64,000 nt of DNA from positions 62,001 to 126,000 of the forward strand of contig NZ_QZMN01000013.1 in the NCBI RefSeq assembly GCF_003702705.1, written 5' to 3'. The notes below the pieces were generated by a model. That model was not told where the DNA came from. It worked only from the letters and a program-made list of their open reading frames with translations, and ran no database searches. Below are positions 1 to 64,000 of this stretch, in pieces (position 1 is the first letter of the stretch; each line of letters begins with the position of its first letter). The translations under genes were made by a program, and so were the position numbers. This DNA comes from Ornithinimicrobium cerasi. Lineage in GTDB: Bacteria > Actinomycetota > Actinomycetes > Actinomycetales > Dermatophilaceae.

Positions 1-1016
1 GCCAGCAGCACGGTGTCTCCCGGGCCGACGTCGATCTTGTGGTCGCCGTTGGCCATCCGGGACAGCGCGGCCATCGGCTCGCCCTGGGACCCGGTGCTGA
101 TGAGGACCTGCTGCTCGTCGGGCAGCTGGGTGAGCCGGCCGAGGTCGACCAGCACCCCGTCCGGGACGCGCAGGTAGCCCAGGTCCTTGGCGATGCCCAT
201 GTTCCGGATCATCGAGCGGCCGACCATCGCGACCTTGCGGCCCGCCTCCTCGGCGGCGTCGAGCACCTGCTGCACCCGGTGCACGTGCGAGGCGAAGCAC
301 GCGACGATGATGCGCCGCTGCGCCTGGTGGAAGACCCGCTCGATCGCCGGGGTGATCTCGCGCTCCGGCGTGGTGAAGCCGGGCACGTGGGCGTTGGTGG
401 AGTCCGTCATGAACAGGTCGACGCCCTCCTCCCCCATCCGCGCGAACGCCCGGAGGTCGGTGATGCGCCCGTCCAGCGGCAGCTGGTCCATCTTGAAGTC
501 ACCGGTGTGCAGGACCGTCCCGCCCGAGGTCCGCACGAAGACCGCCAGCGCGTCCGGGATCGAGTGGTTGACCGCGACGAACTCGCAGTCGAAGGGACCC
601 AGCACCTCGCGGTCACCCTCGCGCACCACCAGGGTGAGGGGGGTGATCCGGTGCTCCTTGAGCTTGGCCGCCACCAGCGCGAGGGTGAGCCGGCTGCCGA
701 CGAGGGGTATGTCGTCCCTGAGGCGGAGCAGGTACGGCACCGCGCCGATGTGGTCCTCGTGACCGTGCGTCAGCACGACCGCGACCACGTCGTCGAGACG
801 GTCCTCGATGGGTCCGAAGTCGGGCAGGATGAGGTCGACGCCGGGGTGGTTCTCCTCCGGGAAGAGGACGCCGCAGTCGATGACCAGCAGCTTGCCCCGG
901 TGCTCCACGACCGCCATGTTGCGCCCGACCTCGCCCAGGCCGCCGAGCGGGATCACCCGGACGCCCCCCTCCTGGAGGGGACCGGGGGCGGTCAGCTCGG
1001 GGTGCGGATGACTCAT
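1..1016 (-). CDS. rnj: Ribonuclease J, N-terminal part (3' end beyond window)
   Basis: Metallo-beta-lactamase/beta-CASP RNase that processes and degrades mRNA with endo- and 5'-3' exonuclease activity. About 338 residues are visible. The sequence shows the metal motif THGHEDHIGA, then HTGDFKMD and MTDSTNAHVPG, and the beta-CASP stretch with FASHVHRVQQ and MSTGSQGEP. The C-terminal domain lies outside the window. I chose the ATG at 1016 because a -10 like TATCCT sits 6 nt upstream, suggesting a leaderless message. It lies downstream of the thyA/DHFR pair on the same strand but is separated from it by a hairpin. The call is firm; the gene is cut only by the window edge. Confidence 0.95.
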   Translation of the reverse strand, partial: MSHPHPELTAPGPLQEGGVRVIPLGGLGEVGRNMAVVEHRGKLLVIDCGVLFPEENHPGVDLILPDFGPIEDRLDDVVAVVLTHGHEDHIGAVPYLLRLRDDIPLVGSRLTLALVAAKLKEHRITPLTLVVREGDREVLGPFDCEFVAVNHSIPDALAVFVRTSGGTVLHTGDFKMDQLPLDGRITDLRAFARMGEEGVDLFMTDSTNAHVPGFTTPEREITPAIERVFHQAQRRIIVACFASHVHRVQQVLDAAEEAGRKVAMVGRSMIRNMGIAKDLGYLRVPDGVLVDLGRLTQLPDEQQVLISTGSQGEPMAALSRMANGDHKIDVGPGDTVLL

Positions 1017-1022
1017 GGCGGC

Positions 1023-1028
1023 AGGATA
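1023..1028 (-). promoter_or_regulatory. -10 element of rnj (leaderless geometry)
   Basis: TATCCT on the minus strand, 6 nt before the ATG at 1016. No clear -35 hexamer is visible. Confidence 0.5.
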
Positions 1029-1062
1029 TCGCCGCCCTCCCCCGCCCCCGGGAAGGAGAACA

Positions 1063-1105
1063 GTCGCGCTGCTACCCGCTCGGGGGGTCCAGGCAGCAGC
1101 GCGAC
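1063..1105 (-). terminator. Hairpin after the Nudix-DHFR gene
   Basis: Perfect 11-bp arms GTCGCGCTGCT and AGCAGCGCGAC flank a 21-nt loop, about 32 nt past the stop codon. There is no T-tract. It could be a terminator or a processing signal between this gene and rnj. Confidence 0.5.
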
Positions 1106-1136
1106 CACTGACTACATCGACCGGGCGGACGAAACG

Positions 1137-2156
1137 TTACGCACCAGTAGAGTGATCTGCGTCACTCCGCATGGGCCACCCTGCCGCGCCGGCGGCGGAC
1201 CGCTCCCACGTCACCCAGCCGAGGACGTCGCCGGACCCGGGCACCCGCGCGACCTCGCGCCATACCCGGGGGTCGATCTCGGGGAACCGGGTCCCTCCCG
1301 GCGGCGCCAGGCCGACCTCGGTGACCAGCAGGCGCGACGCGTGGTCGATCGTCTGCGCGTAGACCTCCCCGCCGCCGACGACGAACACCTCCCCGTCACC
1401 GGCGAGCGCCAGCGCCTCCTCCAGCGAGTGCGCGACCTCCGCACCGGGCGCGGTCCACGACCGCTGCCGGGTGATGACGATCGTGCGCCGGCCCGGGAGC
1501 GCCCGACCGATCGAGTCCCAGGTGCCACGCCCCATGAGCAGGGTCCCTCCCGTCGTCGTCCGCCGGAAGAAGCGCAGGTCCTCGGACAGGTGCCAGGGCA
1601 TCCGCGCACCGTCCCCGATGACGCCGTTGGTCCCGACGGCGGCGACGAGGGTCAGCCTCTGGTCGAAGCCGAGCGTGAGGAGCGTCGGGCCGGCGTCGCC
1701 GGCCGCCCCCCCGGGGACCTCGCGGCGCACGAGGACGTCGAGGGCCGCGCGCTCGTGGGGCACGACGTCGTCCGGCAGGGCGGCCAGCGGCCACCAGCGC
1801 AGCTCGGCCACCTTGCCCGGCTCCAGGGGGCTCGGCTCCCCCGACCACCGCCGCGTCGCGACGAACAGGTCGACCCGCTCCTCGGAGGGGCGGTGCACCG
1901 CGACCGTGCGGTGCACCGTCGCCACGTGCGCCAGGTCGGCGGGGTCCACCCCCACCCCGAGCTCCTCGGCGGCCTCCCGCGCCGCCGCCGCCAGCGCGCT
2001 CTCGCCGAGCTCGACGTGCCCGGCCGCACCGTGGGCCCAGCGCCCGTCCATGTAACCGGTGCCGCTCCGCAGCTGCAGCAGCACCTCCACCCCGTCGGGG
2101 CCCTCCCGCAGCAGGGCCACGTAGGCGGCGGGCACCACCTGGAACCGGGACGTCAT
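1137..2156 (-). CDS. folA: Nudix hydrolase - dihydrofolate reductase fusion
   Basis: A 339-residue single reading frame carrying two enzymes. Residues 1-150 are a Nudix domain with a complete Nudix box at 46-68 (GHVELGE, then REAAEELGV, fitting GX5EX7REUXEEXGU). Residues about 167-320 are a complete [38 protein letters not shown], and FVVGGGEVY at the NADPH site. DHFR regenerates tetrahydrofolate after thymidylate synthesis. The substrate of the Nudix half is unknown; dihydroneopterin triphosphate or oxidised nucleotides are plausible guesses. The start ATG at 2156 overlaps the thyA stop as ATGA, so the two are translationally coupled. Ordinary DHFR is about 160-180 residues, so the N-terminal half is a true extra domain. 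No frameshift is seen at the junction. Confidence 0.9.
1150..1167. promoter_or_regulatory. CRP/GlxR-like half-site pair in the 3' end of the DHFR gene
   Basis: GAGTGA-TCTGCG-TCACTC, a perfect inverted repeat containing GTGA-N6-TCAC, the core of CRP-family sites. It lies within the last codons of the Nudix-DHFR gene, about 135-150 bp upstream of rnj. It could be chance. Confidence 0.25.
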
Positions 2157-2974
2157 ACCGCGATCGGTGCCTTGATGGTCGGGGCCGCGACGTAGTCGCG
2201 CACCTGCACGTCCTCCAGCTCGAACGCGTCGATCTCGCGCACCAGGGGGTTGAGCCAGAGCGTCGGCAGCGGTCCCGGCTCGCGGGCGAGCTGCTGCTCG
2301 GCCTGGTCGAGGTGGTTGAGGTAGAGGTGCGCGTCGCCCAGCGTGTGCACGAAGTCCCGGGGGCGCAGGTCGGTCACCTGGGCGACCATGTGCGTCAGCA
2401 GCGCGTAGCTGGCGATGTTGAACGGCACCCCGAGGAAGGTGTCCGCGCTGCGCTGGTAGAGCTGGCAGGAGAGCCACCCGCGCCGGTCCTCGTCGTCGGC
2501 GGAGGCCGGGGCGACGTAGAACTGGAACATCGTGTGGCAGGGCGGCAGCGCCATCTGCCCGACCTCCGCGACGTTCCAGGCCGAGACGAGGTGGCGGCGC
2601 GAGTCCGGGTTGGTCCGCAGCCCCTGAACCACCCTGGCGATCTGGTCGACGGAGCCCCCGTCGGGGGTGGGCCAGGACCGCCACTGGTGCCCGTAGACCG
2701 GGCCGAGGTCGCCGTTCTCGTCCGCCCACTCGTCCCAGATCGAGATCCCGCGCTCCTGGAGCCAGCGCACGTTGGTGTCGCCGCGCAGGAACCACAGCAG
2801 CTCGCCGATCACCGACCTCAGGTGCAGGCGCTTGGTCGTCAGCGCCGGGAAACCCTGTGTCAGGTCGAACCGCATCTGGTGCCCGAAGACCGACAGGGTG
2901 CCGGTGCCGGTGCGGTCCTCCTTCTCGACGCCCTCGGTGCGGATCCGCTGCAGGAGGTCAAGGTATTGCCGCAT
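2153..2974 (-). CDS. thyA: Thymidylate synthase ThyA
   Basis: Converts dUMP to dTMP using methylene-tetrahydrofolate and releases dihydrofolate, which the downstream overlapping DHFR domain recycles. At 273 residues it has the usual ThyA length. It begins [11 protein letters not shown], has [11 protein letters not shown] at about 21-31, and has the nucleophile Cys146 in [12 protein letters not shown]. The folate-binding C terminus ends PTIKAPIAV. The ATG at 2974 has a TAGGCT -10 element 6 nt upstream, implying a leaderless transcript. It is divergent from the S9 peptidase gene, with their promoters back to back in under 60 bp. Confidence 0.97.
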
Positions 2975-2980
2975 GGGGGA

Positions 2981-2986
2981 AGCCTA
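2981..2986 (-). promoter_or_regulatory. -10 element of thyA (leaderless geometry)
   Basis: TAGGCT on the minus strand, 6 nt before the ATG at 2974. Confidence 0.55.
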
Positions 2987-3016
2987 GGTGACCCACCCGG
3001 ACGGACCCGGCTCGGT

Positions 3017-3022
3017 TACGCT
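3017..3022 (+). promoter_or_regulatory. -10 element of the S9 peptidase gene
   Basis: TACGCT, 7 nt before the GTG at 3030. It supports that GTG over the upstream in-frame GTG at 2988. Confidence 0.5.
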
Positions 3023-3029
3023 CGCCCGC

Positions 3030-4970
3030 GTGCAGCCCAGCGACCTGACCAAGATCCGCACCCTCTCCTCCCCCACCGTCTCGGCGGACGGGCGCGCCGT
3101 CGTCTACGTGGTCAGCCGGCCCGACGTGGACGAGAACCGCTACCGGAGCAGCCTCTGGCGGCTGCGGGTGGACGCCGAGGGGTCCCCGGAGGGCGACGCC
3201 GTGCGCCTGACCCGCTGCACCCGCGACTCCTCGCCGGTCCACTCCCCCGACGGCACCCTCGTCGCCTTCCTCCGGGCCGGCGAGGACGGTCCGCCACAGC
3301 TCCACGTGCTGCCCGCCGGGGGCGGAGACGCCCGCCGGCTCACCGAGCACAAGCTCGGGGTGAGCGAGCCCGTCTGGTCCCCGGACGGCCGGCGCATCGC
3401 GTATGCCGCGCGCGTCCCGGAGGAGGGCCGGTACGGGACCGACGACAAGGTCAAGCCGGTCCAGGAGGCCCCCCGCCTCATCGAGCACAGCCGCTACCTC
3501 TCCGACGGCCTCGGCTACCTCCTGGACCGGCCGAGCAAGATCTTCGTCGTCGACCTCGACGCGCTGCCCGCCGACGACGAGCCCGACGCCGACGCCCTCC
3601 CGGAGCCGACGCAGCTGACGACCGGGGACGGCGACGACTCCGGCCCCGTCTGGCTGGCGCCGGACCGGGTCGGGTTCGTGGCGGCTCGCGACGGCCGGGG
3701 CGCCTGGCGGCCCGACACCCTCGTGTCCGACCTGTGCTCGGTCGACCTGCGCGGAAAAGGGTTCCGGCGTCACACCGACGGCACGGCCTCGGTGGGCGGG
3801 GCCCTCGTGAGCGCCGACGGCACCGTCGTCTACTCCGCCGGGGACCTCGGCGCGAGCGGCCAGGACTTCGTGGCGCGCAACTCGGTGCTGCGGGACCTCG
3901 GCCGGCCGGAGGCGCCGCTGACGGACGCCGAGACCGACCACCTGGCGTGCGCGCCGGCGCTCGGCGCGGAGGGCACGCTCGTGGTGGCGCTGGAGCACCG
4001 CGGCGACACGCTCGTGCGCGACGTCGGCACCGGGCACGTCCTGCTGGACGGCCACGTCAGCGTGTCCGCCGTCGCGGTCGGGGGCGGGGTGGTGGCCGCG
4101 GTCGCGGGGACGCGCACGTCATACTCCGAGCTGTTCCTGGGACGTGTCGGCGGGCGCCTCGCACCGGTGACCGACCTGGCGCTGCACCTCACCGGCACGG
4201 CCGTGCCGCTCGAGCCCGAGGAGCTGTCGACCGAGGCCCCGGACGGCTACCCGGTCCACGGCTGGCTCGTCCGACCCACCTCCGAGGCGCCCCGCGCCGC
4301 GGGTCACCCGGTCGTGCTGATGATCCACGGCGGGCCGTACACGCAGTACTCGGGCAACCTCTTCGACGAGGCGCAGGTGCTTGCGGGAGCGGGGTACGCC
4401 GTGGTGCTCGGCAACCCGCGCGGCGGGTCCGGCTACGGCGCGGCGCACGGGCGGGCGGTCAAGGAGGCGATCGGCACCGTGGACGTGGCGGACCTCACGG
4501 CGCTGCTCGACCACGCGCTCACCCTGCCCGGTCTGGACGACTCACGGGTCGGGGTGATGGGCGGGTCCTACGGCGGGCTCATGACCACCTGGCTGGTCGG
4601 GCACAGCGACCGGTTCACCGCCGCGATCAGCGAACGCGCGGTCAACGCCTGGGACTCCTTCGCGGGGACCTCGGACATCGGGTGGTTCTTCGGGGACGAG
4701 TACGTCGGCGCCCACGCGCACGAGCAGTCGCCGCTGACGTGGGCCGACTCCATCCGCACCCCCACCCTCGTCATCCACTCCGAGCGGGACTTCCGGTGCC
4801 CCCTCGAGCAGGGGCAGCGCCTCTACGCACGGCTGCGGCGCAACGGGGTATCCACCAAGCTGCTCGTCTTCCCGGGCGAGGGTCACGAGCTCTCGCGCTC
4901 GGGTCAGCCCCGGCACCGCGTCCAGCGCTTCGAGCACATCCTGGCGTGGTGGGACGAGCACCTGCGGTGA
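3030..4970 (+). CDS. S9 family serine peptidase (acylaminoacyl/dipeptidyl peptidase type)
   Basis: A cytosolic oligopeptidase of 646 residues with an N-terminal beta-propeller (WD40-like SPDG repeats such as VWSPDGRRIAYAA) and a C-terminal alpha/beta hydrolase. The catalytic triad is readable: Ser513 in GGSYGGLMT, Asp in ERDFRCPLEQG, His in GEGHELSRSG. MIHGGPYTQYS matches the oxyanion region. No signal peptide is seen. An in-frame GTG at 2988 would add 14 residues, but the TACGCT -10 element lies between the two starts, so 3030 is preferred. It probably recycles small peptides; the specificity cannot be read from sequence. It is followed by thrE on the same strand. Confidence 0.93.
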   Translation: MQPSDLTKIRTLSSPTVSADGRAVVYVVSRPDVDENRYRSSLWRLRVDAEGSPEGDAVRLTRCTRDSSPVHSPDGTLVAFLRAGEDGPPQLHVLPAGGGDARRLTEHKLGVSEPVWSPDGRRIAYAARVPEEGRYGTDDKVKPVQEAPRLIEHSRYLSDGLGYLLDRPSKIFVVDLDALPADDEPDADALPEPTQLTTGDGDDSGPVWLAPDRVGFVAARDGRGAWRPDTLVSDLCSVDLRGKGFRRHTDGTASVGGALVSADGTVVYSAGDLGASGQDFVARNSVLRDLGRPEAPLTDAETDHLACAPALGAEGTLVVALEHRGDTLVRDVGTGHVLLDGHVSVSAVAVGGGVVAAVAGTRTSYSELFLGRVGGRLAPVTDLALHLTGTAVPLEPEELSTEAPDGYPVHGWLVRPTSEAPRAAGHPVVLMIHGGPYTQYSGNLFDEAQVLAGAGYAVVLGNPRGGSGYGAAHGRAVKEAIGTVDVADLTALLDHALTLPGLDDSRVGVMGGSYGGLMTTWLVGHSDRFTAAISERAVNAWDSFAGTSDIGWFFGDEYVGAHAHEQSPLTWADSIRTPTLVIHSERDFRCPLEQGQRLYARLRRNGVSTKLLVFPGEGHELSRSGQPRHRVQRFEHILAWWDEHLR

Positions 4971-5001
4971 GCGGGATCCCCCGGGCCGCGGAAGGGTGCT
5001 C

Positions 5002-6273
5002 GTGCCGACCGAGGTGACGCCGGAGCGATCGCGCCAGCTGCTGGCCTGGCTGGGGGCTGGGCTCCTCGCGGGCGGCATGCCCACCCAGGAGGTCGAGGAG
5101 GACGTCCGGCAGGCGGCCGGCGCGCTCGGTCACCCCCGGGCGCAGGTTGCCTGCCTGCCCCGTGGACTTCACGTCGCTCTCGCCCCCGGTGAGCCGTCCA
5201 CCTTCGAGCAGGTCGACGGGACCGTGCGGCTGGACCAGCTGGCGGACGTGTCGACCGTCCTGGCCGGCCTGCGGGCCGGCCGGATGCCGGTCGAGGACGC
5301 CCTGGCCCGTCTGGGTGCGCTGCGCGCCACGCCGCACCGGTATGCCGTCCCCGGCCTGGCGGCGGGGGGCGTGCTGTCAGGGGCCGGCATCGCCCTGGTC
5401 CTGGCGCCAGCATGGCCCTCGGTACTCTTCGCGGCGCTGGTCGCGCCCGTGACGGTGCTGCTCATGGTGCTCTCCGGCCGCTACCGCACGGTCGCAACCC
5501 TCACCCCGCTGCTCGCGGGTTTCATCGCCTCCGTGACCGCCTTCTCGGCGGCGTCCGCCGGCCTGGTCCCGGCCCCGTTGTGGACCCTCGTCGCCCCGAT
5601 CGCGGTGCTGCTCCCGGGCGCGACCCTCGTCACCGGCCTGGTCGAGCTGGCGGCCGGGTCGATGGTGGCCGGCACCTCACGTCTGGGTCACGGCTCCGTT
5701 CAGCTGCTGCTCTTCGCCCTCGGCGTGGGAGCGGCGGCGGCCCTGCTGGACGTGCCCCCGTCCCTGCTCGACCCCTCGCGCCCGGTCGAGCTCGGCTGGT
5801 GGGCGCCGCTGCTCGGTGTCGCGGTCGTCACGGTCGCGATCTCGCTCATGGAGGGGCTGCGGCTGGCGCTGATGCCCTGGGTGATGCTCACCGCCCTGGC
5901 GACCTACCTGGCCCAGCTGCTGGGGCAGACGGTCGCGGACGCCCGGTGGGCCGGAGCTTTCGTCGGTGCCATGGTGGCGATCCTCGTGGCGACGCTCGTG
6001 GAGCTGGCCCGGCCTGCCCTGCCGAGATCCGTGGTCTTCCTCCCGAGCTTCTGGCTGCTCGTGCCGGGGTCCTTCGGTCTCATCTCGGTCACCCAGCTCG
6101 AGGTAGGACCGGAGGCGGCCCTCAGCTCCCTCGGTGCGGTGACGCTGCTCCTGGCCGCGATCGCGCTCGGCGTCGTGGTCGGTGCGAGCCTGACCTTCCC
6201 CCTGCGGGCCGCCGCGCGACGAAGGGGCCTGCTGCACATGCTCCGCCTGGTCCGCCGCGGCCGCCGACGTTAG
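5002..6273 (+). CDS. thrE: Threonine/serine exporter family protein (ThrE)
   Basis: Integral membrane protein of 423 residues in the family of Corynebacterium ThrE, which exports L-threonine and L-serine by proton-driven antiport. A soluble N-terminal part (about 1-115, with GMPTQEVEEDV) precedes about ten hydrophobic segments that fall into two sets of five, the ThrE and ThrE_2 domains fused. The tail is basic (RLVRRGRRR). Two in-frame GTG codons exist, at 4996 and 5002; the GGAAGG at 4990-4995 spaces better from 5002. It ends convergently with a 4-bp overlap into the VWA gene. Family membership is clear, substrate is inferred. Confidence 0.9.
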   Translation: MPTEVTPERSRQLLAWLGAGLLAGGMPTQEVEEDVRQAAGALGHPRAQVACLPRGLHVALAPGEPSTFEQVDGTVRLDQLADVSTVLAGLRAGRMPVEDALARLGALRATPHRYAVPGLAAGGVLSGAGIALVLAPAWPSVLFAALVAPVTVLLMVLSGRYRTVATLTPLLAGFIASVTAFSAASAGLVPAPLWTLVAPIAVLLPGATLVTGLVELAAGSMVAGTSRLGHGSVQLLLFALGVGAAAALLDVPPSLLDPSRPVELGWWAPLLGVAVVTVAISLMEGLRLALMPWVMLTALATYLAQLLGQTVADARWAGAFVGAMVAILVATLVELARPALPRSVVFLPSFWLLVPGSFGLISVTQLEVGPEAALSSLGAVTLLLAAIALGVVVGASLTFPLRAAARRRGLLHMLRLVRRGRRR

Positions 6274-7703
6274 TCCTCGCCGCGGTAGTACTCGCTCCAG
6301 CTGCGGTCGGCCTGCTCGTAGACCTCTGCCCGGTCGGCGTCCGCCCGGTCGTCGGAGGCGACCCAGTTCTCCGAGGCGGTGTCGTTGCCGTAGTTCCAGA
6401 TCGGCGAGCTGCGGTCGGCGAACCACTGCCAGATCGCCGAGGAGGTGTCGCTGTCGACGAGACCCTGGCGCTCCAGCTCCCGGGCAAGGTCCTTGCCCGC
6501 CTGGGACTCCACGTTGCTCGTCGTCTTGATCCGCTCACCGACGTCGTCGGCCTCGATCTTGTTGGCCTCGCCGGCCGTCGTGATGCGGCTGGCCTCCTCC
6601 TGGCGCCAGCGGGCCCAGGCCTGATCCATCCGGCGACGCTCCTGCTCCCAGTACGCGTCGAGCTCGGCGCCGGACCCCGCGGCGGTGAACTCGCCGCCCC
6701 CGGCGTCGGCGATCGCCGCGAGCGCCGCCTGGTCGGCGTCCCCGGTCTGGAAGCCGAGGACGTTGACCACCGGCCGTATGTCGGTCCCCGCCAGCGCCGT
6801 GGCCGCGGTCACGGGGTCGCCCCCGCAGGTCTCCAGGCCGTCGGTGACGACGTAGACGATGCTGTCGGTGGCCCCGGCGGGGATGTCGCCCTCCGCGTCG
6901 TCGATCGCCCTGGCGAGCGGGGTCCAGCCGACGGGGGCGACCTCGTCCATGGCGTCGGACAACCCGCCATGGTCCGAGCTGGTCCCCTCGAAGACGACCT
7001 CGCTCGCCGTGCACGAGTCCGCCTTACCGGCCTCGTCGTTGCTGCCCTCGTGCCCGTAGACCCGCAGCGACACGGTGCTGCTGTCCGGCAGCTGGCCGAC
7101 GAACGCCTCGATCGCTGCCTTCGCCTCGTCCATCCGCGTGCCGGCGGACCCTGCGGCCGCCATGGAGCCGCTGGCGTCCAGGACGAGCGCGTAGTGGTTG
7201 GTTCCGACGGCCTCCGTGGGCGGAGGCCCCGCCGTGGGCGCGGCCGAGCCGTCACCGGTGCTGGTGTCGAAGAAGACGGTGTCGCGCACGTCCTGCACGT
7301 AGTCCCCGTGGACCTGGGCGAGCACCGCACCGATCCACTCCTGCTCGGTCTGCGGGGCGAGCGCCGCGGCGGCTGCGGCGGCCTGCTCCCGCTCGGTGTC
7401 GCTCAGGAGCGCCTCGGCCGGGGTGTCGGCCTGCTTGGCGAAGGGGCCCGGCTCGAAGAGCATCGTGCGCTCGAGCGCGGTCAGCTCCCGGGGCGGGTCC
7501 GTGAGCTCCACGGGCGTCAGCCAGCGGGTGAGCGGGTCACCCGCGGCCCGCCCCACCGGGGGGGACCCGGTCGTCGTGACCGCCGCGTCGGCCGGAGGCG
7601 TCGACGACGCCACCGCCTCGTCGGTGGTGGGCTCCTGCCCGCCTCCCGCGCACCCGGTGAGCACCAGCGCGCACGCCAGCACGGACGTCATACCTCGAAC
7701 CAT
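6270..7703 (-). CDS. VWA-domain lipoprotein
   Basis: A secreted, lipid-anchored protein of 477 residues. The signal peptide ends in the lipobox LTGC with Cys18, followed by a Thr/Ala/Pro-rich linker. A von Willebrand factor A domain occupies about 168-330, with MIDAS motif DASGS at 176-180 and Asp288 in VVTDGLETC. The C-terminal 150 residues are charged and helical with WARWRQEEASRI and many Trp/Asp residues; I do not recognise them. A Met at residue 5 is an alternative start, but GGAGGGG is well spaced for the ATG at 7703. A TAGGGT -10 element lies about 37 nt upstream. The role is unknown; such proteins often bind divalent cations and partner proteins. Confidence 0.85.
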   Translation of the reverse strand: MVRGMTSVLACALVLTGCAGGGQEPTTDEAVASSTPPADAAVTTTGSPPVGRAAGDPLTRWLTPVELTDPPRELTALERTMLFEPGPFAKQADTPAEALLSDTEREQAAAAAAALAPQTEQEWIGAVLAQVHGDYVQDVRDTVFFDTSTGDGSAAPTAGPPPTEAVGTNHYALVLDASGSMAAAGSAGTRMDEAKAAIEAFVGQLPDSSTVSLRVYGHEGSNDEAGKADSCTASEVVFEGTSSDHGGLSDAMDEVAPVGWTPLARAIDDAEGDIPAGATDSIVYVVTDGLETCGGDPVTAATALAGTDIRPVVNVLGFQTGDADQAALAAIADAGGGEFTAAGSGAELDAYWEQERRRMDQAWARWRQEEASRITTAGEANKIEADDVGERIKTTSNVESQAGKDLARELERQGLVDSDTSSAIWQWFADRSSPIWNYGNDTASENWVASDDRADADRAEVYEQADRSWSEYYRGED

Positions 7704-7739
7704 CTGCGGATCCCCTCCACGTCGTCGCGACAGCGAACA

Positions 7740-7745
7740 ACCCTA
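7740..7745 (-). promoter_or_regulatory. -10 element of the VWA lipoprotein gene
   Basis: TAGGGT on the minus strand, giving a leader of about 30 nt that carries GGAGGGG. This is a conventional leadered gene, unlike many neighbours. Confidence 0.45.
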
Positions 7746-7765
7746 ACGGAGCGCGCGCCGCGGCC

Positions 7766-9352
7766 TCAGACGGGTGGGATGGAGCGGTGCCGGGTCGAGA
7801 AGTGGCGGTCGCGGCGGGCGGCGTAGCGCAGCCGGCGCACGACCTCCTCGCGCAGGTCCTCGGGCTCGACGATCGCGTCGATGACGAGGTCGGCCGCGAG
7901 GCGCTCGAGGTCCACGTCCTCGACATACTCCGCCCGACGCGCCTCGACGAACGCCTCGCGCTCGGCGGGGTCGCTGATCTCGGCGATCTTGTTGGCGTAG
8001 ACCGCGTTGACCGCGGCCTCGGGGCCCATCACCGCGATCCGCGCGGTGGGCAGCGCGATCGTCGCCTCCGGCCCGAACCCCGGCCCGCCCATCGCGTAGA
8101 GCCCGGCGCCGTAGGCCTTGCGCACCACGACGCACAGCTGGGGCACCGTCGCCTCCGACACCGCGGACACCATCTTGGCGCCGTGCCGGATGATGCCGCC
8201 GCGCTCGACCTCGGAGCCGATCATGAAGCCGGGCACGTCGGCGAGGTAGAGCAGCGGGATGCCGTAGGCATCGCACAGCCAGATGAACCGCGACGCCTTG
8301 TCGGCGGAGTCGGTGAACAGCACCCCGCCCTTGACCGCCGAGTTGTTGGCCACGATGCCGACGCTCTGCCCCTCCACCCGGCCCAGACCCACGACGAGCT
8401 CGGCGGCGAAGAGCGGCTTGACCTCGAAAAAGCTGTCCGCGTCGACGAGCCCCTCGATGACCTCGTGGACGTCGAAGGGCACCGACTCGGCCTCCGGCAC
8501 GGTGTCGCGGGTCAGCGGCACGGCCGGCGCCTCCGCCTCGTAGTGGGGCACCGGGTCGTGCCAGGTCTCGGGCAGGTAGGAGAAGAAGTGGCGGGCGAGG
8601 TCGATCGCCTCGGCGTCGTCCCCGGCCAGCAGGTCACCCACGCCCGAGACGGTGCAGTGCATCCGCGCGCCGCCCATCTCCTCGAGGCTGACCTTCTCGC
8701 CCACGACCATCTCGGCCATCCGGGGGCTGCCGAGGTACATCGAGGCGTTGCCCTCGACCATGATCACGAGGTCGGTGAAGCTGGGGATGTAGGCTCCGCC
8801 GGCAGCGCTCGGCCCGAACAGGCAGCAGATCTGCGGCACCCTGCCGGACAGCGCGACCTGGTTGTGGAAGATCCGTCCGGCGCCCCGGCGTCCGGGGAAG
8901 AGGTCGACCTGGTCGGTGATCCGGGCGCCGGCGGAGTCGACGAACCAGAACAGCGGCAGCTCCTCGCGCAGCGCCGCCTCGGTGGCCCGGATCATCTTCT
9001 CGACGGTCCGCGCGCCCCATGACCCGGCCTTGACCGTCGGGTCGTTGGCCACCACGATCGCGGGTCGGCCCTCGACCTCGCCCCGCCCCGTCACGACGCC
9101 GTCGGCGGGCAGCCCCTCGGCCGTGGCGTTGGCGTAGCGCCCGTCCTCGACGAACGTCCCCTCGTCGAAGAGCAGGGCGATGCGGTCCCGGACGTACAGC
9201 TTGCCCTGGGCGTCGAGCTTCGCGCGCGCCTTCGCGGGCGGCTCCGCCGAGGCCCGGTATGCCGTCTCCAGCCTGGTCCGCAGCTCCCCGACGCGGGGGT
9301 CGGGGTGGGCGTTGGCGCCTGCGGGAGGTGGGGTCGACGGCATACCGCTCAT
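7766..9352 (-). CDS. Acyl-CoA carboxylase beta (carboxyltransferase) subunit, AccD1/LiuB-like
   Basis: A 528-residue biotin-dependent carboxyltransferase that moves CO2 from biotinyl-BCCP to an acyl-CoA. Both crotonase-fold halves are present: FGPSAAGGAYIPSF in the first, and LYLADVPGFMIG with GAGLYAMGGPGFGPEATIALP in the second, the oxyanion-hole loops. It lies 13 nt downstream of an acyl-CoA dehydrogenase gene. A carboxyltransferase next to an acyl-CoA dehydrogenase and a MerR regulator is the layout of leucine/branched-chain catabolism (AccD1-FadE19 in mycobacteria, Liu genes in proteobacteria), so methylcrotonyl-CoA is the likeliest substrate. Propionyl- or acetyl-CoA cannot be excluded. 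A second Met at 9343 is an alternative start. Confidence 0.88.
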   Translation of the reverse strand: MSGMPSTPPPAGANAHPDPRVGELRTRLETAYRASAEPPAKARAKLDAQGKLYVRDRIALLFDEGTFVEDGRYANATAEGLPADGVVTGRGEVEGRPAIVVANDPTVKAGSWGARTVEKMIRATEAALREELPLFWFVDSAGARITDQVDLFPGRRGAGRIFHNQVALSGRVPQICCLFGPSAAGGAYIPSFTDLVIMVEGNASMYLGSPRMAEMVVGEKVSLEEMGGARMHCTVSGVGDLLAGDDAEAIDLARHFFSYLPETWHDPVPHYEAEAPAVPLTRDTVPEAESVPFDVHEVIEGLVDADSFFEVKPLFAAELVVGLGRVEGQSVGIVANNSAVKGGVLFTDSADKASRFIWLCDAYGIPLLYLADVPGFMIGSEVERGGIIRHGAKMVSAVSEATVPQLCVVVRKAYGAGLYAMGGPGFGPEATIALPTARIAVMGPEAAVNAVYANKIAEISDPAEREAFVEARRAEYVEDVDLERLAADLVIDAIVEPEDLREEVVRRLRYAARRDRHFSTRHRSIPPV

Positions 9353-9365
9353 CCTGTCAGCCCCC

Positions 9366-10547
9366 TCAGGAGGGCAGGCCGAGGCCCCGCGCGATGACCA
9401 TCCGCTGCACCTCGGAGGTGCCCTCGCCGATCTCGAGGATCTTCGCGTCGCGGAAGAAGCGGGCGACGGGGTACTCCTCCATGAAGCCGTTGCCGCCGAA
9501 GACCTGGGTAGCGATCCGCGTCGCGGTGACCGCCGCCTCCGTCGAGTAGAGCTTGGCGATCGCGGCGGCCTGCTTGACCTCGGCGAGCGAGCGCCGGCCG
9601 GCCTCCCGCTCGTCGTTGAGCCAGGCGGCCTTGTAGGTGAGCAGACGCGCGGCCTCGACCATCACGGCGAGGTCGGAGATCTGGAAGGACACGCCCTGGT
9701 TGACCGCGATCGGGCGACCGAAGGCGATGCGCGACGTGGCGTAGGCCGCCGACTCCTCGAGCATCCGCTGCGCGCACCCGACGGCCAGCGCGGAGATCGC
9801 GACACGACCGTCGTCGAGGGTCTTGAGGAACTGCTTGAACCCCTCGCCGCGCGCACCGAGGAGGTTGTCCTCCGGCACGCGGCAGCCCTCGAAGCTCAAC
9901 CCGTGGGTGTCCGAGATGTGCCAGCCGAGCTTGCGGTAGGCCGGCTCGACGGTGAAGCCGTCGGTGCCGCTGGGCACCATGATCGCGCTGATCTCCGCGC
10001 GGCCGTCCGCGCTCTCACCGGTGCGCGCCGTGACCGTGACGACCGAGGTGATGTCGGTGCCGGAGTTGGTGATGAACGCCTTGGACCCGTTGATCACCCA
10101 CGACCCGTCCTCCAGACGGGCGCGGGTGCGGGTGGCCCCCGCGTCCGAGCCGGCCTCGGGCTCGGTCAGGCCGAAGCCGGCGAGGGCGCGGCCCGCGAGG
10201 AGGTCGGGGAGGTAGCGCTCCTTCTGCTCCTGCGAGCCGAAGGACAGGATCGGGTTGATGCCCAGGCCGACGCCTGCGGAGAGCGTGATCCCGATCGACT
10301 GGTCGACCCGGCCGAGCTCCTCGATCGCCAGGCAGAGGTAGGTGAAGCCGCCCTCCTCCAGGCCCGCGCCGCCGAACTCCTCGGGGGCGTTGAGGCCGAA
10401 GAGGCCCAGCTCGCCCATCTTCGGCACGAGGTCGGTGGGGAAGTGCGCGTCGCGGTCCCACCGCTCGACGTGCGGCGCCACCTCCTGCTCGGCGAAGTCG
10501 CGCACGACGCGGCGGAAGTCCTCGTGGTCCTGGGTCAGCTCGAACAC
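9366..10547 (-). CDS. Acyl-CoA dehydrogenase
   Basis: A 393-residue FAD enzyme that oxidises an acyl-CoA to the trans-2-enoyl-CoA. It has FGLTEPEAGSDAG (FAD/substrate loop), GSKAFITNSGTDITSV, and the C-terminal IATQVFGGNGFMEEYP and EIGEGTSEVQR. Glu in GEGTSE occupies the catalytic-base position of short/medium-chain enzymes. Isovaleryl-CoA dehydrogenase normally has its base elsewhere and a non-acidic residue here, so a short or branched-chain substrate other than isovaleryl-CoA should be considered. The GTG at 10547 gives the usual length; the frame stays open further upstream without homology. A 17-bp palindrome begins 4 nt before the start, and a MerR gene diverges from it. Confidence 0.9.
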   Translation of the reverse strand: MFELTQDHEDFRRVVRDFAEQEVAPHVERWDRDAHFPTDLVPKMGELGLFGLNAPEEFGGAGLEEGGFTYLCLAIEELGRVDQSIGITLSAGVGLGINPILSFGSQEQKERYLPDLLAGRALAGFGLTEPEAGSDAGATRTRARLEDGSWVINGSKAFITNSGTDITSVVTVTARTGESADGRAEISAIMVPSGTDGFTVEPAYRKLGWHISDTHGLSFEGCRVPEDNLLGARGEGFKQFLKTLDDGRVAISALAVGCAQRMLEESAAYATSRIAFGRPIAVNQGVSFQISDLAVMVEAARLLTYKAAWLNDEREAGRRSLAEVKQAAAIAKLYSTEAAVTATRIATQVFGGNGFMEEYPVARFFRDAKILEIGEGTSEVQRMVIARGLGLPS

Positions 10548-10550
10548 GAG

Positions 10551-10592
10551 GCCATCGTGCTTGACGTGAGCGTCAACGTCAAGCACGATGGC
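10551..10592. promoter_or_regulatory. Perfect 17-bp inverted repeat, probable MerR operator
   Basis: Arms GCCATCGTGCTTGACGT (10551-10567) and its exact complement (10576-10592) flank the 8-nt centre GAGCGTCA. Nested inside is TTGACG-TGAG-CGTCAA. A further TTGACGT lies at 10605-10611, before merR. The site sits between the acyl-CoA dehydrogenase start and the divergent MerR gene, where a MerR dimer would act. TTGACG also resembles a -35 hexamer. Confidence 0.7.
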
Positions 10593-10627
10593 TCCTGCAC
10601 CCCACTTGACGTAAGGACAAGACAACC

Positions 10628-11011
10628 GTGACCGACGACCCCACCTGGACGATCGCCCAGATGGCCGACGACTTCGAGGTGACCCACCGGGCGCTGCGCC
10701 ACTACGAGCACCTCGGCCTCCTGTCACCGGAGCGCGACGGCCAGCGTCGCGTCTACCACCGTCGCGAGCGCACGCGCCTGGCCCTGATCCTGCGCGGCCG
10801 GCGCCTCGGCTTCCCCCTCGAGGAGATCGCGACCATCCTCGACATGTACGACAACCAGCCCGGCGAGGCCGGCCAGCTGCGCTACCTCCTCTCCCAGATC
10901 GACGATCGCCGCACCGACCTCGAGCGTCGCCGGCGCGACATCGAGGACAGCCTGCGCGAGCTGGGCGACCTCGAGCGGCGCTGCGCGGAGGACCTCCAGA
11001 GGCTGCCCTGA
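10628..11011 (+). CDS. MerR-family regulator, LiuR-like
   Basis: A 127-residue dimeric DNA-binding protein. Residues 8-75 form the MerR winged helix-turn-helix (WTIAQMADDFEVTHRALRHY, then ERTRLALILRGRRLGFPLEE). The remainder is a long dimerisation helix rich in Arg/Glu (DDRRTDLERRRRDIEDSLRE). No Cys-based metal-binding loop is present, which argues against a metal sensor. The RALRHYEHLGLLSPER...RRVYHRR pattern resembles LiuR-type regulators of branched-chain amino acid and fatty acid catabolism. It is divergent from the acyl-CoA dehydrogenase-carboxylase pair, with the palindrome between them, so autoregulation and control of that pair are likely. The GTG start at 10628 is the only sensible one. 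Confidence 0.88.
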   Translation: MTDDPTWTIAQMADDFEVTHRALRHYEHLGLLSPERDGQRRVYHRRERTRLALILRGRRLGFPLEEIATILDMYDNQPGEAGQLRYLLSQIDDRRTDLERRRRDIEDSLRELGDLERRCAEDLQRLP

Positions 11012-11049
11012 CCCGCCGGACCTGCGCGCCCACGCCATACCCCTGCCAC

Positions 11050-11055
11050 TAGGGT
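11050..11055 (+). promoter_or_regulatory. -10 element of the biotin carboxylase gene (leaderless geometry)
   Basis: TAGGGT, 6 nt before the ATG at 11062. It overlaps the alternative GTG at 11056, which it therefore argues against. Confidence 0.55.
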
Positions 11056-11061
11056 GTGCGC

Positions 11062-12855
11062 ATGCCGATCAGCAAGGTCCTCATCGCCAACCGCGGCGAG
11101 ATCGCCGTCCGCATCGCCCGTGCCTGCAAGGACGCAGGGCTGGGCTCGGTGGCCGTCTACGCCGACCCCGACCGGGACGCGCTGCACGTCAAGGTGGCGG
11201 ACGAGGCCTACGCGCTGGGCGGCTCCACCCCCGGCGAGTCCTACCTGGTCCAGGAGAAGCTGCTCGACGTCGCCCGCCAGGCCGGTGCGGACGCGGTGCA
11301 CCCCGGTTACGGCTTCCTCGCCGAGAACGCCTCCTTCGCCCAGGCCGTCCTCGACGCCGGGCTGACCTGGATCGGTCCCGGCCCCGACGCGATCGACGCG
11401 CTGGGGGACAAGGCGAAGGCCAAGCACATCGCCGTCAAGGCTGGTGCCCCGCTGGCGCCCGGGACCAAGGACCCGGTCAAGGACGCCGACGAGGTCGTCG
11501 CGCTCGCCCAGGAGTTCGGTCTCCCCGTCGCCATCAAGGCCGTCTACGGCGGTGGCGGCCGCGGGCTCAAGGTCGCCCGCACCCTGGAGGAGATCCCGGA
11601 GCTCTTCGACTCCGCGGTCCGTGAGGCGGTCACCGCCTTCGGGCGCGGAGAGTGCCTGGTCGAGAAGTTCCTCGACAAGCCGCGTCACGTCGAGACGCAG
11701 TGCCTGGCCGACCAGCACGGCACCGTGGTCGTCGTCTCCACCCGCGACTGCTCGCTCCAGCGGCGCAACCAGAAGCTCGTCGAGGAGGCCCCGGCCCCGT
11801 TCCTCAGCGACGAGCAGCGCGCCGAGCTCGTCCGGGCCTCCAAGGCCATCCTCAAGGAGGCGGGCTACGTCGGCGCCGGCACGTGCGAGTTCCTCGTGGC
11901 GCAGGACGGCACGATCTCCTTCCTCGAGGTCAACACCCGCCTGCAGGTCGAGCACCCCGTGACCGAGGAGGTCACCGGCATCGACCTCGTGCGCGAGCAG
12001 TTCCGGATCGCCGACGGCGAGGAGCTGGGGTATGGCGACCCGAGCCCCCACGCGCACTCGTTCGAGTTCCGCATCAACGGTGAGGACGCCGGCCGCGACT
12101 TCATGCCCGCCCCTGGGACCGTCTCGCGGATGGTCGTCCCCCACGGCCCGGGTGTCCGCTGGGACGCCGGGATCGTCGAGGGCGACACCGTCGCCGGCGC
12201 CTTCGACTCGATGATCGCCAAGCTGATCGTCACCGGCCGCACCCGCGAGCAGGCCCTGGAGCGGTCGCGACGCGCCCTCGACGAGCTCGTCGTCGACGGC
12301 ATGCCCACGGTGCTGCCCTTCCACCGCGCGATCGTGTCCGACCCGGCCTTCGCGCCCGAGGGCGAGGCGGCGTTCACCGTGCACACCCGGTGGATCGAGA
12401 CCGAGTTCGACAACCAGGTCCCCCCCTACTCCGGGCCGACCGCCGAGGGCCCCGGCGCCGACGGCGAGCGGCAGACGGTCGTCGTCGAGGTCGGCGGTCA
12501 GCGTCTTGAGGTGTCGCTGCCCGCCGGGCTCGCGCTCGGTGGTGGCGGTGGCGGTGCCGGTGGCGGCAACGGCGCAGCTGGTGCCCGGAAGAAGGCGCCG
12601 AAGCGTTCGCGCGGCGGCGGCGCCGGGGCGGCCGCGTCCGGGGACGCCGTGACCGCGCCGATGCAGGGCACGATCGTCAAGATCTCGGTCGAGGAGGGCC
12701 AGGCCGTCACCGAGGGTGACGTCGTGGTCGTGCTCGAGGCGATGAAGATGGAGCAGCCGATCAAGGCGCACAAGGACGGGACGGTCACCGGCCTGTCCGC
12801 CGCCGTCGGCGAGACGGTCGCCAACGGCGCGGTCATCTGCGAGCTCAAGGACTGA
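11062..12855 (+). CDS. accA3: Acyl-CoA carboxylase alpha subunit: biotin carboxylase fused to BCCP (AccA3 type)
   Basis: A 597-residue protein. Residues 1-450 are ATP-grasp biotin carboxylase ([64 protein letters not shown]). The last 75 residues are a biotin carboxyl carrier domain with biotinylated Lys562 in LEAMKMEQ. The linker at about 490-525 is unusually rich in Gly and Lys/Arg. It carboxylates biotin for one or more carboxyltransferases; the beta subunit at 7766-9352 is a candidate partner. In actinobacteria this type is shared among acetyl-, propionyl- and long-chain acyl-CoA carboxylases. It has its own leaderless promoter and is not obviously in the merR unit. Confidence 0.94.
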
Positions 12856-12909
12856 CCCGCCACCTGAGCCCCTCCCGACGCCGGCCCCGGATGCCTGTTC
12901 ACCGCTGTC

Positions 12910-12945
12910 GTGCCACAGGCAATTCCCTGGCATTCGTTGTGGCAC
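12910..12945. repeat. Pair of TGTGSCACA-like sites forming an inverted repeat
   Basis: GTGCCACA at 12910-12917 and its complement TGTGGCAC at 12938-12945. The second lies inside the self-complementary TTGTGGCACAA. They sit in the 165-bp gap between the convergent biotin carboxylase and lpdA genes, a stretch less GC-rich than its surroundings. It could be a weak terminator or two operator half-sites; no gene is seen in the gap. Confidence 0.4.
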
Positions 12946-13020
12946 AACAGAACTGCACGTCGATGCGCTGTGACATGCGGACCTGCCCAGGATCGCTCGA
13001 CGGTCGGCGTCAGACCCGGG

Positions 13021-14487
13021 TCAGTCCGCGATCTCGTGCAGCTGCCGGGCGGCCTCCGCGAGCGAGCCGCTCATCGACGGGTAGACCGTGAACGTCGAGG
13101 AGAACTGGTCGACGTTGAGCCGGTTGGCCACGGCCAGCGCGATCGGGAAGATCAGCTCGCTCGCCCGCGGGCCCACCACCACGCCGCCGACGATCGTGTG
13201 GCTGCCGCTGCGGGCGAAGAGCTTGACGAACCCGTCGGAGACGTTCTGCATCTTGGCGCGCGGGTTCTTGGTGAGGGGCAGCATGACCGCCCTCGCGTCG
13301 ACCCGGCCCTCGTCGATGTCGGCCTGGCTGGCGCCGACGGTCGCGATCTCCGGGTCGGTGAAGATGTTGGAGCTGACCCTGCCGAGCGAGAGCGGCGCCA
13401 CCGCGTCGCCGAGGGCGTGCGCCACGGCGATCCGACCCTGCATGGCCGCCACGGAGGCCAGGGGGAGCACCCCGGTGCAGTCCCCGGCGGCATACACCCC
13501 CGGGACGTTGGTGCGCGAGACCCGGTCGACCTCGATGTGGCCGGACCGGCTCACCGCGATGCCGGCCTCCTCCAGGCCCAGATCGGTGGTGTTGGGGATC
13601 GACCCGACCGCGAGCAGCGCGTGCGAGCCGCTCACCTCGCGACCGTCCTCCAGCGTGACGACGACCGAGTTCCCGTCCCGCCGGACCGCCCCCGCCCGCG
13701 AGCGGTTGAGGACCGTCATCCCCCGTCGCCGGAAGACCTCCTCCACGACGTTCGCGGCGTCCGCGTCCTCACCCGGGAGCACCCGGTCGCGGGAGGAGAT
13801 GAGCGTCACCGCGCAGCCGAGGCCGAGGTAGGCGTGCGCGAGCTCGGCCCCGGTGACCCCGGACCCGATGACGATGAGGTGGCCGGGCAGCTCCTCCAGG
13901 TCCCAGATCTGCTGCCAGGTCAGGATCCGCTCGCCGTCGGGCACGGCCGTGTCCATGACCCGGGGCCGGGCGCCCGTCGCGAGGAGCACCACGTCCGCCT
14001 CGAGCTCCTGGCTGCCGCCCCCGCCGGTGAGGTCGCCACCGTGCGGGGCGGGCTCCTCCCCCGACGCGACGTCGGCCACGCCCACCACGACCTCGACGCG
14101 CCCCGGCCCGATCAGGCGTCCGGCCCCCTGCACGACCTCCACCCCCGCCGACTCCAGCCGTTCGGCGATGTCGCGGCTCTGCGCGCGGGCCAGCTCGAGG
14201 ATGCGCGCGTTGACGTCGGTGATGTGCGCCGTCACGCCCTGGTCACCCGGCACGTGGGCACCGTCGAAGTGCACCCCGATGTGCTTGGCGGCGCTGAACC
14301 GGTCCATGAAGTCGGCCGTCGCGATGAGCGCCTTGCTCGGCACGCAGTCGGTCAGGACGGCGGCGCCGCCGAGCCCCGACCGCTCGACCACGGTCACCTC
14401 GGCACCCAGCTGGGCCGCCCCCAGCGCGGCCTCGTAGCCGCCCGGGCCACCACCGATGACGACCACGGACCTGTCTGCAGCACTCAC
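13021..14487 (-). CDS. lpdA: NAD(P)H-quinone reductase LpdA (flavoprotein disulfide reductase family)
   Basis: A 488-residue FAD protein related to lipoamide dehydrogenase. The FAD site is VVVIGGGPGGYEAALGAAQLG near the N terminus, the NAD(P)H site is LIVIGSGVTGAELAHAYLGLG, and VPGVYAAGDCTG precedes a dimerisation domain. The usual CxxxxC redox pair is absent: the region reads GGAAVLTDCVPSKA, with one Cys. This matches mycobacterial LpdA (Rv3303c), a quinone reductase rather than a true lipoamide dehydrogenase. The GTG at 14487 is chosen because TTGGAT lies 7 nt upstream; the ATG at 14496 is the alternative. It is divergent from the purine nucleoside phosphorylase gene, an arrangement close to the mycobacterial lpdA-deoD region. 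Confidence 0.9.
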   Translation of the reverse strand: MSAADRSVVVIGGGPGGYEAALGAAQLGAEVTVVERSGLGGAAVLTDCVPSKALIATADFMDRFSAAKHIGVHFDGAHVPGDQGVTAHITDVNARILELARAQSRDIAERLESAGVEVVQGAGRLIGPGRVEVVVGVADVASGEEPAPHGGDLTGGGGSQELEADVVLLATGARPRVMDTAVPDGERILTWQQIWDLEELPGHLIVIGSGVTGAELAHAYLGLGCAVTLISSRDRVLPGEDADAANVVEEVFRRRGMTVLNRSRAGAVRRDGNSVVVTLEDGREVSGSHALLAVGSIPNTTDLGLEEAGIAVSRSGHIEVDRVSRTNVPGVYAAGDCTGVLPLASVAAMQGRIAVAHALGDAVAPLSLGRVSSNIFTDPEIATVGASQADIDEGRVDARAVMLPLTKNPRAKMQNVSDGFVKLFARSGSHTIVGGVVVGPRASELIFPIALAVANRLNVDQFSSTFTVYPSMSGSLAEAARQLHEIAD

Positions 14488-14494
14488 GCCCACC

Positions 14495-14500
14495 ATCCAA
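14495..14500 (-). promoter_or_regulatory. Possible -10 element of lpdA
   Basis: TTGGAT on the minus strand, 7 nt before the GTG at 14487. It overlaps the alternative ATG at 14496. Confidence 0.35.
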
Positions 14501-14523
14501 CCACCCCCGGGCCGACCGGCCAG

Positions 14524-14529
14524 TACGCT
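14524..14529 (+). promoter_or_regulatory. -10 element of the PNP gene (leaderless geometry)
   Basis: TACGCT, 6 nt before the GTG at 14536. Confidence 0.55.
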
Positions 14530-14535
14530 GTCCCG

Positions 14536-15366
14536 GTGAACGACCGTGTCCCCGACCTGACCGACCCCGCCACCGACCCGCGCCAGGTCGCCGAGGCCGC
14601 CGCCGCCGTGATCGCCGAGCGCACCGGGGCGGCCCGCCACGACGTCGCCCTCGTGCTCGGCAGCGGCTGGAAGCAGGCAGCCGACCGGCTCGGCGAGGCC
14701 GACACCGAGATCGAGAACACCGACGTGCCGGGCTTCGCCGCCGCCGCGGTGGAGGGTCACTCCGGCACCCTGCGCTCGATCCCCCTCGCCGACGGTCGCC
14801 GCGTCCTCGTCTACGGCACCCGGACCCACTACTACGAGGGCCGTGGTGTCCGGGCGGTGGTGCACGCGATCCGCACCGCCGCCGCCGCGGGCTGCTCCAC
14901 GGTGGTGCTGACCAACGGGTGCGGCGGCCTGCGTCCGGAGTGGGCCCCCGGGACGCCCGTCCTCATCTCGGACCACATCAACCTCACCGCGACCTCCCCC
15001 CTGGAGGGCGCGACCTTCGTCGACCTCACCGACCTCTACACCCCGGGCCTGCGCGCGCTGGCCCGCGAGGTCGACCCGACCCTCGACGAGGGGGTCTACG
15101 TCCAGTTCCCCGGCCCGCACTACGAGACCCCGGCCGAGGTCCGGATGGCCGGGATCCTCGGCGGCGACCTCGTGGGCATGTCGACCACGCTCGAGGCGAT
15201 CGCGGCCCGCGAGGCCGGCCTGGACGTGCTCGGCATCTCCCTCGTCACCAACCCGGCGGCGGGCATCAGCCCGACCCCGCTGGACCACCAGGAAGTCCTC
15301 GAGGCCGGGCAGGCCGCCGCAGGGCGGTGCGGGGCGCTCCTCGCCCGCATCGTCGAGCGTCTCTGA
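14536..15366 (+). CDS. punA: Purine nucleoside phosphorylase
   Basis: A 276-residue trimeric-type PNP that splits purine (deoxy)nucleosides with phosphate to base and (deoxy)ribose-1-phosphate. Motifs are LVLGSGW (phosphate loop), VEGHSGTL, GTRTHYYEGRG, LTNGCGGL, QFPGPHYETPAEVRM, and TNPAAGIS near the purine site. The GTG at 14536 is supported by the leaderless -10; the frame is open further upstream but without homology. It is followed 12 nt later by the phospho-sugar mutase, which suggests they form one operon handling the sugar-1-phosphate product. Confidence 0.94.
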   Translation: MNDRVPDLTDPATDPRQVAEAAAAVIAERTGAARHDVALVLGSGWKQAADRLGEADTEIENTDVPGFAAAAVEGHSGTLRSIPLADGRRVLVYGTRTHYYEGRGVRAVVHAIRTAAAAGCSTVVLTNGCGGLRPEWAPGTPVLISDHINLTATSPLEGATFVDLTDLYTPGLRALAREVDPTLDEGVYVQFPGPHYETPAEVRMAGILGGDLVGMSTTLEAIAAREAGLDVLGISLVTNPAAGISPTPLDHQEVLEAGQAAAGRCGALLARIVERL

Positions 15367-15378
15367 GAGGAGCCGGGT

Positions 15379-17085
15379 ATGTCGAGCACCCCGCCGTCCG
15401 CAGGCACCGACGAGCTCCTGCAGGAGGCGCGCACCTGGGTCGGCGACGACCCCGACCCGCAGACCCGTGACGAGCTGACGGCCGTCGTCGACCGGGCAGC
15501 AGCCGGTGACGCAGCGGCGCTCGCCGACCTGGAGGACCGCTTCGTCGGTTTCCTCGAGTTCGGCACGGCCGGCCTGCGCGGCGCCCTGGGCGCCGGACCC
15601 AACCGCATGAACCGCTCGGTGGTGATCCGCACGGCGGCCGGGTTCACGGCCTACCTGACCCGCCGCCTCGACGCGGAGGGCGACCGCACCCCCGCCCCCG
15701 CGGTGGTCATCGGCTTCGACGCACGGCACAACTCCGACGTCTTCGCGCGCGACACCGCCGCCGTGGTCGAGGCCGCCGGCGGGCGCGCGCTGATGCTGCC
15801 GCGGCCGCTGCCCACCCCGGTGCTGGCGTTCGCGATCGGCCACCTCGGGGCGGACGCGGGGGTGATGGTGACGGCCAGCCACAACCCGCCGCAGGACAAC
15901 GGCTACAAGGTCTACCTCGGGGACGGGTCGCAGATCGTCCCGCCCGTCGACGCCGACATCGCGGCCGACATCGCCCGGGTCGCGTCGGTGGGCCACGTGC
16001 CGATGAGCACCGACGGCTGGGTGACCCAGGGCGAGGAGGTGCTCGACGCCTACCTCGACGCCGCGGTCGCCGTGCTCGACCCGACCACCCCCCGGGACGT
16101 GACGGTCGTGCACACGGCCCTCCACGGCGTCGGCTCGGACGTGGTCCAGCGGGCCTTCGCGCTGGCGGGGTTCCCCGCACCCTCGCCCGTGCCCAGCCAG
16201 GAGCACCCCGACCCGGCCTTCCCCACGGTCGCCTTCCCCAACCCGGAGGAGAGCGGGGCCATCGACGCCGCCCTCGAGCTCGCCGACGAGCTGCGGCCGG
16301 ACCTGGTCATCGCCAACGACCCGGACGCCGACCGGTGCGCGGTCGCCGTGCCGGACGGCGGCCGGTGGCGGATGCTGCGCGGTGACGAGGTCGGCGCCCT
16401 GCTCGGGCACCACGTGATGGCGCGGGGACGCGCCGGCGGCGACCGGCCGGTCCTGGCGCGGTCGATCGTGTCCTCCCGGCTGCTGGGCGCGATGGCGGAG
16501 GCCGCCGGCCTCCAGGCGCAGGAGACGCTCACCGGCTTCAAGTGGATCGGCCGGGTGCCCGGGCTGGCCTACGGCTACGAGGAGGCCCTCGGCTACTGCG
16601 TCGACCCCGCGACGGTGCCGGACAAGGACGGGGTGACCGCGGCCCTCATGGTGGCCGAGCTCGCCGCCACCCTCAAGGCGCAGGGCCGCACCCTCCTCGA
16701 CGTCCTCGACGAGCTGGCGGTGCAGCACGGCGTCCACCAGACCGACGCCTTCTCGGTGCGGGTCAGCGACCTCTCGCTGATCACCCACGTCATGTCGCGG
16801 CTGCGGACGCTGCCGCCCACCGAGATCGGGGGTGTCCCGGTCGCGATCGCGGAGGACCTCTCCGAGGGGATCGACGGCCTCCCGCCCACGGAGGGTCTGC
16901 GCTTCCTGCTCGCGGACCGGACGCGGGTCATCGTGCGGCCGAGCGGGACCGAGCCCAAGCTCAAGGTCTACCTCGAGGCGCTCGTGGCCGTCGACGGGCC
17001 GGGCGGCCTGACGCCGGCCCGCGAGCGGGCGACCCGCACCCTCGCCGCCGTCCGCGCCAGCATGGAGGAGCTGACCGCCGTCTGA
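15379..17085 (+). CDS. pmmB: Phospho-sugar mutase, PGM2/PmmB type, probable phosphopentomutase
   Basis: A 568-residue alpha-D-phosphohexomutase superfamily enzyme. The phosphoserine is Ser167 in VTASHNPPQDNGYK. The metal loop is ANDPDADRCAV, the sugar loop is GYEEALGYCV, and the phosphate-binding loop is RPSGTEPKLKVYLE. The N-terminal FGTAGLRGALGAGPNRMN is typical of the PGM2-like subgroup, whose human member acts mainly on pentose-1-phosphates. It directly follows purine nucleoside phosphorylase, and no DeoB-type phosphopentomutase is seen in this window although deoC is present. So (deoxy)ribose-1-phosphate to 5-phosphate is my preferred reaction, with phosphomannomutase or phosphoglucomutase as alternatives. 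GAGAGGAG lies before the ATG. Confidence 0.9.
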   Translation: MSSTPPSAGTDELLQEARTWVGDDPDPQTRDELTAVVDRAAAGDAAALADLEDRFVGFLEFGTAGLRGALGAGPNRMNRSVVIRTAAGFTAYLTRRLDAEGDRTPAPAVVIGFDARHNSDVFARDTAAVVEAAGGRALMLPRPLPTPVLAFAIGHLGADAGVMVTASHNPPQDNGYKVYLGDGSQIVPPVDADIAADIARVASVGHVPMSTDGWVTQGEEVLDAYLDAAVAVLDPTTPRDVTVVHTALHGVGSDVVQRAFALAGFPAPSPVPSQEHPDPAFPTVAFPNPEESGAIDAALELADELRPDLVIANDPDADRCAVAVPDGGRWRMLRGDEVGALLGHHVMARGRAGGDRPVLARSIVSSRLLGAMAEAAGLQAQETLTGFKWIGRVPGLAYGYEEALGYCVDPATVPDKDGVTAALMVAELAATLKAQGRTLLDVLDELAVQHGVHQTDAFSVRVSDLSLITHVMSRLRTLPPTEIGGVPVAIAEDLSEGIDGLPPTEGLRFLLADRTRVIVRPSGTEPKLKVYLEALVAVDGPGGLTPARERATRTLAAVRASMEELTAV

Positions 17086-17147
17086 CCACCGGCGCCCGCG
17101 GCGGTGCCGCCGTCCCCCCGTCGGGTCGGGTCCTGCGCGGTGGGCCC

Positions 17148-17759
17148 TCAGAGGACGAGGGCGCCGACGGCCAGGGCGAGCGCGAGCGCGAGCACGACCA
17201 GCGCCGACCAGGAGGGGCGGCGGCGCACCTCGGCCTGCTCCCCCGGTCGCCCGCCCCCGTCCAGGCGCCAGCGCTGCATCGCGCGCAGCACCTCGTCCAT
17301 GACGCCCTGGGCCGTGACGCCCTCCCGGCCCCGACGACGGGTGGTCTCGGCGAAGTCCTCGATCGAGCGCCGGCGCACCATGTCCCGCCGCACGGGGACG
17401 GCCCAGGCGGAGTGGGTGCGACCCCGGACGTCCCGCAGCTCCAGCGCCCACCGGCCGGTGACCTCCTCGACCGCGGCGAACGGCACCGTCGTCTCGGTGA
17501 CCACGTTCGTCAGGTGCACGCCGTCGGCGTACAGGGTCACGGCGGGCCGCAGGAAGAGGACCCAGGCCGCCGCGCCCACCCCGGCGATGAGGGCGACCGG
17601 GGCCAGCACCCGCGACTGGTGGCCGCCCGCCACGTCGACCACGGTCAGCACCGTCAGCACCACGGCGGCGCCCACCATCGACCAGCCGATCACGCGGGCC
17701 GGGAGGGTCCGGTAGACGCGCAGCGGCTCCCCGGCGAGGATCGACGACTCTGGCTTCAC
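17148..17759 (-). CDS. PH-domain membrane protein
   Basis: About 203 residues. Two hydrophobic helices near the N terminus (VIGWSMVGAAVVLTVLTVV and VLAPVALIAGVGAAAWVLF) lead into a small bacterial PH-like domain (LYADGVHLTNVVTETTVPF, VEEVTGRWALELRDVRG). A basic linker follows, then one C-terminal helix (WSALVVLALALALAVGALVL). Function is unknown; the layout is common in actinobacterial membrane proteins. The GTG at 17759 is chosen on the basis of CAGACT 8 nt upstream; the frame extends upstream without recognisable content. It is convergent with pmmB. Confidence 0.75.
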   Translation of the reverse strand: MKPESSILAGEPLRVYRTLPARVIGWSMVGAAVVLTVLTVVDVAGGHQSRVLAPVALIAGVGAAAWVLFLRPAVTLYADGVHLTNVVTETTVPFAAVEEVTGRWALELRDVRGRTHSAWAVPVRRDMVRRRSIEDFAETTRRRGREGVTAQGVMDEVLRAMQRWRLDGGGRPGEQAEVRRRPSWSALVVLALALALAVGALVL

Positions 17760-17767
17760 GTCGACAG

Positions 17768-17773
17768 AGTCTG
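17768..17773 (-). promoter_or_regulatory. Possible -10 element of the PH-domain gene
   Basis: CAGACT on the minus strand, 8 nt before the GTG at 17759. Confidence 0.35.
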
Positions 17774-17797
17774 TCAGACGGCGCCCCGCCCGCCGCC

Positions 17798-17803
17798 TAG
17801 ACT
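17798..17803 (+). promoter_or_regulatory. -10 element of the uridine-kinase-like gene (leaderless geometry)
   Basis: TAGACT, 8 nt before the ATG at 17812. Confidence 0.55.
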
Positions 17804-17811
17804 GTCGCCCC

Positions 17812-18465
17812 ATGGAGCGAGCCGACCACCGCGTGCCCGCAGGCGCGAGGGTGCTCGTGCTCGCCGGGCCCAGCGGGGCCGGCAAGTCCCGGCTGGCGCG
17901 CCGGCTGCACGCCGCGCACGGCTGGCCGCTGATGCAGCTCGACGACTTCTACCGCGAGGGTGGGGACGACGAGCTGCCGATGAGCCCGCTCGGCCTCCCC
18001 GACTGGGACGACGTGCGCTCCTGGCACCTCGACGCCGCGCTGGCGGCGATGGAGGAGCTCTGCCGGACCGGGCGCACGGACGTCCCGGTCTACGACATCG
18101 CGAGCTCGAGCATCACCGGCCACCACGTCGTCGAGACCGGTGCCCACCCGGTCGTCGTGGCGGAGGGCATCTTCGCCGCCCACACCGTCGCGGGACTGCG
18201 CGAGCGGGACCTCCTCGCGGCCGCGTGGTGCATCCGCAACCGCCCCTGGGTGACCTTCGGGCGACGCCTGGCCCGCGACCTGCTCGAACGCCGCAAACCC
18301 CCCGTCACCCTCTGGCGCCGGGGCCTCGTCCTGCGCCGTGCCGAGCCGGGTATCGTGGCCGCGCAGCAGGCGCTGGGGGCCGAGCCGATGACGGCCCGCG
18401 AGGCCGAGCGGAGGGTGGACGACCTCGTCGCCACCACCCGGGTGCTGGGGGCCGGACCGACATGA
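17812..18465 (+). CDS. Uridine-kinase-like P-loop protein
   Basis: A 217-residue P-loop NTPase. Walker A is GPSGAGKS at 19-26, LMQLDDFYREGGDDE matches the Asp-Asp substrate loop of uridine/phosphoribulokinase folds, and VPVYDIASSSITG follows. VVVAEGIFAAH resembles the uridine kinase EGIL strand. It is likely to phosphorylate uridine or a related small alcohol, which would fit the surrounding nucleoside genes, but the substrate is inferred. It has its own leaderless promoter. The next gene begins 10 nt after the stop. Confidence 0.75.
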   Translation: MERADHRVPAGARVLVLAGPSGAGKSRLARRLHAAHGWPLMQLDDFYREGGDDELPMSPLGLPDWDDVRSWHLDAALAAMEELCRTGRTDVPVYDIASSSITGHHVVETGAHPVVVAEGIFAAHTVAGLRERDLLAAAWCIRNRPWVTFGRRLARDLLERRKPPVTLWRRGLVLRRAEPGIVAAQQALGAEPMTAREAERRVDDLVATTRVLGAGPT

Positions 18466-18475
18466 GGAGCAGGGG

Positions 18476-19558
18476 ATGACCTTTCCCGAGGGAACGACGC
18501 GAGGCCCGGACCTGCCGCCTCCCGGACCTCCCGCCCCCTTCCCTCCCCCCGGCGCGCCCGGCCCTCCCGGCCCTCCCGCCGCAGGCACCACCTGGCACCA
18601 CCTGGCCCCGGAGCAGCTGGCCAGGCTCCACCAGCCCGGGGTCGTCCCCCTGCGCCCCCTCACCCTGGGCGACATGTTCGGCGGCGCCCTGCAGACGATG
18701 CGGCGCAACCCCTCCGCAACCATCGGCACCGCCCTGGTCGTCCTGGCGCTGCTGCTGGTGCCCTCCTACCTCGGCTCGCTCGCCATCACCCGGTTCGCGG
18801 ACCTGGCCGAGGAGGACCTGGCGGTCCTCGTGCCCCTGGTCAACCTCCTCTTCTCCGGGCTCGCCTCGATCGCGCTCACCGGCATGATCGTGTATGTCGT
18901 CAGCGAGGCGGTCCTGGGCGACCGGGTAGGTCTGAGGCAGACCTGGGAGGCCGTGCGCGGGCGGATCCCCGCGCTGCTCGGGGCGCTGCTGCTCATCGCG
19001 CTGCTCTTCCTGCTCGCGACCGCCGCCCTCGTGGCGGGGGTCGCGGGGATCGTCCTGGCGATGGACGGGGCCGGCGACGGCGCGGTGGTCGGCCTCGTCG
19101 TGCTCCTCCTCGCGCTGCTGCTGGCCTCCGTGGTGCTGCTCCTGTGGGGCAGCGCCCGGGTCTCGCTGACGACCGCCGCGGTCGTCCTGGAGAGGGCCGG
19201 GCCCTGGCGGGCGCTGCGCCGCAGCTGGACGCTCACCCGGGGCTGGCAGGCCTGGCGGGTGCTGGGGATCACCCTGCTCGCCGGCCTCGTGACGGGTCTC
19301 TTCGCGACCATGGTGCAGCTGCCGGTCACCACCGTGACCTTCCTCGCCCTCGACGGGCTGTCCGGCGGTCTGTCCCCCGTCCACCCGGTGGTGCTGCTCA
19401 CGGACCACCTGGTCCAGGTCGTCGTCCAGGCGTTCTCCATCCCGTTCTCGGCCGGGGTGACCGCCCTGCTCTACCTCGACCTGCGGATTCGTCGCGAGGG
19501 CCTGGACGTGGGCCTCGTCCGGGCCGCGCAGGCCCGGGCGGTCGGGCGGGCGCGCTGA
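18476..19558 (+). CDS. Multi-pass membrane protein with Pro-rich N terminus
   Basis: A 360-residue protein. The first 35 residues are almost all Pro/Gly/Ala (about 10 prolines), then PLTLGDMFGGALQTMRRNPSATIG leads into about six hydrophobic helices. This resembles the membrane domain family found with glycerophosphodiester phosphodiesterases and in actinobacterial hypothetical proteins. It heads the DUF4129-DUF4350-MoxR-DUF58 operon, with a good GAGGAG before the ATG. The function is unknown; a scaffold or substrate-handling role within that module is inferred from position only. Confidence 0.8.
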   Translation: MTFPEGTTRGPDLPPPGPPAPFPPPGAPGPPGPPAAGTTWHHLAPEQLARLHQPGVVPLRPLTLGDMFGGALQTMRRNPSATIGTALVVLALLLVPSYLGSLAITRFADLAEEDLAVLVPLVNLLFSGLASIALTGMIVYVVSEAVLGDRVGLRQTWEAVRGRIPALLGALLLIALLFLLATAALVAGVAGIVLAMDGAGDGAVVGLVVLLLALLLASVVLLLWGSARVSLTTAAVVLERAGPWRALRRSWTLTRGWQAWRVLGITLLAGLVTGLFATMVQLPVTTVTFLALDGLSGGLSPVHPVVLLTDHLVQVVVQAFSIPFSAGVTALLYLDLRIRREGLDVGLVRAAQARAVGRAR

Positions 19559-19578
19559 CCAGGCACGCCGTCCCGGGC

Positions 19579-20217
19579 ATGCTCGCGGGAGCACCGCTCG
19601 ACCCCGGCCGGGACGAGGCGCGTACGTGGCTGCAGGAGGAGCTGGCCCAACCCGGGTACGCCGTCCGCGAGTCCTGGGTCCGCCGCCTCCTCGACTGGCT
19701 GGGTGACCGGCTTCCCGACCCCGACCTCCCCGGCCAGCTGCCCGCCTGGGCCTCCTGGGCCGCGCTCGCGATGGTGGTGCTCGCCGTGCTCGCGGTGCTC
19801 GCCTTCGCGGCGCGCGACCGGTGGCGCAGCCGCCGGCTGGCCCCGGGTGGAGGCGAGGTGGGCGTCTTCGGGGACGGTGCCCGGCTCCCCGCCGCCGCGT
19901 ACCGCGACCGGGCCCGGGCCGCGCTGCGGACGGGTGACCACGACACCGCCCTCCTCGACGGCTACCGCGCCGTCGCCGCCTCGGCCGACGAGCGCACCCT
20001 CCTGGACGCCGCCCCCGGGCGGACCGCTCACGAGGTGGCCGTCGCGCTGGCCGCGATCTTCCCCTCCTCCGCCGTCGCGCTGTCCGGCACCGCCGACCGT
20101 TTCGATGCCGTGCGCTACGGCGACCACCGCGCCACGGCGGAGCAGGCCCGGGACGCCCTCGCGCTCGACGAGCAGCTCCTCGCCACCCGCCCCGACCTGG
20201 ACGTGGTCGGGCGATGA
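19579..20217 (+). CDS. DUF4129 membrane protein
   Basis: A 212-residue protein with one membrane helix (about 55-80, WAALAMVVLAVLAVLAFAA). A cytosolic C-terminal DUF4129 domain follows (YRDRARAALRTGDHDTALLD, HEVAVALAAIFPSSA), rich in helices as in transglutaminase-associated proteins. The ATG at 19579 is 21 nt past the previous stop. It overlaps the next gene as ATGA. DUF4129 proteins regularly accompany MoxR ATPases and DUF58 proteins; the biochemical role is not established. Confidence 0.82.
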   Translation: MLAGAPLDPGRDEARTWLQEELAQPGYAVRESWVRRLLDWLGDRLPDPDLPGQLPAWASWAALAMVVLAVLAVLAFAARDRWRSRRLAPGGGEVGVFGDGARLPAAAYRDRARAALRTGDHDTALLDGYRAVAASADERTLLDAAPGRTAHEVAVALAAIFPSSAVALSGTADRFDAVRYGDHRATAEQARDALALDEQLLATRPDLDVVGR

Positions 20218-21371
20218 CGCGGGTCCGCACGCTGCGACGCTGGGCCCCGTGGGTGCTGCTCGCCCTCGCCGCGGCGGCGCTCGCGGCGGTGCTGGCCGGT
20301 GGGGGCAGCGGCGAGCCGATGGGCGCCGACAACCCCGGCCGCGACGGGGGCCGGGCGCTGGCCCGCGTGCTCGCCGCCCGCGGCGTGGACGTGCAGGAGG
20401 TCCCGGGCACCGCGGCCCTGCCCGACCGGGTCGGGCCGGGCACGACGGTCCTGGTGACGCACACGTCATACCTCGGGCCGGAGTCCGGGGAGGACCTGCT
20501 GCGCCGGGTCCGCGACGCGGACCGCCTCGTGGTCCTGGTGCCCGGCGCGGAGCAGGACCCGGGCGCCGCGCTCGGGCTCGACGTCACGACGACGACGCCG
20601 ACGGGTGCCCGGCTGCTCGGCGCCTGCCCCGACCCCCGGGTGCGCGACGGGGACGAGGTCACCGTCTGGGACGTCCAGCTGGACGCGGCGGACGCGCCCG
20701 AGGAGGTGACGGCGTGCTTCCCGCCCAGCCCCGGGTTCAACGCAGGTGGATCCCGCGCCGGGGCGCTGCTCACCGTCGCGGCCGACCGCGACCGGCCCGA
20801 GACCGTCCTCGTGGGCTTCCCCTCCGCGCTGTCCAACGACGCGGTCGACGAGGGCGCGCACGCCGCGCTCGGGCTGCGGCTCCTCGGTGGCAGCGACCGG
20901 CTGCTCTGGGTCGTGCCGCAGCCGGGCGACGCAGGCACGGCGGCCCCCCAGGGCCTGTGGGACGTGCTGCCTCCCAGCATGACCCCCGCGGTGATCGTCC
21001 TGGCTGCCGCCGCCCTCGTCCTCGCGCTGTGGCGGGGCCGTCGTCTCGGGCCGGTCGTCGTCGAGCCGCTGCCCGCCGTCGTGCACGCCGCGCAGACGAC
21101 CCGCAGCCGGGGCCGGCTCTACCGCGAGGCCCGGGACCGGCGGCACGCGCTCGCCGCCCTGCAGGCCGGTGCCCGGCACCGGCTCGCCGCCCGGACCGGC
21201 CTGCCGCCCCGGGCCGACCCCGACAGCCTGGTCCGCGCGGTCGCGGCGGCCACCGGGCGTCCCGCGCCCGAGGTCCGCAGGCTCCTGACCGACCCCACCG
21301 CCGCCGACGACGCGGCCCTCGTGACCACCGCCCGGGAGCTGCGCTCCCTCGAGGAAGGACCCTCCCGATGA
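20214..21371 (+). CDS. DUF4350 membrane protein
   Basis: A 385-residue protein with an N-terminal membrane helix (APWVLLALAAAALAAVLAG). An extracytoplasmic domain with a Rossmann-like DUF4350 core (GRDGGRALARVLAARGVDVQ, RLVVLVPGAEQ) follows, then a second helix near 265-285 and an Arg-rich cytosolic tail. Cys residues at about 140 and 169 of the outer domain could form a disulfide. It overlaps both neighbours by 4 bp, so it is translated as part of the MoxR operon. DUF4350 resembles glutamine-amidotransferase-like folds without a recognisable catalytic Cys. Confidence 0.82.
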   Translation: MTRVRTLRRWAPWVLLALAAAALAAVLAGGGSGEPMGADNPGRDGGRALARVLAARGVDVQEVPGTAALPDRVGPGTTVLVTHTSYLGPESGEDLLRRVRDADRLVVLVPGAEQDPGAALGLDVTTTTPTGARLLGACPDPRVRDGDEVTVWDVQLDAADAPEEVTACFPPSPGFNAGGSRAGALLTVAADRDRPETVLVGFPSALSNDAVDEGAHAALGLRLLGGSDRLLWVVPQPGDAGTAAPQGLWDVLPPSMTPAVIVLAAAALVLALWRGRRLGPVVVEPLPAVVHAAQTTRSRGRLYREARDRRHALAALQAGARHRLAARTGLPPRADPDSLVRAVAAATGRPAPEVRRLLTDPTAADDAALVTTARELRSLEEGPSR

Positions 21372-22351
21372 CCGAGCCCAGCACCACGGCACCCCCCTCG
21401 ACCGGGACCGCGCGCGAGGCGCTGCGGGCGGTGACCGACGAGGTCGGCAAGGCGGTGGTCGGCCAGCAGCAGGCCGTCTCCGGCCTCGTCGTGGCCCTGC
21501 TGTCGGGCGGGCACATCCTGCTCGAGGGGGTGCCGGGGGTGGCCAAGACCCTGCTCGTGCGCAGCCTCGCGGCCGCGCTCGACCTGCGCACCACCCGCGT
21601 GCAGTTCACGCCCGACCTCATGCCCGGCGACGTGACCGGGTCCGTGGTCTACGACAGCGGCCGGAGCGACTTCACCTTCCGCCCCGGCCCGGTCTTCACC
21701 AACCTCCTCCTCGCCGATGAGATCAACCGGACGCCGCCGAAGACCCAGTCGGCGCTGCTGGAGGCCATGGAGGAGCGACAGGTGACCGTGGACGGCACCA
21801 GCCACCCGCTGCCGGCGCCGTTCCTCGTCGCCGCCACGCAGAACCCGGTCGAGTACGAGGGCACCTACCCCCTCCCCGAGGCGCAGCTCGACCGCTTCCT
21901 CCTCAAGGTCACCCTGCCGCTGCCGGTCCGGGAGGACGAGGTGGAGGTGCTCGACCGACACGCGCGGGGGTTCGACCCCCGCGACCTTGCCGCCGCGGGC
22001 GTGCGGCCCGTCGCCGGCGCCGCCGAGCTGGCCGCGGGAGCCGCCGCGGTGCGCCGGGTGCAGGTCTCCCCGGAGATCATCGGGTATGTCGTCGACCTCG
22101 CCCGGGCCACCCGTACCGCCCCCTCGCTGCAGCTGGGGGTGAGCCCCCGCGGCGCGACGGCACTGCTCGCGACCTCCCGGGCCTGGGCCTGGTTGTCCGG
22201 ACGGGACTTCGTCACCCCGGACGACGTCAAGGCGCTCGCGCACGCCACGCTCGCCCACCGGGTGGCGCTGCGGCCGGAGGCCGAGCTGGAGGGCGTGACC
22301 ACCGAGGCTGTCCTGGCCACGGTCCTCGCGTCCGTCCCCGTGCCCCGCTGA
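21368..22351 (+). CDS. MoxR-family AAA+ ATPase
   Basis: A 327-residue ATPase. Walker A is GVPGVAKT at 54-61, and Walker B is LLLADEINRTPPKTQSALLEAMEE from 113. The sensor 1 region reads FLVAATQNPVEYEGTYPLPEAQLDRF. A C-terminal lid domain follows. MoxR proteins act as chaperone-like ATPases that mature or insert cofactors into partner complexes, usually with a VWA/DUF58 partner, here the next gene 15 nt downstream. The start ATG overlaps the DUF4350 stop. Confidence 0.94.
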   Translation: MTEPSTTAPPSTGTAREALRAVTDEVGKAVVGQQQAVSGLVVALLSGGHILLEGVPGVAKTLLVRSLAAALDLRTTRVQFTPDLMPGDVTGSVVYDSGRSDFTFRPGPVFTNLLLADEINRTPPKTQSALLEAMEERQVTVDGTSHPLPAPFLVAATQNPVEYEGTYPLPEAQLDRFLLKVTLPLPVREDEVEVLDRHARGFDPRDLAAAGVRPVAGAAELAAGAAAVRRVQVSPEIIGYVVDLARATRTAPSLQLGVSPRGATALLATSRAWAWLSGRDFVTPDDVKALAHATLAHRVALRPEAELEGVTTEAVLATVLASVPVPR

Positions 22352-22366
22352 CCCGGCGGGCGCCCG

Positions 22367-23680
22367 ATGATCCTGCGCGGCCCCGTCCTGGCCCTGGTGC
22401 TCCTGGGGCTGGTCCCCGTCGCCGCCTGGCCCGCGTCGTCGCGCACCGTCGCGTTCCTGTGGGTGCTCGGCGTGGTGGTGCTGGTCGTGGCCGACGTCCT
22501 TCTGACGCCGTCCCCGCGATCGGTCACCCTGTCCCGCTCGGGAGTGCCCCAGGTGCGCCTGGATGAGCCGACGACGACGACCCTCACGCTGACCGGCACC
22601 GGGTCGCGCCACCTGCGCGGGCACCTCCGGGACGCCTGGGTGCCGTCGGCGGGTGCGGCGGGCGAGCGCCACGTGCTCGACCTGCCGGCCGGGGAGCGCC
22701 GTCGGGTGACGACCACGCTGCGGCCGACGCGGCGCGGCGACCGACCGGCGGCCGGGGTGACCCTGCGCGTGCACGGGCCCCTGGGACTGGCCGGCCGGCA
22801 GGCGACGATCGCGGTGCCGGGGGCGGTGAGGGTGCTGCCCCCGTTCCGGTCCCGCCGCCACCTGTCCAGCAAGCTGGAGCAGCTGCGTCAGCTGGACGGC
22901 CGGGCCGCGGTACGCACCCGTGGGCAGGGCACGGAGTTCGACTCGCTGCGCGACTACGTCGAGGGGGACGACGTGCGGGCCATCGACTGGCGTGCCACGG
23001 CCCGCCGTCAGCATGTCGTGGTCCGCACCTGGCAGCCCGAGCGCGACCGCCGGCTGATCCTCGTCCTGGACACCTCCCGGACCAGCGCCGCACGGGTGGG
23101 GGACGAGCCGCGTCTCGACGCCGCCATGGACGCCGCCCTCCTGCTCGCCGCGGTCGCCAGCCACGCCGGGGACCGCGTCGACCTGCTCGCCGGCGACCGC
23201 CTGGTGCGGGCCCGGGTGGGGTCGGGCGCGAGCACGGGGACGACGCGGTCGGCGGTCCTGCACCGCCTGGTCACCGCGATGGCCCCGCTCGAACCGGTGC
23301 TGGTCGAGGCCGACTGGACCACGCTGGCCGGGGCCGTCACCGCGCTCACCCGGCGACGCTCGCTCGTCGTGCTGCTGACCCCCCTCGAGCCGGCCGCGGT
23401 GGAGAGCGGCCTGCTGCCGGTCCTGCCCTCGCTGACCGCCCACCACCGGGTGGTGGTGGCCTCCGTGGCGGACCCCGCGGTGGCAGCCCTGCGCGCCGAC
23501 CTGTCCTCCCTGGAGGCGGTCTACGACGCCGCCGCCGCCGAGCGGACGGAGGCGCTGCGACGGCGCACCGCGGCCGGGCTGGGGGCGCTCGGCGTCACGG
23601 TGGTCGACGAACCTCCCGAGCGACTCCCCGTGGCTCTCGTGGACCACTACCTGGCGCTCAAGGCGCGCGGCCTGCTCTGA
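22367..23680 (+). CDS. DUF58 protein (MoxR partner)
   Basis: A 437-residue protein. Two N-terminal membrane helices (first 45 residues) precede a beta-rich region. The DUF58 signature FDSLRDYVEGDDVRAIDWR lies at about 191-209, and a VWA-like domain follows with LDTSRTS at about 235. Replacement of the second Ser of DxSxS weakens the metal site. It is the last gene of the five-gene operon beginning at 18476, and probably the effector on which MoxR acts. Confidence 0.9.
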   Translation: MILRGPVLALVLLGLVPVAAWPASSRTVAFLWVLGVVVLVVADVLLTPSPRSVTLSRSGVPQVRLDEPTTTTLTLTGTGSRHLRGHLRDAWVPSAGAAGERHVLDLPAGERRRVTTTLRPTRRGDRPAAGVTLRVHGPLGLAGRQATIAVPGAVRVLPPFRSRRHLSSKLEQLRQLDGRAAVRTRGQGTEFDSLRDYVEGDDVRAIDWRATARRQHVVVRTWQPERDRRLILVLDTSRTSAARVGDEPRLDAAMDAALLLAAVASHAGDRVDLLAGDRLVRARVGSGASTGTTRSAVLHRLVTAMAPLEPVLVEADWTTLAGAVTALTRRRSLVVLLTPLEPAAVESGLLPVLPSLTAHHRVVVASVADPAVAALRADLSSLEAVYDAAAAERTEALRRRTAAGLGALGVTVVDEPPERLPVALVDHYLALKARGLL

Positions 23681-23689
23681 ACCCGCCGG

Positions 23690-23695
23690 TAGGAT
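23690..23695 (+). promoter_or_regulatory. Possible -10 element of the CDF transporter gene
   Basis: TAGGAT just after the DUF58 stop. It would give a leader of about 40 nt ending in AGGGG before the GTG at 23741. Confidence 0.4.
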
Positions 23696-23740
23696 GGGGA
23701 GCGTGTCCCTCCCCCTCCCGGTCGTGTTCCAGGGGTGCCC

Positions 23741-24670
23741 GTGAGCTCTGAGAAGCCGTCCCTGAGCACCCGGCACCCCCAGCCGGAGGACCTCACCCGC
23801 TACGCCTGGCTGTCCATCGCCGCGGCGCTGCTGACCATCGGTCTCAAGGGCAGCGCGTGGCTGGTGACCGACTCCGTCGGCCTGCTCTCCGACGCCGCGG
23901 AGTCGCTCGTGAACCTCGTGGCGGCGATCGTCGCCCTGGTCGCGCTGCGGGTGGTGCTGCTGCCCCCCGATCGCAACCACCACTACGGCCACAGCAAGGC
24001 GGAGTACTTCTCGGCCGCGGTCGAGGGCGTGATGATCTTCGTCGCGGCGGGCGTCATCCTCGTGGCCTCGGTCGAGCGCTTCCTCAACCCCGCCCCCATC
24101 GAGAACGTCGGCGTCGGCCTGCTCATCTCGGTGGTCGCCTCGGTCGTCAACGGGTCGGTGGCGTTCGTGCTGCTCCGGGCGGGTCGCAGGCACCGGTCGA
24201 TCACGCTGACGGCCGACGGACGGCACCTGCTCACGGACGTGTGGACGTCGGTCGGCGTCGTCGTCGGGGTCGTGCTGGTCTGGCTGACGGGATGGGACCG
24301 GCTGGACCCGATCGTCGCCTTCGCGGTGGGGATCAACATCCTCGTGACCGGCTGGGGCCTGATCCGCTCCTCCACGGCCGGGCTGATGGACATCTCGCTG
24401 CCCGCGGAGGACAACGAGCGGATCCGGGGCATCATCGGGCGCTTCACGGCCGAGGACATCCAGTTCCACGCCTTCCGCACCCGCGAGTCCGGGCACCGCC
24501 GTTTCATGGAGATGCACCTGCTCGTGCCGGGCGCCTGGTCGGTGCAGCGGGGTCACGACCTGGCCGAGGACATCACCGACGCTCTCCTCGCCGAGTACCC
24601 GGACCTGCGCGTGAGCTGTCACCTGGAGCCGATCGAGGACCCGCGCTCCTACGAGGACATCGGGATCTAG
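23741..24670 (+). CDS. Cation diffusion facilitator (CDF) metal exporter
   Basis: A 309-residue six-helix transporter that exports divalent cations (Zn, Fe, Mn or Co) in exchange for protons. Family signatures are SVGLLSDAAESLVNL in TM2, HHYGHSKAEYFSA in the loop, and DGRHLLTDVWTS in TM5, supplying the Asp/His metal ligands. The cytosolic C-terminal domain carries HAFRTRESGHRRFMEMHLLVPG. The GTG at 23741 has AGGGG five nt upstream; the GTG at 23735 overlaps that Shine-Dalgarno and is less likely. The metal cannot be read from sequence. Confidence 0.92.
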   Translation: MSSEKPSLSTRHPQPEDLTRYAWLSIAAALLTIGLKGSAWLVTDSVGLLSDAAESLVNLVAAIVALVALRVVLLPPDRNHHYGHSKAEYFSAAVEGVMIFVAAGVILVASVERFLNPAPIENVGVGLLISVVASVVNGSVAFVLLRAGRRHRSITLTADGRHLLTDVWTSVGVVVGVVLVWLTGWDRLDPIVAFAVGINILVTGWGLIRSSTAGLMDISLPAEDNERIRGIIGRFTAEDIQFHAFRTRESGHRRFMEMHLLVPGAWSVQRGHDLAEDITDALLAEYPDLRVSCHLEPIEDPRSYEDIGI

Positions 24671-24780
24671 TCGGGCTGGCGTCCCACTCTCCGGCCGACC
24701 ATCCACGGCAACGAGGCGTCCACGTCATACCCCGTCAGCGGCACCCGCCCCGGAGCAGGGACGCACGGACCGGACCCGGG

Positions 24781-25776
24781 TCAGCCCACCGAGGGGGCGA
24801 CCGCTGACTGCTGGTCCTCCCCCACGTCCCCCGTCGCGCCGGCGCGGACGGCGCGTCGCCCGAGCGTGAAGACGTAGAGGAAGAAGGCCAGGAGCGCGAG
24901 CACCCCGATGCCCACCCGCGCCCACGTCGGCAGCGGGGACGGCGTGACGAAGCCCTCGATCACCCCGGAGAGCAGCAGGACGAAGACCAGCCCGATGGCC
25001 ACGCCCGCCGCGGTGCGGCCCTCCGCGGCGAGGTTGGCCAGGCGGGTCCGCGGTCCGGGGGCCACCCAGGCCCAGAACAGCCGCAGCCCCACCCCGGCCG
25101 CCACGAAGATCGCCATCAGCTCGAGCAGCCCGTGCGGCGTGATCAGGCCCCAGAACACCTCGCCCCGGCCGTGCCGGTGCATGAGGGAGCCGATGACGGC
25201 CACGTTGGCGACGTTCTGCCACAGCAGCCAGACGACCGGGAACCCCAGCACGCCCATCCCGATGCAGCGCGCGGCCACCCACGCGTTGTTGACCCAGACC
25301 AGCGTGGAGAAGCTGCTGGCGGCGTTCTCGGAGTAGTACGACTCGAACTGCACGTTGACCAGCAGCTGCACCTCCTCCGGGCTGAGGAGGGAGTTCTCGA
25401 CGACCGGGTTGTGGTAGAGCCACCAGCCCAGCAGCAGGCCGACCACCACGTTGACCAGCGCCGTGATCCCCCACCACCGGCGCAGGCGGTAGAGGGCGGC
25501 CGGGAAGTCCTCGGCGAAGAAGCGCCCGACGCCCGCCCACGAGAACGTCGGCACGCGCGAGGCCCGGGCGCGGGCTGCGGCGATGAGCGTGGACAGGTGC
25601 GTCACGACCTGCGCGTCGGGGGCGGCGGAACGCACCGTCGACAGGTCGGTCGCCGCCCGCTGATAGCCGTCGAGGAGCTCGTCAGCCTCCGCGCCGCTCA
25701 GGCGGCGCTGCCGCGACAGGGCGCCCAGCCGCTGCCAGTCCTCCCGCCGTCGTCCCACCAGCGCGTCGAGGTCCAC
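24781..25776 (-). CDS. SpoIIM-like (stage II sporulation M) membrane protein
   Basis: A 331-residue protein. A soluble helical N terminus (VDLDALVGRRREDWQRLG) precedes five to six membrane helices with conserved small and acidic residues (WVNNAWVAARCIGMG, LITPHGLLELMAIF). The SpoIIM/DUF95 family occurs widely in non-sporulating actinobacteria next to RDD, MoxR and DUF58 genes, as here. It is divergent from the RDD gene and convergent with the CDF gene. The GTG at 25776 has TACAGT 6 nt upstream. The molecular role is unknown. Confidence 0.85.
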   Translation of the reverse strand: MDLDALVGRRREDWQRLGALSRQRRLSGAEADELLDGYQRAATDLSTVRSAAPDAQVVTHLSTLIAAARARASRVPTFSWAGVGRFFAEDFPAALYRLRRWWGITALVNVVVGLLLGWWLYHNPVVENSLLSPEEVQLLVNVQFESYYSENAASSFSTLVWVNNAWVAARCIGMGVLGFPVVWLLWQNVANVAVIGSLMHRHGRGEVFWGLITPHGLLELMAIFVAAGVGLRLFWAWVAPGPRTRLANLAAEGRTAAGVAIGLVFVLLLSGVIEGFVTPSPLPTWARVGIGVLALLAFFLYVFTLGRRAVRAGATGDVGEDQQSAVAPSVG

Positions 25777-25782
25777 CGGCTC

Positions 25783-25788
25783 ACTGTA
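25783..25788 (-). promoter_or_regulatory. -10 element of the SpoIIM-like gene (leaderless geometry)
   Basis: TACAGT on the minus strand, 6 nt before the GTG at 25776. It overlaps a GTATGNCG octamer at 25786-25793. Confidence 0.5.
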
Positions 25789-25872
25789 TGACGTGCGCGC
25801 GCACCTCCCGCACGGTGCTGCGCCCCGGGGTTGCACGCGGTCGGCGTCGTCGTCGGCGTCGGTGTCGGGAGG

Positions 25873-25878
25873 TAGCCT
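25873..25878 (+). promoter_or_regulatory. -10 element of the RDD gene (leaderless geometry)
   Basis: TAGCCT, 6 nt before the ATG at 25885. Confidence 0.5.
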
Positions 25879-25884
25879 GCGGCC

Positions 25885-26691
25885 ATGCCGACGCGGGGGA
25901 TCTTCGACGCCGAGCGCTTCGTCACGAGCGAGGCGGTCGAGATCGAGCTGCCCGCGGCCAGCCTCCCGCTGCGGATGGTCTCGGGCCTGGTCGACCTGCT
26001 CGTCGTCGCGCTCCTCGTGGTCCTGCTCGTGCTGCTGCTGCCGACGGAGCTGTTCCTCCGGGACGCCGCGCTGGGTCAGGCCTTCGTCATCGTGCTCATG
26101 GCGCTCGTCATGGCCGGGCTGCCGATCGCGCTGGAGACGCTGACGCGGGGGCGGACCGTGGGCAAGCTGGTCCTGGGGCTGCGGACCGTGCGCGAGGACA
26201 CCGGGCCCATCGGGCTGCGCCACGCGACCATCCGGGCGCTCGTCGGGACCGTCGAGCTGTGGCTCACCCTCGGCGGGCTCGCGCTCCTGGTCGCCGTGAC
26301 CAACGAGAAGGCCCGGCGGCTGGGCGACCTGCTCGCCGGCACCTACGTCGTCCGCGACCGCGTGCGGCTGCGCCTGGCGGAGGGACCCACGATGCCCGAG
26401 GCCCTGGCGCCCTGGGCCCGGCAGGCGGACATCGGCGTGCTGCCCGACGCGCTCGTCGTGGCGGTGCGCCAGTTCCTCCAGCGCTCCGGGCAGCTGATGC
26501 CCGAGGCGCGGGCGCGCACCGGTGCGGAGCTGTATGCCGCGATCCTGCCCCGCGTCGCTCCCCCGCCCCCGCCGCAGGCGCCCCCCGAGGAGGTCCTGGC
26601 CGCGGTGCTCGCCGAGCGGCGCCGCCGCGACGAGCGACGCCTGGACCGCGACGACGCCCTGCGGGCCAGGGTGCTCCCGAAGACCTCCTGA
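25885..26691 (+). CDS. RDD family membrane protein
   Basis: A 268-residue protein. An RDD domain of three to four helices (LPLRMVSGLVDLLVVALLVV with the Arg and Asp, then GRTVGKLVLGLRTVRED and DLLAGTYVVRDRVR) is followed by a 110-residue cytosolic tail ending in an Arg/Glu-rich helix. It is divergent from the SpoIIM-like gene, a pairing seen repeatedly in actinobacteria near MoxR/DUF58 operons. Some RDD proteins have been linked to Na+/H+ transport; nothing here shows that specifically. Confidence 0.87.
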   Translation: MPTRGIFDAERFVTSEAVEIELPAASLPLRMVSGLVDLLVVALLVVLLVLLLPTELFLRDAALGQAFVIVLMALVMAGLPIALETLTRGRTVGKLVLGLRTVREDTGPIGLRHATIRALVGTVELWLTLGGLALLVAVTNEKARRLGDLLAGTYVVRDRVRLRLAEGPTMPEALAPWARQADIGVLPDALVVAVRQFLQRSGQLMPEARARTGAELYAAILPRVAPPPPPQAPPEEVLAAVLAERRRRDERRLDRDDALRARVLPKTS

Positions 26692-26733
26692 TCGTGGGCG
26701 CGCCCCTCGGCCGTCCGGGAACGCGTCCGGTCG

Positions 26734-27855
26734 CTACCGGCCGTCGTCGTACGCGGGCTTGAGCACGCCCTCGATGATCGCCAGCCGCTCGTCGAAGGGC
26801 AGGAAGGCCGACTTCATCGCGTTGACCGCGACCCGGCGCAGGTCCGAGCGGGTCCAGCCGGCACGGTCGACCATGAGCTGCGCCTCGCGGGTCATCGACG
26901 TCGCGCTCATCAACCGGTTGTCGGTGTTGAGGGTGACGCGGAAGTGCAGGTCCTTGAGGAGCGTGACGGGGTGCGCCTCGATCGAGGGCGCCGCCCCCGT
27001 CTGGACGTTGCTGCTCGGGCACATCTCGAGCGGGATCCGCCGGTCCTTGACGTAGGCCGCCAGCGGGCCGAGCTGGAACGCACCGGGATCGGTGGCGGCC
27101 CGGGCGATGGCGGCGGGCAGGTCCTCGCCGACCGGGGCGCCGTCGAGCGTGATGTCGTCGACCAGGCGGACGCCGTGGCCGAGCCGCTCGGCCCCGCACC
27201 ACTGGATCGCCTCCCAGATGCTCGGCAGCCCGAACGCCTCCCCCGCGTGGATCGTGAAGTGCGCGTTGTGGTGACGCAGGTAGTCGAACGCCGGCAGGTG
27301 CCGGGTGGGCGGGAAGCCGTCCTCCGCCCCGGCGATGTCGAAGCCGCAGACCTTCTCACCCAGGTGCCGCACCGTCAGCTCGGCGATCTCCTCCGACCGG
27401 GCGGCGTGGCGCATGGCCGTCAGGAGGGCGCGGACCCGGATCCGGCCGCCCGCGCCGGCGGCCTCCTCCTCCCCCTCGCGCAGGCCGCGGTTCACCGCCT
27501 CCACCACCTGGTCCAGGGTCAGGCCGTGCCGCAGGTGCTGCTCGGGCGCGTAGCGCACCTCTGCGTAGACGACCCCGTCCCGCGCCAGGTCGGTCACGCA
27601 CTCGCGCGCCACCCGGGCGAGCGCCTCCTCGGTCTGCATGACCCCGACGGTGTGGTCGAACGTCTCGAGGTAGCGCACCAGCGAGCCCGAGTCCGCCGCC
27701 TCGGCGAACCACGCGGCGAGCGCGTCGACCTCGGTGGCCGGCAGTGCGGCATACCCCTGCTCGTGCGCGAGGTCGAGCACGGTGGCAGGCCGCAGACCAC
27801 CGTCGAGGTGGTCGTGCAGCACGACCTTGGGCAGCGTGGCGACGTCGAGCTCCAT
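26734..27855 (-). CDS. add: Adenosine deaminase
   Basis: A 373-residue zinc enzyme that deaminates (deoxy)adenosine to (deoxy)inosine, the substrate of the PNP in this window. Zinc ligands are His14 and His16 in [14 protein letters not shown] follows, then [19 protein letters not shown], and LNTDNR with the catalytic Asp. The length is normal. It is divergent from deoC with 59 bp between them, so purine deamination and deoxyribose-phosphate cleavage may share control. No Shine-Dalgarno stands out. Confidence 0.95.
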
Positions 27856-27901
27856 CTCGTCATCGTCGCAGATCGAGGGCGTCGGGCCAGCCCTGCGACG
27901 G

Positions 27902-27907
27902 TAGACT
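27902..27907 (+). promoter_or_regulatory. -10 element of deoC (leaderless geometry)
   Basis: TAGACT, 7 nt before the GTG at 27915. Confidence 0.55.
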
Positions 27908-27914
27908 CGCCCGG

Positions 27915-28925
27915 GTGACCACCACCCCCGCTCCCCTCGTGACCGCTGCCGGGCAGGCGACGAGAGCCACCGAGCACCTGGGCGTGACCCGACTCACCAA
28001 CCAGGCCCTCTCCTCGTGGCTGCACGGCCTGCCGGGTGTCGACCAGGTGGGCTGCGACGCACGCGCGGCCACCCTCGGCACCCGCTCGATCAAGACCACC
28101 GCCAAGGCCTGGGCCATCGACCTGGCCATCTCGATGATCGACCTGACCACCCTCGAGGGTGCCGACACCCCGGGCAAGGTCCGCGGCCTGTGCACGAAGG
28201 CCCTCTCCCCCCTGCCCTCGGACCCGACGACCCCGCGCCCCGCGGCGGTCTGCGTCTACGGCGACATGGTGGCGACCGCCAGGGAGGTGCTGGGCGACTC
28301 CGGCATCAAGGTGGCCGCGGTGGCCACCGCCTTCCCCAGCGGCCGGGCGAGCATGGCGGTCAAGCTGGCCGACACCCGCGACGCGGTCGAGGCCGGCGCG
28401 GACGAGATCGACATGGTCATCGACCGCGGCGCCTTCCTCTCCGGCGACTACCTCACGGTGTTCGAGCAGGTCGCGGCCGTGAAGGAGGTGTGCGGGACCG
28501 CCCGCCTCAAGGTGATCATGGAGACCGGCGAGCTGGTGACCTACGACAACGTCCGCCGGGCCAGCTGGCTCTCGATGCTGGCCGGGGCGGACTTCATCAA
28601 GACCAGCACCGGCAAGGTGTCCCCGGCGGCCACCCTCCCCGTGACCCTGATCATGCTGGAGGCCGTCCGCGACTGGAGGGAGCAGACCGGGCAGATGGTC
28701 GGCGTCAAGCCGGCCGGCGGCATCCGCACCAGCAAGGAAGCCATCAAGTTCCTCGTCGCCGTCAACGAGGTTGCGGGCCACGGCGGCGCCTGGCTCAGCC
28801 CTGAGTACTTCCGGTTCGGCGCCTCCAGCCTGCTCAACGACCTGCTGCTGCAGCGTCAGCGGATGAGCACCGGCGCCTACTCCGGCGCCGACTACATCCC
28901 CGACGACTCGCCGAGCCTCTACTGA
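27915..28925 (+). CDS. deoC: Deoxyribose-phosphate aldolase
   Basis: A 336-residue Schiff-base aldolase that splits 2-deoxyribose-5-phosphate into acetaldehyde and glyceraldehyde-3-phosphate. The Schiff-base lysine is Lys229 in [39 protein letters not shown] and [14 protein letters not shown] complete the barrel. It is longer than the 220-260-residue E. coli-like type, with N-terminal and C-terminal extensions typical of the actinobacterial/animal class. The reading frame continues upstream, but the leaderless -10 fixes the GTG at 27915. Two aldehyde dehydrogenase genes follow at 17 bp and with an overlap, presumably to oxidise the acetaldehyde. Confidence 0.95.
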
Positions 28926-28942
28926 CGAAGGACACCACCGAC

Positions 28943-30378
<1,436 letters not shown>

Positions 30379-30382
<4 letters not shown>

Positions 30383-31311
30383 GCGTGAGCGCCGACCGGG
30401 TGGACGTCCGCAAGACCTACAAGCTCTACGTCGGGGGAAAGTTCCCGCGCAGCGAGTCGGGCCGCTCCTACGAGGTGTATGCCGCGCCCCGCGGCGCGCG
30501 CAGCGCGGCGGCCGGCACCCGTGGGGCGTTCCTGGGCAACGTGGCCAAGGGCTCGCGCAAGGACGCCCGGGACGCCGTCGTGGCGGCCCGCAAGGCGCAG
30601 CCCGGGTGGGGTGGTGCCACCGCCTACAACCGCGGGCAGGTGCTCTACCGGGTGGCCGAGGTGATGGAGGGGCGCCGCGCCCAGTTCGTCAACGAGGTGC
30701 AGGCCGCCGAGGGGCTGACCGCGGCGCGGGCCGAGGCCGTCGTCTCGGCCGCGATCGACCGGTGGGTCTGGTACGCCGGCTGGTCCGACAAGTACACCCA
30801 GGTGGACGGCTCCCTCAACCCCGTCGCCGGCCCCTACTTCAACATCTCCGCGGCCGAGCCGACCGGCGTGGTCGCCGTCCTCGCGCCGCAGCGGTCCTCG
30901 CTGCTGGGGCTGGTCTCGGTCGTGGCGCCGGTCGTCGTCTCCGGCAACACCGCGGTGGTCCTGGCCTCGCAGGACCGGCCCATCCCCTCGGTCTCCCTCG
31001 CCGAGTCGCTGGCCACCTCCGACGTGCCCGGTGGCGTGGTCAACATCATCACCGGGCACACGGCCGAGGTCGCCCCCTGGCTCGCCTCGCACCGCGACGT
31101 CAACGCCCTCGACCTCACCGGTGCCGCGGACGTCGAGGGTATGGCGTGGGGCGACCTGGAGAGGGCCGCCGCGGAGAACCTCAAGCGGGTGCTCCGCCCT
31201 GCCGGTGGGGGGTCGGGGGCGCAGGAGCCCGACTTCCTGCCCACCCCGGACCTCACGCGGCTGCGGGCGTTCACCGAGACCAAGACCGTCTGGCACCCGA
31301 AGGGCACCTGA
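30379..31311 (+). CDS. Half-length aldehyde dehydrogenase-like protein lacking the catalytic domain
   Basis: 310 residues align with the N-terminal and coenzyme-binding part of ALDH (YKLYVGGKFPRSESGRSYEV, VLYRVAEVMEGRR, GVVNIITGH, ALDLTGAADVEG). The protein then stops after AAENLKRVL plus a short tail. The WNFP Asn is replaced (VVAVLAPQRSSLL), and the LELGGK Glu and the catalytic Cys segment are missing. No frameshift remnant of the missing half lies downstream, and the reading frame is clean. It overlaps the active ALDH by 4 bp, so it is probably made at a fixed ratio with it. A structural or regulatory subunit is the simplest idea; a decaying paralogue is the alternative. Confidence 0.8.
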
Positions 31312-31322
31312 GTCCGGGTCGG

Positions 31323-31364
31323 CGGCCCCGGGCGGGTCGGCCCGGGCGGGCCGGCCCGGGCGGG
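31323..31364. repeat. Three tandem 14-bp GC-only units between convergent genes
   Basis: Units at 31323-31336, 31337-31350 and 31351-31364 each end CCCGGGCGGG, and the second and third are nearly identical. Each contains the palindrome CCCGGG, so several hairpins can form. It occupies nearly the whole gap between the half-ALDH and deoA and may serve as a bidirectional terminator. Confidence 0.6.
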
Positions 31365-31366
31365 CG

Positions 31367-32650
31367 TCAGGCGATGCGGTCAATGACGATGCGCGGTGCG
31401 TCGACCGGCTCCTCGCCGATGCTCCAGGCGTCGGCGAGGGCCTCGACCGCCCGCTCGAAGCGCTCCGGGGTGTCCGTGTGGAGGGTGAGCAGGGGCTGAC
31501 CGGCGCGGACGCGGTCACCCGGTCGGGCGTGCAGCTCGACGCCGGCGGCTGCCTGCACCGGGTCCTCCTTGCGTGCGCGGCCGGCCCCCAGGCGCCAGGC
31601 CGCGACCCCCACGGCGAGGGCGTCCAGCCTCGTCAGCACGCCGTCGGTCCCCGCGGTGACGTCGTGGGTCTCCCGGGCTGTCGGCATCGGGGCGTCCGGG
31701 TCGCCGCCCTGCGCCGCGATCATCCGGCGCCAGACGTCCATGGCGCGGCCGTCGGCGAGCGCGTCGGCCGGGTCGACCCCGGTGACGCCGGCCCCCTCGA
31801 GCATCTCCCGCGCCAGCGCCAGGGTCAGCTCGACGACGTCGGCCGGACCCCCGCCGGCGAGCACCTCGACGCTCTCGCGGACCTCCAGACCGTTGCCGGC
31901 CGTCAGCCCCAGGGGGGTGGACATGTCGGTGAGCAGGGCGACGGTGTGCACGCCGGCGTCGGTGCCGAGCTCGACCATGGTGCGGGCCAGCTCCCGGGCG
32001 TCGGACTCGGTCTTCATGAAGGCTCCGGACCCGACCTTCACGTCGAGCACGAGGACACCGGTGCCCTCGGCGATCTTCTTGCTCATGATCGAGGAGGCGA
32101 TGAGGGGGATCGCCTCGACGGTGCCGGTCACGTCACGCAGCGAGTAGAGCCGCTTGTCGGCCGGGGCCAGGCCCGATCCGGCCGCGCAGATGACGGCCCC
32201 GACGTCCTCGAGCTGGCTGATGATCTCCTCGTTGGACAGCGCCGCGCGCCACCCGGGGACCGCCTCGAGCTTGTCCAGGGTGCCCCCCGTGTGGCCCAGG
32301 CCCCTGCCGGACAGCTGCGGCACCGCCACCCCGCAGGCCGCGACGAGCGGTGCCAGGGGGAGCGTGATCTTGTCGCCCACCCCGCCCGTGGAGTGCTTGT
32401 CCGCGGTCGGGCGCGAGAGGGTGGAGAAGTCCATCCGCTCGCCCGAGGCGATCATCGCCGCGGTCCAGTCCCCGATCTCCCGCCGGGACATGCCGTTGAG
32501 CAGGATGGCCATCGCCAGGGCCGACATCTGCTCGTCGGCCACGACCTCGCGGGTGTAGGCGTCCACGACCCAGGAGATCTGCTCCGAGGACAGCTCCCCC
32601 TTGTCCCGCTTGGTCCGGATGATGTCGACGGCGTCGAAGGACTCACTCAT
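31367..32650 (-). CDS. deoA: Thymidine phosphorylase
   Basis: A 427-residue pyrimidine phosphorylase that splits thymidine or deoxyuridine to base and deoxyribose-1-phosphate. The phosphate site is DKHSTGGVGDKITLPLAPL. The substrate region has LSGRGLGHTGGTLDKLEAVPG and LKVGSGAFMKT. The C-terminal barrel-sandwich ends LLTLHTDTPERF. The start overlaps by 8 bp the end of an unknown membrane-protein gene on the same strand. A weak CAGACT lies 7 nt before its ATG, so it may also have its own promoter. Confidence 0.95.
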   Translation of the reverse strand: MSESFDAVDIIRTKRDKGELSSEQISWVVDAYTREVVADEQMSALAMAILLNGMSRREIGDWTAAMIASGERMDFSTLSRPTADKHSTGGVGDKITLPLAPLVAACGVAVPQLSGRGLGHTGGTLDKLEAVPGWRAALSNEEIISQLEDVGAVICAAGSGLAPADKRLYSLRDVTGTVEAIPLIASSIMSKKIAEGTGVLVLDVKVGSGAFMKTESDARELARTMVELGTDAGVHTVALLTDMSTPLGLTAGNGLEVRESVEVLAGGGPADVVELTLALAREMLEGAGVTGVDPADALADGRAMDVWRRMIAAQGGDPDAPMPTARETHDVTAGTDGVLTRLDALAVGVAAWRLGAGRARKEDPVQAAAGVELHARPGDRVRAGQPLLTLHTDTPERFERAVEALADAWSIGEEPVDAPRIVIDRIA

Positions 32651-33347
32651 GGCGCCCAGTCTGTCCTATCGCCCGGCAGGTCGAGGTGATCCGGTCGACG
32701 AGCTCGCGGCGACGCGGCCCCGGTCCCTGCCGCAGCGCCTCCTGCGCCGCGCCGCGCAGGCCGTCGAGCGAGGCGCGCACCGGCCCCGCGGCGACGGAGC
32801 CGGCCGCCGTGAGCGAGTCGTGCGCCTGGGCGACGGTCGCGGCGAGCCGGCGCAACGCCTGCTCCACCTGCTGCTCGTCCCGTGCCGCCACGGCCTGCTC
32901 GAGGTCGCGCCCGGCCTGGGCGACCTGCAGCTGCGCGAGGGAGACGACCGGGTCCGAGCCGAGGGACGACATACCCGCGGTCGTCCCGGCCACCCCGGTC
33001 CCCGGCCTCGGGGGGCGGCCACCCGGGGCCGCCCACGGGTCGACGGGCTCACGGCCCACGGGCCCTCCGGGGACCGCGCCCGGCCACTGCGGGACGTCGA
33101 TCCGCGGCATCGGCACGTCCTGGGCGGGTGGGCGGACGGCCGGCCCGGTTGCCCCTTGGCCTGGGCGGGGGCCGACCGGCGGGCGCCGCCGCTGCGGCCG
33201 ACGGTTGCCCACGACCAGGTACGCCACGAAGCCCAGCACCAGCAGGGGCACGAGGTTGACCCCCACCTCCGACGTCAGCCGGAGCACCACGAAGATGCCG
33301 AGGATCCACGCCCACGGGGGGAGGCGCCGGGCGTTCACCGGGAGCAC
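32643..33347 (-). CDS. Unknown membrane protein with Pro-rich middle and helical C terminus
   Basis: About 234 residues I cannot assign. An N-terminal hydrophobic hairpin (WAWILGIFVVLRLTS and LVPLLVLGFVAYLVV) is followed by a stretch of about 75 residues rich in Pro/Arg/Gly. A helical domain of about 90 residues ends the protein (LAQLQVAQAGRDLEQAVAARD, QQVEQALRRLAATVAQ). The start is uncertain: GTG at 33347 or 33338. Its 3' end overlaps the deoA start by 8 bp, so it is probably cotranscribed with deoA. It is divergent from another unknown gene. Confidence 0.6.
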   Translation of the reverse strand: MLPVNARRLPPWAWILGIFVVLRLTSEVGVNLVPLLVLGFVAYLVVGNRRPQRRRPPVGPRPGQGATGPAVRPPAQDVPMPRIDVPQWPGAVPGGPVGREPVDPWAAPGGRPPRPGTGVAGTTAGMSSLGSDPVVSLAQLQVAQAGRDLEQAVAARDEQQVEQALRRLAATVAQAHDSLTAAGSVAAGPVRASLDGLRGAAQEALRQGPGPRRRELVDRITSTCRAIGQTGRHE

Positions 33348-33361
33348 CAGTTCGGGTGTGA

Positions 33362-33367
33362 CATCCT
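33362..33367 (+). promoter_or_regulatory. Possible -10 element of the unknown gene at 33375
   Basis: CATCCT, 7 nt before the GTG at 33375. Read on the other strand, the overlapping CAGGAT could serve the divergent gene. Confidence 0.3.
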
Positions 33368-33374
33368 GTGCCGC

Positions 33375-34058
33375 GTGCTCATCGCTGACGTCATGGCTCT
33401 CGTCGTCCCTCCTGTGACCGACCTGCTGCGCCGCTCGCGCACCAGGGGTGGGACGGACGCGGTACAGCCGATGTTCCCCACCATCATCGCCCTGCGCAAC
33501 GACCGGGTGGTGGCCGCGGTGTCCACACCGCGGATGGAGGCCACGCTCAGCTGCGCCTCGACGCTGTCCGTCGGCGTGGGCGCCTCGGTGCTGGTGGTCG
33601 CCGCCGAGGCTGTGGTCAACGGCTCCCCCGCGGTCGCGTACACGGTGATGACGCGCGACCGGCGGGGCAAGCTGGTGCTGCAGAAGGTCGAGGGGGAGGG
33701 TGAGGAGCTGCGGCTGTCGAGGCCGGTCGACGGGGGCGAGCCCGCAGACCCGAGCATCCTGCGGGTGCTGGCCGATGCCGTCGGCCAGAAGCCCCTGTCG
33801 GTCTCCTCGGTCGCGCGCAAGGACACCGGCGGCACGTTCGGCGAGGAGACCTTCCTGCCGCCCGAGCAGGGTCGGGTCGTCGTGGACGCGGGCACCGTGA
33901 GGACGTTGCAGCAGCGGGTCGAGCAGATCGGCGGGCGGGCGCTCTACGTCGCCCGCTCGCCCGAGGCGGCGCGCCTCGCACTGGAGGCGGGTATGCCGCG
34001 GCGCTGCCTGCTCGGGGACGGCGACAGCCACACCGACAGCGACACCGACGGGGCCTGA
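33375..34058 (+). CDS. Unknown soluble protein
   Basis: About 227 residues without a domain I recognise. MFPTIIALRNDRVVAAVSTP and VVNGSPAVAYTVMTRDRRGKL suggest an alpha/beta fold with strands. The tail ends in an acidic Asp/Ser/Thr run (GDGDSHTDSDTDG). No signal peptide or membrane helix is seen. The start may be the GTG at 33375, favoured by CATCCT upstream, or the ATG at 33393. It lies between deoA and cdd on the opposite strand, so a link to nucleoside use is only positional. Codon usage looks like its neighbours. Confidence 0.6.
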   Translation: MLIADVMALVVPPVTDLLRRSRTRGGTDAVQPMFPTIIALRNDRVVAAVSTPRMEATLSCASTLSVGVGASVLVVAAEAVVNGSPAVAYTVMTRDRRGKLVLQKVEGEGEELRLSRPVDGGEPADPSILRVLADAVGQKPLSVSSVARKDTGGTFGEETFLPPEQGRVVVDAGTVRTLQQRVEQIGGRALYVARSPEAARLALEAGMPRRCLLGDGDSHTDSDTDGA

Positions 34059-34102
34059 CGCCCTGTTCCCCGGTGACCAGCGGGTCGCTTCGGACCCGTG
34101 GG

Positions 34103-34546
34103 TCAGGGGGTGCGCGGAGCCTCCGCGACCGCGGCGAGGTCCTCGGGCCCGAACGCCTGGGGCAGGACGGCGTCCATCCGCAGCACCCCCTGCGGGGTCT
34201 GCAGCAGGCACTCCGCGCCGCCATGCTCCCAGAGCAGCTGCCGGCACCGGCCGCAGGGCATGATCGTGGAGCCGCGGGCATCGACGCACCACACCGCGAC
34301 CAGCAGTCCTCCGCCGCCGGCGACGAGGTCGGACACCATCCCGCACTCGGCGCACAGCGCCACGCCGTAGGCGGCGTTCTCCACGTTGCAGCCGCGGACC
34401 ACCCGGCCGTCGTCGGTCAGGCCGGCCACGCCCACCGGGTAGTGCGAGTAGGGCACGTAGGCCCGCCGCATGACCTCGACAGCGGCCTCGTGCAGGCCCT
34501 CCCAGTCGACCTGCGCGGCGGAGGCGTCCTCGGGAAGCTGGCTCAC
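34103..34546 (-). CDS. cdd: Cytidine deaminase
   Basis: A 147-residue zinc enzyme that deaminates (deoxy)cytidine to (deoxy)uridine, which deoA can then split. Zinc ligands are in GVALCAECGM (Cys-Ala-Glu, the Glu being the proton shuttle) and MPCGRCRQLL. GCNVENAAYG is the substrate motif. The C terminus after the core is somewhat longer than in the shortest homologues. GAGAGG lies 6 nt before the GTG start. It begins 10 nt after the last permease gene, so it is the distal gene of the importer operon. Confidence 0.95.
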   Translation of the reverse strand: MSQLPEDASAAQVDWEGLHEAAVEVMRRAYVPYSHYPVGVAGLTDDGRVVRGCNVENAAYGVALCAECGMVSDLVAGGGGLLVAVWCVDARGSTIMPCGRCRQLLWEHGGAECLLQTPQGVLRMDAVLPQAFGPEDLAAVAEAPRTP

Positions 34547-34556
34547 GGCATACCTC

Positions 34557-35846
34557 TCAGCTCTTGGTGTAGGGGATGCCCTCGGCGGCCGGCGGGCGGA
34601 CCCGACCGACGAACCCGGCCACCGCGAAGATCGTGATGATGTAGGGCAGCATCAGCAGCAGCTCGGACGGGACGCCGCTGCCGATGGTCGAGAGCACGTT
34701 GCCCAGGTTCTTGGAGAACCCGAAGAGCAGGGCGGCGAGCACCGCGCCCCAGGGGTTCCACTTGCCCAGGATCATCGCGGCGAGCGCGATGAAGCCGTTG
34801 CCGGCCGACATCTCGCGGCCGAACGCCAGTCCGGAGCCGACGGTGAAGAAGGCCCCGCCCAGGCCGGCGACCGCCCCGCCCAGGATGGTGTTCCACACGC
34901 GACGGGTGTTCACCTTGATGCCGACGGTGTCGGCCGCCTTGGGGTGCTCACCCACGGCGCGGGTGCGCAGGCCCCAGCGGCTGCGGAAGAGCATGATCTG
35001 CAGGACGACGACGATGACGTACATGAGGTAGATCAGCACCGTCTGGTTGAACAGCACCGGGCCGAGGACCGGGATCTCGGCCAGGACCGGGATGCGGATG
35101 CGCGGCAGGGGCATGCGGGTGTTCCACAGCGCCCGGTTGTCCGACAGGACGGTGGCGAAGAGGAATCCGGTGAGCCCGATGATGAGGGTGTTGAGGACCA
35201 CGCCGACGATGATCTGGTTGACCCGGAAGCTGACGGCGAACCAGGCCAGCGCCGCGCCGACGAGAGCCCCGGCCAGGGGTGCCGCGACGAGGCCGACGTA
35301 GCCGCTGCCCGCGGCCGAGGCCGCGACGGCCGCGGCGAAGGCCCCGAAGAGCAGCTGGCCCTCGATCGCGATGTTGATGATGCCGGACCGCTCGCAGATG
35401 ACGCCGGAGAGGGCGCCGAAGACCAGCGGCACCGAGAGGGCGAGTGCCCCGGCGAGCAGCGAGACCATGGGGATGACGGACGTCTTCCCGGCGCCGGCGT
35501 AGGTGAGGAAGGCCAGGACGACGGCGACCCCCACGACGACGTGCAGCCACACCGGGGGGCGGCGCCGCTGGCGCACCAGGAGGAAGGCCCACACCGCGGC
35601 CGCCGCCATCACGACGGTGAGCAGGGAGATGGTCAGGAGGGCGGGGACCGACGCGTTGGGGATGGCGAACCACTCGGCGGCGGTGCCGAACTGGAAGGTG
35701 GTCGAGACGTCCGCCGGCGTCGGGCGCAGGAAGAGCAGCACCGTCAGGAGCGCGGCCGTCGCGTAGACGACCGGGGTCTTCAGGCCGACCCTGGGACGGG
35801 TGCCGGGAGCCGTCGCGGTGCTGGACGGCGTCGTCGCGGTGCTCAC
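34557..35846 (-). CDS. Nucleoside ABC transporter permease 2
   Basis: A 429-residue permease of the branched-chain/ribose (BPD_transp_2) type. About ten hydrophobic helices contain the family motif GVICERSGIINIAIEGQLLFG, EHPKAADTVGIKVNTRR in the coupling loop, and LAAMILGKWNPWGAVLAAL. An extra hydrophobic N-terminal segment of about 120 residues precedes the core. It pairs with the permease gene it overlaps (GTGA). With the ATPase and BMP lipoprotein it forms a BmpA-type importer; family members characterised so far take up purine or pyrimidine nucleosides, which suits the following cdd gene. Confidence 0.92.
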   Translation of the reverse strand: MSTATTPSSTATAPGTRPRVGLKTPVVYATAALLTVLLFLRPTPADVSTTFQFGTAAEWFAIPNASVPALLTISLLTVVMAAAAVWAFLLVRQRRRPPVWLHVVVGVAVVLAFLTYAGAGKTSVIPMVSLLAGALALSVPLVFGALSGVICERSGIINIAIEGQLLFGAFAAAVAASAAGSGYVGLVAAPLAGALVGAALAWFAVSFRVNQIIVGVVLNTLIIGLTGFLFATVLSDNRALWNTRMPLPRIRIPVLAEIPVLGPVLFNQTVLIYLMYVIVVVLQIMLFRSRWGLRTRAVGEHPKAADTVGIKVNTRRVWNTILGGAVAGLGGAFFTVGSGLAFGREMSAGNGFIALAAMILGKWNPWGAVLAALLFGFSKNLGNVLSTIGSGVPSELLLMLPYIITIFAVAGFVGRVRPPAAEGIPYTKS

Positions 35847-37186
35847 GCCGTGACCTCCTCGGTGGTGGTGCGGGCGGGGCGGGGACGCCGGGGCCGCCCC
35901 GTCGGGGACGGCAGCCGGAACACGGCGCGCACCAGCGGCGGTGCGGCGATGAGCAGGACGATGAGCGACTGGACCACGAGGACGATGTCGATCGGCGTCT
36001 GGGTCAGCGACTGCATGAGGAAGCCACCCGCCTTGAGGGCGCCGAAGAGCAGGCCGGCGAAGAAGGTGCCCCACGGCCTGGAACGTCCCAGCAGGGCCAC
36101 GGTGATCGCGTCGAAGCCGAACGAGGCCGCGACCCCCACCGTCAGCGAGCGCTCGGTGCCGAGCACCTGGCCGGAGGCGGCCAGCCCGGCGAGGGCGCCC
36201 GCGACCAGCATGGTGATGATGGTGATGCGCCCCACCGACATGCCGGCGGTGCGGGCGGCGGCGGGGTTGGCGCCGACCGCGCGGATCTCGAAGCCGATCG
36301 TCGACCGCTCGAGCAGCCACCACACGAAGACGGTCGCCAGGACCGCCATGACGAAGCCCCAGTGCAGACGGAAGTCGTTGGGGAGCAGCCAGTCCGGCAC
36401 CAGGTGCGGGAACGTCGCCTCGGCCGAGACGGCCGGGCTGCGCTGGCCGGTGCGACCGGGGTTGAACTGCGGCGTCTTGAGGATGTAGCCGATGAGGTAG
36501 ACGGCGATGTAGTTGAGCATGATCGTGACGATCACCTCGTTGGCACCGAACCTGGCCTTCAGCACGCCGGCCACACCCGCGTAGACGGCGCCCCCGATCG
36601 CGCCGCCCAGGACCGCGACGAGCAGGTGGATGACGGGGGGCATGTCGAAGGCGAACCCCAGCCACGCCGCGACGATCGCGCCGACGATGATCTGCCCCTG
36701 GGCGCCGATGTTGAACAGACCGGCCCGGAAGCCGACGGCGATGCCCAGGCCCGCGAGGATGAGCGGCACCGAGAAGACCATCGACTCGGTGAACGGCTTG
36801 ATCATGCCGGCGAACGTCGGGGCGTTCCAGTCGAGGACGGAGCCTCGGAACATCGCCACGTAGGCGTCGCGCATGGCCGTCCAGCCGGCCGAGAGCATGT
36901 CACTCGGGCGGGAGAAGAAGTAGCCGGACGCGGCGCGGGTGTCCTCGTCGGCGAAGGCGATGAGGAGCCCGCCGATGAGCAGGGCGAGCACGACGGCGAG
37001 GACCGACATGAGCGCGCCCCCGGCGAGGATCTGGTGGATGACCGAGGGCCGCTCGTCCTCACGGTGTGTCGGGCCGTGCCCGCCGGGCGCCGTCTCCTCC
37101 GCAGCGACCTCGGCCGGCGGCGCGGCCGCGACCGCCTGCTCGTTGCCGGCGTCGCTGCCCTCGCTCTGGTGCGAGTGGTCGGTCAC
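35843..37186 (-). CDS. Nucleoside ABC transporter permease 1
   Basis: A 447-residue permease partner. A hydrophilic N terminus of about 60 residues, rich in Ala/Glu/His (VTDHSHQSEGSDAG), precedes eight to ten helices. The core motifs are AVGFRAGLFNIGAQGQIIVG, GANEVIVTIMLNYIAVYL, and AVGANPAAARTAGMSVGR as coupling loop. A basic Arg/Pro-rich tail ends the protein. The GTG start overlaps the ATPase stop and its own end overlaps permease 2, so all three are translationally coupled. Confidence 0.92.
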   Translation of the reverse strand: MTDHSHQSEGSDAGNEQAVAAAPPAEVAAEETAPGGHGPTHREDERPSVIHQILAGGALMSVLAVVLALLIGGLLIAFADEDTRAASGYFFSRPSDMLSAGWTAMRDAYVAMFRGSVLDWNAPTFAGMIKPFTESMVFSVPLILAGLGIAVGFRAGLFNIGAQGQIIVGAIVAAWLGFAFDMPPVIHLLVAVLGGAIGGAVYAGVAGVLKARFGANEVIVTIMLNYIAVYLIGYILKTPQFNPGRTGQRSPAVSAEATFPHLVPDWLLPNDFRLHWGFVMAVLATVFVWWLLERSTIGFEIRAVGANPAAARTAGMSVGRITIITMLVAGALAGLAASGQVLGTERSLTVGVAASFGFDAITVALLGRSRPWGTFFAGLLFGALKAGGFLMQSLTQTPIDIVLVVQSLIVLLIAAPPLVRAVFRLPSPTGRPRRPRPARTTTEEVTA

Positions 37187-38778
37187 TGCGCGTCCTCCTC
37201 CATGTAGGCCTGGCCCAGGATCGAGTGGTGCTCGGCCGCCTGGGTGCGGGCCTCGTCCATCGGGACACCTGCCATCATCAGCCCGAGCATGTCGCGGTTC
37301 ACCCCACCTGCCGTGCCGTTCTCCTCCGCCACGTCGACGATGCCGACGATGCGGCCCCGGTACATGACCGCGATCCGGTCCGCCAGGTTGAGCACCTCGT
37401 CCAGCTCGGTCGAGACGATGAGCACCGGGGTGCCGTTGTCGCGCTCGGCCACCATCCGCTTGTGCACGAACTCGATCGACCCCACGTCCAGACCCCGCGT
37501 CGGCTGGGAGGCCACGAGGAGGCGCAGCGGCCGGGACATCTCGCGGGCGAGCACCACCTTCTGGGCGTTGCCGCCGGAGAGCGTGGAGATGGGGTCCTGC
37601 ACTGAGGTGTAGCGCACGTCGAACTCCTCGGCGCGCTGCTCGGCGTTGGCGACGACACGGGCCGGGCTCATCGAGATGCCCTTGGCGAACGGCTCGGTGT
37701 CGTAGAGGTCCAGCACGAGGTTCTCCGCGATCGAGAAGCTGGCCACGACGCCGTCGGTGGACCGGTCCTCGGGGACGAAGCCGATGCCGGCGCGCAGCCG
37801 CTGCTTGACCGATCGGCCGCGCAGGTCCTGCCCGTCGAGGGTGAGCCGGCCGGCGTCCGCCTCCTCCAGACCGAGCACCACCTCGGCGAGCTCGGTCTGC
37901 CCGTTGCCCTGGACGCCCGCGATGCACATGATCTCCCCGCCGTGGACGTCGAAGGAGATGTCGTCGACGAGCACCGCACCGGTGGGCGAGACGACGCTCA
38001 GCCCCTCCACGCGGAAGGCCGCCTCGCCGGGGGTGGCCGCGGACTTCTGGACCGACAGGTTGACCGAGCGGCCCACCATGAGCGAGGCCAGCTCGGTCTC
38101 GGTGGAGGTGGGTCTGGCCTCCCCCACGACCTTGCCCCGGCGGATCACCGTGATCCGGTCCGCGACGGCCCGCACCTCGCGCAGCTTGTGGGTGATGAAG
38201 ACGATGGAGGTGCCCGCCTCCTTGAGCTCGCCCATGATCCCGATGAGCTCGTCGGTCTCCTGGGGGGTGAGCACCGCGGTGGGCTCGTCGAGGATGAGGA
38301 CCTTCGCGTCGCGGCTGAGGGCCTTGATGATCTCCACCCGCTGCTGGACGCCCACCGGCAGGTCCTCGATGAGCGCGTCGGGGTCGACGTCGAAGCCGAA
38401 GCGGTCGGAGATCTGCTTCACCCGTGCGCGTGCCTCGTCCAGCTTGAGGACGCCGGCGGGGCCGGTCGGCTCGTAGCCCAGCGCGACCGACTCCGCGACG
38501 GTGAAGACAGGGACCAGCATGAAGTGCTGGTGCACCATGCCGATGCCGGCCGCGACCGCGTCACCGGGACCCTTGAAGCGCACGGGGCGGTCGTCGAGCA
38601 GGATCTGCCCGTCGTCCGGGTCGTAGAGGCCGTAGAGGACGTTCATCAGGGTGCTCTTGCCCGCGCCGTTCTCCCCCAGCAGGGCGTGGATCTCCCCCGG
38701 CTCGACGACGAGGTCGATGTGGTCGTTGGCGACCAGGGGACCGAAGACCTTGGTGATGCCCTGCAGCTCGAGCTTCAT
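37183..38778 (-). CDS. Nucleoside ABC transporter ATP-binding protein (two ABC domains)
   Basis: A 531-residue tandem ATPase of the sugar/nucleoside class. Domain 1 has Walker A GENGAGKST, the Q-loop MVHQHFMLVP, and Walker B VLILDEPTAVLTPQE. Domain 2 has a degenerate Walker A (GVQGNGQTE), as is usual in this class, but an intact LSGGNAQKVVLAREM signature and LLVASQPTRGLDVGSIE. Domain 2 is therefore probably the weaker ATPase. It lies 163 bp downstream of the BMP lipoprotein gene, beyond a strong hairpin, so it should be expressed at a lower level. AGGA lies before the ATG. Confidence 0.94.
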   Translation of the reverse strand: MKLELQGITKVFGPLVANDHIDLVVEPGEIHALLGENGAGKSTLMNVLYGLYDPDDGQILLDDRPVRFKGPGDAVAAGIGMVHQHFMLVPVFTVAESVALGYEPTGPAGVLKLDEARARVKQISDRFGFDVDPDALIEDLPVGVQQRVEIIKALSRDAKVLILDEPTAVLTPQETDELIGIMGELKEAGTSIVFITHKLREVRAVADRITVIRRGKVVGEARPTSTETELASLMVGRSVNLSVQKSAATPGEAAFRVEGLSVVSPTGAVLVDDISFDVHGGEIMCIAGVQGNGQTELAEVVLGLEEADAGRLTLDGQDLRGRSVKQRLRAGIGFVPEDRSTDGVVASFSIAENLVLDLYDTEPFAKGISMSPARVVANAEQRAEEFDVRYTSVQDPISTLSGGNAQKVVLAREMSRPLRLLVASQPTRGLDVGSIEFVHKRMVAERDNGTPVLIVSTELDEVLNLADRIAVMYRGRIVGIVDVAEENGTAGGVNRDMLGLMMAGVPMDEARTQAAEHHSILGQAYMEEDAQ

Positions 38779-38863
38779 CGCGGATCCTGCTTCATACGCA
38801 CCTCACGGGGGTGGACGCGGCCGGGTGGGTCGGCGGGCGTGGACCCGCCTGGGGGGACAGCGT

Positions 38864-38893
38864 AGCGGCCCGACCCCGCAGGGTCGGGCCGCT
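38864..38893 (-). terminator. Strong hairpin between the BMP lipoprotein and ABC genes
   Basis: 13-bp perfect arms AGCGGCCCGACCC and GGGTCGGGCCGCT with loop CGCA, about 50 nt past the lipoprotein stop. It has no T-tract. Position suggests a partial terminator or mRNA stabiliser that leaves binding protein in excess over the transporter core. Confidence 0.75.
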
Positions 38894-38941
38894 GGCACGG
38901 TCGTCGCCCCGCTCGGCTCACCGGCGGACGACGAGGTCGGA

Positions 38942-40111
38942 TCAGGGAGCGTTCGGCGTCTCGATGACGAGCTCGCCGGAGATGATCTGCTCCTCGTAGG
39001 CGGCCAGCTGGTCCTTGAGCTCCTGGGGGACCTCGTCCTCGAAGTCGTGGAACGGGGCCAGGCCGACACCGTCGTTCTCCAGGGTGCCCACGTACGGCTC
39101 GTTGGTGAAGCCGCCCTCGACGCTCTCGGTGATCGTGGTCTCGACGGCCGCGCCGATGCCCTTCATGACCGAGGTCAGCATCAGGGAGGAGTAGTCGGAG
39201 GCGGTGAGGAAGCCGTCGGAGTCGACCCAGATGATCCTGACCCCGTCCGCGGACTCGGCCGCGGCGGCCGCGCCGAGCCCGACCGGGCCGGCGACCGGCA
39301 TGATGATGTCCGCGCCCTGGGCGATGAACTGCTCGGTCAGGGTCTGGCCCTGGCTCTGGTTGTCGAAGTCGCCGGAGAAGGAACCGGTCTGGCCCTCCTT
39401 GTCCCAGCCGAGGAGCTGCACGTCGGTGCCGTTGTCCTCGTTGTACTTGGCGACACCGTCGGCGAAGCCGTCCATGAAGATCGCGACCGACGGGATCTGG
39501 ATGCCACCGAAGGTGGCCACCGTGCCGGTCTCGGACATCCCGGCAGCCAGGTAGCCGGCGAGGAAGCTCGCCTCCGCGGTGTTGAACAGCAGCGGCTTGG
39601 CGTTGTCGAGCTCGACGGGGGCGAAGGACTCGTCGGAGAAGCTGGAGTCGATGAGCGCGAAGTTGGTCTCGGGGTTCGCCTCGGCACCGGCCTGGATGGC
39701 GTCCTCGAGGAGGAAGCCGACGCCGATGACCAGGTCGCAGTCCTGGGCGACCAGCCCGTTGACGTTGTTGGCGTAGTCGGTGTCGGCCTGGGACTCGACC
39801 TCGACGGTCTCGATGCCGAGCTCCTCGGCGGCCGCGTCCATGCCCTCCTTGCCCGACTGGTTGAAGGACTGGTCGTCGAAGCCGCCGGCGTCGGAGACCA
39901 TGCAGGCCTTGAAGTCGGCCGCGTCGGCCGGGGCGGACGACTCGCCACCGTCGCTGGTGGCTGCACCGTCGTCGGTCTCCCCTGCCGCGTCGTCGGTGGT
40001 CTCGACGGCGGACGTGCCGCCGGGGCTGTCGTCTTCAGGGGCCTCGCCGCAGGCGGAGAGGGCGAGGGTGGCGGCCGCACCGAGGGCCGCGAGCTTCATT
40101 ACCCGACGCAC
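38942..40111 (-). CDS. BMP-family nucleoside-binding lipoprotein
   Basis: A 389-residue secreted substrate-binding protein. The signal peptide has lipobox LSAC with Cys21. An acidic Thr/Asp/Gly linker of about 45 residues follows, then the BMP (PnrA-like) domain: CMVSDAGGFDDQSFNQSGKEG, LVIGVGFLLEDAI, FLAGYLAAGMSETGTVATFGG, and VAGPVGLGAAAAAE. DAGGFDD...FN is the nucleoside-binding stretch in PnrA-type proteins. AAAGGAG lies 5-6 nt before the GTG at 40111, which fixes the start; the frame continues upstream without meaning. A TAGCAT -10 element and a set of half-sites lie upstream. Confidence 0.94.
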   Translation of the reverse strand: MRRVMKLAALGAAATLALSACGEAPEDDSPGGTSAVETTDDAAGETDDGAATSDGGESSAPADAADFKACMVSDAGGFDDQSFNQSGKEGMDAAAEELGIETVEVESQADTDYANNVNGLVAQDCDLVIGVGFLLEDAIQAGAEANPETNFALIDSSFSDESFAPVELDNAKPLLFNTAEASFLAGYLAAGMSETGTVATFGGIQIPSVAIFMDGFADGVAKYNEDNGTDVQLLGWDKEGQTGSFSGDFDNQSQGQTLTEQFIAQGADIIMPVAGPVGLGAAAAAESADGVRIIWVDSDGFLTASDYSSLMLTSVMKGIGAAVETTITESVEGGFTNEPYVGTLENDGVGLAPFHDFEDEVPQELKDQLAAYEEQIISGELVIETPNAP

Positions 40112-40148
40112 GGGGTACTCCTTTGTGAGCAGGTGGTTGTGCATCGGC

Positions 40149-40154
40149 ATGCTA
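40149..40154 (-). promoter_or_regulatory. -10 element of the nucleoside importer operon
   Basis: TAGCAT on the minus strand, about 38 nt before the GTG at 40111. This gene has a conventional leader with AAAGGAG. Confidence 0.45.
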
Positions 40155-40171
40155 TCCCCCCCACCAGGCAT

Positions 40172-40190
40172 CCCCGGCGCCGCGCCGGGG
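40172..40190. promoter_or_regulatory. 9-bp-arm palindrome at the -35 region of the importer operon
   Basis: CCCCGGCGC-C-GCGCCGGGG is perfectly self-complementary around one central base. It lies 18 bp upstream of the -10 element, where a repressor would block RNA polymerase. It could instead belong to a terminator of the upstream amidohydrolase gene. Confidence 0.4.
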
Positions 40191-40192
40191 CG

Positions 40193-40219
40193 GTCACACA
40201 AAGGTGACTGATTCGTGAC
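40193..40219. promoter_or_regulatory. Three GTCAC/GTGAC half-sites at 11-bp spacing
   Basis: GTCAC at 40193-40197, GTGAC at 40204-40208 and GTGAC at 40215-40219. The first two form an inverted repeat with a 6-nt spacer, and the last two form a direct repeat. It is a candidate binding site for the regulator of nucleoside import. Confidence 0.45.
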
Positions 40220-40288
40220 CTGGAGGTGTCCCACGAGCAAACTCTCGTCACGCCCGCCCCACGGGGCCCACCGGGCCCACCTTGCATC

Positions 40289-40303
40289 AGGGGCGAGACC
40301 CCT
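40289..40303 (-). terminator. Small hairpin after the M20 amidohydrolase gene
   Basis: AGGGG and CCCCT arms with a 5-nt loop, 13 nt past the stop codon. It is weak, with no T-tract. Confidence 0.3.
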
Positions 40304-40315
40304 CTGCGGGGCGGC

Positions 40316-41578
40316 TCAGGCCAGCCCGTCCGGCCCGACGGAGGTGAAGACGCTGCCGGCCAGCACCTTGGCGGCGATGATGACCGCGCGCTCGTCGACC
40401 ACGAGGTCGCTCTGGTGCAGCTCGTAGGTCGGTCCGCCGGGCGTGCGGGTGCCGAGCCGACCCATCGCGCCCGGCACGTCGGTGAGGTACCAGCCGAGGT
40501 CCTCACCGCCCATGGACTGCTTCGTCGGCACGACTGCGCTCGGACCCATCAGGGTCATCGTGGCCCTCGACATGGCGACGACGGCGGCGTTGTCGTTGTC
40601 CACCGGCGGCACGCCGCGGACGTGGCGCACGATCGCCGTCACCCCGTAGGGCGCGACGACGGCCTGGACGACCTCCTCGACGAGCGGACCGACCGTGTCC
40701 CAGACCTCCGCGTCGAGCATCCGGACCGTGCCCATGCACTCGGCCTGGGTGGGGATGACGTTGGGTGCCGAGCCGGAACGGACCATCCCCCAGACGAGGG
40801 TCGTCCCCGCGCGGGGGTCGAGACGCCGGGACAGCACCGCGGGCACCTCGGTGACCACCTTCCCCAGAGCATAGGTGAGGTCCTGCGTCAGGTGGGGGCG
40901 CGAGGTGTGCCCGCCCCGGCCGGTCAGTGTCACGTGCACGGAGTCCGACGCCGCCGTGATCGGGCCGACCCGAAGCCCCACCGTGCCGACGTCGATCGAG
41001 GGGTCGCAGTGCAGCGCGAGGACGCGGTCGACCCCCTCGATGCCGCCCTGCTCCATCACCGCGTGGGCACCGCCGGGGATGGTCTCCTCGGCGGGCTGGA
41101 AGAGCAGCCGCACCGCGACGTCCTGTGCCACCAGCTCGTGCTCGAGCGCCTTGAGGGCCAGACCGGCTCCGAGCAGGCCGACCGTGTGGACGTCGTGCCC
41201 GCAGGCGTGGGCGGCCCCGAGGTTCCGGGAGGCGAACGGCAGGCCGGTGGACTCCTCGAGGGGGAGCGCGTCGAGGTCGGCCCGCAGCGCGACCCGGACC
41301 CGGGGCTCGGGCGACCCGAGGTCAGCGATCAGCCCCGAACCGGGCAGCGGGCGCACCTCGACACCGGCGCCGGTGAGCACCTCGGTCAGCAACGACGTGG
41401 TGCGCAGCTCGTGCCAGGCCAGCTCGGGGTGGGCGTGCACCTCCCGCCGCAGGCGGACGAGCTCGTCGGCACGGGCGTCCACCTCGGCGGCCACCCGCCC
41501 CACCAGGCTCCGCGGAGAGGCGGGGGAGGTGACCGAGGTCGTCGTGGTCGGGAGCTGGCCGGTCGTCTCGGTGGTCAC
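40316..41578 (-). CDS. M20D-family amidohydrolase
   Basis: A 420-residue metal-dependent amidohydrolase/aminoacylase-like enzyme. Metal ligands are in HACGHDVHTVGLLG and LLFQPAEETIPGGAHAV. LHCDPSIDVGTVG and a dimerisation lid (VHVTLTGRGGHTSRPH) follow, and the late metal ligand is a His in TYELHQSDLVV. AMLGG-type Glu-Asp appear as SMGGEDLGWYL. Related genes (AmiA/AmiB type) lie next to the PNP-lpdA region in mycobacteria. The substrate, probably an N-acyl amino acid or peptide-like amide, is not evident. The N-terminal 20 Thr/Ser-rich residues could mean the true start is later. Confidence 0.88.
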   Translation of the reverse strand: MTTETTGQLPTTTTSVTSPASPRSLVGRVAAEVDARADELVRLRREVHAHPELAWHELRTTSLLTEVLTGAGVEVRPLPGSGLIADLGSPEPRVRVALRADLDALPLEESTGLPFASRNLGAAHACGHDVHTVGLLGAGLALKALEHELVAQDVAVRLLFQPAEETIPGGAHAVMEQGGIEGVDRVLALHCDPSIDVGTVGLRVGPITAASDSVHVTLTGRGGHTSRPHLTQDLTYALGKVVTEVPAVLSRRLDPRAGTTLVWGMVRSGSAPNVIPTQAECMGTVRMLDAEVWDTVGPLVEEVVQAVVAPYGVTAIVRHVRGVPPVDNDNAAVVAMSRATMTLMGPSAVVPTKQSMGGEDLGWYLTDVPGAMGRLGTRTPGGPTYELHQSDLVVDERAVIIAAKVLAGSVFTSVGPDGLA

Positions 41579-41676
41579 GTCACTTCGCTGCGCAGGTGGG
41601 GAGGATGATCAGGGTGTGCCGCGGGTCGGCCGGGGGAAGGAGATGCACGCACCTCGACGCTTGCCGCCGCTGATCC

Positions 41677-41682
41677 AGGGTA
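41677..41682 (-). promoter_or_regulatory. Possible -10 element of the amidohydrolase gene
   Basis: TACCCT on the minus strand, about 100 nt before the GTG at 41578. It lies in the 152-bp gap after the mutase gene, which otherwise holds only a hairpin. Confidence 0.35.
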
Positions 41683-41710
41683 CATCCGCAGGACCGCGGT
41701 CCCCGCCAGG

Positions 41711-41725
41711 GGCCGCCACGCGGCC
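41711..41725 (-). terminator. Hairpin after the methylmalonyl-CoA mutase gene
   Basis: GGCCGC and GCGGCC arms with loop CAC, 5 nt past the stop codon. It has no T-tract. Confidence 0.45.
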
Positions 41726-41730
41726 AGCGC

Positions 41731-43314
41731 TCAGAAGGTCTCCCGGGGGACGTAGCGCCCCCACACGTCGCGCAGGGCGTCGGCCACCTCGCCTCCCGTG
41801 GCCCGGGCCCGGAGGGCCTCCAGCATGGGGTACAGCAGGTTGTCGGTGCCTCCTGCGGCGTCGCGCAGCGTTCCCAGCGCACGCTCCACCGCGTCCCCGT
41901 CCCGGTCGGCGCGAAGACGTTCCAGCCGTTCCGCCTGGGCGGCCTCGATGGCCGGGTCCACGCGCAGCGGCTCGTAGTGCTCGTCGGCCTCCACGGTGAA
42001 GCGGTTCTGACCCACGATCACGCGCTCCCCCGCGTCGATCTGGAGGGCGACGTCATACGCGGACCGCTCGATCTCGCTCTTCTGGAAACCCTGCTCGATC
42101 GCGCTCACCGCTCCCCCGCGGTCGTCGACGGCGGCCATCAGCGCCTCGACCGCGCCCTCGATGTCGTCGGTCATCGACTCCACCACGTAGGAGCCGGCGA
42201 ACGGGTCCACGGTCCGGGTGACGTCGGTCTCGTGGGCGAGCACCTGCTGGGTCCGCAGGGCCAGCCGTGCCGCCTTGGCGGTCGGCAGGGCGATCGCCTC
42301 GTCGAAGGAGTTGGTGTGCAGCGACTGGGTCCCGCCGAGCACGGCGGCCAGGCCCTGCACGGCCACCCGCACCAGGTTGAGCTCGGGCTGCTGGGCCGTC
42401 AGCTGCACCCCCGCGGTCTGGGTGTGGAAGCGCAGCATCATCGACCGGGGGTCCTGCGCCCCGAACTCCTCCTTCATCATCCGCGCCCAGATGCGGCGGG
42501 CGGCGCGGAACTTGGCCACCTCCTCCAGCAGCGTGGTCCGCGCCACGAAGAAGAAGGACAGCCTCGGCGCGATGTCGTCCACGCGCAGGCCGGCCTCGAT
42601 CGCCGCCTGTACGTAGGCCTTCGCGTTGGCGAGGGTGAAGGCGACCTCCTGCACCGGCGTGGCCCCGGCCTCGGCCATGTGGTAACCCGAGATCGAGATG
42701 GTGTTCCACCGGGGGATCTCGGCGTGGCAGTAGGCGAAGATGTCCGAGATCAGCCGCAGCGACTCGGCGGGCGGGTAGATGTAGGTGCCCCGGGCGATGT
42801 ACTCCTTGAGCACGTCGTTCTGGATGGTCCCGGTGAGCCGGTCCGCCGCGATGCCGTTGTGCTCCGCGGCCAGCTGGTAGAGCAGCAGCAGCGTCGAGGC
42901 GGGGGCGTTGATGGTCATCGAGGTGGACACCTCGTCGAGGGGCAGTCCGTCGAAGAGCACGAGCATGTCGTCCAGCGAGTCGATCGCCACGCCCACCTTG
43001 CCGACCTCGCCGGCCGCCAGCGGGTGGTCGGAGTCGTAACCCATCTGGGTCGGCAGGTCGAAGGCCACCGACAGACCGCCGGTCCCGTTGGCGACCAGCT
43101 CCTTGTAGCGCGCGTTGGACTCCGCCGCCGTCCCGAACCCGGCGTACTGCCGCATCGTCCACGGCCGGCCGGTGTACATCGACGGGTAGACGCCCCGGGT
43201 GAAGGGGTAGGACCCCGGCTCGCCGAGTCTCGCCGACGGGTCGAAGCCCTCCAGGTCCTGCGGCCCGTAGACGGCCTTGATCGGCAGTCCGGACTCGGTC
43301 GTCGCCTCTGGCAT
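41731..43314 (-). CDS. Methylmalonyl-CoA mutase, catalytic subunit without B12 domain
   Basis: A 527-residue TIM-barrel mutase subunit. [21 protein letters not shown] (Tyr57) and [13 protein letters not shown] (His212) carry the Tyr and His that in known enzymes mark methylmalonyl-CoA as substrate, whereas isobutyryl-CoA mutases have Phe and Gln. [24 protein letters not shown] and [13 protein letters not shown] are family signatures. The cobalamin domain of full-length MutB is absent; the stand-alone B12 protein at 57737-58165 would supply it in trans. It would interconvert (R)-methylmalonyl-CoA and succinyl-CoA. It lies 9 nt after pyrD but has its own leaderless -10 that includes the pyrD stop codon. 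Confidence 0.9.
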
Positions 43315-43320
43315 GGGGCC

Positions 43321-43326
43321 AGACTA
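43321..43326 (-). promoter_or_regulatory. -10 element of the mutase gene, containing the pyrD stop codon
   Basis: TAGTCT, 6 nt before the ATG at 43314. Its first three bases are the TAG that ends pyrD. Confidence 0.5.
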
Positions 43327-44463
43327 TCCCCGGGCCCGTCGCGTCCCCCGGGCGGCCGAGGTGGCCTCGACGGCCTCCCCCACGAGGGCGGGCCCCCGGT
43401 AGACGAGGCCGGTCCACAGCTGGACCAGGCTGGCTCCGGCGTCGAGGAGGGCGCGAGCGTCGGCGCCCGACATCACCCCGCCCACGCCGACGACGGGCAG
43501 GGCGGTCCGCGCCGCCACGTGCGCCACCACCTCCCTGGCCCGCAGGGTCAGCGGTGCGCCCGAGAGGCCACCGCCCTGGCCGGCGGCCGCCGCGAGGTCG
43601 CCGCCGTGCACCCCGTCCCTGGCCAGCGTGGTGTTGGTGGCGATGACGCCGCTGACCCCGGCGCCGACCGCCACCTCGAGCGCGTCGTCCAGCGCGGCGT
43701 CGCTCAGGTCGGGCGAGAGCTTGACGAGGACCGGGGTGCCCGCCGCCGCCCCCACCACGGCGCCGAGCAGCGCGGCCAGCGGTGCGGCGTCCTGGAGCGA
43801 GCGCAGCCCGGGCGTGTTGGGGCTGGACACGTTGACCGCCAGGTAGTCCGCCAGCCCCTGCAGCGCCGCGACCGACTCGAGGTAGTCGCCGACGGCCTCC
43901 TCCACCGGGGTCACCTTGCTCTTGCCGATGCTCACCCCCACCGGGACGGTGACCAGGCCCGCCTCGCGCGCCTCGCGCAGGCGGGCGGCGAGCGCGTGGA
44001 CGCCCTGGTTGTTGAAGCCCATCCGGTTGATCACCGCCCGGCTGCGCGGCAGGCGCACCAGCCGCGGGCGCGGGTTGCCGGGCTGCGGCCTGGCGGTGAC
44101 CGTGCCCAGCTCCACGTGGCCGAACCCGAGCGCCCCCCAGGTCGCCACCCCCCGTCCGTCCTTGTCCATGCCCGCGGCCAGCCCGACCCGGTGCGGGAAG
44201 CGCAGGCCCAGCACCTCGACCGGGTCCCCGGGCCCTCCCGCCGGACCCACGGCATACCCGCCCAGGGTCGTCAGCGCCCGGGTGAGCGGCCAGCGGCCCA
44301 GCAGTCCGGCGCCCACCACGGTCGCGTGGTGGGCGGTCTCGGCGTCGAGGCGCCACAGGGCCGGGCGCACCAGCCGGGTGTATGCCGCGCCCGCCACGGC
44401 GCGGGCGGGCCGCGGCCTCCCCGGGCCGGGTGAGGCTGCTGCGGGTCCGACGGCGAAGGTCAT
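43324..44463 (-). CDS. pyrD: Dihydroorotate dehydrogenase (quinone), class 2
   Basis: A 379-residue membrane-associated FMN enzyme of pyrimidine synthesis that oxidises dihydroorotate to orotate with quinone as acceptor. The class 2 N-terminal helical extension is present ([19 protein letters not shown]). The catalytic base is Ser in [10 protein letters not shown], and [29 protein letters not shown] and VIATNTT are FMN and substrate motifs. The ATG at 44463 has TAGGGT 6 nt upstream, back to back with the divergent manC promoter. Confidence 0.95.
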
Positions 44464-44469
44464 GGGTCA

Positions 44470-44475
44470 ACCCTA
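44470..44475 (-). promoter_or_regulatory. -10 element of pyrD (leaderless geometry)
   Basis: TAGGGT on the minus strand, 6 nt before the ATG at 44463. Confidence 0.55.
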
Positions 44476-44493
44476 CGAGCCGGACGCGCTCCC

Positions 44494-44499
44494 TAGACT
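44494..44499 (+). promoter_or_regulatory. -10 element of manC (leaderless geometry)
   Basis: TAGACT, 7 nt before the ATG at 44507. Confidence 0.55.
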
Positions 44500-44506
44500 G
44501 GGGAGC

Positions 44507-45619
44507 ATGCCCGACCTGGACAGCGGGGTCGACGGACCTCCCGACCTCACCGCCGTGATCCCCGCGGGCGGTGCGGGCACCCGGTTGTGGCCGCTGTCCC
44601 GGGCCGGGTCGCCGAAGTTCCTCCACGACCTCACCGGCCGGGGTCGCACCCTGCTGCAGGACACCGCGGACCGGCTGCGGCCGCTGGTGGGCGCGCGCGT
44701 CATGGTGGTGACCGGCGAGCGGCACGCGGACGCGGTCCGGGCGCAGCTGCCCGACCTCGACCCGGACGACCTCCTCGTGGAGCCCTCCCCCCGCGACTCG
44801 ATGCCCGCGATCGGCCTGGCCGCCGCCGTGCTGGAGAGGCGGGACCCCGACGCCGTCCTCGCCTCGTTCGCCGCGGACCACGTCATCGGTGACCTCGACG
44901 TCTTCGCCGACCGCGTCCGCCAGGCGGTGAGCGCGGCCCGGGAGGGCTGGTTGGTCACCCTCGGCATCACCCCCACGTCCCCCGCCACCGGTTTCGGCTA
45001 CATCCGCGTCGGGGCGGCGCTGGGCACCGCGGGGGCGCCGGACGCGCACCGCGTCGACGCCTTCGTGGAGAAGCCGGACGTCGCGCGAGCCCGCGACTAC
45101 CTCGCCTCGGGCGACCACCTGTGGAACGCCGGCATGTTCGTGGTCCGCGCCTCGGTGCTGCTGGAGCTGCTCGCGCAGCAGCACCCGGAGATGACCACGG
45201 TGCTGCGGCAGATCGCCGAGGATCCCTCCCGGCTCGCCGACCTGTGGGGGTCGCTGCCCGCGGTGGCCATCGACCACGCGGTCGCCGAGCCGGCCGCCGC
45301 CGCCGGGCGGGTCGCGGTAGTCCCCGCGCCGTTCCGCTGGGACGACGTCGGTGACTTCGCCTCGCTCGCCGACCTCCTCGACGAGTCCCCCCTGCACCCG
45401 GGGCTGCGCGTCCTGGGCGACCCGGGACTGGTCGTCAACCAGGGGGCGACGGGCCTGGTCGTCGCTACCGGGGGACGGACGGTGGTGACGCTGGGCGTGC
45501 CGGACCTCGTCGTGGTCGACACGCCGGACGTCGTGCTCGTGACGACGCGCGAGCACGCCCAGGACGTCAAGGGCGTCGTGGCCACCCTCCGCGCGACCGG
45601 TCGGGGTGAGCTCACCTGA
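44507..45619 (+). CDS. manC: Mannose-1-phosphate guanylyltransferase
   Basis: A 370-residue nucleotidyltransferase that makes GDP-mannose from mannose-1-phosphate and GTP. The signature VIPAGGAGTRLWPLSRAGSPKF is followed by FAADHVIGD (metal Asp), GFGYIRVG, FVEKPD and LWNAGMFVVRAS, with PFRWDDVGDF near the end. The C-terminal isomerase domain of bifunctional ManC is absent. The next gene is a GDP-mannose-type glycosyltransferase, so supply and use of GDP-mannose are adjacent. Confidence 0.93.
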   Translation: MPDLDSGVDGPPDLTAVIPAGGAGTRLWPLSRAGSPKFLHDLTGRGRTLLQDTADRLRPLVGARVMVVTGERHADAVRAQLPDLDPDDLLVEPSPRDSMPAIGLAAAVLERRDPDAVLASFAADHVIGDLDVFADRVRQAVSAAREGWLVTLGITPTSPATGFGYIRVGAALGTAGAPDAHRVDAFVEKPDVARARDYLASGDHLWNAGMFVVRASVLLELLAQQHPEMTTVLRQIAEDPSRLADLWGSLPAVAIDHAVAEPAAAAGRVAVVPAPFRWDDVGDFASLADLLDESPLHPGLRVLGDPGLVVNQGATGLVVATGGRTVVTLGVPDLVVVDTPDVVLVTTREHAQDVKGVVATLRATGRGELT

Positions 45620-45750
45620 GCGCCTCGGCACGCGAACCGGTCCGACGACGCCTCCGCGACGCCGTCGGCCACCCGCTCGTCACCCGTCGCTCACCCGACA
45701 CACCCCAGGCCGACCACAGCGCCACACCTGGGGTGGCGAGGCTGGAGCAC

Positions 45751-46905
45751 GTGAGGGTCGCCATCGTCACCGAGTCGTTCCTGCCCGCGCTCAACGGGGT
45801 CACCACCAGCGTGCTCAAGGTCCTGGAGTGCCTGCGGGACCAGGGACACGAGGCCCTCGTCATCGCGCCCGGCACCAGCCCGTGGAGCCCCACCACGACT
45901 CCGGAGCACTACGCCGGCTTCCCGGTGCACAGCGTGACCAGCGTGCCCGTGCGGCAGTTCCGGGTGGGGCTGCCCTCCTACGAGATCGAGACGGTGCTGC
46001 ACCGCTTCCGCCCCGACGTCATGCACGTCGCCTCCCCGTTCGTGCTGGGCGTGCGGGGGCTCACCGCGGCCCGCGCCCTGGGCATCCCCTCGGTCGCCGT
46101 CTACCAGACGGACATGCCCTCCTACATCCGGCAGCACTCGGGGCCCGCGGGCAACCTCACCGCGCGGGCGGCGTGGCGCTGGATCCGCCGCATCCACCAG
46201 CAGGCCGACCTCACCCTCGCGCCGTCCAGAGCCGCGCTGGAGGACCTGCGCGCCCACGGCGTGCCGCGGACCGCCCTGTGGGGGCGCGGCGTCGACGCCG
46301 AGCTGTTCCACCCGGGGCGCCGCACCGACGTGGCGACCGCCGCCCTGCGCGCCCGGCTCGCCCCGCACGGCGAGACGCTCCTCGGGTATGTCGGGCGGCT
46401 GGCGCCGGAGAAGGAGCTGCACCGCCTCGTGGAGCTGGCATCGGTGCCGGGGACCCGTCTCGTGCTCGTCGGCGAGGGCCCGAGCCGGGAGATGCTCCAG
46501 GCCAGCCTCCCGGACGCGGTGTTCCTCGGGCGGTGCGAGGGGCTCGAGCTGGCGCAGGCGTATGCCGCGTTCGACGTCTTCGTGCACACCGGCACCCGCG
46601 AGACGTTCGGCCAGACGCTCCAGGAGGCGGCGGCGGCGGGGCTGCCGGTCGTCGCCCCGGCACGCGGCGGGCCGCTCGACCTGGTCGACGTCGGCGTCAC
46701 CGGCGAGCTGTTCGACCCCGACCGGCCCGGCGACCTCGCCGCGAGGGTCCGCCCCCTCGTGGGTCCCGGGGCGGCCGAGCTGCGCGAGCGGATGGGCCTC
46801 ACCGGTCGTGACCGCGTCGTGGCGCGCTCCTGGCCGGCGCTGGTCGAGCAGCTCGTGGGGTACTACGCGGCGGCGATCCGTGAGGTCAGTCGCTCCGTGG
46901 TCTGA
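45751..46905 (+). CDS. mgtA: GT4 glycosyltransferase, MgtA-like mannosyltransferase
   Basis: A 384-residue GT-B enzyme. The N-terminal acceptor domain begins VRVAIVTESFLPALNGVTTS. The C-terminal donor domain has LGYVGRLAPEKELHRLVELA, VLVGEGPSREML and the EX7E-type stretch TRETFGQTLQEAAAAGLPVVAP. Mycobacterial and corynebacterial MgtA transfers mannose from GDP-mannose to a glycolipid in lipomannan-related synthesis; the exact acceptor here is unknown. The GTG at 45751 matches the usual N terminus of the family; the GTG at 45733 would add six residues. It overlaps the convergent RNA-ligase-like gene by 20 bp. Confidence 0.87.
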   Translation: MRVAIVTESFLPALNGVTTSVLKVLECLRDQGHEALVIAPGTSPWSPTTTPEHYAGFPVHSVTSVPVRQFRVGLPSYEIETVLHRFRPDVMHVASPFVLGVRGLTAARALGIPSVAVYQTDMPSYIRQHSGPAGNLTARAAWRWIRRIHQQADLTLAPSRAALEDLRAHGVPRTALWGRGVDAELFHPGRRTDVATAALRARLAPHGETLLGYVGRLAPEKELHRLVELASVPGTRLVLVGEGPSREMLQASLPDAVFLGRCEGLELAQAYAAFDVFVHTGTRETFGQTLQEAAAAGLPVVAPARGGPLDLVDVGVTGELFDPDRPGDLAARVRPLVGPGAAELRERMGLTGRDRVVARSWPALVEQLVGYYAAAIREVSRSVV

Positions 46906-47437
46906 GCCGGTAGTCCTCGACCTGGCTCCACACCTCGTCACCGGAGTGGAGGTAGAGGCGGAAGGAGCTGGCCTCGAAGCGGCAGGTGAACGCGGCCAGG
47001 TCTTCGAAGGCGCGGTCGAGCACCTGGTCCGGCTCGTCGTGCACGACGGTCACGTGCGGGTGGTAGGGGAAGGCCAGCTCCCGGGACACCGGACCGGACC
47101 GCACCGCGCTCTCGAGCCGCTCGCAGCTGCTCACCCCCAGCGCCACCTGGACGAAGACGACGTCGGAGACGGGCCGGAAGGTCCCCGTGCCGCGCAGGAC
47201 GACGTCGAAGGTCGGCTGCCCCGCCGCCACCTCGGCCAGGTGGTCACGGAAGGGGCGCAGCTGCTCGGGCCGCAGCGGCGTGGGCGGGAGCAGCGTGACG
47301 TGGGTCGGGATGTGCTCCGCCCGGGCCTCGCCGTAGCGGACCCGCTGCTGCTGCAGGTAACCGCCCCACGGCTCGGGGACCGGTATCGCGACACCGACCA
47401 CCGGGGAGACGGGAGGGACGGTGCCGGCGCTGGTCAC
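46886..47437 (-). CDS. 2'-5' RNA ligase / 2H phosphoesterase family protein
   Basis: A 183-residue protein with the two HxT motifs of the 2H phosphoesterase fold, HVT in HIPTHVTLLPP (about 46-48) and HVT in YHPHVTVVHDE (about 128-130). Members ligate or hydrolyse 2',5'- or cyclic phosphodiesters in RNA or nucleotides; the substrate here is unknown. The GTG at 47437 is preferred because TAGGGT lies 7 nt upstream; the GTG at 47446 overlaps that element. Confidence 0.85.
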   Translation of the reverse strand: MTSAGTVPPVSPVVGVAIPVPEPWGGYLQQQRVRYGEARAEHIPTHVTLLPPTPLRPEQLRPFRDHLAEVAAGQPTFDVVLRGTGTFRPVSDVVFVQVALGVSSCERLESAVRSGPVSRELAFPYHPHVTVVHDEPDQVLDRAFEDLAAFTCRFEASSFRLYLHSGDEVWSQVEDYRLRPRSD

Positions 47438-47444
47438 GCGCCTC

Positions 47445-47450
47445 ACCCTA
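47445..47450 (-). promoter_or_regulatory. -10 element of the 2'-5' RNA ligase-like gene
   Basis: TAGGGT on the minus strand, 7 nt before the GTG at 47437. Confidence 0.5.
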
Positions 47451-47479
47451 CCCAGGTCTGCCCCGGCCGGGGGACGGGT

Positions 47480-47509
47480 CGGGCCCCGCAGCGGCCGCTG
47501 CGGGGCCCG
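47480..47509 (-). terminator. 30-bp perfect palindrome after the LysM gene
   Basis: CGGGCCCCGCAGCGG followed directly by its complement, 11 nt past the LysM-protein stop. It folds into a long GC hairpin without a T-tract. Confidence 0.75.
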
Positions 47510-47519
47510 TGACCGGTGC

Positions 47520-48086
47520 TCAGCTGTGGGGAACCTTGAAGACCTGACCGGGGTAGATCAGGTCGGGGTTGTCCAGGTTGTTCAGCGTCGCCATCTCGCG
47601 CCAGTCGACGCCGTGGCGGGCCGCGATGGCGGAGAGGGTGTCGCCGGGCTGCACGGTGACGGTGCGGTGAGCCGGGTCCGCCTGCTTCTCAGCCGCGTCC
47701 GCCTGCTTCTCGGCGGCCTCCGCCTGCTTCTCGGCGGCTGCCTCGTCGGCCTTCGCCGCCTTCTCCGCAGCGTGCCGCTCGGCCTCGGCGCTCTTCTCGG
47801 CGGCCTCGCGCTGGGCCTCCTGCGCCTCGTCGCGGGCCGTGGCGGCATCCTCGGCGGTGGTGCTGTCGGCCGGGTCCCCGGCCCTGCGCGAGGCCTCCTC
47901 CGCCTTGCGGGCCGCCTCGTCAGCCTTCTTCCGCGCGTCCGTGGCGACCTGGTCGGCCCGCTCGCGCGCCTCGGCCGTGGTCGTCGTGGCCTCGGCCCGG
48001 GCCCGTGCCGCATCCTTGCGCGCCTTGTCGGCCCGCTCCGCGTCGGACGTGGTCAGCGCGTCCTTGACCTTGTCGAAGAAACCCAT
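47520..48086 (-). CDS. LysM-domain protein with Ala/Glu/Lys coiled coil
   Basis: A 188-residue protein. It begins MGFFDKVKDALTTSDAERAD with no signal peptide. About 115 residues of Ala/Glu/Lys/Arg-rich coiled coil follow, including AAEKQAD-type heptads at about 116-137. One LysM domain ends it (residues 141-188: VQPGDTLSAIAARHGVDW, NNLDNPDLIYPGQVFKVP). LysM binds glycan containing N-acetylglucosamine, yet the lack of a secretion signal suggests a cytosolic role or a non-classical route, as in BON/LysM proteins of the YgaU type. AAGGA precedes the ATG. Confidence 0.85.
   Translation of the reverse strand: MGFFDKVKDALTTSDAERADKARKDAARARAEATTTTAEARERADQVATDARKKADEAARKAEEASRRAGDPADSTTAEDAATARDEAQEAQREAAEKSAEAERHAAEKAAKADEAAAEKQAEAAEKQADAAEKQADPAHRTVTVQPGDTLSAIAARHGVDWREMATLNNLDNPDLIYPGQVFKVPHS
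47679..47741 (-). repeat. Three tandem 21-bp units encoding AAEKQAD heptads
   Basis: Units at 47679-47699, 47700-47720 and 47721-47741 share CGCCTGCTTCTC. They encode consecutive seven-residue coiled-coil repeats in the LysM protein and could vary in number between strains. Confidence 0.8.
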
Positions 48087-48162
48087 GAGTCGATCCTTCC
48101 GTCCAGGCGGGGGCGGGACCCGTGCCGGGCCCGCGTCGTGCCCCCGTCCGGTTCCGCAGACC

Positions 48163-48174
48163 ACCGTAACCGTA
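48163..48174 (-). promoter_or_regulatory. Tandem TACGGT, possible promoter of the LysM gene
   Basis: Two TACGGT hexamers 6 bp apart on the minus strand, about 80 nt before the ATG at 48086, in the 226-bp gap shared with mdh. Confidence 0.3.
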
Positions 48175-48234
48175 GGGGCTGGTGCGCGGCGACCCGCGCC
48201 CGCTGCCGGGCGTGGCGGGGTCCGGGGCGGGTGC

Positions 48235-48240
48235 TAGCGT
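48235..48240 (+). promoter_or_regulatory. Possible -10 element of mdh
   Basis: TAGCGT, giving a leader of about 65 nt with GAAGGGA before the GTG at 48313. I saw no riboswitch-like structure in the leader. Confidence 0.4.
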
Positions 48241-48312
48241 CGGCGGCAGGGACCCACGGCGGCAACCGACGTCGGTGGGCCCGACCCGCCCCCCATCCGA
48301 AGGGATCCCCTC

Positions 48313-49302
48313 GTGAAGTCTCCTGTCAAGGTCGCCGTCACCGGTGCTGCCGGCCAGATCGGCTACAGCCTGCTCTTCCGCATCGCCTCCGGCGCGCTGC
48401 TGGGCAAGGACACCCCGGTCGAGCTGAGGCTCCTGGAGATCACCCCGGCGCTCAAGGCCCTCGAGGGCGTCGTCATGGAGCTCGACGACTGCGCCTTCCC
48501 CACCCTCGCGGGGGTGCAGATCGGGGACGACCCCCGCACGGTCTTCGACGGTGTCAACCATGCCCTCCTCGTCGGGGCCCGCCCCCGCGGACCGGGCATG
48601 GAGCGCGGGGACCTGCTGGAGGCCAACGGCGGCATCTTCGCGCCGCAGGGCAAGGCCCTCAACGACGTCGCGGCCGACGACGTCCGCGTGACGGTGACGG
48701 GGAACCCGGCCAACACGAACGCCCTCATCGCCATGAGCAACGCGCCCGACATCCCGACGGAGCGCTTCTCGGCGCTGACCCGGCTGGACCACAACCGCGC
48801 CATCAGCCAGCTCGCGGCCCGGCTCGGCGTCCCGGTGACCGAGATCCGCCGGATGACGATCTGGGGCAACCACTCCGCGACGCAGTACCCCGACCTCTTC
48901 CACGCGGAGGTCTCCGGCCGCAACGCGGCCGAGGCCGTCGGCGACCAGGAGTGGTTGGAGAGCACCTTCATCCCGACCGTCGCCAAGCGCGGTGCGGCCA
49001 TCATCGAGGCGCGCGGCGCCTCCTCGGCCGCCTCGGCGGCCAGCGCGACGATCGACCACGCCCGCACCTGGGTCGAGGGCACCGCCGAGGGCGACTGGGT
49101 CTCGATGGCCGTCCGTTCCGACGGCAGCTACGGCGTGGAGGAGGGGCTCATCTCCTCCTTCCCGGTGACGGTCAGCGACGGCAGCTGGAGCATCGTCCAG
49201 GGGCTGGAGATCGACGACTTCTCGCGGAGCCGGATCGACGCGTCGGTCGCCGAGCTGGCCGAGGAGCGCCAGGCGGTCACCGAGCTGGGCCTGCTCGGCT
49301 GA
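48313..49302 (+). CDS. mdh: Malate dehydrogenase
   Basis: A 329-residue NAD-dependent TCA-cycle enzyme that interconverts malate and oxaloacetate. The Rossmann motif is [17 protein letters not shown]. Substrate Arg residues are in [14 protein letters not shown], the catalytic Asp-Arg pair is in [14 protein letters not shown], and the catalytic His is in [12 protein letters not shown]. It is of the cytosolic-MDH-like (MDH type 2) subgroup usual in actinobacteria. A long hairpin terminator follows. Confidence 0.96.
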
Positions 49303-49317
49303 GTCGACCACGCCTGG

Positions 49318-49353
49318 GCGAGGGCCGCGGTGGAGGACCACCGCGGCCCTCGC
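49318..49353. terminator. Bidirectional terminator between mdh and the DUF3017 gene
   Basis: 16-bp perfect arms GCGAGGGCCGCGGTGG and complement, with loop AGGA, in the 54-bp gap between convergent genes. There is no T-tract on either side. Confidence 0.85.
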
Positions 49354-49356
49354 GCG

Positions 49357-49707
49357 TCAGCGCACGTCGAGGCGCAACGTGCTGGCCAGGACCGCGACGG
49401 CCACCCCCAGCAGCGAGAGGGTGGCCACGTCGACCCAGCGCCCCCGCACCACGAGACCGCCGAGCAACCGGGGTGGCAGGACCGCCCGCAGGAGGGCCAG
49501 CAGGCCCATGGTGACGCCGACGGCATACCCGTAGGCGCGCAGGTTCTCGGTGACGAGCAGCACCCCCGCACCGGCCAGCCCGAGGACCCCCACCCACCAG
49601 GCGCCGAGCGGCTGCCGGGGAACCGCCGCCCGCCGCTCGGCCTCCGGATCGTCGTCGAGCGGACCGGCACGACGGGACCGGTCGCCCCGGTCGGGCGCCT
49701 CGCTCAC
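49357..49707 (-). CDS. DUF3017 membrane protein
   Basis: A 116-residue protein with a charged N terminus ([23 protein letters not shown]) and three hydrophobic helices ([50 protein letters not shown]). DUF3017 proteins are actinobacterial and usually sit just after folD, as here with a GTGA overlap. Function is unknown. Confidence 0.85.
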
Positions 49708-50564
49708 GCCCCGGGGTGCAGTCCCGCGGCGCGCTCGGCCGCATCCACGACGTTGGACAGCAGCATCGCTCGGGTCATCGGCCCCACGCCGCCGGGGTTC
49801 GGCGAGAACCAGCCGGCGACCTCGGCGACGTCGGGGTGCACGTCTCCGGCGATCTTCCCGTCGCGCCGCGCGACGCCGACGTCGAGGACCGCGGCGCCCG
49901 GACGGACCATCTCGGGGCGGATGAGGTCGGGGACACCGGCGGCCGACACCACGACGTCGGCGCGCCGGGTGTGCTCGGCCAGGTCCCGGGTCCCGGTGTG
50001 GCACACGGTGACGGTGGCGTTCTCGGACCGGCGGGTCAGGATCAGACCGAGGGGGCGTCCGACCGTCAGGCCGCGGCCCACGATGACCACCTCGGCGCCG
50101 TCGAGGGGCACGTCGTAGCGACGCAGCAGCTCCACGCAGCCGACGGGGGTGCAGGGCAGCGGCGCCGGGTGCCCCATGACGAGCGACCCGAGGTTGACGG
50201 GGTGCAGCCCGTCGACGTCCTTGGCGGGGTCGACGCGCGAGAGGATGGTGAACTCGTCCAGCCCTGTCGGCTGCTGCACGAGGAAGGCGGTGCAGGCGGG
50301 GTCGGCGTTGAGGCCGTCCACGACCTCCAGCACCTCCTCCAGCGATGTCCCCGCCGGAAGGTCGTGGCGCAGGCTGGCGATGCCGATCTCCGCGCAGTCG
50401 CGGTGCTTGGCCCCGACGTACCACGCGCTCGCAGGGTCCTCCCCCACGAGGACCGTCCCCAGGCCGGGGACCACGCCGTGCCCGGCGAGGACCGCCAGCC
50501 GCTCGCGCAGCTCCTCCTTGATCGTCGCCAGGACCGACCGGCCGTCGAGCACCGTCGCGGTCAC
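49704..50564 (-). CDS. folD: Methylenetetrahydrofolate dehydrogenase/cyclohydrolase
   Basis: A 286-residue bifunctional enzyme that interconverts 5,10-methylene- and 10-formyl-tetrahydrofolate. The catalytic Tyr49 and Lys53 are in [55 protein letters not shown] (NADP site) and [15 protein letters not shown] are diagnostic. GLTVG replaces the more usual GxxVG spacing without loss of the loop. It makes the formyl donor for purN and purH, which lie nearby on the same strand. The GTG start overlaps the ACT-gene stop. Confidence 0.95.
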
Positions 50565-51091
50565 GCCTGCGCCTGCTGCTCGTCCAGGGTGATGTCGACC
50601 AGGAGGTCTCCAGCGAGCCCCTCCAGCGCCGCGCGCAGGGCGTCCAGGTCCGTCCCGGTCGCGGGTCGCAGGGTGATCTCCGCCTCGAACGTCTGCCCTC
50701 CGGACTCCGGGGTGGGCACCGTCCGGGACTGCAGGGAGGCGATGCTCACCCCCTGCCCGGCGAGGGCACCGCTGATGCTGCGCACGATGCCGGGGTGGTC
50801 GTTGCCCATCAGCTCGAGGCGGTAGGCCGCGCCGTCCTCGCCGCCCGGGGTCGTGCCCGCCCCCTCGTGCACGGTGGTCTCGAGGACCCCGGAGAGCGGC
50901 TGGAGCGCAGCGGTGAGCGCGGCGACCTGCTGCTGCGGGACCTCGACGGTGACGATCCCGGCGAACTTGCCCGCGAGCTCGGCGAGCTGGCTGGAGCCCC
51001 AGCTGCCGCCGTGCTCGTCGACGACCTCCGCGAGGGCGCTGACGAGACCTGCGCGGTCGTCGCCGATGACGGTCAGGACGAGGGTAGTCAT
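50561..51091 (-). CDS. Two-ACT-domain protein (GcvR-like)
   Basis: A 176-residue protein made of two ACT repeats: [21 protein letters not shown] at 4-24 and [21 protein letters not shown] in the second half. There is no catalytic domain. GcvR-like proteins sense glycine or other amino acids and modulate one-carbon metabolism through protein partners; the overlap with folD fits such a role, but the ligand is inferred. The ATG at 51091 has TAGAGT 6 nt upstream. Confidence 0.85.
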
Positions 51092-51097
51092 GCCCCG

Positions 51098-51103
51098 ACT
51101 CTA
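51098..51103 (-). promoter_or_regulatory. -10 element of the ACT-folD-DUF3017 operon (leaderless geometry)
   Basis: TAGAGT on the minus strand, 6 nt before the ATG at 51091. Confidence 0.5.
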
Positions 51104-51147
51104 GCGGCGCCGGTGCGGCCCCGGACGGGAGCCCGCGCCGTCCGCCG

Positions 51148-52740
51148 TCAGTGGGCGAAGTGGCGGGTGCCGGTGAGGTAGAACGTCACGCCGGCGGCGC
51201 GCGCGGCCGCCACGACCTCCTCGTCCCGGACCGAACCGCCCGGGGAGACGACCGCGCGGACACCGGCGTCGAGGAGGACCTGCAGCCCGTCGGCGAAGGG
51301 GAAGAAGGCGTCCGAGGCGGCCACCGACCCGGCCGCCCGCTCCCCCGCCCGGCGGACCGCCAGGTGGCAGGAGTCGACCCGGTTGACCTGGCCCATGCCG
51401 ATGCCGACGCTGGCCCCGTCGGAGGCGAGCAGGATCGCGTTCGAGCGGGTCGCCCGGACCGCGCGCCAGGCGAACTGCAGGTCGGCCAGGGTGGCCTCGT
51501 CGCCGGGGTCGCCGACGGCGAGCCTCCAGTGCGAGGCGTCGTCACCCCCGCCCTCGACGACGGCGTCGACCGTGTCGACGGACTGCATGAGCATGCCTCC
51601 GGAGATGGGGCGCGACTCCACGCCACCCCGCCACGGGGCGGCGACCCGCAGGATCCTCAGGTTCTTCTTCTCCCGCAGCACCTCCAGCGCGTCCTCGTCG
51701 AACCCCGGCGCGACCACCACCTCGGTGAAGATGTCGCGCACCTGCTCGGCCATCGCCCGGGTCACCGGCCGGTTGGTGGCGATGATGCCGCCGAAGGCCG
51801 ACACCGGGTCGCACGCGTGCGCCTTGCGGTGCGCCTCCGCCACGTCGGCGCCGACCGCGATCCCGCACGGGTTGGCGTGCTTGACGACCGCGACGGTGGG
51901 ACGCTCCCCGTGGTCGTGCGCGGCGCGCAGGGCGGCGTCCGCGTCGACGTAGTTGTTGAACGACATGGCCTTGCCGCCCAGCTGCTCGGCCTGGGCCAGA
52001 CCGGGCGCGGGCTGGAAGCCGTTGGTGTACAGCGCCGCGCGCTGGTGCGGGTTCTCGCCGTACCGCAGCCCCTCGGCGCGGTCCCAGGTCGCGCCGACCC
52101 AGGCCGGGAAACCGGTCGAGCCCGAGGTGTCGGTGAGGACGTTGCCCATCCACGAGGCGACGTGCACGTCATACGTGGCGGTGTGCACGAACGCCTCGGC
52201 CGCCAGCTGCTGCCGTTCGGCGAGGGTGAACCCGCCGTCCGCCAGGGCCGCCACGACCCGGGGGTATGCCGTGGGGCTGGTCACCACCGCGACGCTGCGG
52301 TGGTTCTTGGCGGCGGCCCGGACCATGGAGGGGCCGCCGATGTCGATCTGCTCCACGCACGCGTCGGGGCCGGCGCCGGACATCACGGTGGCGGTGAAGG
52401 GGTAGAGGTTGCAGACGACCAGGTCGAACCCCTCGATCCCGAGCTCCGCGAGCTGACGGACGTGGTCGGGGTTGGTGGTGTCGGCCAGCAGACCCGCGTG
52501 GACGAGGGGGTGGAGGGTCTTGACGCGCCCGTCCAGGCACTCGGGGAAGCCGGTGAGCTCCTCGACCCTGGTCACGGCCAGCCCGAGGCTCTCGATGAGG
52601 GCGGCCGAGCCCCCGGTGGACACCAGGCTCACCCCGGCCGCGGCGAGGCCGCGCGCCAGGTCCTCCAGACCGGTCTTGTCGTGGACGGAGACGAGGGCGC
52701 GGCGGACGGGACGGCGCCCGTCGGGGGTGGAGGTGCTCAC
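51148..52740 (-). CDS. purH: AICAR transformylase / IMP cyclohydrolase
   Basis: A 530-residue enzyme for the last two steps of IMP synthesis. The N-terminal MGS-like cyclohydrolase domain ([39 protein letters not shown]) occupies about 1-150. The C-terminal transformylase domain has [28 protein letters not shown] and [10 protein letters not shown]. The GTG at 52740 has TACACT 8 nt upstream and lies back to back with the methyltransferase promoter. The frame continues upstream without homology. Confidence 0.96.
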
Positions 52741-52748
52741 GCGCGGCC

Positions 52749-52754
52749 AGTGTA
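52749..52754 (-). promoter_or_regulatory. -10 element of purH (leaderless geometry)
   Basis: TACACT on the minus strand, 8 nt before the GTG at 52740. Confidence 0.5.
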
Positions 52755-52767
52755 GTGACGTCTCCGC

Positions 52768-52773
52768 TAGCGT
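52768..52773 (+). promoter_or_regulatory. -10 element of the methyltransferase gene (leaderless geometry)
   Basis: TAGCGT, 7 nt before the GTG at 52781. GGGAGG also lies directly before that GTG, so both modes of initiation are possible. Confidence 0.45.
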
Positions 52774-52780
52774 CGGGAGG

Positions 52781-53398
52781 GTGGCACGGACGGAGCAGAT
52801 CATCGCGCGCTGGGACCGGCTGGCGCAGCACTACGACCGGCGGGGGGCTCCGGTCGAACGGCGTCTGCTGGCCACCAGCAGGCCCTGGGTCGCCTCCCGG
52901 GCGCACGGCGACGTCCTCGAGGGAGCGGTCGGCACCGGCCTGAACCTTCCGCACTACGGACCGGACGCCCGGCTGACGGCCACCGACCTCAGCGAGGGCA
53001 TGCTCGAGCAGGCCCGGGCCAGGGCCTCCGAGCTGGGCCGTGAGGTCGAGCTGCTGCGGGCCGACCTGATGGACCTGCCCTTCGCCGACGGGCGGTTCGA
53101 CGCCGTCGTGTGCACCTTCGCGCTGTGCGAGGTGGCGGACGAGCGGGTGGCCGTCCGGGAGCTGGTCCGGGTGCTGCGACCCGGCGGCTCGCTGCTGCTG
53201 GCCGACCACGTCGTCGCCACCGCGCGCTGGCTGCGCGCCGTGCAGACGGCCGTGGAGGCGGTGAGCGTGCCCACGCACGGCGAGCACCTGCGCCGGCGTC
53301 CGCGGCTGGCGGTCGAGACGGCGGGGCTCACGGTCGTGGAGAGCGAGCGCAGCCCGCGAGGACTCATCGAGCGCCTCCACGCGCGCACGCCGGGGTGA
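52781..53398 (+). CDS. Class I SAM-dependent methyltransferase
   Basis: A 205-residue methyltransferase. Motif I is [15 protein letters not shown], the acidic strand-2 end is [15 protein letters not shown], and [20 protein letters not shown] and [17 protein letters not shown] are motifs II-III. It looks like the small-molecule/phospholipid type (UbiE/PmtA-like) with no target-recognition domain. The acceptor is unknown. It sits on the opposite strand between purN and purH. Confidence 0.87.
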
Positions 53399-53457
53399 GC
53401 CGGCCGGAGCCCAGGCCCGGCAGGAGGACCGACGAGGGACGCGCGCGGCGCGGACCC

Positions 53458-54066
53458 TCAGGACGTGCGTCCCCGCGTGCCCCCGCGGGGACGCAGCGCC
53501 CCCGGCAGCTCCTCCACGAGCATCGCTCGCTCGACGACCTTGATGCGCGCGTGGAGGCTCTCCTCGGTGTCGCCGTCCCGGACCTCGACGGCCCGCTGGG
53601 CCAGGATCGGTCCGGTGTCCACCCCGGCGTCGACGCGGTGCAGGGTGCAGCCGGTGACCCTGACGCCGTGGGCGAGCGCGTCCCGCACGCCGTGGGCGCC
53701 GGGAAAGCTGGGCAGCAGGGCGGGGTGGGTGTTGACCACCTCGAACTCCTTCAGCACCGAGGGGCCGAGGATCCTCATAAAACCGGCGGAGACCACCGCC
53801 GCGGGGCGGTGCGCCGCGATCGCGGTGGCGAGGGCGAGGTCCCAGGCGGCCCGGTCCGCATGGTCGGCCGGCGCCACGACGAAGGTCGGTATGCCGTGCG
53901 CGCGGGCCCGGTCCAGGCCGGCGACGCCCTCCCGGTCGCTGCCGACGGCGACCACCTCGACGGGGTAGCCCGGGTCGTCGGCGGCGTCCAGGAGCGCCTG
54001 CAGCAGGGTGCCCGAGCCGGACACCAGGACGACGACGGCGTCGCGGGAGGGCGGCGGAGGTGGCAC
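53458..54066 (-). CDS. purN: Phosphoribosylglycinamide formyltransferase
   Basis: A 202-residue enzyme that transfers formyl from 10-formyl-THF to GAR in purine synthesis. FMRILGPSVLKEFEVVNTHPALLP carries the catalytic Asn and His, and GVDTGPILAQ carries the Asp. The phosphate loop reads VLVSGSGTLLQALL, with Leu where E. coli has Asn in GSN, a variation I believe is common in actinobacteria. The GTG at 54066 has TAGACT 6 nt upstream, which also contains the stop codon of the preceding DUF6350 gene. Confidence 0.94.
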   Translation of the reverse strand: MPPPPPSRDAVVVLVSGSGTLLQALLDAADDPGYPVEVVAVGSDREGVAGLDRARAHGIPTFVVAPADHADRAAWDLALATAIAAHRPAAVVSAGFMRILGPSVLKEFEVVNTHPALLPSFPGAHGVRDALAHGVRVTGCTLHRVDAGVDTGPILAQRAVEVRDGDTEESLHARIKVVERAMLVEELPGALRPRGGTRGRTS

Positions 54067-54072
54067 GTGGCC

Positions 54073-54078
54073 AGTCTA
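54073..54078 (-). promoter_or_regulatory. -10 element of purN, containing the DUF6350 stop codon
   Basis: TAGACT on the minus strand, 6 nt before the GTG at 54066. Its TAG ends the upstream gene. Confidence 0.5.
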
Positions 54079-55410
54079 GGTTCGGGCCCTGGTCCCTGCC
54101 CGGGGCCTCCCCCGGAACGCGGTGCGCGCCCGCATGAGGTGCAGCACGCTGACGACGAGCACCGCGCCGACCGCGACCTCGGCGGTGAGCAGGCCGGCGA
54201 ACCTCCACGGCTGCACGCCGACGGTCCCCAGGAGCCCGGGGGTGAGCCCACCGGTCGACATCCAGCCGAGCAGGAGGGCCACGGCTCCGACGACGAGGGA
54301 GCCGAACAGCGCGATCTGCGTCTTGGTCCACCAGCTCGACAGCCGGGACGCCGCGCCGGCCGCCCGGTAGCCGAGCCAGCCGCCGGCCACGAGCGGCACG
54401 AGCGCCATCGCCCACAGCCCCGGCGGCAGGGCACCGGGCTCCGGGAGCGCCCCGAGGGCCGGCAGCACCGGGAGGTCACCGGGGGTGGACTCGGTCCAGC
54501 CGACGTGCACGGTCCCCACCTGGACCCCGGCGCCGGTCAGCCAGGACAGCGCCCAGACCATGACGTTGGGCAGGGCGAGCAGCTGGGCGACCGAGAGGAC
54601 TGCGGTGCCCACCACACCCGCGTCCAGGGTGTCGTAGAGGGTGAGCACCCGGTCCCCGCGGATGAGCAGGATCCCGACGACGAGCAGGAAGCACACGGCG
54701 GCCAGCCCCACCAGGACCTCGACCGCGGCGGGGACCCCGCGGCTGACCAGGACAGGCGTGCGGGCACGGACCCACCGCAGCCCGGCGTCGACCGCCGGAT
54801 GGTCGTCGCGGCGGTGCTCGACCCACCAGACGAGCACCACGCCGACCAGGGGGACGAGGACCGCGCCGGGCACCAGGCTGGGCAGCCAGACGGGAGCCAG
54901 CCCGAAGCTCGCCGTGTGGGCCAGGAGGAGGCCCGCGACGACATACCCGAGGACGAAGGCGGTGGCGTCCTCGCCGCCGAGCGCGTGCCACGCCGCCCGC
55001 CACCCGCCGATGCGCGGTACGCGTGCCATCACGTCGGGACGGTTGAGGACCACCTGGCGGGCGGCGTACCAGGTCAGCAGGACCAGCCCCGCGGTGAGGA
55101 TCAGGGGGGCCAGGACGACGTCGGCGTCGGCGGTGCGCACCTCGGCGCGGTGCGCCAGCGCCCAGAGGTCGACCGAGACCCCCGTCGTCTGCCAGAAGGT
55201 CGCGGTGCTGCGCTCGTCGGCCAGCCAGGTCAGCAGCGTCGGCAGCGCGACGGCGATGACGCCCAGGGCGACGCACGCCGCGCCCGCCACCATCGCGACG
55301 AGCAGCTCGAGCGAGCGGCCGAGCGTCAGGCCGGGGGTCGGGTCGGTGGCGGGGAGCTGGTCCGGGGCCGAGGTCTCGGGTCGCTGCAGCAGAGTCATGA
55401 CGCTGACCAT
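54076..55410 (-). CDS. DUF6350 multi-pass membrane protein
   Basis: A 444-residue protein with about ten to eleven hydrophobic helices (LLVAMVAGAACVALGVIAVAL, VVLAPLILTAGLVLLTWYAA, VLVPLVGVVLVWWVEHRR and others) and a short basic C terminus. DUF6350 proteins are actinobacterial membrane proteins that regularly precede purN; no transport or enzymatic motif is visible. A second Met at residue 5 is an alternative start. Confidence 0.83.
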   Translation of the reverse strand: MVSVMTLLQRPETSAPDQLPATDPTPGLTLGRSLELLVAMVAGAACVALGVIAVALPTLLTWLADERSTATFWQTTGVSVDLWALAHRAEVRTADADVVLAPLILTAGLVLLTWYAARQVVLNRPDVMARVPRIGGWRAAWHALGGEDATAFVLGYVVAGLLLAHTASFGLAPVWLPSLVPGAVLVPLVGVVLVWWVEHRRDDHPAVDAGLRWVRARTPVLVSRGVPAAVEVLVGLAAVCFLLVVGILLIRGDRVLTLYDTLDAGVVGTAVLSVAQLLALPNVMVWALSWLTGAGVQVGTVHVGWTESTPGDLPVLPALGALPEPGALPPGLWAMALVPLVAGGWLGYRAAGAASRLSSWWTKTQIALFGSLVVGAVALLLGWMSTGGLTPGLLGTVGVQPWRFAGLLTAEVAVGAVLVVSVLHLMRARTAFRGRPRAGTRART

Positions 55411-55459
55411 GGTCGCCCGCGCGACGGACGGCGCCCGGGAGGCGCGCCGGGAGTATGCC

Positions 55460-55493
55460 CGAGGGCGGCACCCCGCGTGGGGTGCCGCCCTCG
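55460..55493 (-). terminator. Terminator after sucD
   Basis: 15-bp perfect arms CGAGGGCGGCACCCC and complement with loop GCGT, about 58 nt past the sucD stop. No T-tract follows. Confidence 0.8.
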
Positions 55494-55550
55494 GCCTGCT
55501 CCGCCGCCAGGGACCTCCGGGATCGCTGCCGGCCGTGCGGGACCCGTGCC

Positions 55551-56441
55551 TCAGGCGAGGGTCTCGATGACCTCGCGCATGAGCCGTGCCGTCTCCGACG
55601 GGGTCTTGCCGACCTTGACGCCGGCGGCCTCGAGGGCCTCCTTCTTGGCGGCGGCGGTGCCCGAGGAGCCGGAGACGATCGCCCCGGCGTGACCCATCGT
55701 CTTGCCCTCCGGCGCGGTGAAGCCAGCCACGTAGCCGACGACCGGCTTGGTGACGTGCTCCTGGATGTAGGCCGCGGCGCGCTCCTCGGCGTCGCCGCCG
55801 ATCTCCCCGATCATGACGATGGCCGCGGTCTCCGGGTCCGACTCGAACGCCTCGAGGCAGTCGATGTGCGTGGTGCCGATGACGGGGTCACCCCCGATGC
55901 CGACGGCGGTCGAGAAGCCGATCTCCCGCAGCTCGTACATCATCTGGTAGGTGAGCGTGCCGGACTTGGACACCAGGCCGATCCGGCCCGGACCGGCGAT
56001 GTCGGCCGGGATGATCCCGGCGTTGGACTGCCCGGGGCTGATCAGGCCGGGGCAGTTCGGGCCGATGATCCGGGTCGTGCCCTTGTCGCGGCTGTAGGCG
56101 TAGAACTCGGCGGTGTCGCGCACCGCGATGCCCTCGGTGATGACGACGAGCAGGGGCATCGCGGCGTCGACGGCCTCGACGACCGCGTCCTTGGCGAACT
56201 TCGGGGGGACGAAGACGACCGAGACGTTCGCCCCGGTCGCCTCCATCGCCTCGGCGACGGTCCCGAAGACCGGCACCTGCACGCCGTTCTCGAAGTCGAC
56301 GGTGGTGCCTGCCTTGCGCGGGTTGACCCCGCCGACGACGGCGGTGCCGGAGGTGAGCATGCGCTGGGTGTGCTTCATGCCCTCGGAGCCGGTCATGCCC
56401 TGGACGATGACCCTGGAGTCGGAGTTGAGGAAGATAGCCAT
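55551..56441 (-). CDS. sucD: Succinyl-CoA synthetase alpha subunit
   Basis: A 296-residue subunit that binds CoA and carries the phosphohistidine ([14 protein letters not shown]). [38 protein letters not shown] and [20 protein letters not shown] are diagnostic. Together with sucC it converts succinyl-CoA to succinate with NTP formation. It starts 40 nt after sucC; the frame runs further upstream, but the ATG at 56441 matches the family N terminus [15 protein letters not shown]. Confidence 0.96.
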
Positions 56442-56481
56442 GTGGTCTCGGAGTTCCTTCGGTAGGTCGCGGTCGGGGCGG

Positions 56482-57666
56482 TCAGTTGGCGGCGGCCAGC
56501 TCGGCGGCCCGTCGGGCGGCGCCGTCCATGGTCTCCTCGATGAAGACCAGCGGGTGGTTCGCCTCGGCGAGGATGCGTCGGCCCTCCTCCACGTTGTTGC
56601 CGTCGAGACGGACGACGAGCGGCTTGTTCTCCTCGTCGCCGAGGATCTCCAGGGCCTTGACGATGCCGTTGGCGACCGCGTCGCAGGAGGTGATGCCGCC
56701 GAAGACGTTGACGAACACCGATTTGACCTGGTCGTCACCGAGGATGACGTGCAGTCCGTTGGCCATCACCTCGGCGGAGGCGCCGCCCCCGATGTCGAGG
56801 AAGTTCGCCGGCTTGGCTGCCCCTCCGGTGTGGTCCTCGCCGGCATAGGCGACGACGTCCAGGGTGGACATCACGAGCCCGGCGCCGTTGCCGATGATGC
56901 CGACGTTGCCGTCCAGCTTGACGTAGTTGAGGCCGAGCTCCTTGGCCTGTGCCTCGAGCGGGTCGGTGGAGGCCTTGTCCTCGAGCTCGGCGTGGTGCGC
57001 CTGACGGAAGTCGGCGTTGGCGTCCAGGGTCACCTTGCCGTCGAGCGCGACGATGTCGCCGGCCTCGGTCTTCACCAGCGGGTTGACCTCGACGAGCGTG
57101 GCGTCCTCGTCCCGGTAGACCGCCCACAGCTGCTGCAGGACGGGGACGATCTTCGCGCCGGTCTCCGCGTCGAAGCCGGCCCGCTCGACGATCTCGCGCG
57201 CCTTGGCCTCGTCGATCCCGGTGTTGGCGTCGACCTCGACCCGCGCCAGCGCCTCGGGGCGCTCGACGGCCAGCTGCTCGATGTCCATGCCGCCCTCCAC
57301 GGAGCACATGGCGAGCAGCGAGCGGTTGGTCCGGTCGAGCAGGACGGAGAAGTAGTACTCCTCGGCGATCTGCGCGCCCTGGGCGATCATCACGCGGTGG
57401 ACGGTGTGGCCCTTGATGTCCATCCCCAGGATCTGCTCGGCCGCCGCCCGCGCCTCCTCGGCGCTCCTGGCGACCTTGACCCCGCCGGCCTTGCCACGGC
57501 CACCGGTCTTGACCTGCGCCTTGACGACGGTCACGCCGCCGGATCGCTGCCCGATCTCCTGCGCCGCGGCGAGCGCCTCCTCGGGCGTGTCGGCCGTGGC
57601 ACCGGCGAGCACGGGGACACCGTGCTTCTCGAACATGTCACGTGCCTGGTACTCGAACAGATCCAC
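56482..57666 (-). CDS. sucC: Succinyl-CoA synthetase beta subunit
   Basis: A 394-residue ATP-grasp subunit that binds the nucleotide. [57 protein letters not shown] and [19 protein letters not shown] are diagnostic. The GTG start is preceded by GGGAAG. It lies 70 bp downstream of the stand-alone B12-binding mutase subunit, so a succinyl-CoA-producing activity is encoded beside a succinyl-CoA-using one. Confidence 0.96.
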
Positions 57667-57736
57667 AGGTCAGCTTCCCATCGTGTGTGTGAGTGGTGGG
57701 TCGGAAGGACGGGGGTGTGCTGCGGGCCCCGTGCGC

Positions 57737-58165
57737 TCAGGCGGGCCCGCTCGGGGGTTCGGGGTCGTCACCGGCCAGGTGCTCGCGCACCCACCGGGTG
57801 ATGTCGGACGTGCTGGCGCCGGGGGTGAACACCTCCGCCACCCCCATCTCCCGCAGGGCTGCGACGTCGTCCTGGGGGATGATCCCGCCGCCGAAGACCA
57901 CGATGTCGCGCGCGTCCTGCTCCTCGAGCAGGTCCAGGACCCGTCGGAACAGGGTCAGGTGGGCGCCGGAGAGCACCGACATGCCGATGCCGTCGGCGTC
58001 CTCGGCGACCGCCGCCGCGACGATCTGCTCGGGGGTCTGGTGCAGCCCGGTGTAGATCACCTCCACGCCCGCGTCCCGCAGGGCTCTTGCCACGACCTTG
58101 GCACCCCGGTCGTGGCCGTCGAGACCGGGCTTGGCCACGACCACGCGCAACGGTGAGGACGACAT
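57737..58165 (-). CDS. Cobalamin-binding subunit of methylmalonyl-CoA mutase
   Basis: A 142-residue Rossmann-like B12 domain. DGHDRG supplies Asp16-His18-Gly21, the DxHxxG motif whose His replaces the lower axial ligand of B12. GMSVLSGAH (SxL) and [12 protein letters not shown] (GG) complete the site. Size and sequence match small subunits of split acyl-CoA mutases, so the partner is most likely the B12-less catalytic subunit at 41731-43314. The alternative is a different mutase elsewhere in the genome. The ATG at 58165 has TATCCT 7 nt upstream. Confidence 0.88.
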
Positions 58166-58172
58166 GGCCCGC

Positions 58173-58178
58173 AGGATA
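58173..58178 (-). promoter_or_regulatory. -10 element of the B12-subunit gene (leaderless geometry)
   Basis: TATCCT on the minus strand, 7 nt before the ATG at 58165. Confidence 0.5.
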
Positions 58179-58247
58179 TCGCAGGGTCACGCCGGGCCCG
58201 ACGGCCGTCGCGCCAGGCGTGAGGGATCGGTGCTGGTGGCAGCCGCG

Positions 58248-60770
58248 CTACAGCTTCTCCAGCGGGGCGACCCGGACGAGGAGGCGCTTCACGCCGGTCT
58301 CCCCGCCAAAGTCCACGTGGGCCATCGTGTGCTTGCCGGTCCCCTCGACCCGGACGACGGTGCCGAGCCCGAACGAGTCGTGGTTGACCCGGTCACCGGT
58401 CGACAGCCTCTCCAGCTCGGTGGTCTCGGCCTCGCTCCGCTCCCGGCGCTGCGCGCGGCCGCGCGGGTCGAGGCGCACGACGTCCGGCCGGCCGGCATAC
58501 CCTCCGGACCAGCCCGTCCCCTCCGAGGCCGATCGACGGCCGCCGAAGCTGGACCGGTCGGCGTCGGTGCGCTCCCAGGTGAGGAGTTCCTCGGGGATCT
58601 CGTCGAGGAAGCGGGACGGCGGGTGGTACTGGGGCGCGCCGAAGGCCGCCCTGCTCCCCGCGCGCGAGAGGTGCAGCTGCTCGCGGGCCCGGGTGATACC
58701 GACGTAGGCGAGGCGCCGCTCCTCCTCCAGCTCGCCGGGGTCGTCGAGGCTGCGCTGGTGCGGGAAGGTGCCGTCCTCGAGGCCGGTGAGGAAGACCACC
58801 GGGAACTCCAGCCCCTTGGCGGTGTGCAGGGTCATGAGCGTCACCACCCCCGACGACTCGTCGCCCTCGGGGATCTCGTCCGCGTCGGCGACGAGGGAGA
58901 CCTGCTCGAGGAAGTCGACGAGCCCGCCCTCGGGGTAGTTCTCGTCGAACTCGCGGGCGACCGAGACGAGCTCGGCGAGGTTCTCCACCCTGGTCTCGTC
59001 CTGGGGGTCCGGGCTGGCCCGCAGCTCGGCGAGGTAGCCGGACCGGTCGAGGATCGCCTCGAGGAGGTCGGCCACCCCGGCGTCCTCGTCCGCAGCGACC
59101 TGGCCCAGCTCCTCGAGCAGGGCGGTGAAGCCGGTGATCGCGGCGACCGACCGCGTCGCGATGGCCGGGGCGTCCCCGGCCCGGCCCAGGGCTGCGACGA
59201 AGGGGATCCGCTCCCGCTCGGCCAGCGCCGACACCGCGCCGACGGCCCGGTCCCCGATGCCTCGCTTGGGGGTGTTGAGGATGCGCCGCAGGTTGACGTC
59301 GTCGGCGGGGTTGGCGAGGACGCGCAGGTAGGCGAGCGCGTCCTTGACCTCCCGGCGCTCGTAGAACCGGGTGCCGCCGACCACCTTGTAGGGCAGCCCG
59401 GTGCGGACCAGCACCTCCTCCAGCGCCCGGGACTGGGCGTTGGTGCGGTAGAAGACGGCCACGTCACCGGGTCGCACGCCCCGCTCGTCCCCGAGCTGGT
59501 CGATCCGGCGGGCCACGAACGAGGCCTCGTCGTGCTCGCTGTCCGCGACGTAGCCGACGATCCGCCCGCCCTCTCCGGCGTCGGTCCACAGCCGCTTCTC
59601 GCGTCGGCCGGGGTTGCGCGCGATCACCGCGTTCGCGGCGGAGAGGATGGTGGCGGTGGAGCGGTAGTTCTGCTCCAGGAGGATCGTCCGGGCCTCGGGG
59701 TAGTCCTCCTCGAACTCGACGATGTTGCGGATCGTCGCGCCCCGGAAGGCGTAGATCGACTGGTCCGCGTCACCGACGACGCACAGCTCGGCGGGCGGGA
59801 GCGCCCGCTCGCCCCCGTCCACGATGTCGCCCAGGGTGCCGACCAGCTCCCGGACCAGCGCGTACTGCGCGTGGTTGGTGTCCTGGTACTCGTCGACCAG
59901 CACGTGGCGGAAGCGGCGGCGGTAGTGCTCCCGCACGTCGGGGAACGCGCGGAGCAGGTGGACGGTGGTGGAGATGATGTCGTCGAAGTCGAGGGCGTTG
60001 GCCGCCCGCAGCCGCCGCTGGTAGAGGGTGTAGGCCTCGGCGACCTTCTGCTCGTAGGGGTTGTTGCCGACCTGCGCGGCGAAGGCCTCGTCGTCGACCA
60101 GCTCGTTCTTGGCGTTGGACACCTTCGCCAGGAACGCCCGCGCGGGGTAGCGCTTGGGATCGAGGTCGAGGTCGCGGATGACCATGCCCATCAGCCGCTG
60201 GCTGTCGGCCGCGTCGTAGATGGAGAACGAGGAGCGCAACCCGGCGGTCTGCGCCTCCCGGCGCAGGATGCGCACGCAGGCCGAGTGGAAGGTGGAGACC
60301 CACATGACCTTCGCGCGGGGGCCGACGAGGGCCTGCACCCGCTCGCGCATCTCGGCGGCCGCCTTGTTGGTGAAGGTGATGGCGAGGACCTGGCCGGGGT
60401 GCACGTGCCGGTGCGCCAGCAGGTAGGCGACCCGGTGCGTGAGCACGCGCGTCTTGCCGGAGCCGGCGCCCGCGACGATGAGCAGCGGGCTGCCCTCGTG
60501 GGTGACCGCCCGCCGCTGCGGCTCGTTCAGGCCCGCGAGCAGCTCCGCCACGGAGCGGGAGCCCTGCGCGTCCTGGTCCTCCCCTGCCTCGGGGGCCCAC
60601 CCTGTCGCCCGTCCGGCACCCTGCGGGGCGTCGCGCCCCTCGACCGCCCAGGCCGGCACGCCCCGGGAGTCGACGACGTGGCCGTCGTCCTCCGGGTGGC
60701 CGCTGGCCGCCCCCGGGGGCAACGACGGCAGCGGGAGGTCGAAGGACAGGTGGTCGAAGAGGCTGCTCAT
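58248..60770 (-). CDS. pcrA: ATP-dependent DNA helicase PcrA/UvrD
   Basis: An 840-residue superfamily 1A 3'-5' helicase for repair and replication restart. The Q motif is LNEPQRRAV, Walker A is AGAGSGKT at about 100-107, and TFTNKAAAEMRERV is motif Ia. HVLVDEYQDTNHAQY is motif II, GDADQSIYAFRGA motif III, QNYRSTATIL motif IV, LMTLHTAKGLEFPVVFL motif V, and AYVGITRAREQL motif VI. A 75-residue low-complexity N-terminal extension precedes the core. The C terminus has the Tudor-like element VNHDSFGLGTVVRVEG. TAGGAT lies 9 nt before the ATG. Confidence 0.96.
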   Translation of the reverse strand: MSSLFDHLSFDLPLPSLPPGAASGHPEDDGHVVDSRGVPAWAVEGRDAPQGAGRATGWAPEAGEDQDAQGSRSVAELLAGLNEPQRRAVTHEGSPLLIVAGAGSGKTRVLTHRVAYLLAHRHVHPGQVLAITFTNKAAAEMRERVQALVGPRAKVMWVSTFHSACVRILRREAQTAGLRSSFSIYDAADSQRLMGMVIRDLDLDPKRYPARAFLAKVSNAKNELVDDEAFAAQVGNNPYEQKVAEAYTLYQRRLRAANALDFDDIISTTVHLLRAFPDVREHYRRRFRHVLVDEYQDTNHAQYALVRELVGTLGDIVDGGERALPPAELCVVGDADQSIYAFRGATIRNIVEFEEDYPEARTILLEQNYRSTATILSAANAVIARNPGRREKRLWTDAGEGGRIVGYVADSEHDEASFVARRIDQLGDERGVRPGDVAVFYRTNAQSRALEEVLVRTGLPYKVVGGTRFYERREVKDALAYLRVLANPADDVNLRRILNTPKRGIGDRAVGAVSALAERERIPFVAALGRAGDAPAIATRSVAAITGFTALLEELGQVAADEDAGVADLLEAILDRSGYLAELRASPDPQDETRVENLAELVSVAREFDENYPEGGLVDFLEQVSLVADADEIPEGDESSGVVTLMTLHTAKGLEFPVVFLTGLEDGTFPHQRSLDDPGELEEERRLAYVGITRAREQLHLSRAGSRAAFGAPQYHPPSRFLDEIPEELLTWERTDADRSSFGGRRSASEGTGWSGGYAGRPDVVRLDPRGRAQRRERSEAETTELERLSTGDRVNHDSFGLGTVVRVEGTGKHTMAHVDFGGETGVKRLLVRVAPLEKL

Positions 60771-60779
60771 GCTGCGGCC

Positions 60780-60785
60780 ATCCTA
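60780..60785 (-). promoter_or_regulatory. -10 element of pcrA
   Basis: TAGGAT on the minus strand, 9 nt before the ATG at 60770. Confidence 0.4.
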
Positions 60786-60880
60786 GGCGCGCCCACCGAC
60801 ACGACCTGTCCCTCGTCCCCAGCCCCTCGACATACCCTTGACCGCGTGATCTCTTCCCCCGCGACCCAGGACGGACGCGT

Positions 60881-61273
60881 GTGAACGGCTCCTCCGCCTA
60901 CCTCGACCCCCCCACCCTGGTGCTGCTCCTGGGCGGGATGGCCGTGGCCCTGGTGACCCTCGTGGCGGGGTTGAACGGGCGGGCGCCGGGCCGCGTCACG
61001 GTGGGTCTGACCGCCCTGCTCCAGGCGGCGGTGCTGGCCTACGCCGGCCTCTACCTCCTCCGGCAGCTGCGCGGCGAGTCGCCCGTGGGTCCGGCGTGGG
61101 AGCTGTGGGCCTACCTGGTCACGGTGCTCCTCCTGCCCGCGCTGGCCCTCGTCTGGGCGCGTGAGGAGCGCACGCGCTGGAGCACCTTCGTGCTGGCGGT
61201 GGCGGCGTTCACCGTCGCCGTCATGGCGGCCCGCAGCGCGCAGATCTGGTACGGCGTCGGGATGCTCCCGTGA
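60881..61273 (+). CDS. Small membrane protein, four helices
   Basis: A 130-residue protein with hydrophobic segments LVLLLGGMAVALVTLVAGL, VGLTALLQAAVLAYAGLYLL, WAYLVTVLLLPALALVW and TFVLAVAAFTVAVMAAR. I do not recognise a family. It overlaps the next gene as GTGA and forms a three-gene operon with it and the LPG-synthase-like protein, so it may assist that protein. Confidence 0.75.
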   Translation: MNGSSAYLDPPTLVLLLGGMAVALVTLVAGLNGRAPGRVTVGLTALLQAAVLAYAGLYLLRQLRGESPVGPAWELWAYLVTVLLLPALALVWAREERTRWSTFVLAVAAFTVAVMAARSAQIWYGVGMLP

Positions 61274-61716
61274 GGCGTCCGGCCGCGGACGACGGCGACC
61301 GCCGGCACGGCCCGGGCCGTGTCATCCTCGCCCTCTACCTCATCTTCGTCATCGGGACCGTGTCCCGGTCGGCCGCGCAGATCTCCACCCGCTTCGACGA
61401 GGCACCCCTGGCCTACTCCCTCTCCGCCCTGGCCGCCGCGGTGTATGTCGTCGCGCTGGTCTCCCTGTCCCGCGCCGGGCGCCGGGCCTGGTGGGTGAGC
61501 CTCGTGGCGCTGTCGGTCGAGCTGGCGGGGGTGCTCGTCGTGGGCACCTGGAGCTACGTCGCGCCCGAGATGTTCCCGGACGCCACCGTGTGGAGCCACT
61601 TCGGGCGGGGCTACCTCTTCATCCCGCTGGTCCTGCCGGTGGCCGGCCTGTGGTGGCTGCTGTCCGAGCGCGGGGCGCGGGCACGCCCGGTGCCTGTCGA
61701 GCAGGGGAGCCGGTGA
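61270..61716 (+). CDS. Small membrane protein, four helices
   Basis: A 148-residue protein. A charged N terminus (RRPAADDGDRRHG) is followed by helices VILALYLIFVIGTV, LAYSLSALAAAVYVVALVSL, WWVSLVALSVELAGVLVVGTW and YLFIPLVLPVAGLWWLL. No motif is recognised. It overlaps both neighbours by 4 bp, so it is translationally coupled to them. Confidence 0.75.
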   Translation: MRRPAADDGDRRHGPGRVILALYLIFVIGTVSRSAAQISTRFDEAPLAYSLSALAAAVYVVALVSLSRAGRRAWWVSLVALSVELAGVLVVGTWSYVAPEMFPDATVWSHFGRGYLFIPLVLPVAGLWWLLSERGARARPVPVEQGSR

Positions 61717-62801
61717 CCGTGACGGAGGACGCCCGGCACGAGGGCCCGGCCGTGCGGGCCCTGACCTGGAAGGACGCGGTCCAGTCCGTCCTCGGGCTGC
61801 TCGTGGCCGGCGTGCTCATCGCCGTCGTGCTGCCCACCGTGCTGGAGACGTCCTGGGCCGAGATCGGAGCCCAGCTCTCGCAGGTGCGGGTGCTGCCCGC
61901 GCTGGCCATGGCGCTGCTGCTCGTGGGCGGCCTGTTCTCCTACACGTGGGTCCTCACGGGGTCGCTGCCCGGGCTGACGCACGTCCAGGGCCTCAAGGCC
62001 AACGCGGTGAGCTCGCTGGTGGCGAACCTGCTGCCCTTCGGCGCCGCGGTGGGTTTCGCCACGCACTTCCTCATGTACCGGTCCTGGGGGTTCCGGGTCC
62101 GGGCCATCTCCTCGGCGCTCCTCGTGACCGGCCTGTGGAACCTGCTGGCGCGGGTCGCCCTGCCCGTCCTCGGGTGCCTGGTCCTCGTCGCGGGACCCGT
62201 GGACGCGCCGACGATCGTCGTCAGGGGGGCGTTCCTCGCCGGGGCGGTCGGCACGGCGGTGCTCCTCGTCGCCGGTCTCATGGTCTTCTCCGACACCGTG
62301 GCGGGACGGGTCGTCACGGTCGTGGAGAGGGTGTCGGGGTGGCTGGGCCGCGGGACGCGCCTGCGGAGGGTCGAGCACCTCGTCACCGACCAGCGCCGCC
62401 GGGTGGAGTCGGTCGTGCGCGCCGGCGGGTGGGAGATGACCCTGGGGATGACGGGTCAGTTCGTCATGCTCTTCGGGCTGTACTGGTTCGCGGCGCGCTC
62501 CGTCGGTCTCGATCTGCCGGTTGCCGAGCTGCTCGCCGCCTACGCCTTCCGCCAGCTGCTCACGGCCGTCGCCGTGACGCCGGGTGGCCTGGGGATCACC
62601 GAGGTCGGCACCGCCGGCCTGCTCGTCCTCCTCGGTGGCAGCCCGGGGGCCGCGTCCGCCACCGCCCTCCTCTACGCGATCTACGCGCACCTGCTGGTCG
62701 TCCCGTTCGGGCTCGCCGCCCTGCTGGCGTGGTGGCTCGGGCCGGGGCGGGCGGCCCGGGGGGCCGACGCGCCCCGGGGCGGGGCGCGCGCACGCGGCTG
62801 A
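61713..62801 (+). CDS. LPG-synthase-TM/flippase-like membrane protein (UPF0104 type)
   Basis: A 362-residue protein with eight or so helices in the arrangement of the lysylphosphatidylglycerol synthase membrane region: AVSSLVANLLPFGAAVGFATH, AAYAFRQLLTAVAVTPGGLG, and ITEVGTAGLLVLLGG (the PGGLGxxE motif). There is no aminoacyl-transferase domain, so it is probably a lipid-carrier flippase or an accessory protein rather than a synthase. The GTG at 61713 overlaps the preceding stop. It converges on gatD with a 3-bp gap. Confidence 0.82.
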   Translation: MTVTEDARHEGPAVRALTWKDAVQSVLGLLVAGVLIAVVLPTVLETSWAEIGAQLSQVRVLPALAMALLLVGGLFSYTWVLTGSLPGLTHVQGLKANAVSSLVANLLPFGAAVGFATHFLMYRSWGFRVRAISSALLVTGLWNLLARVALPVLGCLVLVAGPVDAPTIVVRGAFLAGAVGTAVLLVAGLMVFSDTVAGRVVTVVERVSGWLGRGTRLRRVEHLVTDQRRRVESVVRAGGWEMTLGMTGQFVMLFGLYWFAARSVGLDLPVAELLAAYAFRQLLTAVAVTPGGLGITEVGTAGLLVLLGGSPGAASATALLYAIYAHLLVVPFGLAALLAWWLGPGRAARGADAPRGGARARG

Positions 62802-62804
62802 GGG

Positions 62805-63590
62805 TCAGCGACCGAGCAGCCGGCGGACCTGCCGCTGGTGCGCCTCGTGCGCCAGCGAGTCGTCGACCTCGGCGGGCGCCCACTCCCCCGTCGCCCGTCG
62901 GGCGGCGACCGCGAGCAGGCCGTCGGCGAGCCCGGGGTTGGCCGGCAGCACCGGGCCGTGCAGGTAGGAGCCGACCACGTTGCCCGTGCGGGCTCCCTCG
63001 GTCCCGTCCGCGCCGTTGTTGCCCATCCCGTGCCGGACCCGGCCGAAGGGCTGCTGCCCCTCGCCCAGCACCGTGGAGCCCGAGTGGTTCTCGTACCCCA
63101 CCACCGGACCGAAGTCCGTGTCGAGCAGGACCGGACCGATCATCCGGGTCGCGTTGCCGCGGGTGGTCACGTCGAGGACGCCCAGCCCGGGCAGCCGCCG
63201 CCCGTCCACGGTGATGAAGGCCTCGCCGAGGAGCTGGTACATCCCGCAGATCATGAGCATCGGCACGCCGTCCGCGGCGAGCCCGCGCAACCGGTCGGCG
63301 TGCTCGGCCAGGTCGTCCTGCACGCGCACCTGCCCGCTGTCCTGACCCCCGCCACCGAGGAGCAGGTCGGCCCGCGACGGCCACGGGGCGCCCGGGTGGT
63401 GGTCGTGGACGACCGGCGTGTAGCCGTGCCACCGCAACCGCGCGGCCAGGCACCGGGTGTTGCCCAGGTCGCCGTAGATGCTCATCTCGCGGGGGTAGAG
63501 GTGAACGAGGTGCACCTCGCCCTTGTCGGCCGGCACGTCCGCCAGCGCCGCCACGTCGCCGGGGAGCCCTCCGGTCGGCAGGTCGCTCAT
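62805..63590 (-). CDS. gatD: Lipid II isoglutaminyl synthase, glutaminase subunit GatD
   Basis: A 261-residue class I glutamine amidotransferase that supplies ammonia to MurT to amidate the D-Glu of lipid II stem peptides. The nucleophile is Cys115 in MLMICGMYQLLG and the His is His211 in GSYLHGPVLPANP. LLLGGGGQDSGQVRVQ and VGYENHSG are CobB/GatD-like. GatD lacks the usual Glu of the triad, and no equivalent stands out here. The start ATG overlaps the murT stop. Confidence 0.93.
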   Translation of the reverse strand: MSDLPTGGLPGDVAALADVPADKGEVHLVHLYPREMSIYGDLGNTRCLAARLRWHGYTPVVHDHHPGAPWPSRADLLLGGGGQDSGQVRVQDDLAEHADRLRGLAADGVPMLMICGMYQLLGEAFITVDGRRLPGLGVLDVTTRGNATRMIGPVLLDTDFGPVVGYENHSGSTVLGEGQQPFGRVRHGMGNNGADGTEGARTGNVVGSYLHGPVLPANPGLADGLLAVAARRATGEWAPAEVDDSLAHEAHQRQVRRLLGR

Positions 63591-64000
63591 GCCGCAGGGT
63601 CCTCTCCGAAGCGGGCCAGGCCGAAGCGGTCCGCCAGCCGGCGGCGCAGGTGCATCATCGCGGTGTAGGTGCAGAAGATCCGCGCCGGGTGCCCCGCGTG
63701 CACGGCCAGGAAGCGGTCCAGCGCGAGGTCCAGGTCGGTCTCCACCTCCCCCACCTCCACCCCGTCGTAACGCAGCCGCAGGGCCATGTCCCACGCCCGC
63801 ACCCCCGAGGTCAGGGCGACGCCACGCTCGCGCAACGACCCGAAGGACACGTCGTAGAGCCAGGACACGTCGCGGCCGTCGGCGTAGTTGTCGTTGATGG
63901 CGATCATCGTCGCCGCCGGCTCACCGCCGTAGGTGCCCAGGGCCACCGTGAAACCGGCCGGGTTCTTCACCAGCACGAGCTCCAACGGGGTGCCGCCGGC
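63587..64000 (-). CDS. murT: Lipid II isoglutaminyl synthase, MurT subunit (C-terminal part)
   Basis: The last 138 residues of a Mur-ligase-like protein whose start lies beyond the right edge. VLVKNPAGFTVALG, INDNYADGRDVSWLYDVSF and FCTYTAMMHLRRRLAD belong to the MurT C-terminal domain, which contacts GatD. It would activate the alpha-carboxyl of D-Glu in lipid II with ATP. It is translationally coupled to gatD. Confidence 0.92.
   Translation of the reverse strand, partial: AGGTPLELVLVKNPAGFTVALGTYGGEPAATMIAINDNYADGRDVSWLYDVSFGSLRERGVALTSGVRAWDMALRLRYDGVEVGEVETDLDLALDRFLAVHAGHPARIFCTYTAMMHLRRRLADRFGLARFGEDPAA

Follow-up and report, generated by a model that had tools for sequence, protein, structure and literature searches.

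The octamer GTATGNCG recurs at short intervals in the window, a 64-kb stretch from a 3.83-Mb genome of the Serinicoccus/Ornithinimicrobium clade (Dermatophilaceae). Its density raises the question of whether composition and codon usage could produce so many copies and, if not, what role the word plays in the cell.

Abundance and genomic context of the octamer

A recount of the window gave 41 copies, 20 on the plus strand and 21 on the minus strand, between 707 and 61450 (Table 1), and 41 of the 43 GTATG pentamers continue into NCG, the exceptions lying at 55453 (+) and 38793 (-); both observations reproduce the original prediction. The chance expectation of about five copies given there was too generous, as 100 dinucleotide-preserving shuffles yielded a mean of 2.66 and a maximum of 7, and a codon-position-aware second-order Markov model yielded 2.14. 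The whole genome contains 2119 copies (1081 forward and 1038 reverse), whereas the same word read backwards occurs 181 times (97 forward and 84 reverse). In 406 kb of the genome, 282 copies were found against 5.8 expected from a codon-aware model fitted with the GTATGNCG sites masked beforehand, a count far above the Markov expectation, so that this refuting condition of the original prediction does not hold. Maximum-order Markov tests give no information for this word because its subwords are themselves inflated. The over-representation is thus confirmed and larger than first claimed. Uptake sequences, too, are short words, not palindromic, that recur about once every 1-2 kb, well in excess of expectation. 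The recognition boundary is sharp: words with one mismatch, pooled over the 406 kb, show no shift as a group (586 seen and 565.8 expected). The preference extended around the octamer is GGTATGCCGT.

Table 1. Sites of GTATGNCG in the 64-kb window, with site class relative to called genes
Site letters	Position	Strand	Site class
GTATGTCG	707..714	+	antisense in gene
GTATGGCG	1258..1265	-	sense in gene
GTATGACG	2151..2158	-	sense
GTATGCCG	3401..3408	+	sense
GTATGACG	4117..4124	-	antisense
GTATGCCG	5340..5347	+	sense
GTATGTCG	6776..6783	+	antisense
GTATGACG	7686..7693	-	intergenic or gene edge
GTATGTCG	7921..7928	-	sense
GTATGCCG	9257..9264	+	antisense
GTATGCCG	9338..9345	-	sense
GTATGGCG	11033..11040	-	intergenic
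GTATGGCG	12030..12037	+	sense
GTATGCCG	13488..13495	-	sense
GTATGTCG	15377..15384	+	gene edge (classed intergenic)
GTATGTCG	18892..18899	+	sense
GTATGACG	20464..20471	-	antisense
GTATGTCG	22084..22091	+	sense
GTATGACG	24723..24730	-	intergenic
GTATGACG	25786..25793	+	intergenic
GTATGCCG	26532..26539	+	sense
GTATGCCG	27747..27754	-	sense
GTATGCCG	29148..29155	-	antisense
GTATGCCG	30477..30484	+	sense
GTATGGCG	31139..31146	+	sense
GTATGTCG	32967..32974	-	sense
GTATGCCG	33991..33998	+	sense
GTATGCCG	34546..34553	-	intergenic or gene edge
GTATGACG	42051..42058	-	sense
GTATGCCG	44250..44257	-	sense
GTATGCCG	44380..44387	+	antisense
GTATGTCG	46386..46393	+	sense
GTATGCCG	46560..46567	+	sense
GTATGCCG	49521..49528	-	sense
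GTATGACG	52167..52174	-	sense
GTATGCCG	52264..52271	+	antisense
GTATGCCG	53889..53896	+	antisense
GTATGTCG	54939..54946	-	sense
GTATGCCG	58493..58500	-	sense, within UvrD/PcrA-type helicase gene
GTATGTCG	60828..60835	-	intergenic
GTATGTCG	61443..61450	+	sense

With regard to genomic context, a sample of 306 sites was divided between genes and gaps by means of our own simple gene caller. Intergenic DNA holds 52 of them, a density of 1.38 per kb, which is 2.4 times the 0.585 per kb of genes, while the genic sites occupy all six reading frames, so the predicted occurrence in both genes and gaps was borne out. The use of several frames together with an intergenic excess is also a property of uptake sequences. 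If codon or codon-pair usage were the source of the abundance, the leading place of sense frame 2, which reads a Tyr codon (107 of the 306 sites), would be its best argument; the use of all six frames, the intergenic sites, and the 282 copies where a codon-aware model predicts 5.8 stand against it. Enrichment confined to one frame, which the original prediction had itself named as a possible refutation, was not what was found, and this source was rejected as virtually excluded.

Strand balance, spacing and turnover

No strand bias was detected in any of 14 segments (all p >= 0.42), and the original argument from strand balance against a KOPS-like polar signal therefore holds; a KOPS identity was rejected, as the word has no polarity along the replichore. 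Neighbouring sites, on the other hand, alternate in orientation, a property newly found here. Only 434 of 1205 neighbouring pairs share an orientation, the proportion being under half in all 12 segments. Within 1 kb there is a two-fold deficit of same-orientation pairs, which opposite-orientation pairs do not share. None of 300 control words shows this orientation-specific pattern, and in a limited literature check we know of no strand-specific spacing rule for another genomic word. The pooled coefficient of variation (CV) of the gaps is 0.92, and in four of the 12 segments the CV falls below the 5% level of uniform simulations; in a 280-kb contig it is 0.83, a value as low being reached by one of 150 control words. 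Terminator-like inverted pairs were considered and rejected, since neighbours within 60 bp show no excess in the 11 GTATGNCG segments.

The word is rare in recently acquired DNA, as judged on two elements only. Over its 40.4 kb, a prophage that splits the strain's own comEC carries a single copy, which sits right at the edge, while 17 lie in the 34.6 kb that flank it. A second element carries 13 copies over 70.6 kb, where the model predicts 5.3, and 19 fall within the 29.4 kb flanking it. The positions turn over fast between species: one congener keeps 23 of 57 aligned sites and another 26 of 57, both at about 80% identity.

Dialects and the Tad/Flp pilus

At a threshold of 0.25 copies per kb, 81 of the 149 genomes in the family are dense in GTATGNCG, with a maximum of about one copy per 0.6 kb in G070. 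As in uptake sequences, relatives carry dialects, which were detected in six of 15 motif-poor genomes scanned: GTACGNCG in G069, G024 and, more weakly, G023; GGATGCCG in G026; and, less certainly, CGAAGGGG in G144 and G037. Outside the family, a large part of the raw GTACGNCG excess can be put down to codon usage in four of the six genomes checked against the codon-aware model (60 seen and 34.6 expected in G286, 34 and 22.4 in G512, 22 and 22.0 in G160, 56 and 30.5 in G335), and raw class-wide ratios overstate this dialect for that reason; it is still enriched in G201 (117 against 30.6) and G282 (132 against 24.9). Orientation of GTACGNCG alternates in G282 (39/131), and no alternation was found in G201 (52/116), where the word is dense and tadA is present. 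Divergent GTACGNCG pairs spaced by less than 30 bp are overabundant in G069 (24 vs 1.9), and this excess inflates the alternation measured there.

Density of GTATGNCG follows one Tad/Flp pilus cluster, which is similar to the pilus used for competence in Micrococcus luteus. Dense genomes make up 78 of the 131 that have the cluster's tadA, whole or in part, but three of the 18 that do not, with a Fisher p, in a statistic that ignores kinship, of 7.4e-4 at 0.25 per kb; three further thresholds gave values from 8.6e-4 to 4.2e-3. In keeping with the association, G282 and G037, two word-bearing genomes that lack the cluster tadA, retain decayed remnants of it. The association has exceptions on both sides. 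Among the 131 tadA-bearing genomes, 53 are not dense; of those scanned, G083, G084, G058, less clearly G057, and G088, in which tadC is interrupted, gave no clear dialect. Conversely, G047 and G273 bear a word with neither tadA nor any remnant. In G092, which is dense, the most that was seen of tadA is an N-terminal fragment of 46% identity; this genome was counted as lacking tadA, its match being another ATPase type (36% identity).

ComEC (145 of 149 genomes) and some Tad cluster (Tad T2SSF, 146 of 149) are near-universal and hence do not discriminate between genomes, although they supply the competence machinery expected alongside an uptake sequence, the strain's own interrupted comEC notwithstanding. 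A type IV pilus was rejected as the partner of the word, PilM being found in five of 149 genomes, one alone a strong full-length match. In the available part of one study, disruption of tad ORFs or comEC abolished or strongly lowered transformation in M. luteus, and the term 'uptake sequence' does not occur there (PMC4322843). The N-terminus of TadE resembles that of M. luteus, as judged by eye against the accessible part of PMC6370729, and TadE, TadF and TadG are, purely by analogy, candidate surface receptors for the word.

Some of these genes are broken by mobile elements. Serine-recombinase elements interrupt comEC in the strain's own genome, tadA in G143 and tadC in G088, and a large serine recombinase is present at all three insertions examined. 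Elements that inactivate competence genes are of a known type (PMC4774983, available in part), which the prophage in comEC and the elements in pilus genes resemble; here the targets include the Tad-pilus genes tadA and tadC, with large serine recombinases.

Alternative explanations and the case for an uptake signal

The main rival, already raised in the original prediction, is that AdnAB (or RecBCD) reads the word as a Chi-like signal for recombination. A moving helicase-nuclease would recognise the word in one orientation and then switch to recombination, so that a second copy in the same orientation nearby would be redundant. Such polar action would account for the depletion of same-orientation pairs and the tolerance of opposite ones, and clade-specific words would fit it as well; the Chi sites of E. 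coli RecBCD and Bacillus AddAB are likewise polar octamers, rare in mobile DNA, as GTATGNCG is in prophage. However, RecC (PF04257) was detected in 25 of the 81 dense genomes (not found in 56) against 35 of the 68 others, a distribution that does not follow the motif, and GTATGNCG lacks the bias to one strand along the replichore that E. coli Chi displays (119 to 39 over 650 kb, from 13 of the 17 50-kb stretches between positions 100001 and 950000). Nor does E. coli Chi obey the spacing rule: its same-orientation pairs are not depleted at 30-1000 bp (36 vs 24.3 expected), and at 30-2000 bp they reach 1.62 of expectation, where 38 control words average 1.35. The association with the pilus cluster would also be left unexplained. 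A Chi site for RecBCD was rejected on these grounds; AdnA/AdnB-like proteins gave no regex match in the DNA examined, a result of the pattern alone that carries no verdict on AdnAB distribution. Overall, a Chi-like role is unlikely.

Even spacing is what would be expected of sites bound by a protein that structures the nucleoid or repairs DNA, with no connection to uptake and placed for chromosome organisation, but a plain binding site predicts same- and opposite-orientation neighbours alike, and the turnover and prophage depletion suit a signal under drive better, which makes such a site distinctly improbable. Another possibility is a genome mark like HIP1, the highly iterated palindrome of cyanobacteria, or a methylation target whose abundance is set by modification and repair bias. 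The very high density seen in G070 and the patchy phylogeny are HIP1-like; against it, GTATGNCG is not self-complementary, near-miss words are unshifted, and mutation bias alone cannot yield same-orientation depletion up to 1 kb. We know of no polar spacing in HIP1, and this explanation is very improbable. Neither a nucleoid-protein nor a methylation role alone explains the strand-specific spacing.

GTATGNCG is probably an uptake or self-recognition sequence of Tad-ComEC natural transformation that acts per strand, the link to this machinery being correlative. Cells with the Tad/Flp pilus and ComEC would import DNA bearing the word more readily, and biased uptake followed by recombination would let copies accumulate and stay evenly spaced. 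Close neighbours would be tolerated in opposite orientation only, from which one copy per strand per ~1 kb appears sufficient; recognition or processing would then be polar, on the word-bearing strand that enters as single-stranded DNA. The original comparison with uptake sequences stands in density, strand balance, frames, intergenic excess, near-absence from prophage, turnover, dialects and the Tad/ComEC association, and uptake itself is unproven.

To our knowledge, uptake sequences have been described from two Gram-negative families alone. The DUS of Neisseriaceae and the USS of Pasteurellaceae, as generally understood and in the available part of PMC1939737, are also short non-palindromic words in thousands of copies, equal on both strands, present in genes and denser between them, evenly spaced (per Karlin), split into clade dialects and accompanied by a competence apparatus. 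The present host, by contrast, belongs to a monoderm phylum and has Tad/Flp instead of a type IV pilus, and its spacing depends on orientation, whereas H. influenzae takes up DNA independently of orientation (same source). Actinobacterial Tad and ComEC machinery is shared with M. luteus, which transforms through tad-1, tad-2 and comEA/comEC. No uptake sequence in Actinomycetota was described among the matches listed, in their titles and the starts of their abstracts. More tentatively, GTATGNCG may be the first DNA uptake signal of a Gram-positive phylum, working through Tad/Flp and ComEC, with dialects across Actinomycetes and a per-strand rule of about one copy per kb because the signal would be read on the imported strand.

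If true, this would be a third, independent and monoderm case of uptake sequences. Genera that differ in word, dialect and pilus would offer a natural experiment on the receptor and on upkeep by biased uptake, and the strand-specific spacing rule would be a quantitative hint at the mechanism. If right, it also suggests that phages and other elements silence uptake via insertion into comEC, tadA and tadC, and that many actinobacteria may be naturally transformable, trading DNA mainly with kin.

Abundance and placement of the octamer

The window contains 41 copies of the octamer GTATGNCG (20 copies on one strand and 21 on the other), as the original prediction had counted, and this is above chance, since 100 shuffles gave a mean of 2.66 with a maximum of 7 and a codon-position-aware model gave 2.14. 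In the 3.83-Mb draft genome, 1081 + 1038 copies were found on the two strands, compared with 97 + 84 for a backward-read control word. Among 306 sites in 446 kb, position -1 is G in 228, position -2 is G in 175, the N position is C in 197, and the base after the core is T in 154. The word GGTATGNCGT was observed 121 times versus 0.9 expected by a first-order model. The recognition boundary is sharp, because the one-mismatch words together are near expectation (586 vs. 565.8, sites masked), with individual deviations such as GTATGNAG (10 vs. 1.9 expected) and GCATGNCG (82 vs. 136.4 expected).

The same 306 sites occupy six reading frames as well as intergenic DNA, and the predicted occurrence in both genes and gaps was thus borne out: with a simple purpose-made gene caller, 239 lie within genes (0.585 per kb), 52 between genes (1.38 per kb), and 15 at gene edges. 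One window site falls within a helicase gene (see the table); nine further window proteins that were scanned are housekeeping-like or without assignment, and include carboxylase subunits, methylmalonyl-CoA mutase, and PurH. Site positions shift between genomes: at approximately 80% identity, 23 of 57 aligned sites are retained in genome G119 and 26 of 57 in G127, while G133, with 18 kb of alignment, retains one of five. In G119, retention is 40% for GTATGNCG and 7-50% for seven control words with one mismatch; individual sites are therefore conserved to an ordinary extent, while density is maintained.

The prophage inside the window genome's comEC has a single site, at its extreme edge, in 40.4 kb, compared with 17 sites in 34.6 kb of flanking DNA. 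The element within tadA of G143 contains 13 sites in 70.6 kb (model expectation, 5.3) versus 19 in 29.4 kb of flanks, and is therefore motif-poorer rather than empty.

Coordinates of the features discussed (G000, window genome; C, contig; L, sequence locus)
Feature	Position	Remark
Window	G000:C14:62001-126000	
UvrD/PcrA-type helicase gene	window 58248-60770	GTATGNCG site within
Tad cluster	G000:C14:13355-17964	tadA, tadB, tadC, flp-like, tadE, tadF, tadG
Prophage in comEC	G000:C66:47800-88165 (L205-L207)	complete-looking; large serine recombinase
Element within tadA	G143:C1:2353531-2424095 (L209-L213)	large serine recombinase at one insert end

Strand-polar spacing and its possible origins

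Only 434 of 1205 adjacent GTATGNCG-type pairs share orientation, fewer than half in each of 12 segments from 11 genomes, which are non-independent, several belonging to one genus; in the window the figure is 16 of 40. The G069 segment is inflated by tight divergent pairs, and its exclusion leaves 382 of 1062. In G069 (L053-L056), divergent pairs of the related word GTACGNCG less than 30 bp apart are in 12-fold excess (24 vs. 1.9 expected), and probably arise from CGNCGTACGNCG-like palindromes. In 30-1000 bp bins of five own-genus segments, same-orientation pairs are at 0.19-0.75 of expectation, with depletion reaching about 1 kb, and convergent and divergent pairs are around 1 (0.32 to 1.34); the two densest genomes, G003 and G070, show less of this depletion. 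Over 30-1000 bp in four own-genus segments, the ratio is 0.49 for same-orientation versus 1.02 for opposite pairs; 300 control words had a mean same-orientation ratio of 1.13, and none was as low as 0.49. Gaps were so even in fewer than 5% of uniform simulations for four of the 12 segments.

Judged from sequence, this polar spacing says that the putative process reading GTATGNCG tells the strands apart. ComEC passes one DNA strand, according to PMC4774983, so an uptake bias acting strand by strand through ComEC could be one route to such spacing. A Chi-like enzyme reading the word is another way to obtain strand-specific spacing, but neither the RecC results nor the E. coli control gives it any backing: over 650 kb, Chi is strand-skewed (119 vs. 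39) and has 36 same-orientation pairs versus 24.3 expected, i.e., no depletion, which is the opposite of the behaviour of GTATGNCG.

Dialects and the Tad cluster

The density of GTATGNCG is bimodal across 149 sampled Dermatophilaceae genomes, 81 of which are motif-dense (at least 0.25 per kb), and, as judged by eye, none of the 365 non-family genomes in a class sample of 373 reaches this level. Dialects, differing words in relatives, were scored against the codon-aware model. GTACGNCG is the dialect of G069 and G024, is weaker in G023, and also shows genuine enrichment in two genomes of another family, G201 and G282; GGATGCCG is that of G026 (70 vs. 7.9 expected, 24 between genes). CGAAGGGG, unrelated in sequence to GTATGNCG and over-represented in G144 (L049-L052) and G037 (L091-L092), is possibly a dialect or something else; 21 of its 36 copies in G037 lie between genes, and it is also over-represented at Janibacter and Marihabitans loci (L131, L138, L158, and L183). 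The scan found no clear dialect word in G084, G088, G058, or G041, G014, G045, and G049, the last four all without the tadA described below, nor in G083 (weak GGGATGNCC, 19 vs. 4.0 expected), and was ambiguous in G057. The palindrome CCGTACGG, of HIP1-like form, is enriched in G286 (L225-L228; 50 vs. 7.1 expected).

A search for some of the competence and pilus genes named in the original prediction detected ComEC in 145, Tad T2SSF in 146, and PilM in 5 of the 149 family genomes. One Tad cluster, about 44 kb from the window, resembles the Micrococcus luteus competence pilus, and its ATPase gene tadA is present, complete or partial, in 131 genomes. Motif-dense genomes comprise 78 of these 131 versus 3 of the 18 without it (Fisher 7.4e-4, and 8.6e-4 to 4.2e-3 at thresholds of 0.15, 0.2, and 0.3 per kb, kinship being ignored throughout). 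The three are G047, G087 (73% complete), and G092, which has a tadA-like fragment (residues 7-91, 46% identical). Six genera (13 sampled genomes) entirely lack this tadA, and none of the 13 reaches 0.13 per kb. G282 and G037 have a word and no intact tadA, and keep decayed remnants of it; no remnants were found in G047 and G273. In the class sample, this tadA occurs in GTACGNCG-rich families, and in 10 of 12 genomes of genus g89, though the raw GTACGNCG ratio there is mostly about 2.

Mobile elements in competence-type genes

The comEC gene of the window genome is interrupted by a prophage. Six prophage proteins have PHROGs matches, to the families for integrase, single-strand binding, terminase, portal, major head, and tape measure. 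ComEC matches begin at profile position 27-30 in G000, G080, G095, G117, and G049 (inserted DNA was inspected in G000). The tadA gene is split in two around residues 196-242, near its Walker A-like motif (residues 203-210), in G143, G137, G028, G146, G122, G007, and G135, and likewise in G225 and G264 from another family; one part was found in G017. In G088 (L218), G069 (L216), and G026 (L217), tadC is short, apparently truncated towards the 3′ end, and gives way to unrelated DNA that derives in part from mobile elements; the same possibly applies at L168 and L141. The junction genes at the window genome's comEC, G143 tadA, and G088 tadC, directly after tadC in the last, encode large serine recombinases (Pfam Resolvase + Recombinase).

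These insertions resemble the targeting of competence genes by mobile elements described in PMC4774983, and M. luteus genetics, in which disruption of tad ORFs or comEC abolishes or strongly lowers transformation (PMC4322843), supports a role of the Tad cluster in competence. It is mainly for these two reasons that the cluster is regarded as a putative competence pilus. Because GTATGNCG is dense without fixed positions, rare in a prophage, replaced by clade dialects, and linked to the Tad pilus, it probably works like an uptake sequence, with a putative link to import; this assessment, which a recount of G092 left unaffected, is kept at somewhat better than even because pilus-bearing yet motif-poor genomes exist. 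In the Dermatophilaceae, the word may thus serve self-recognition during transformation through a Tad/Flp pilus and ComEC.
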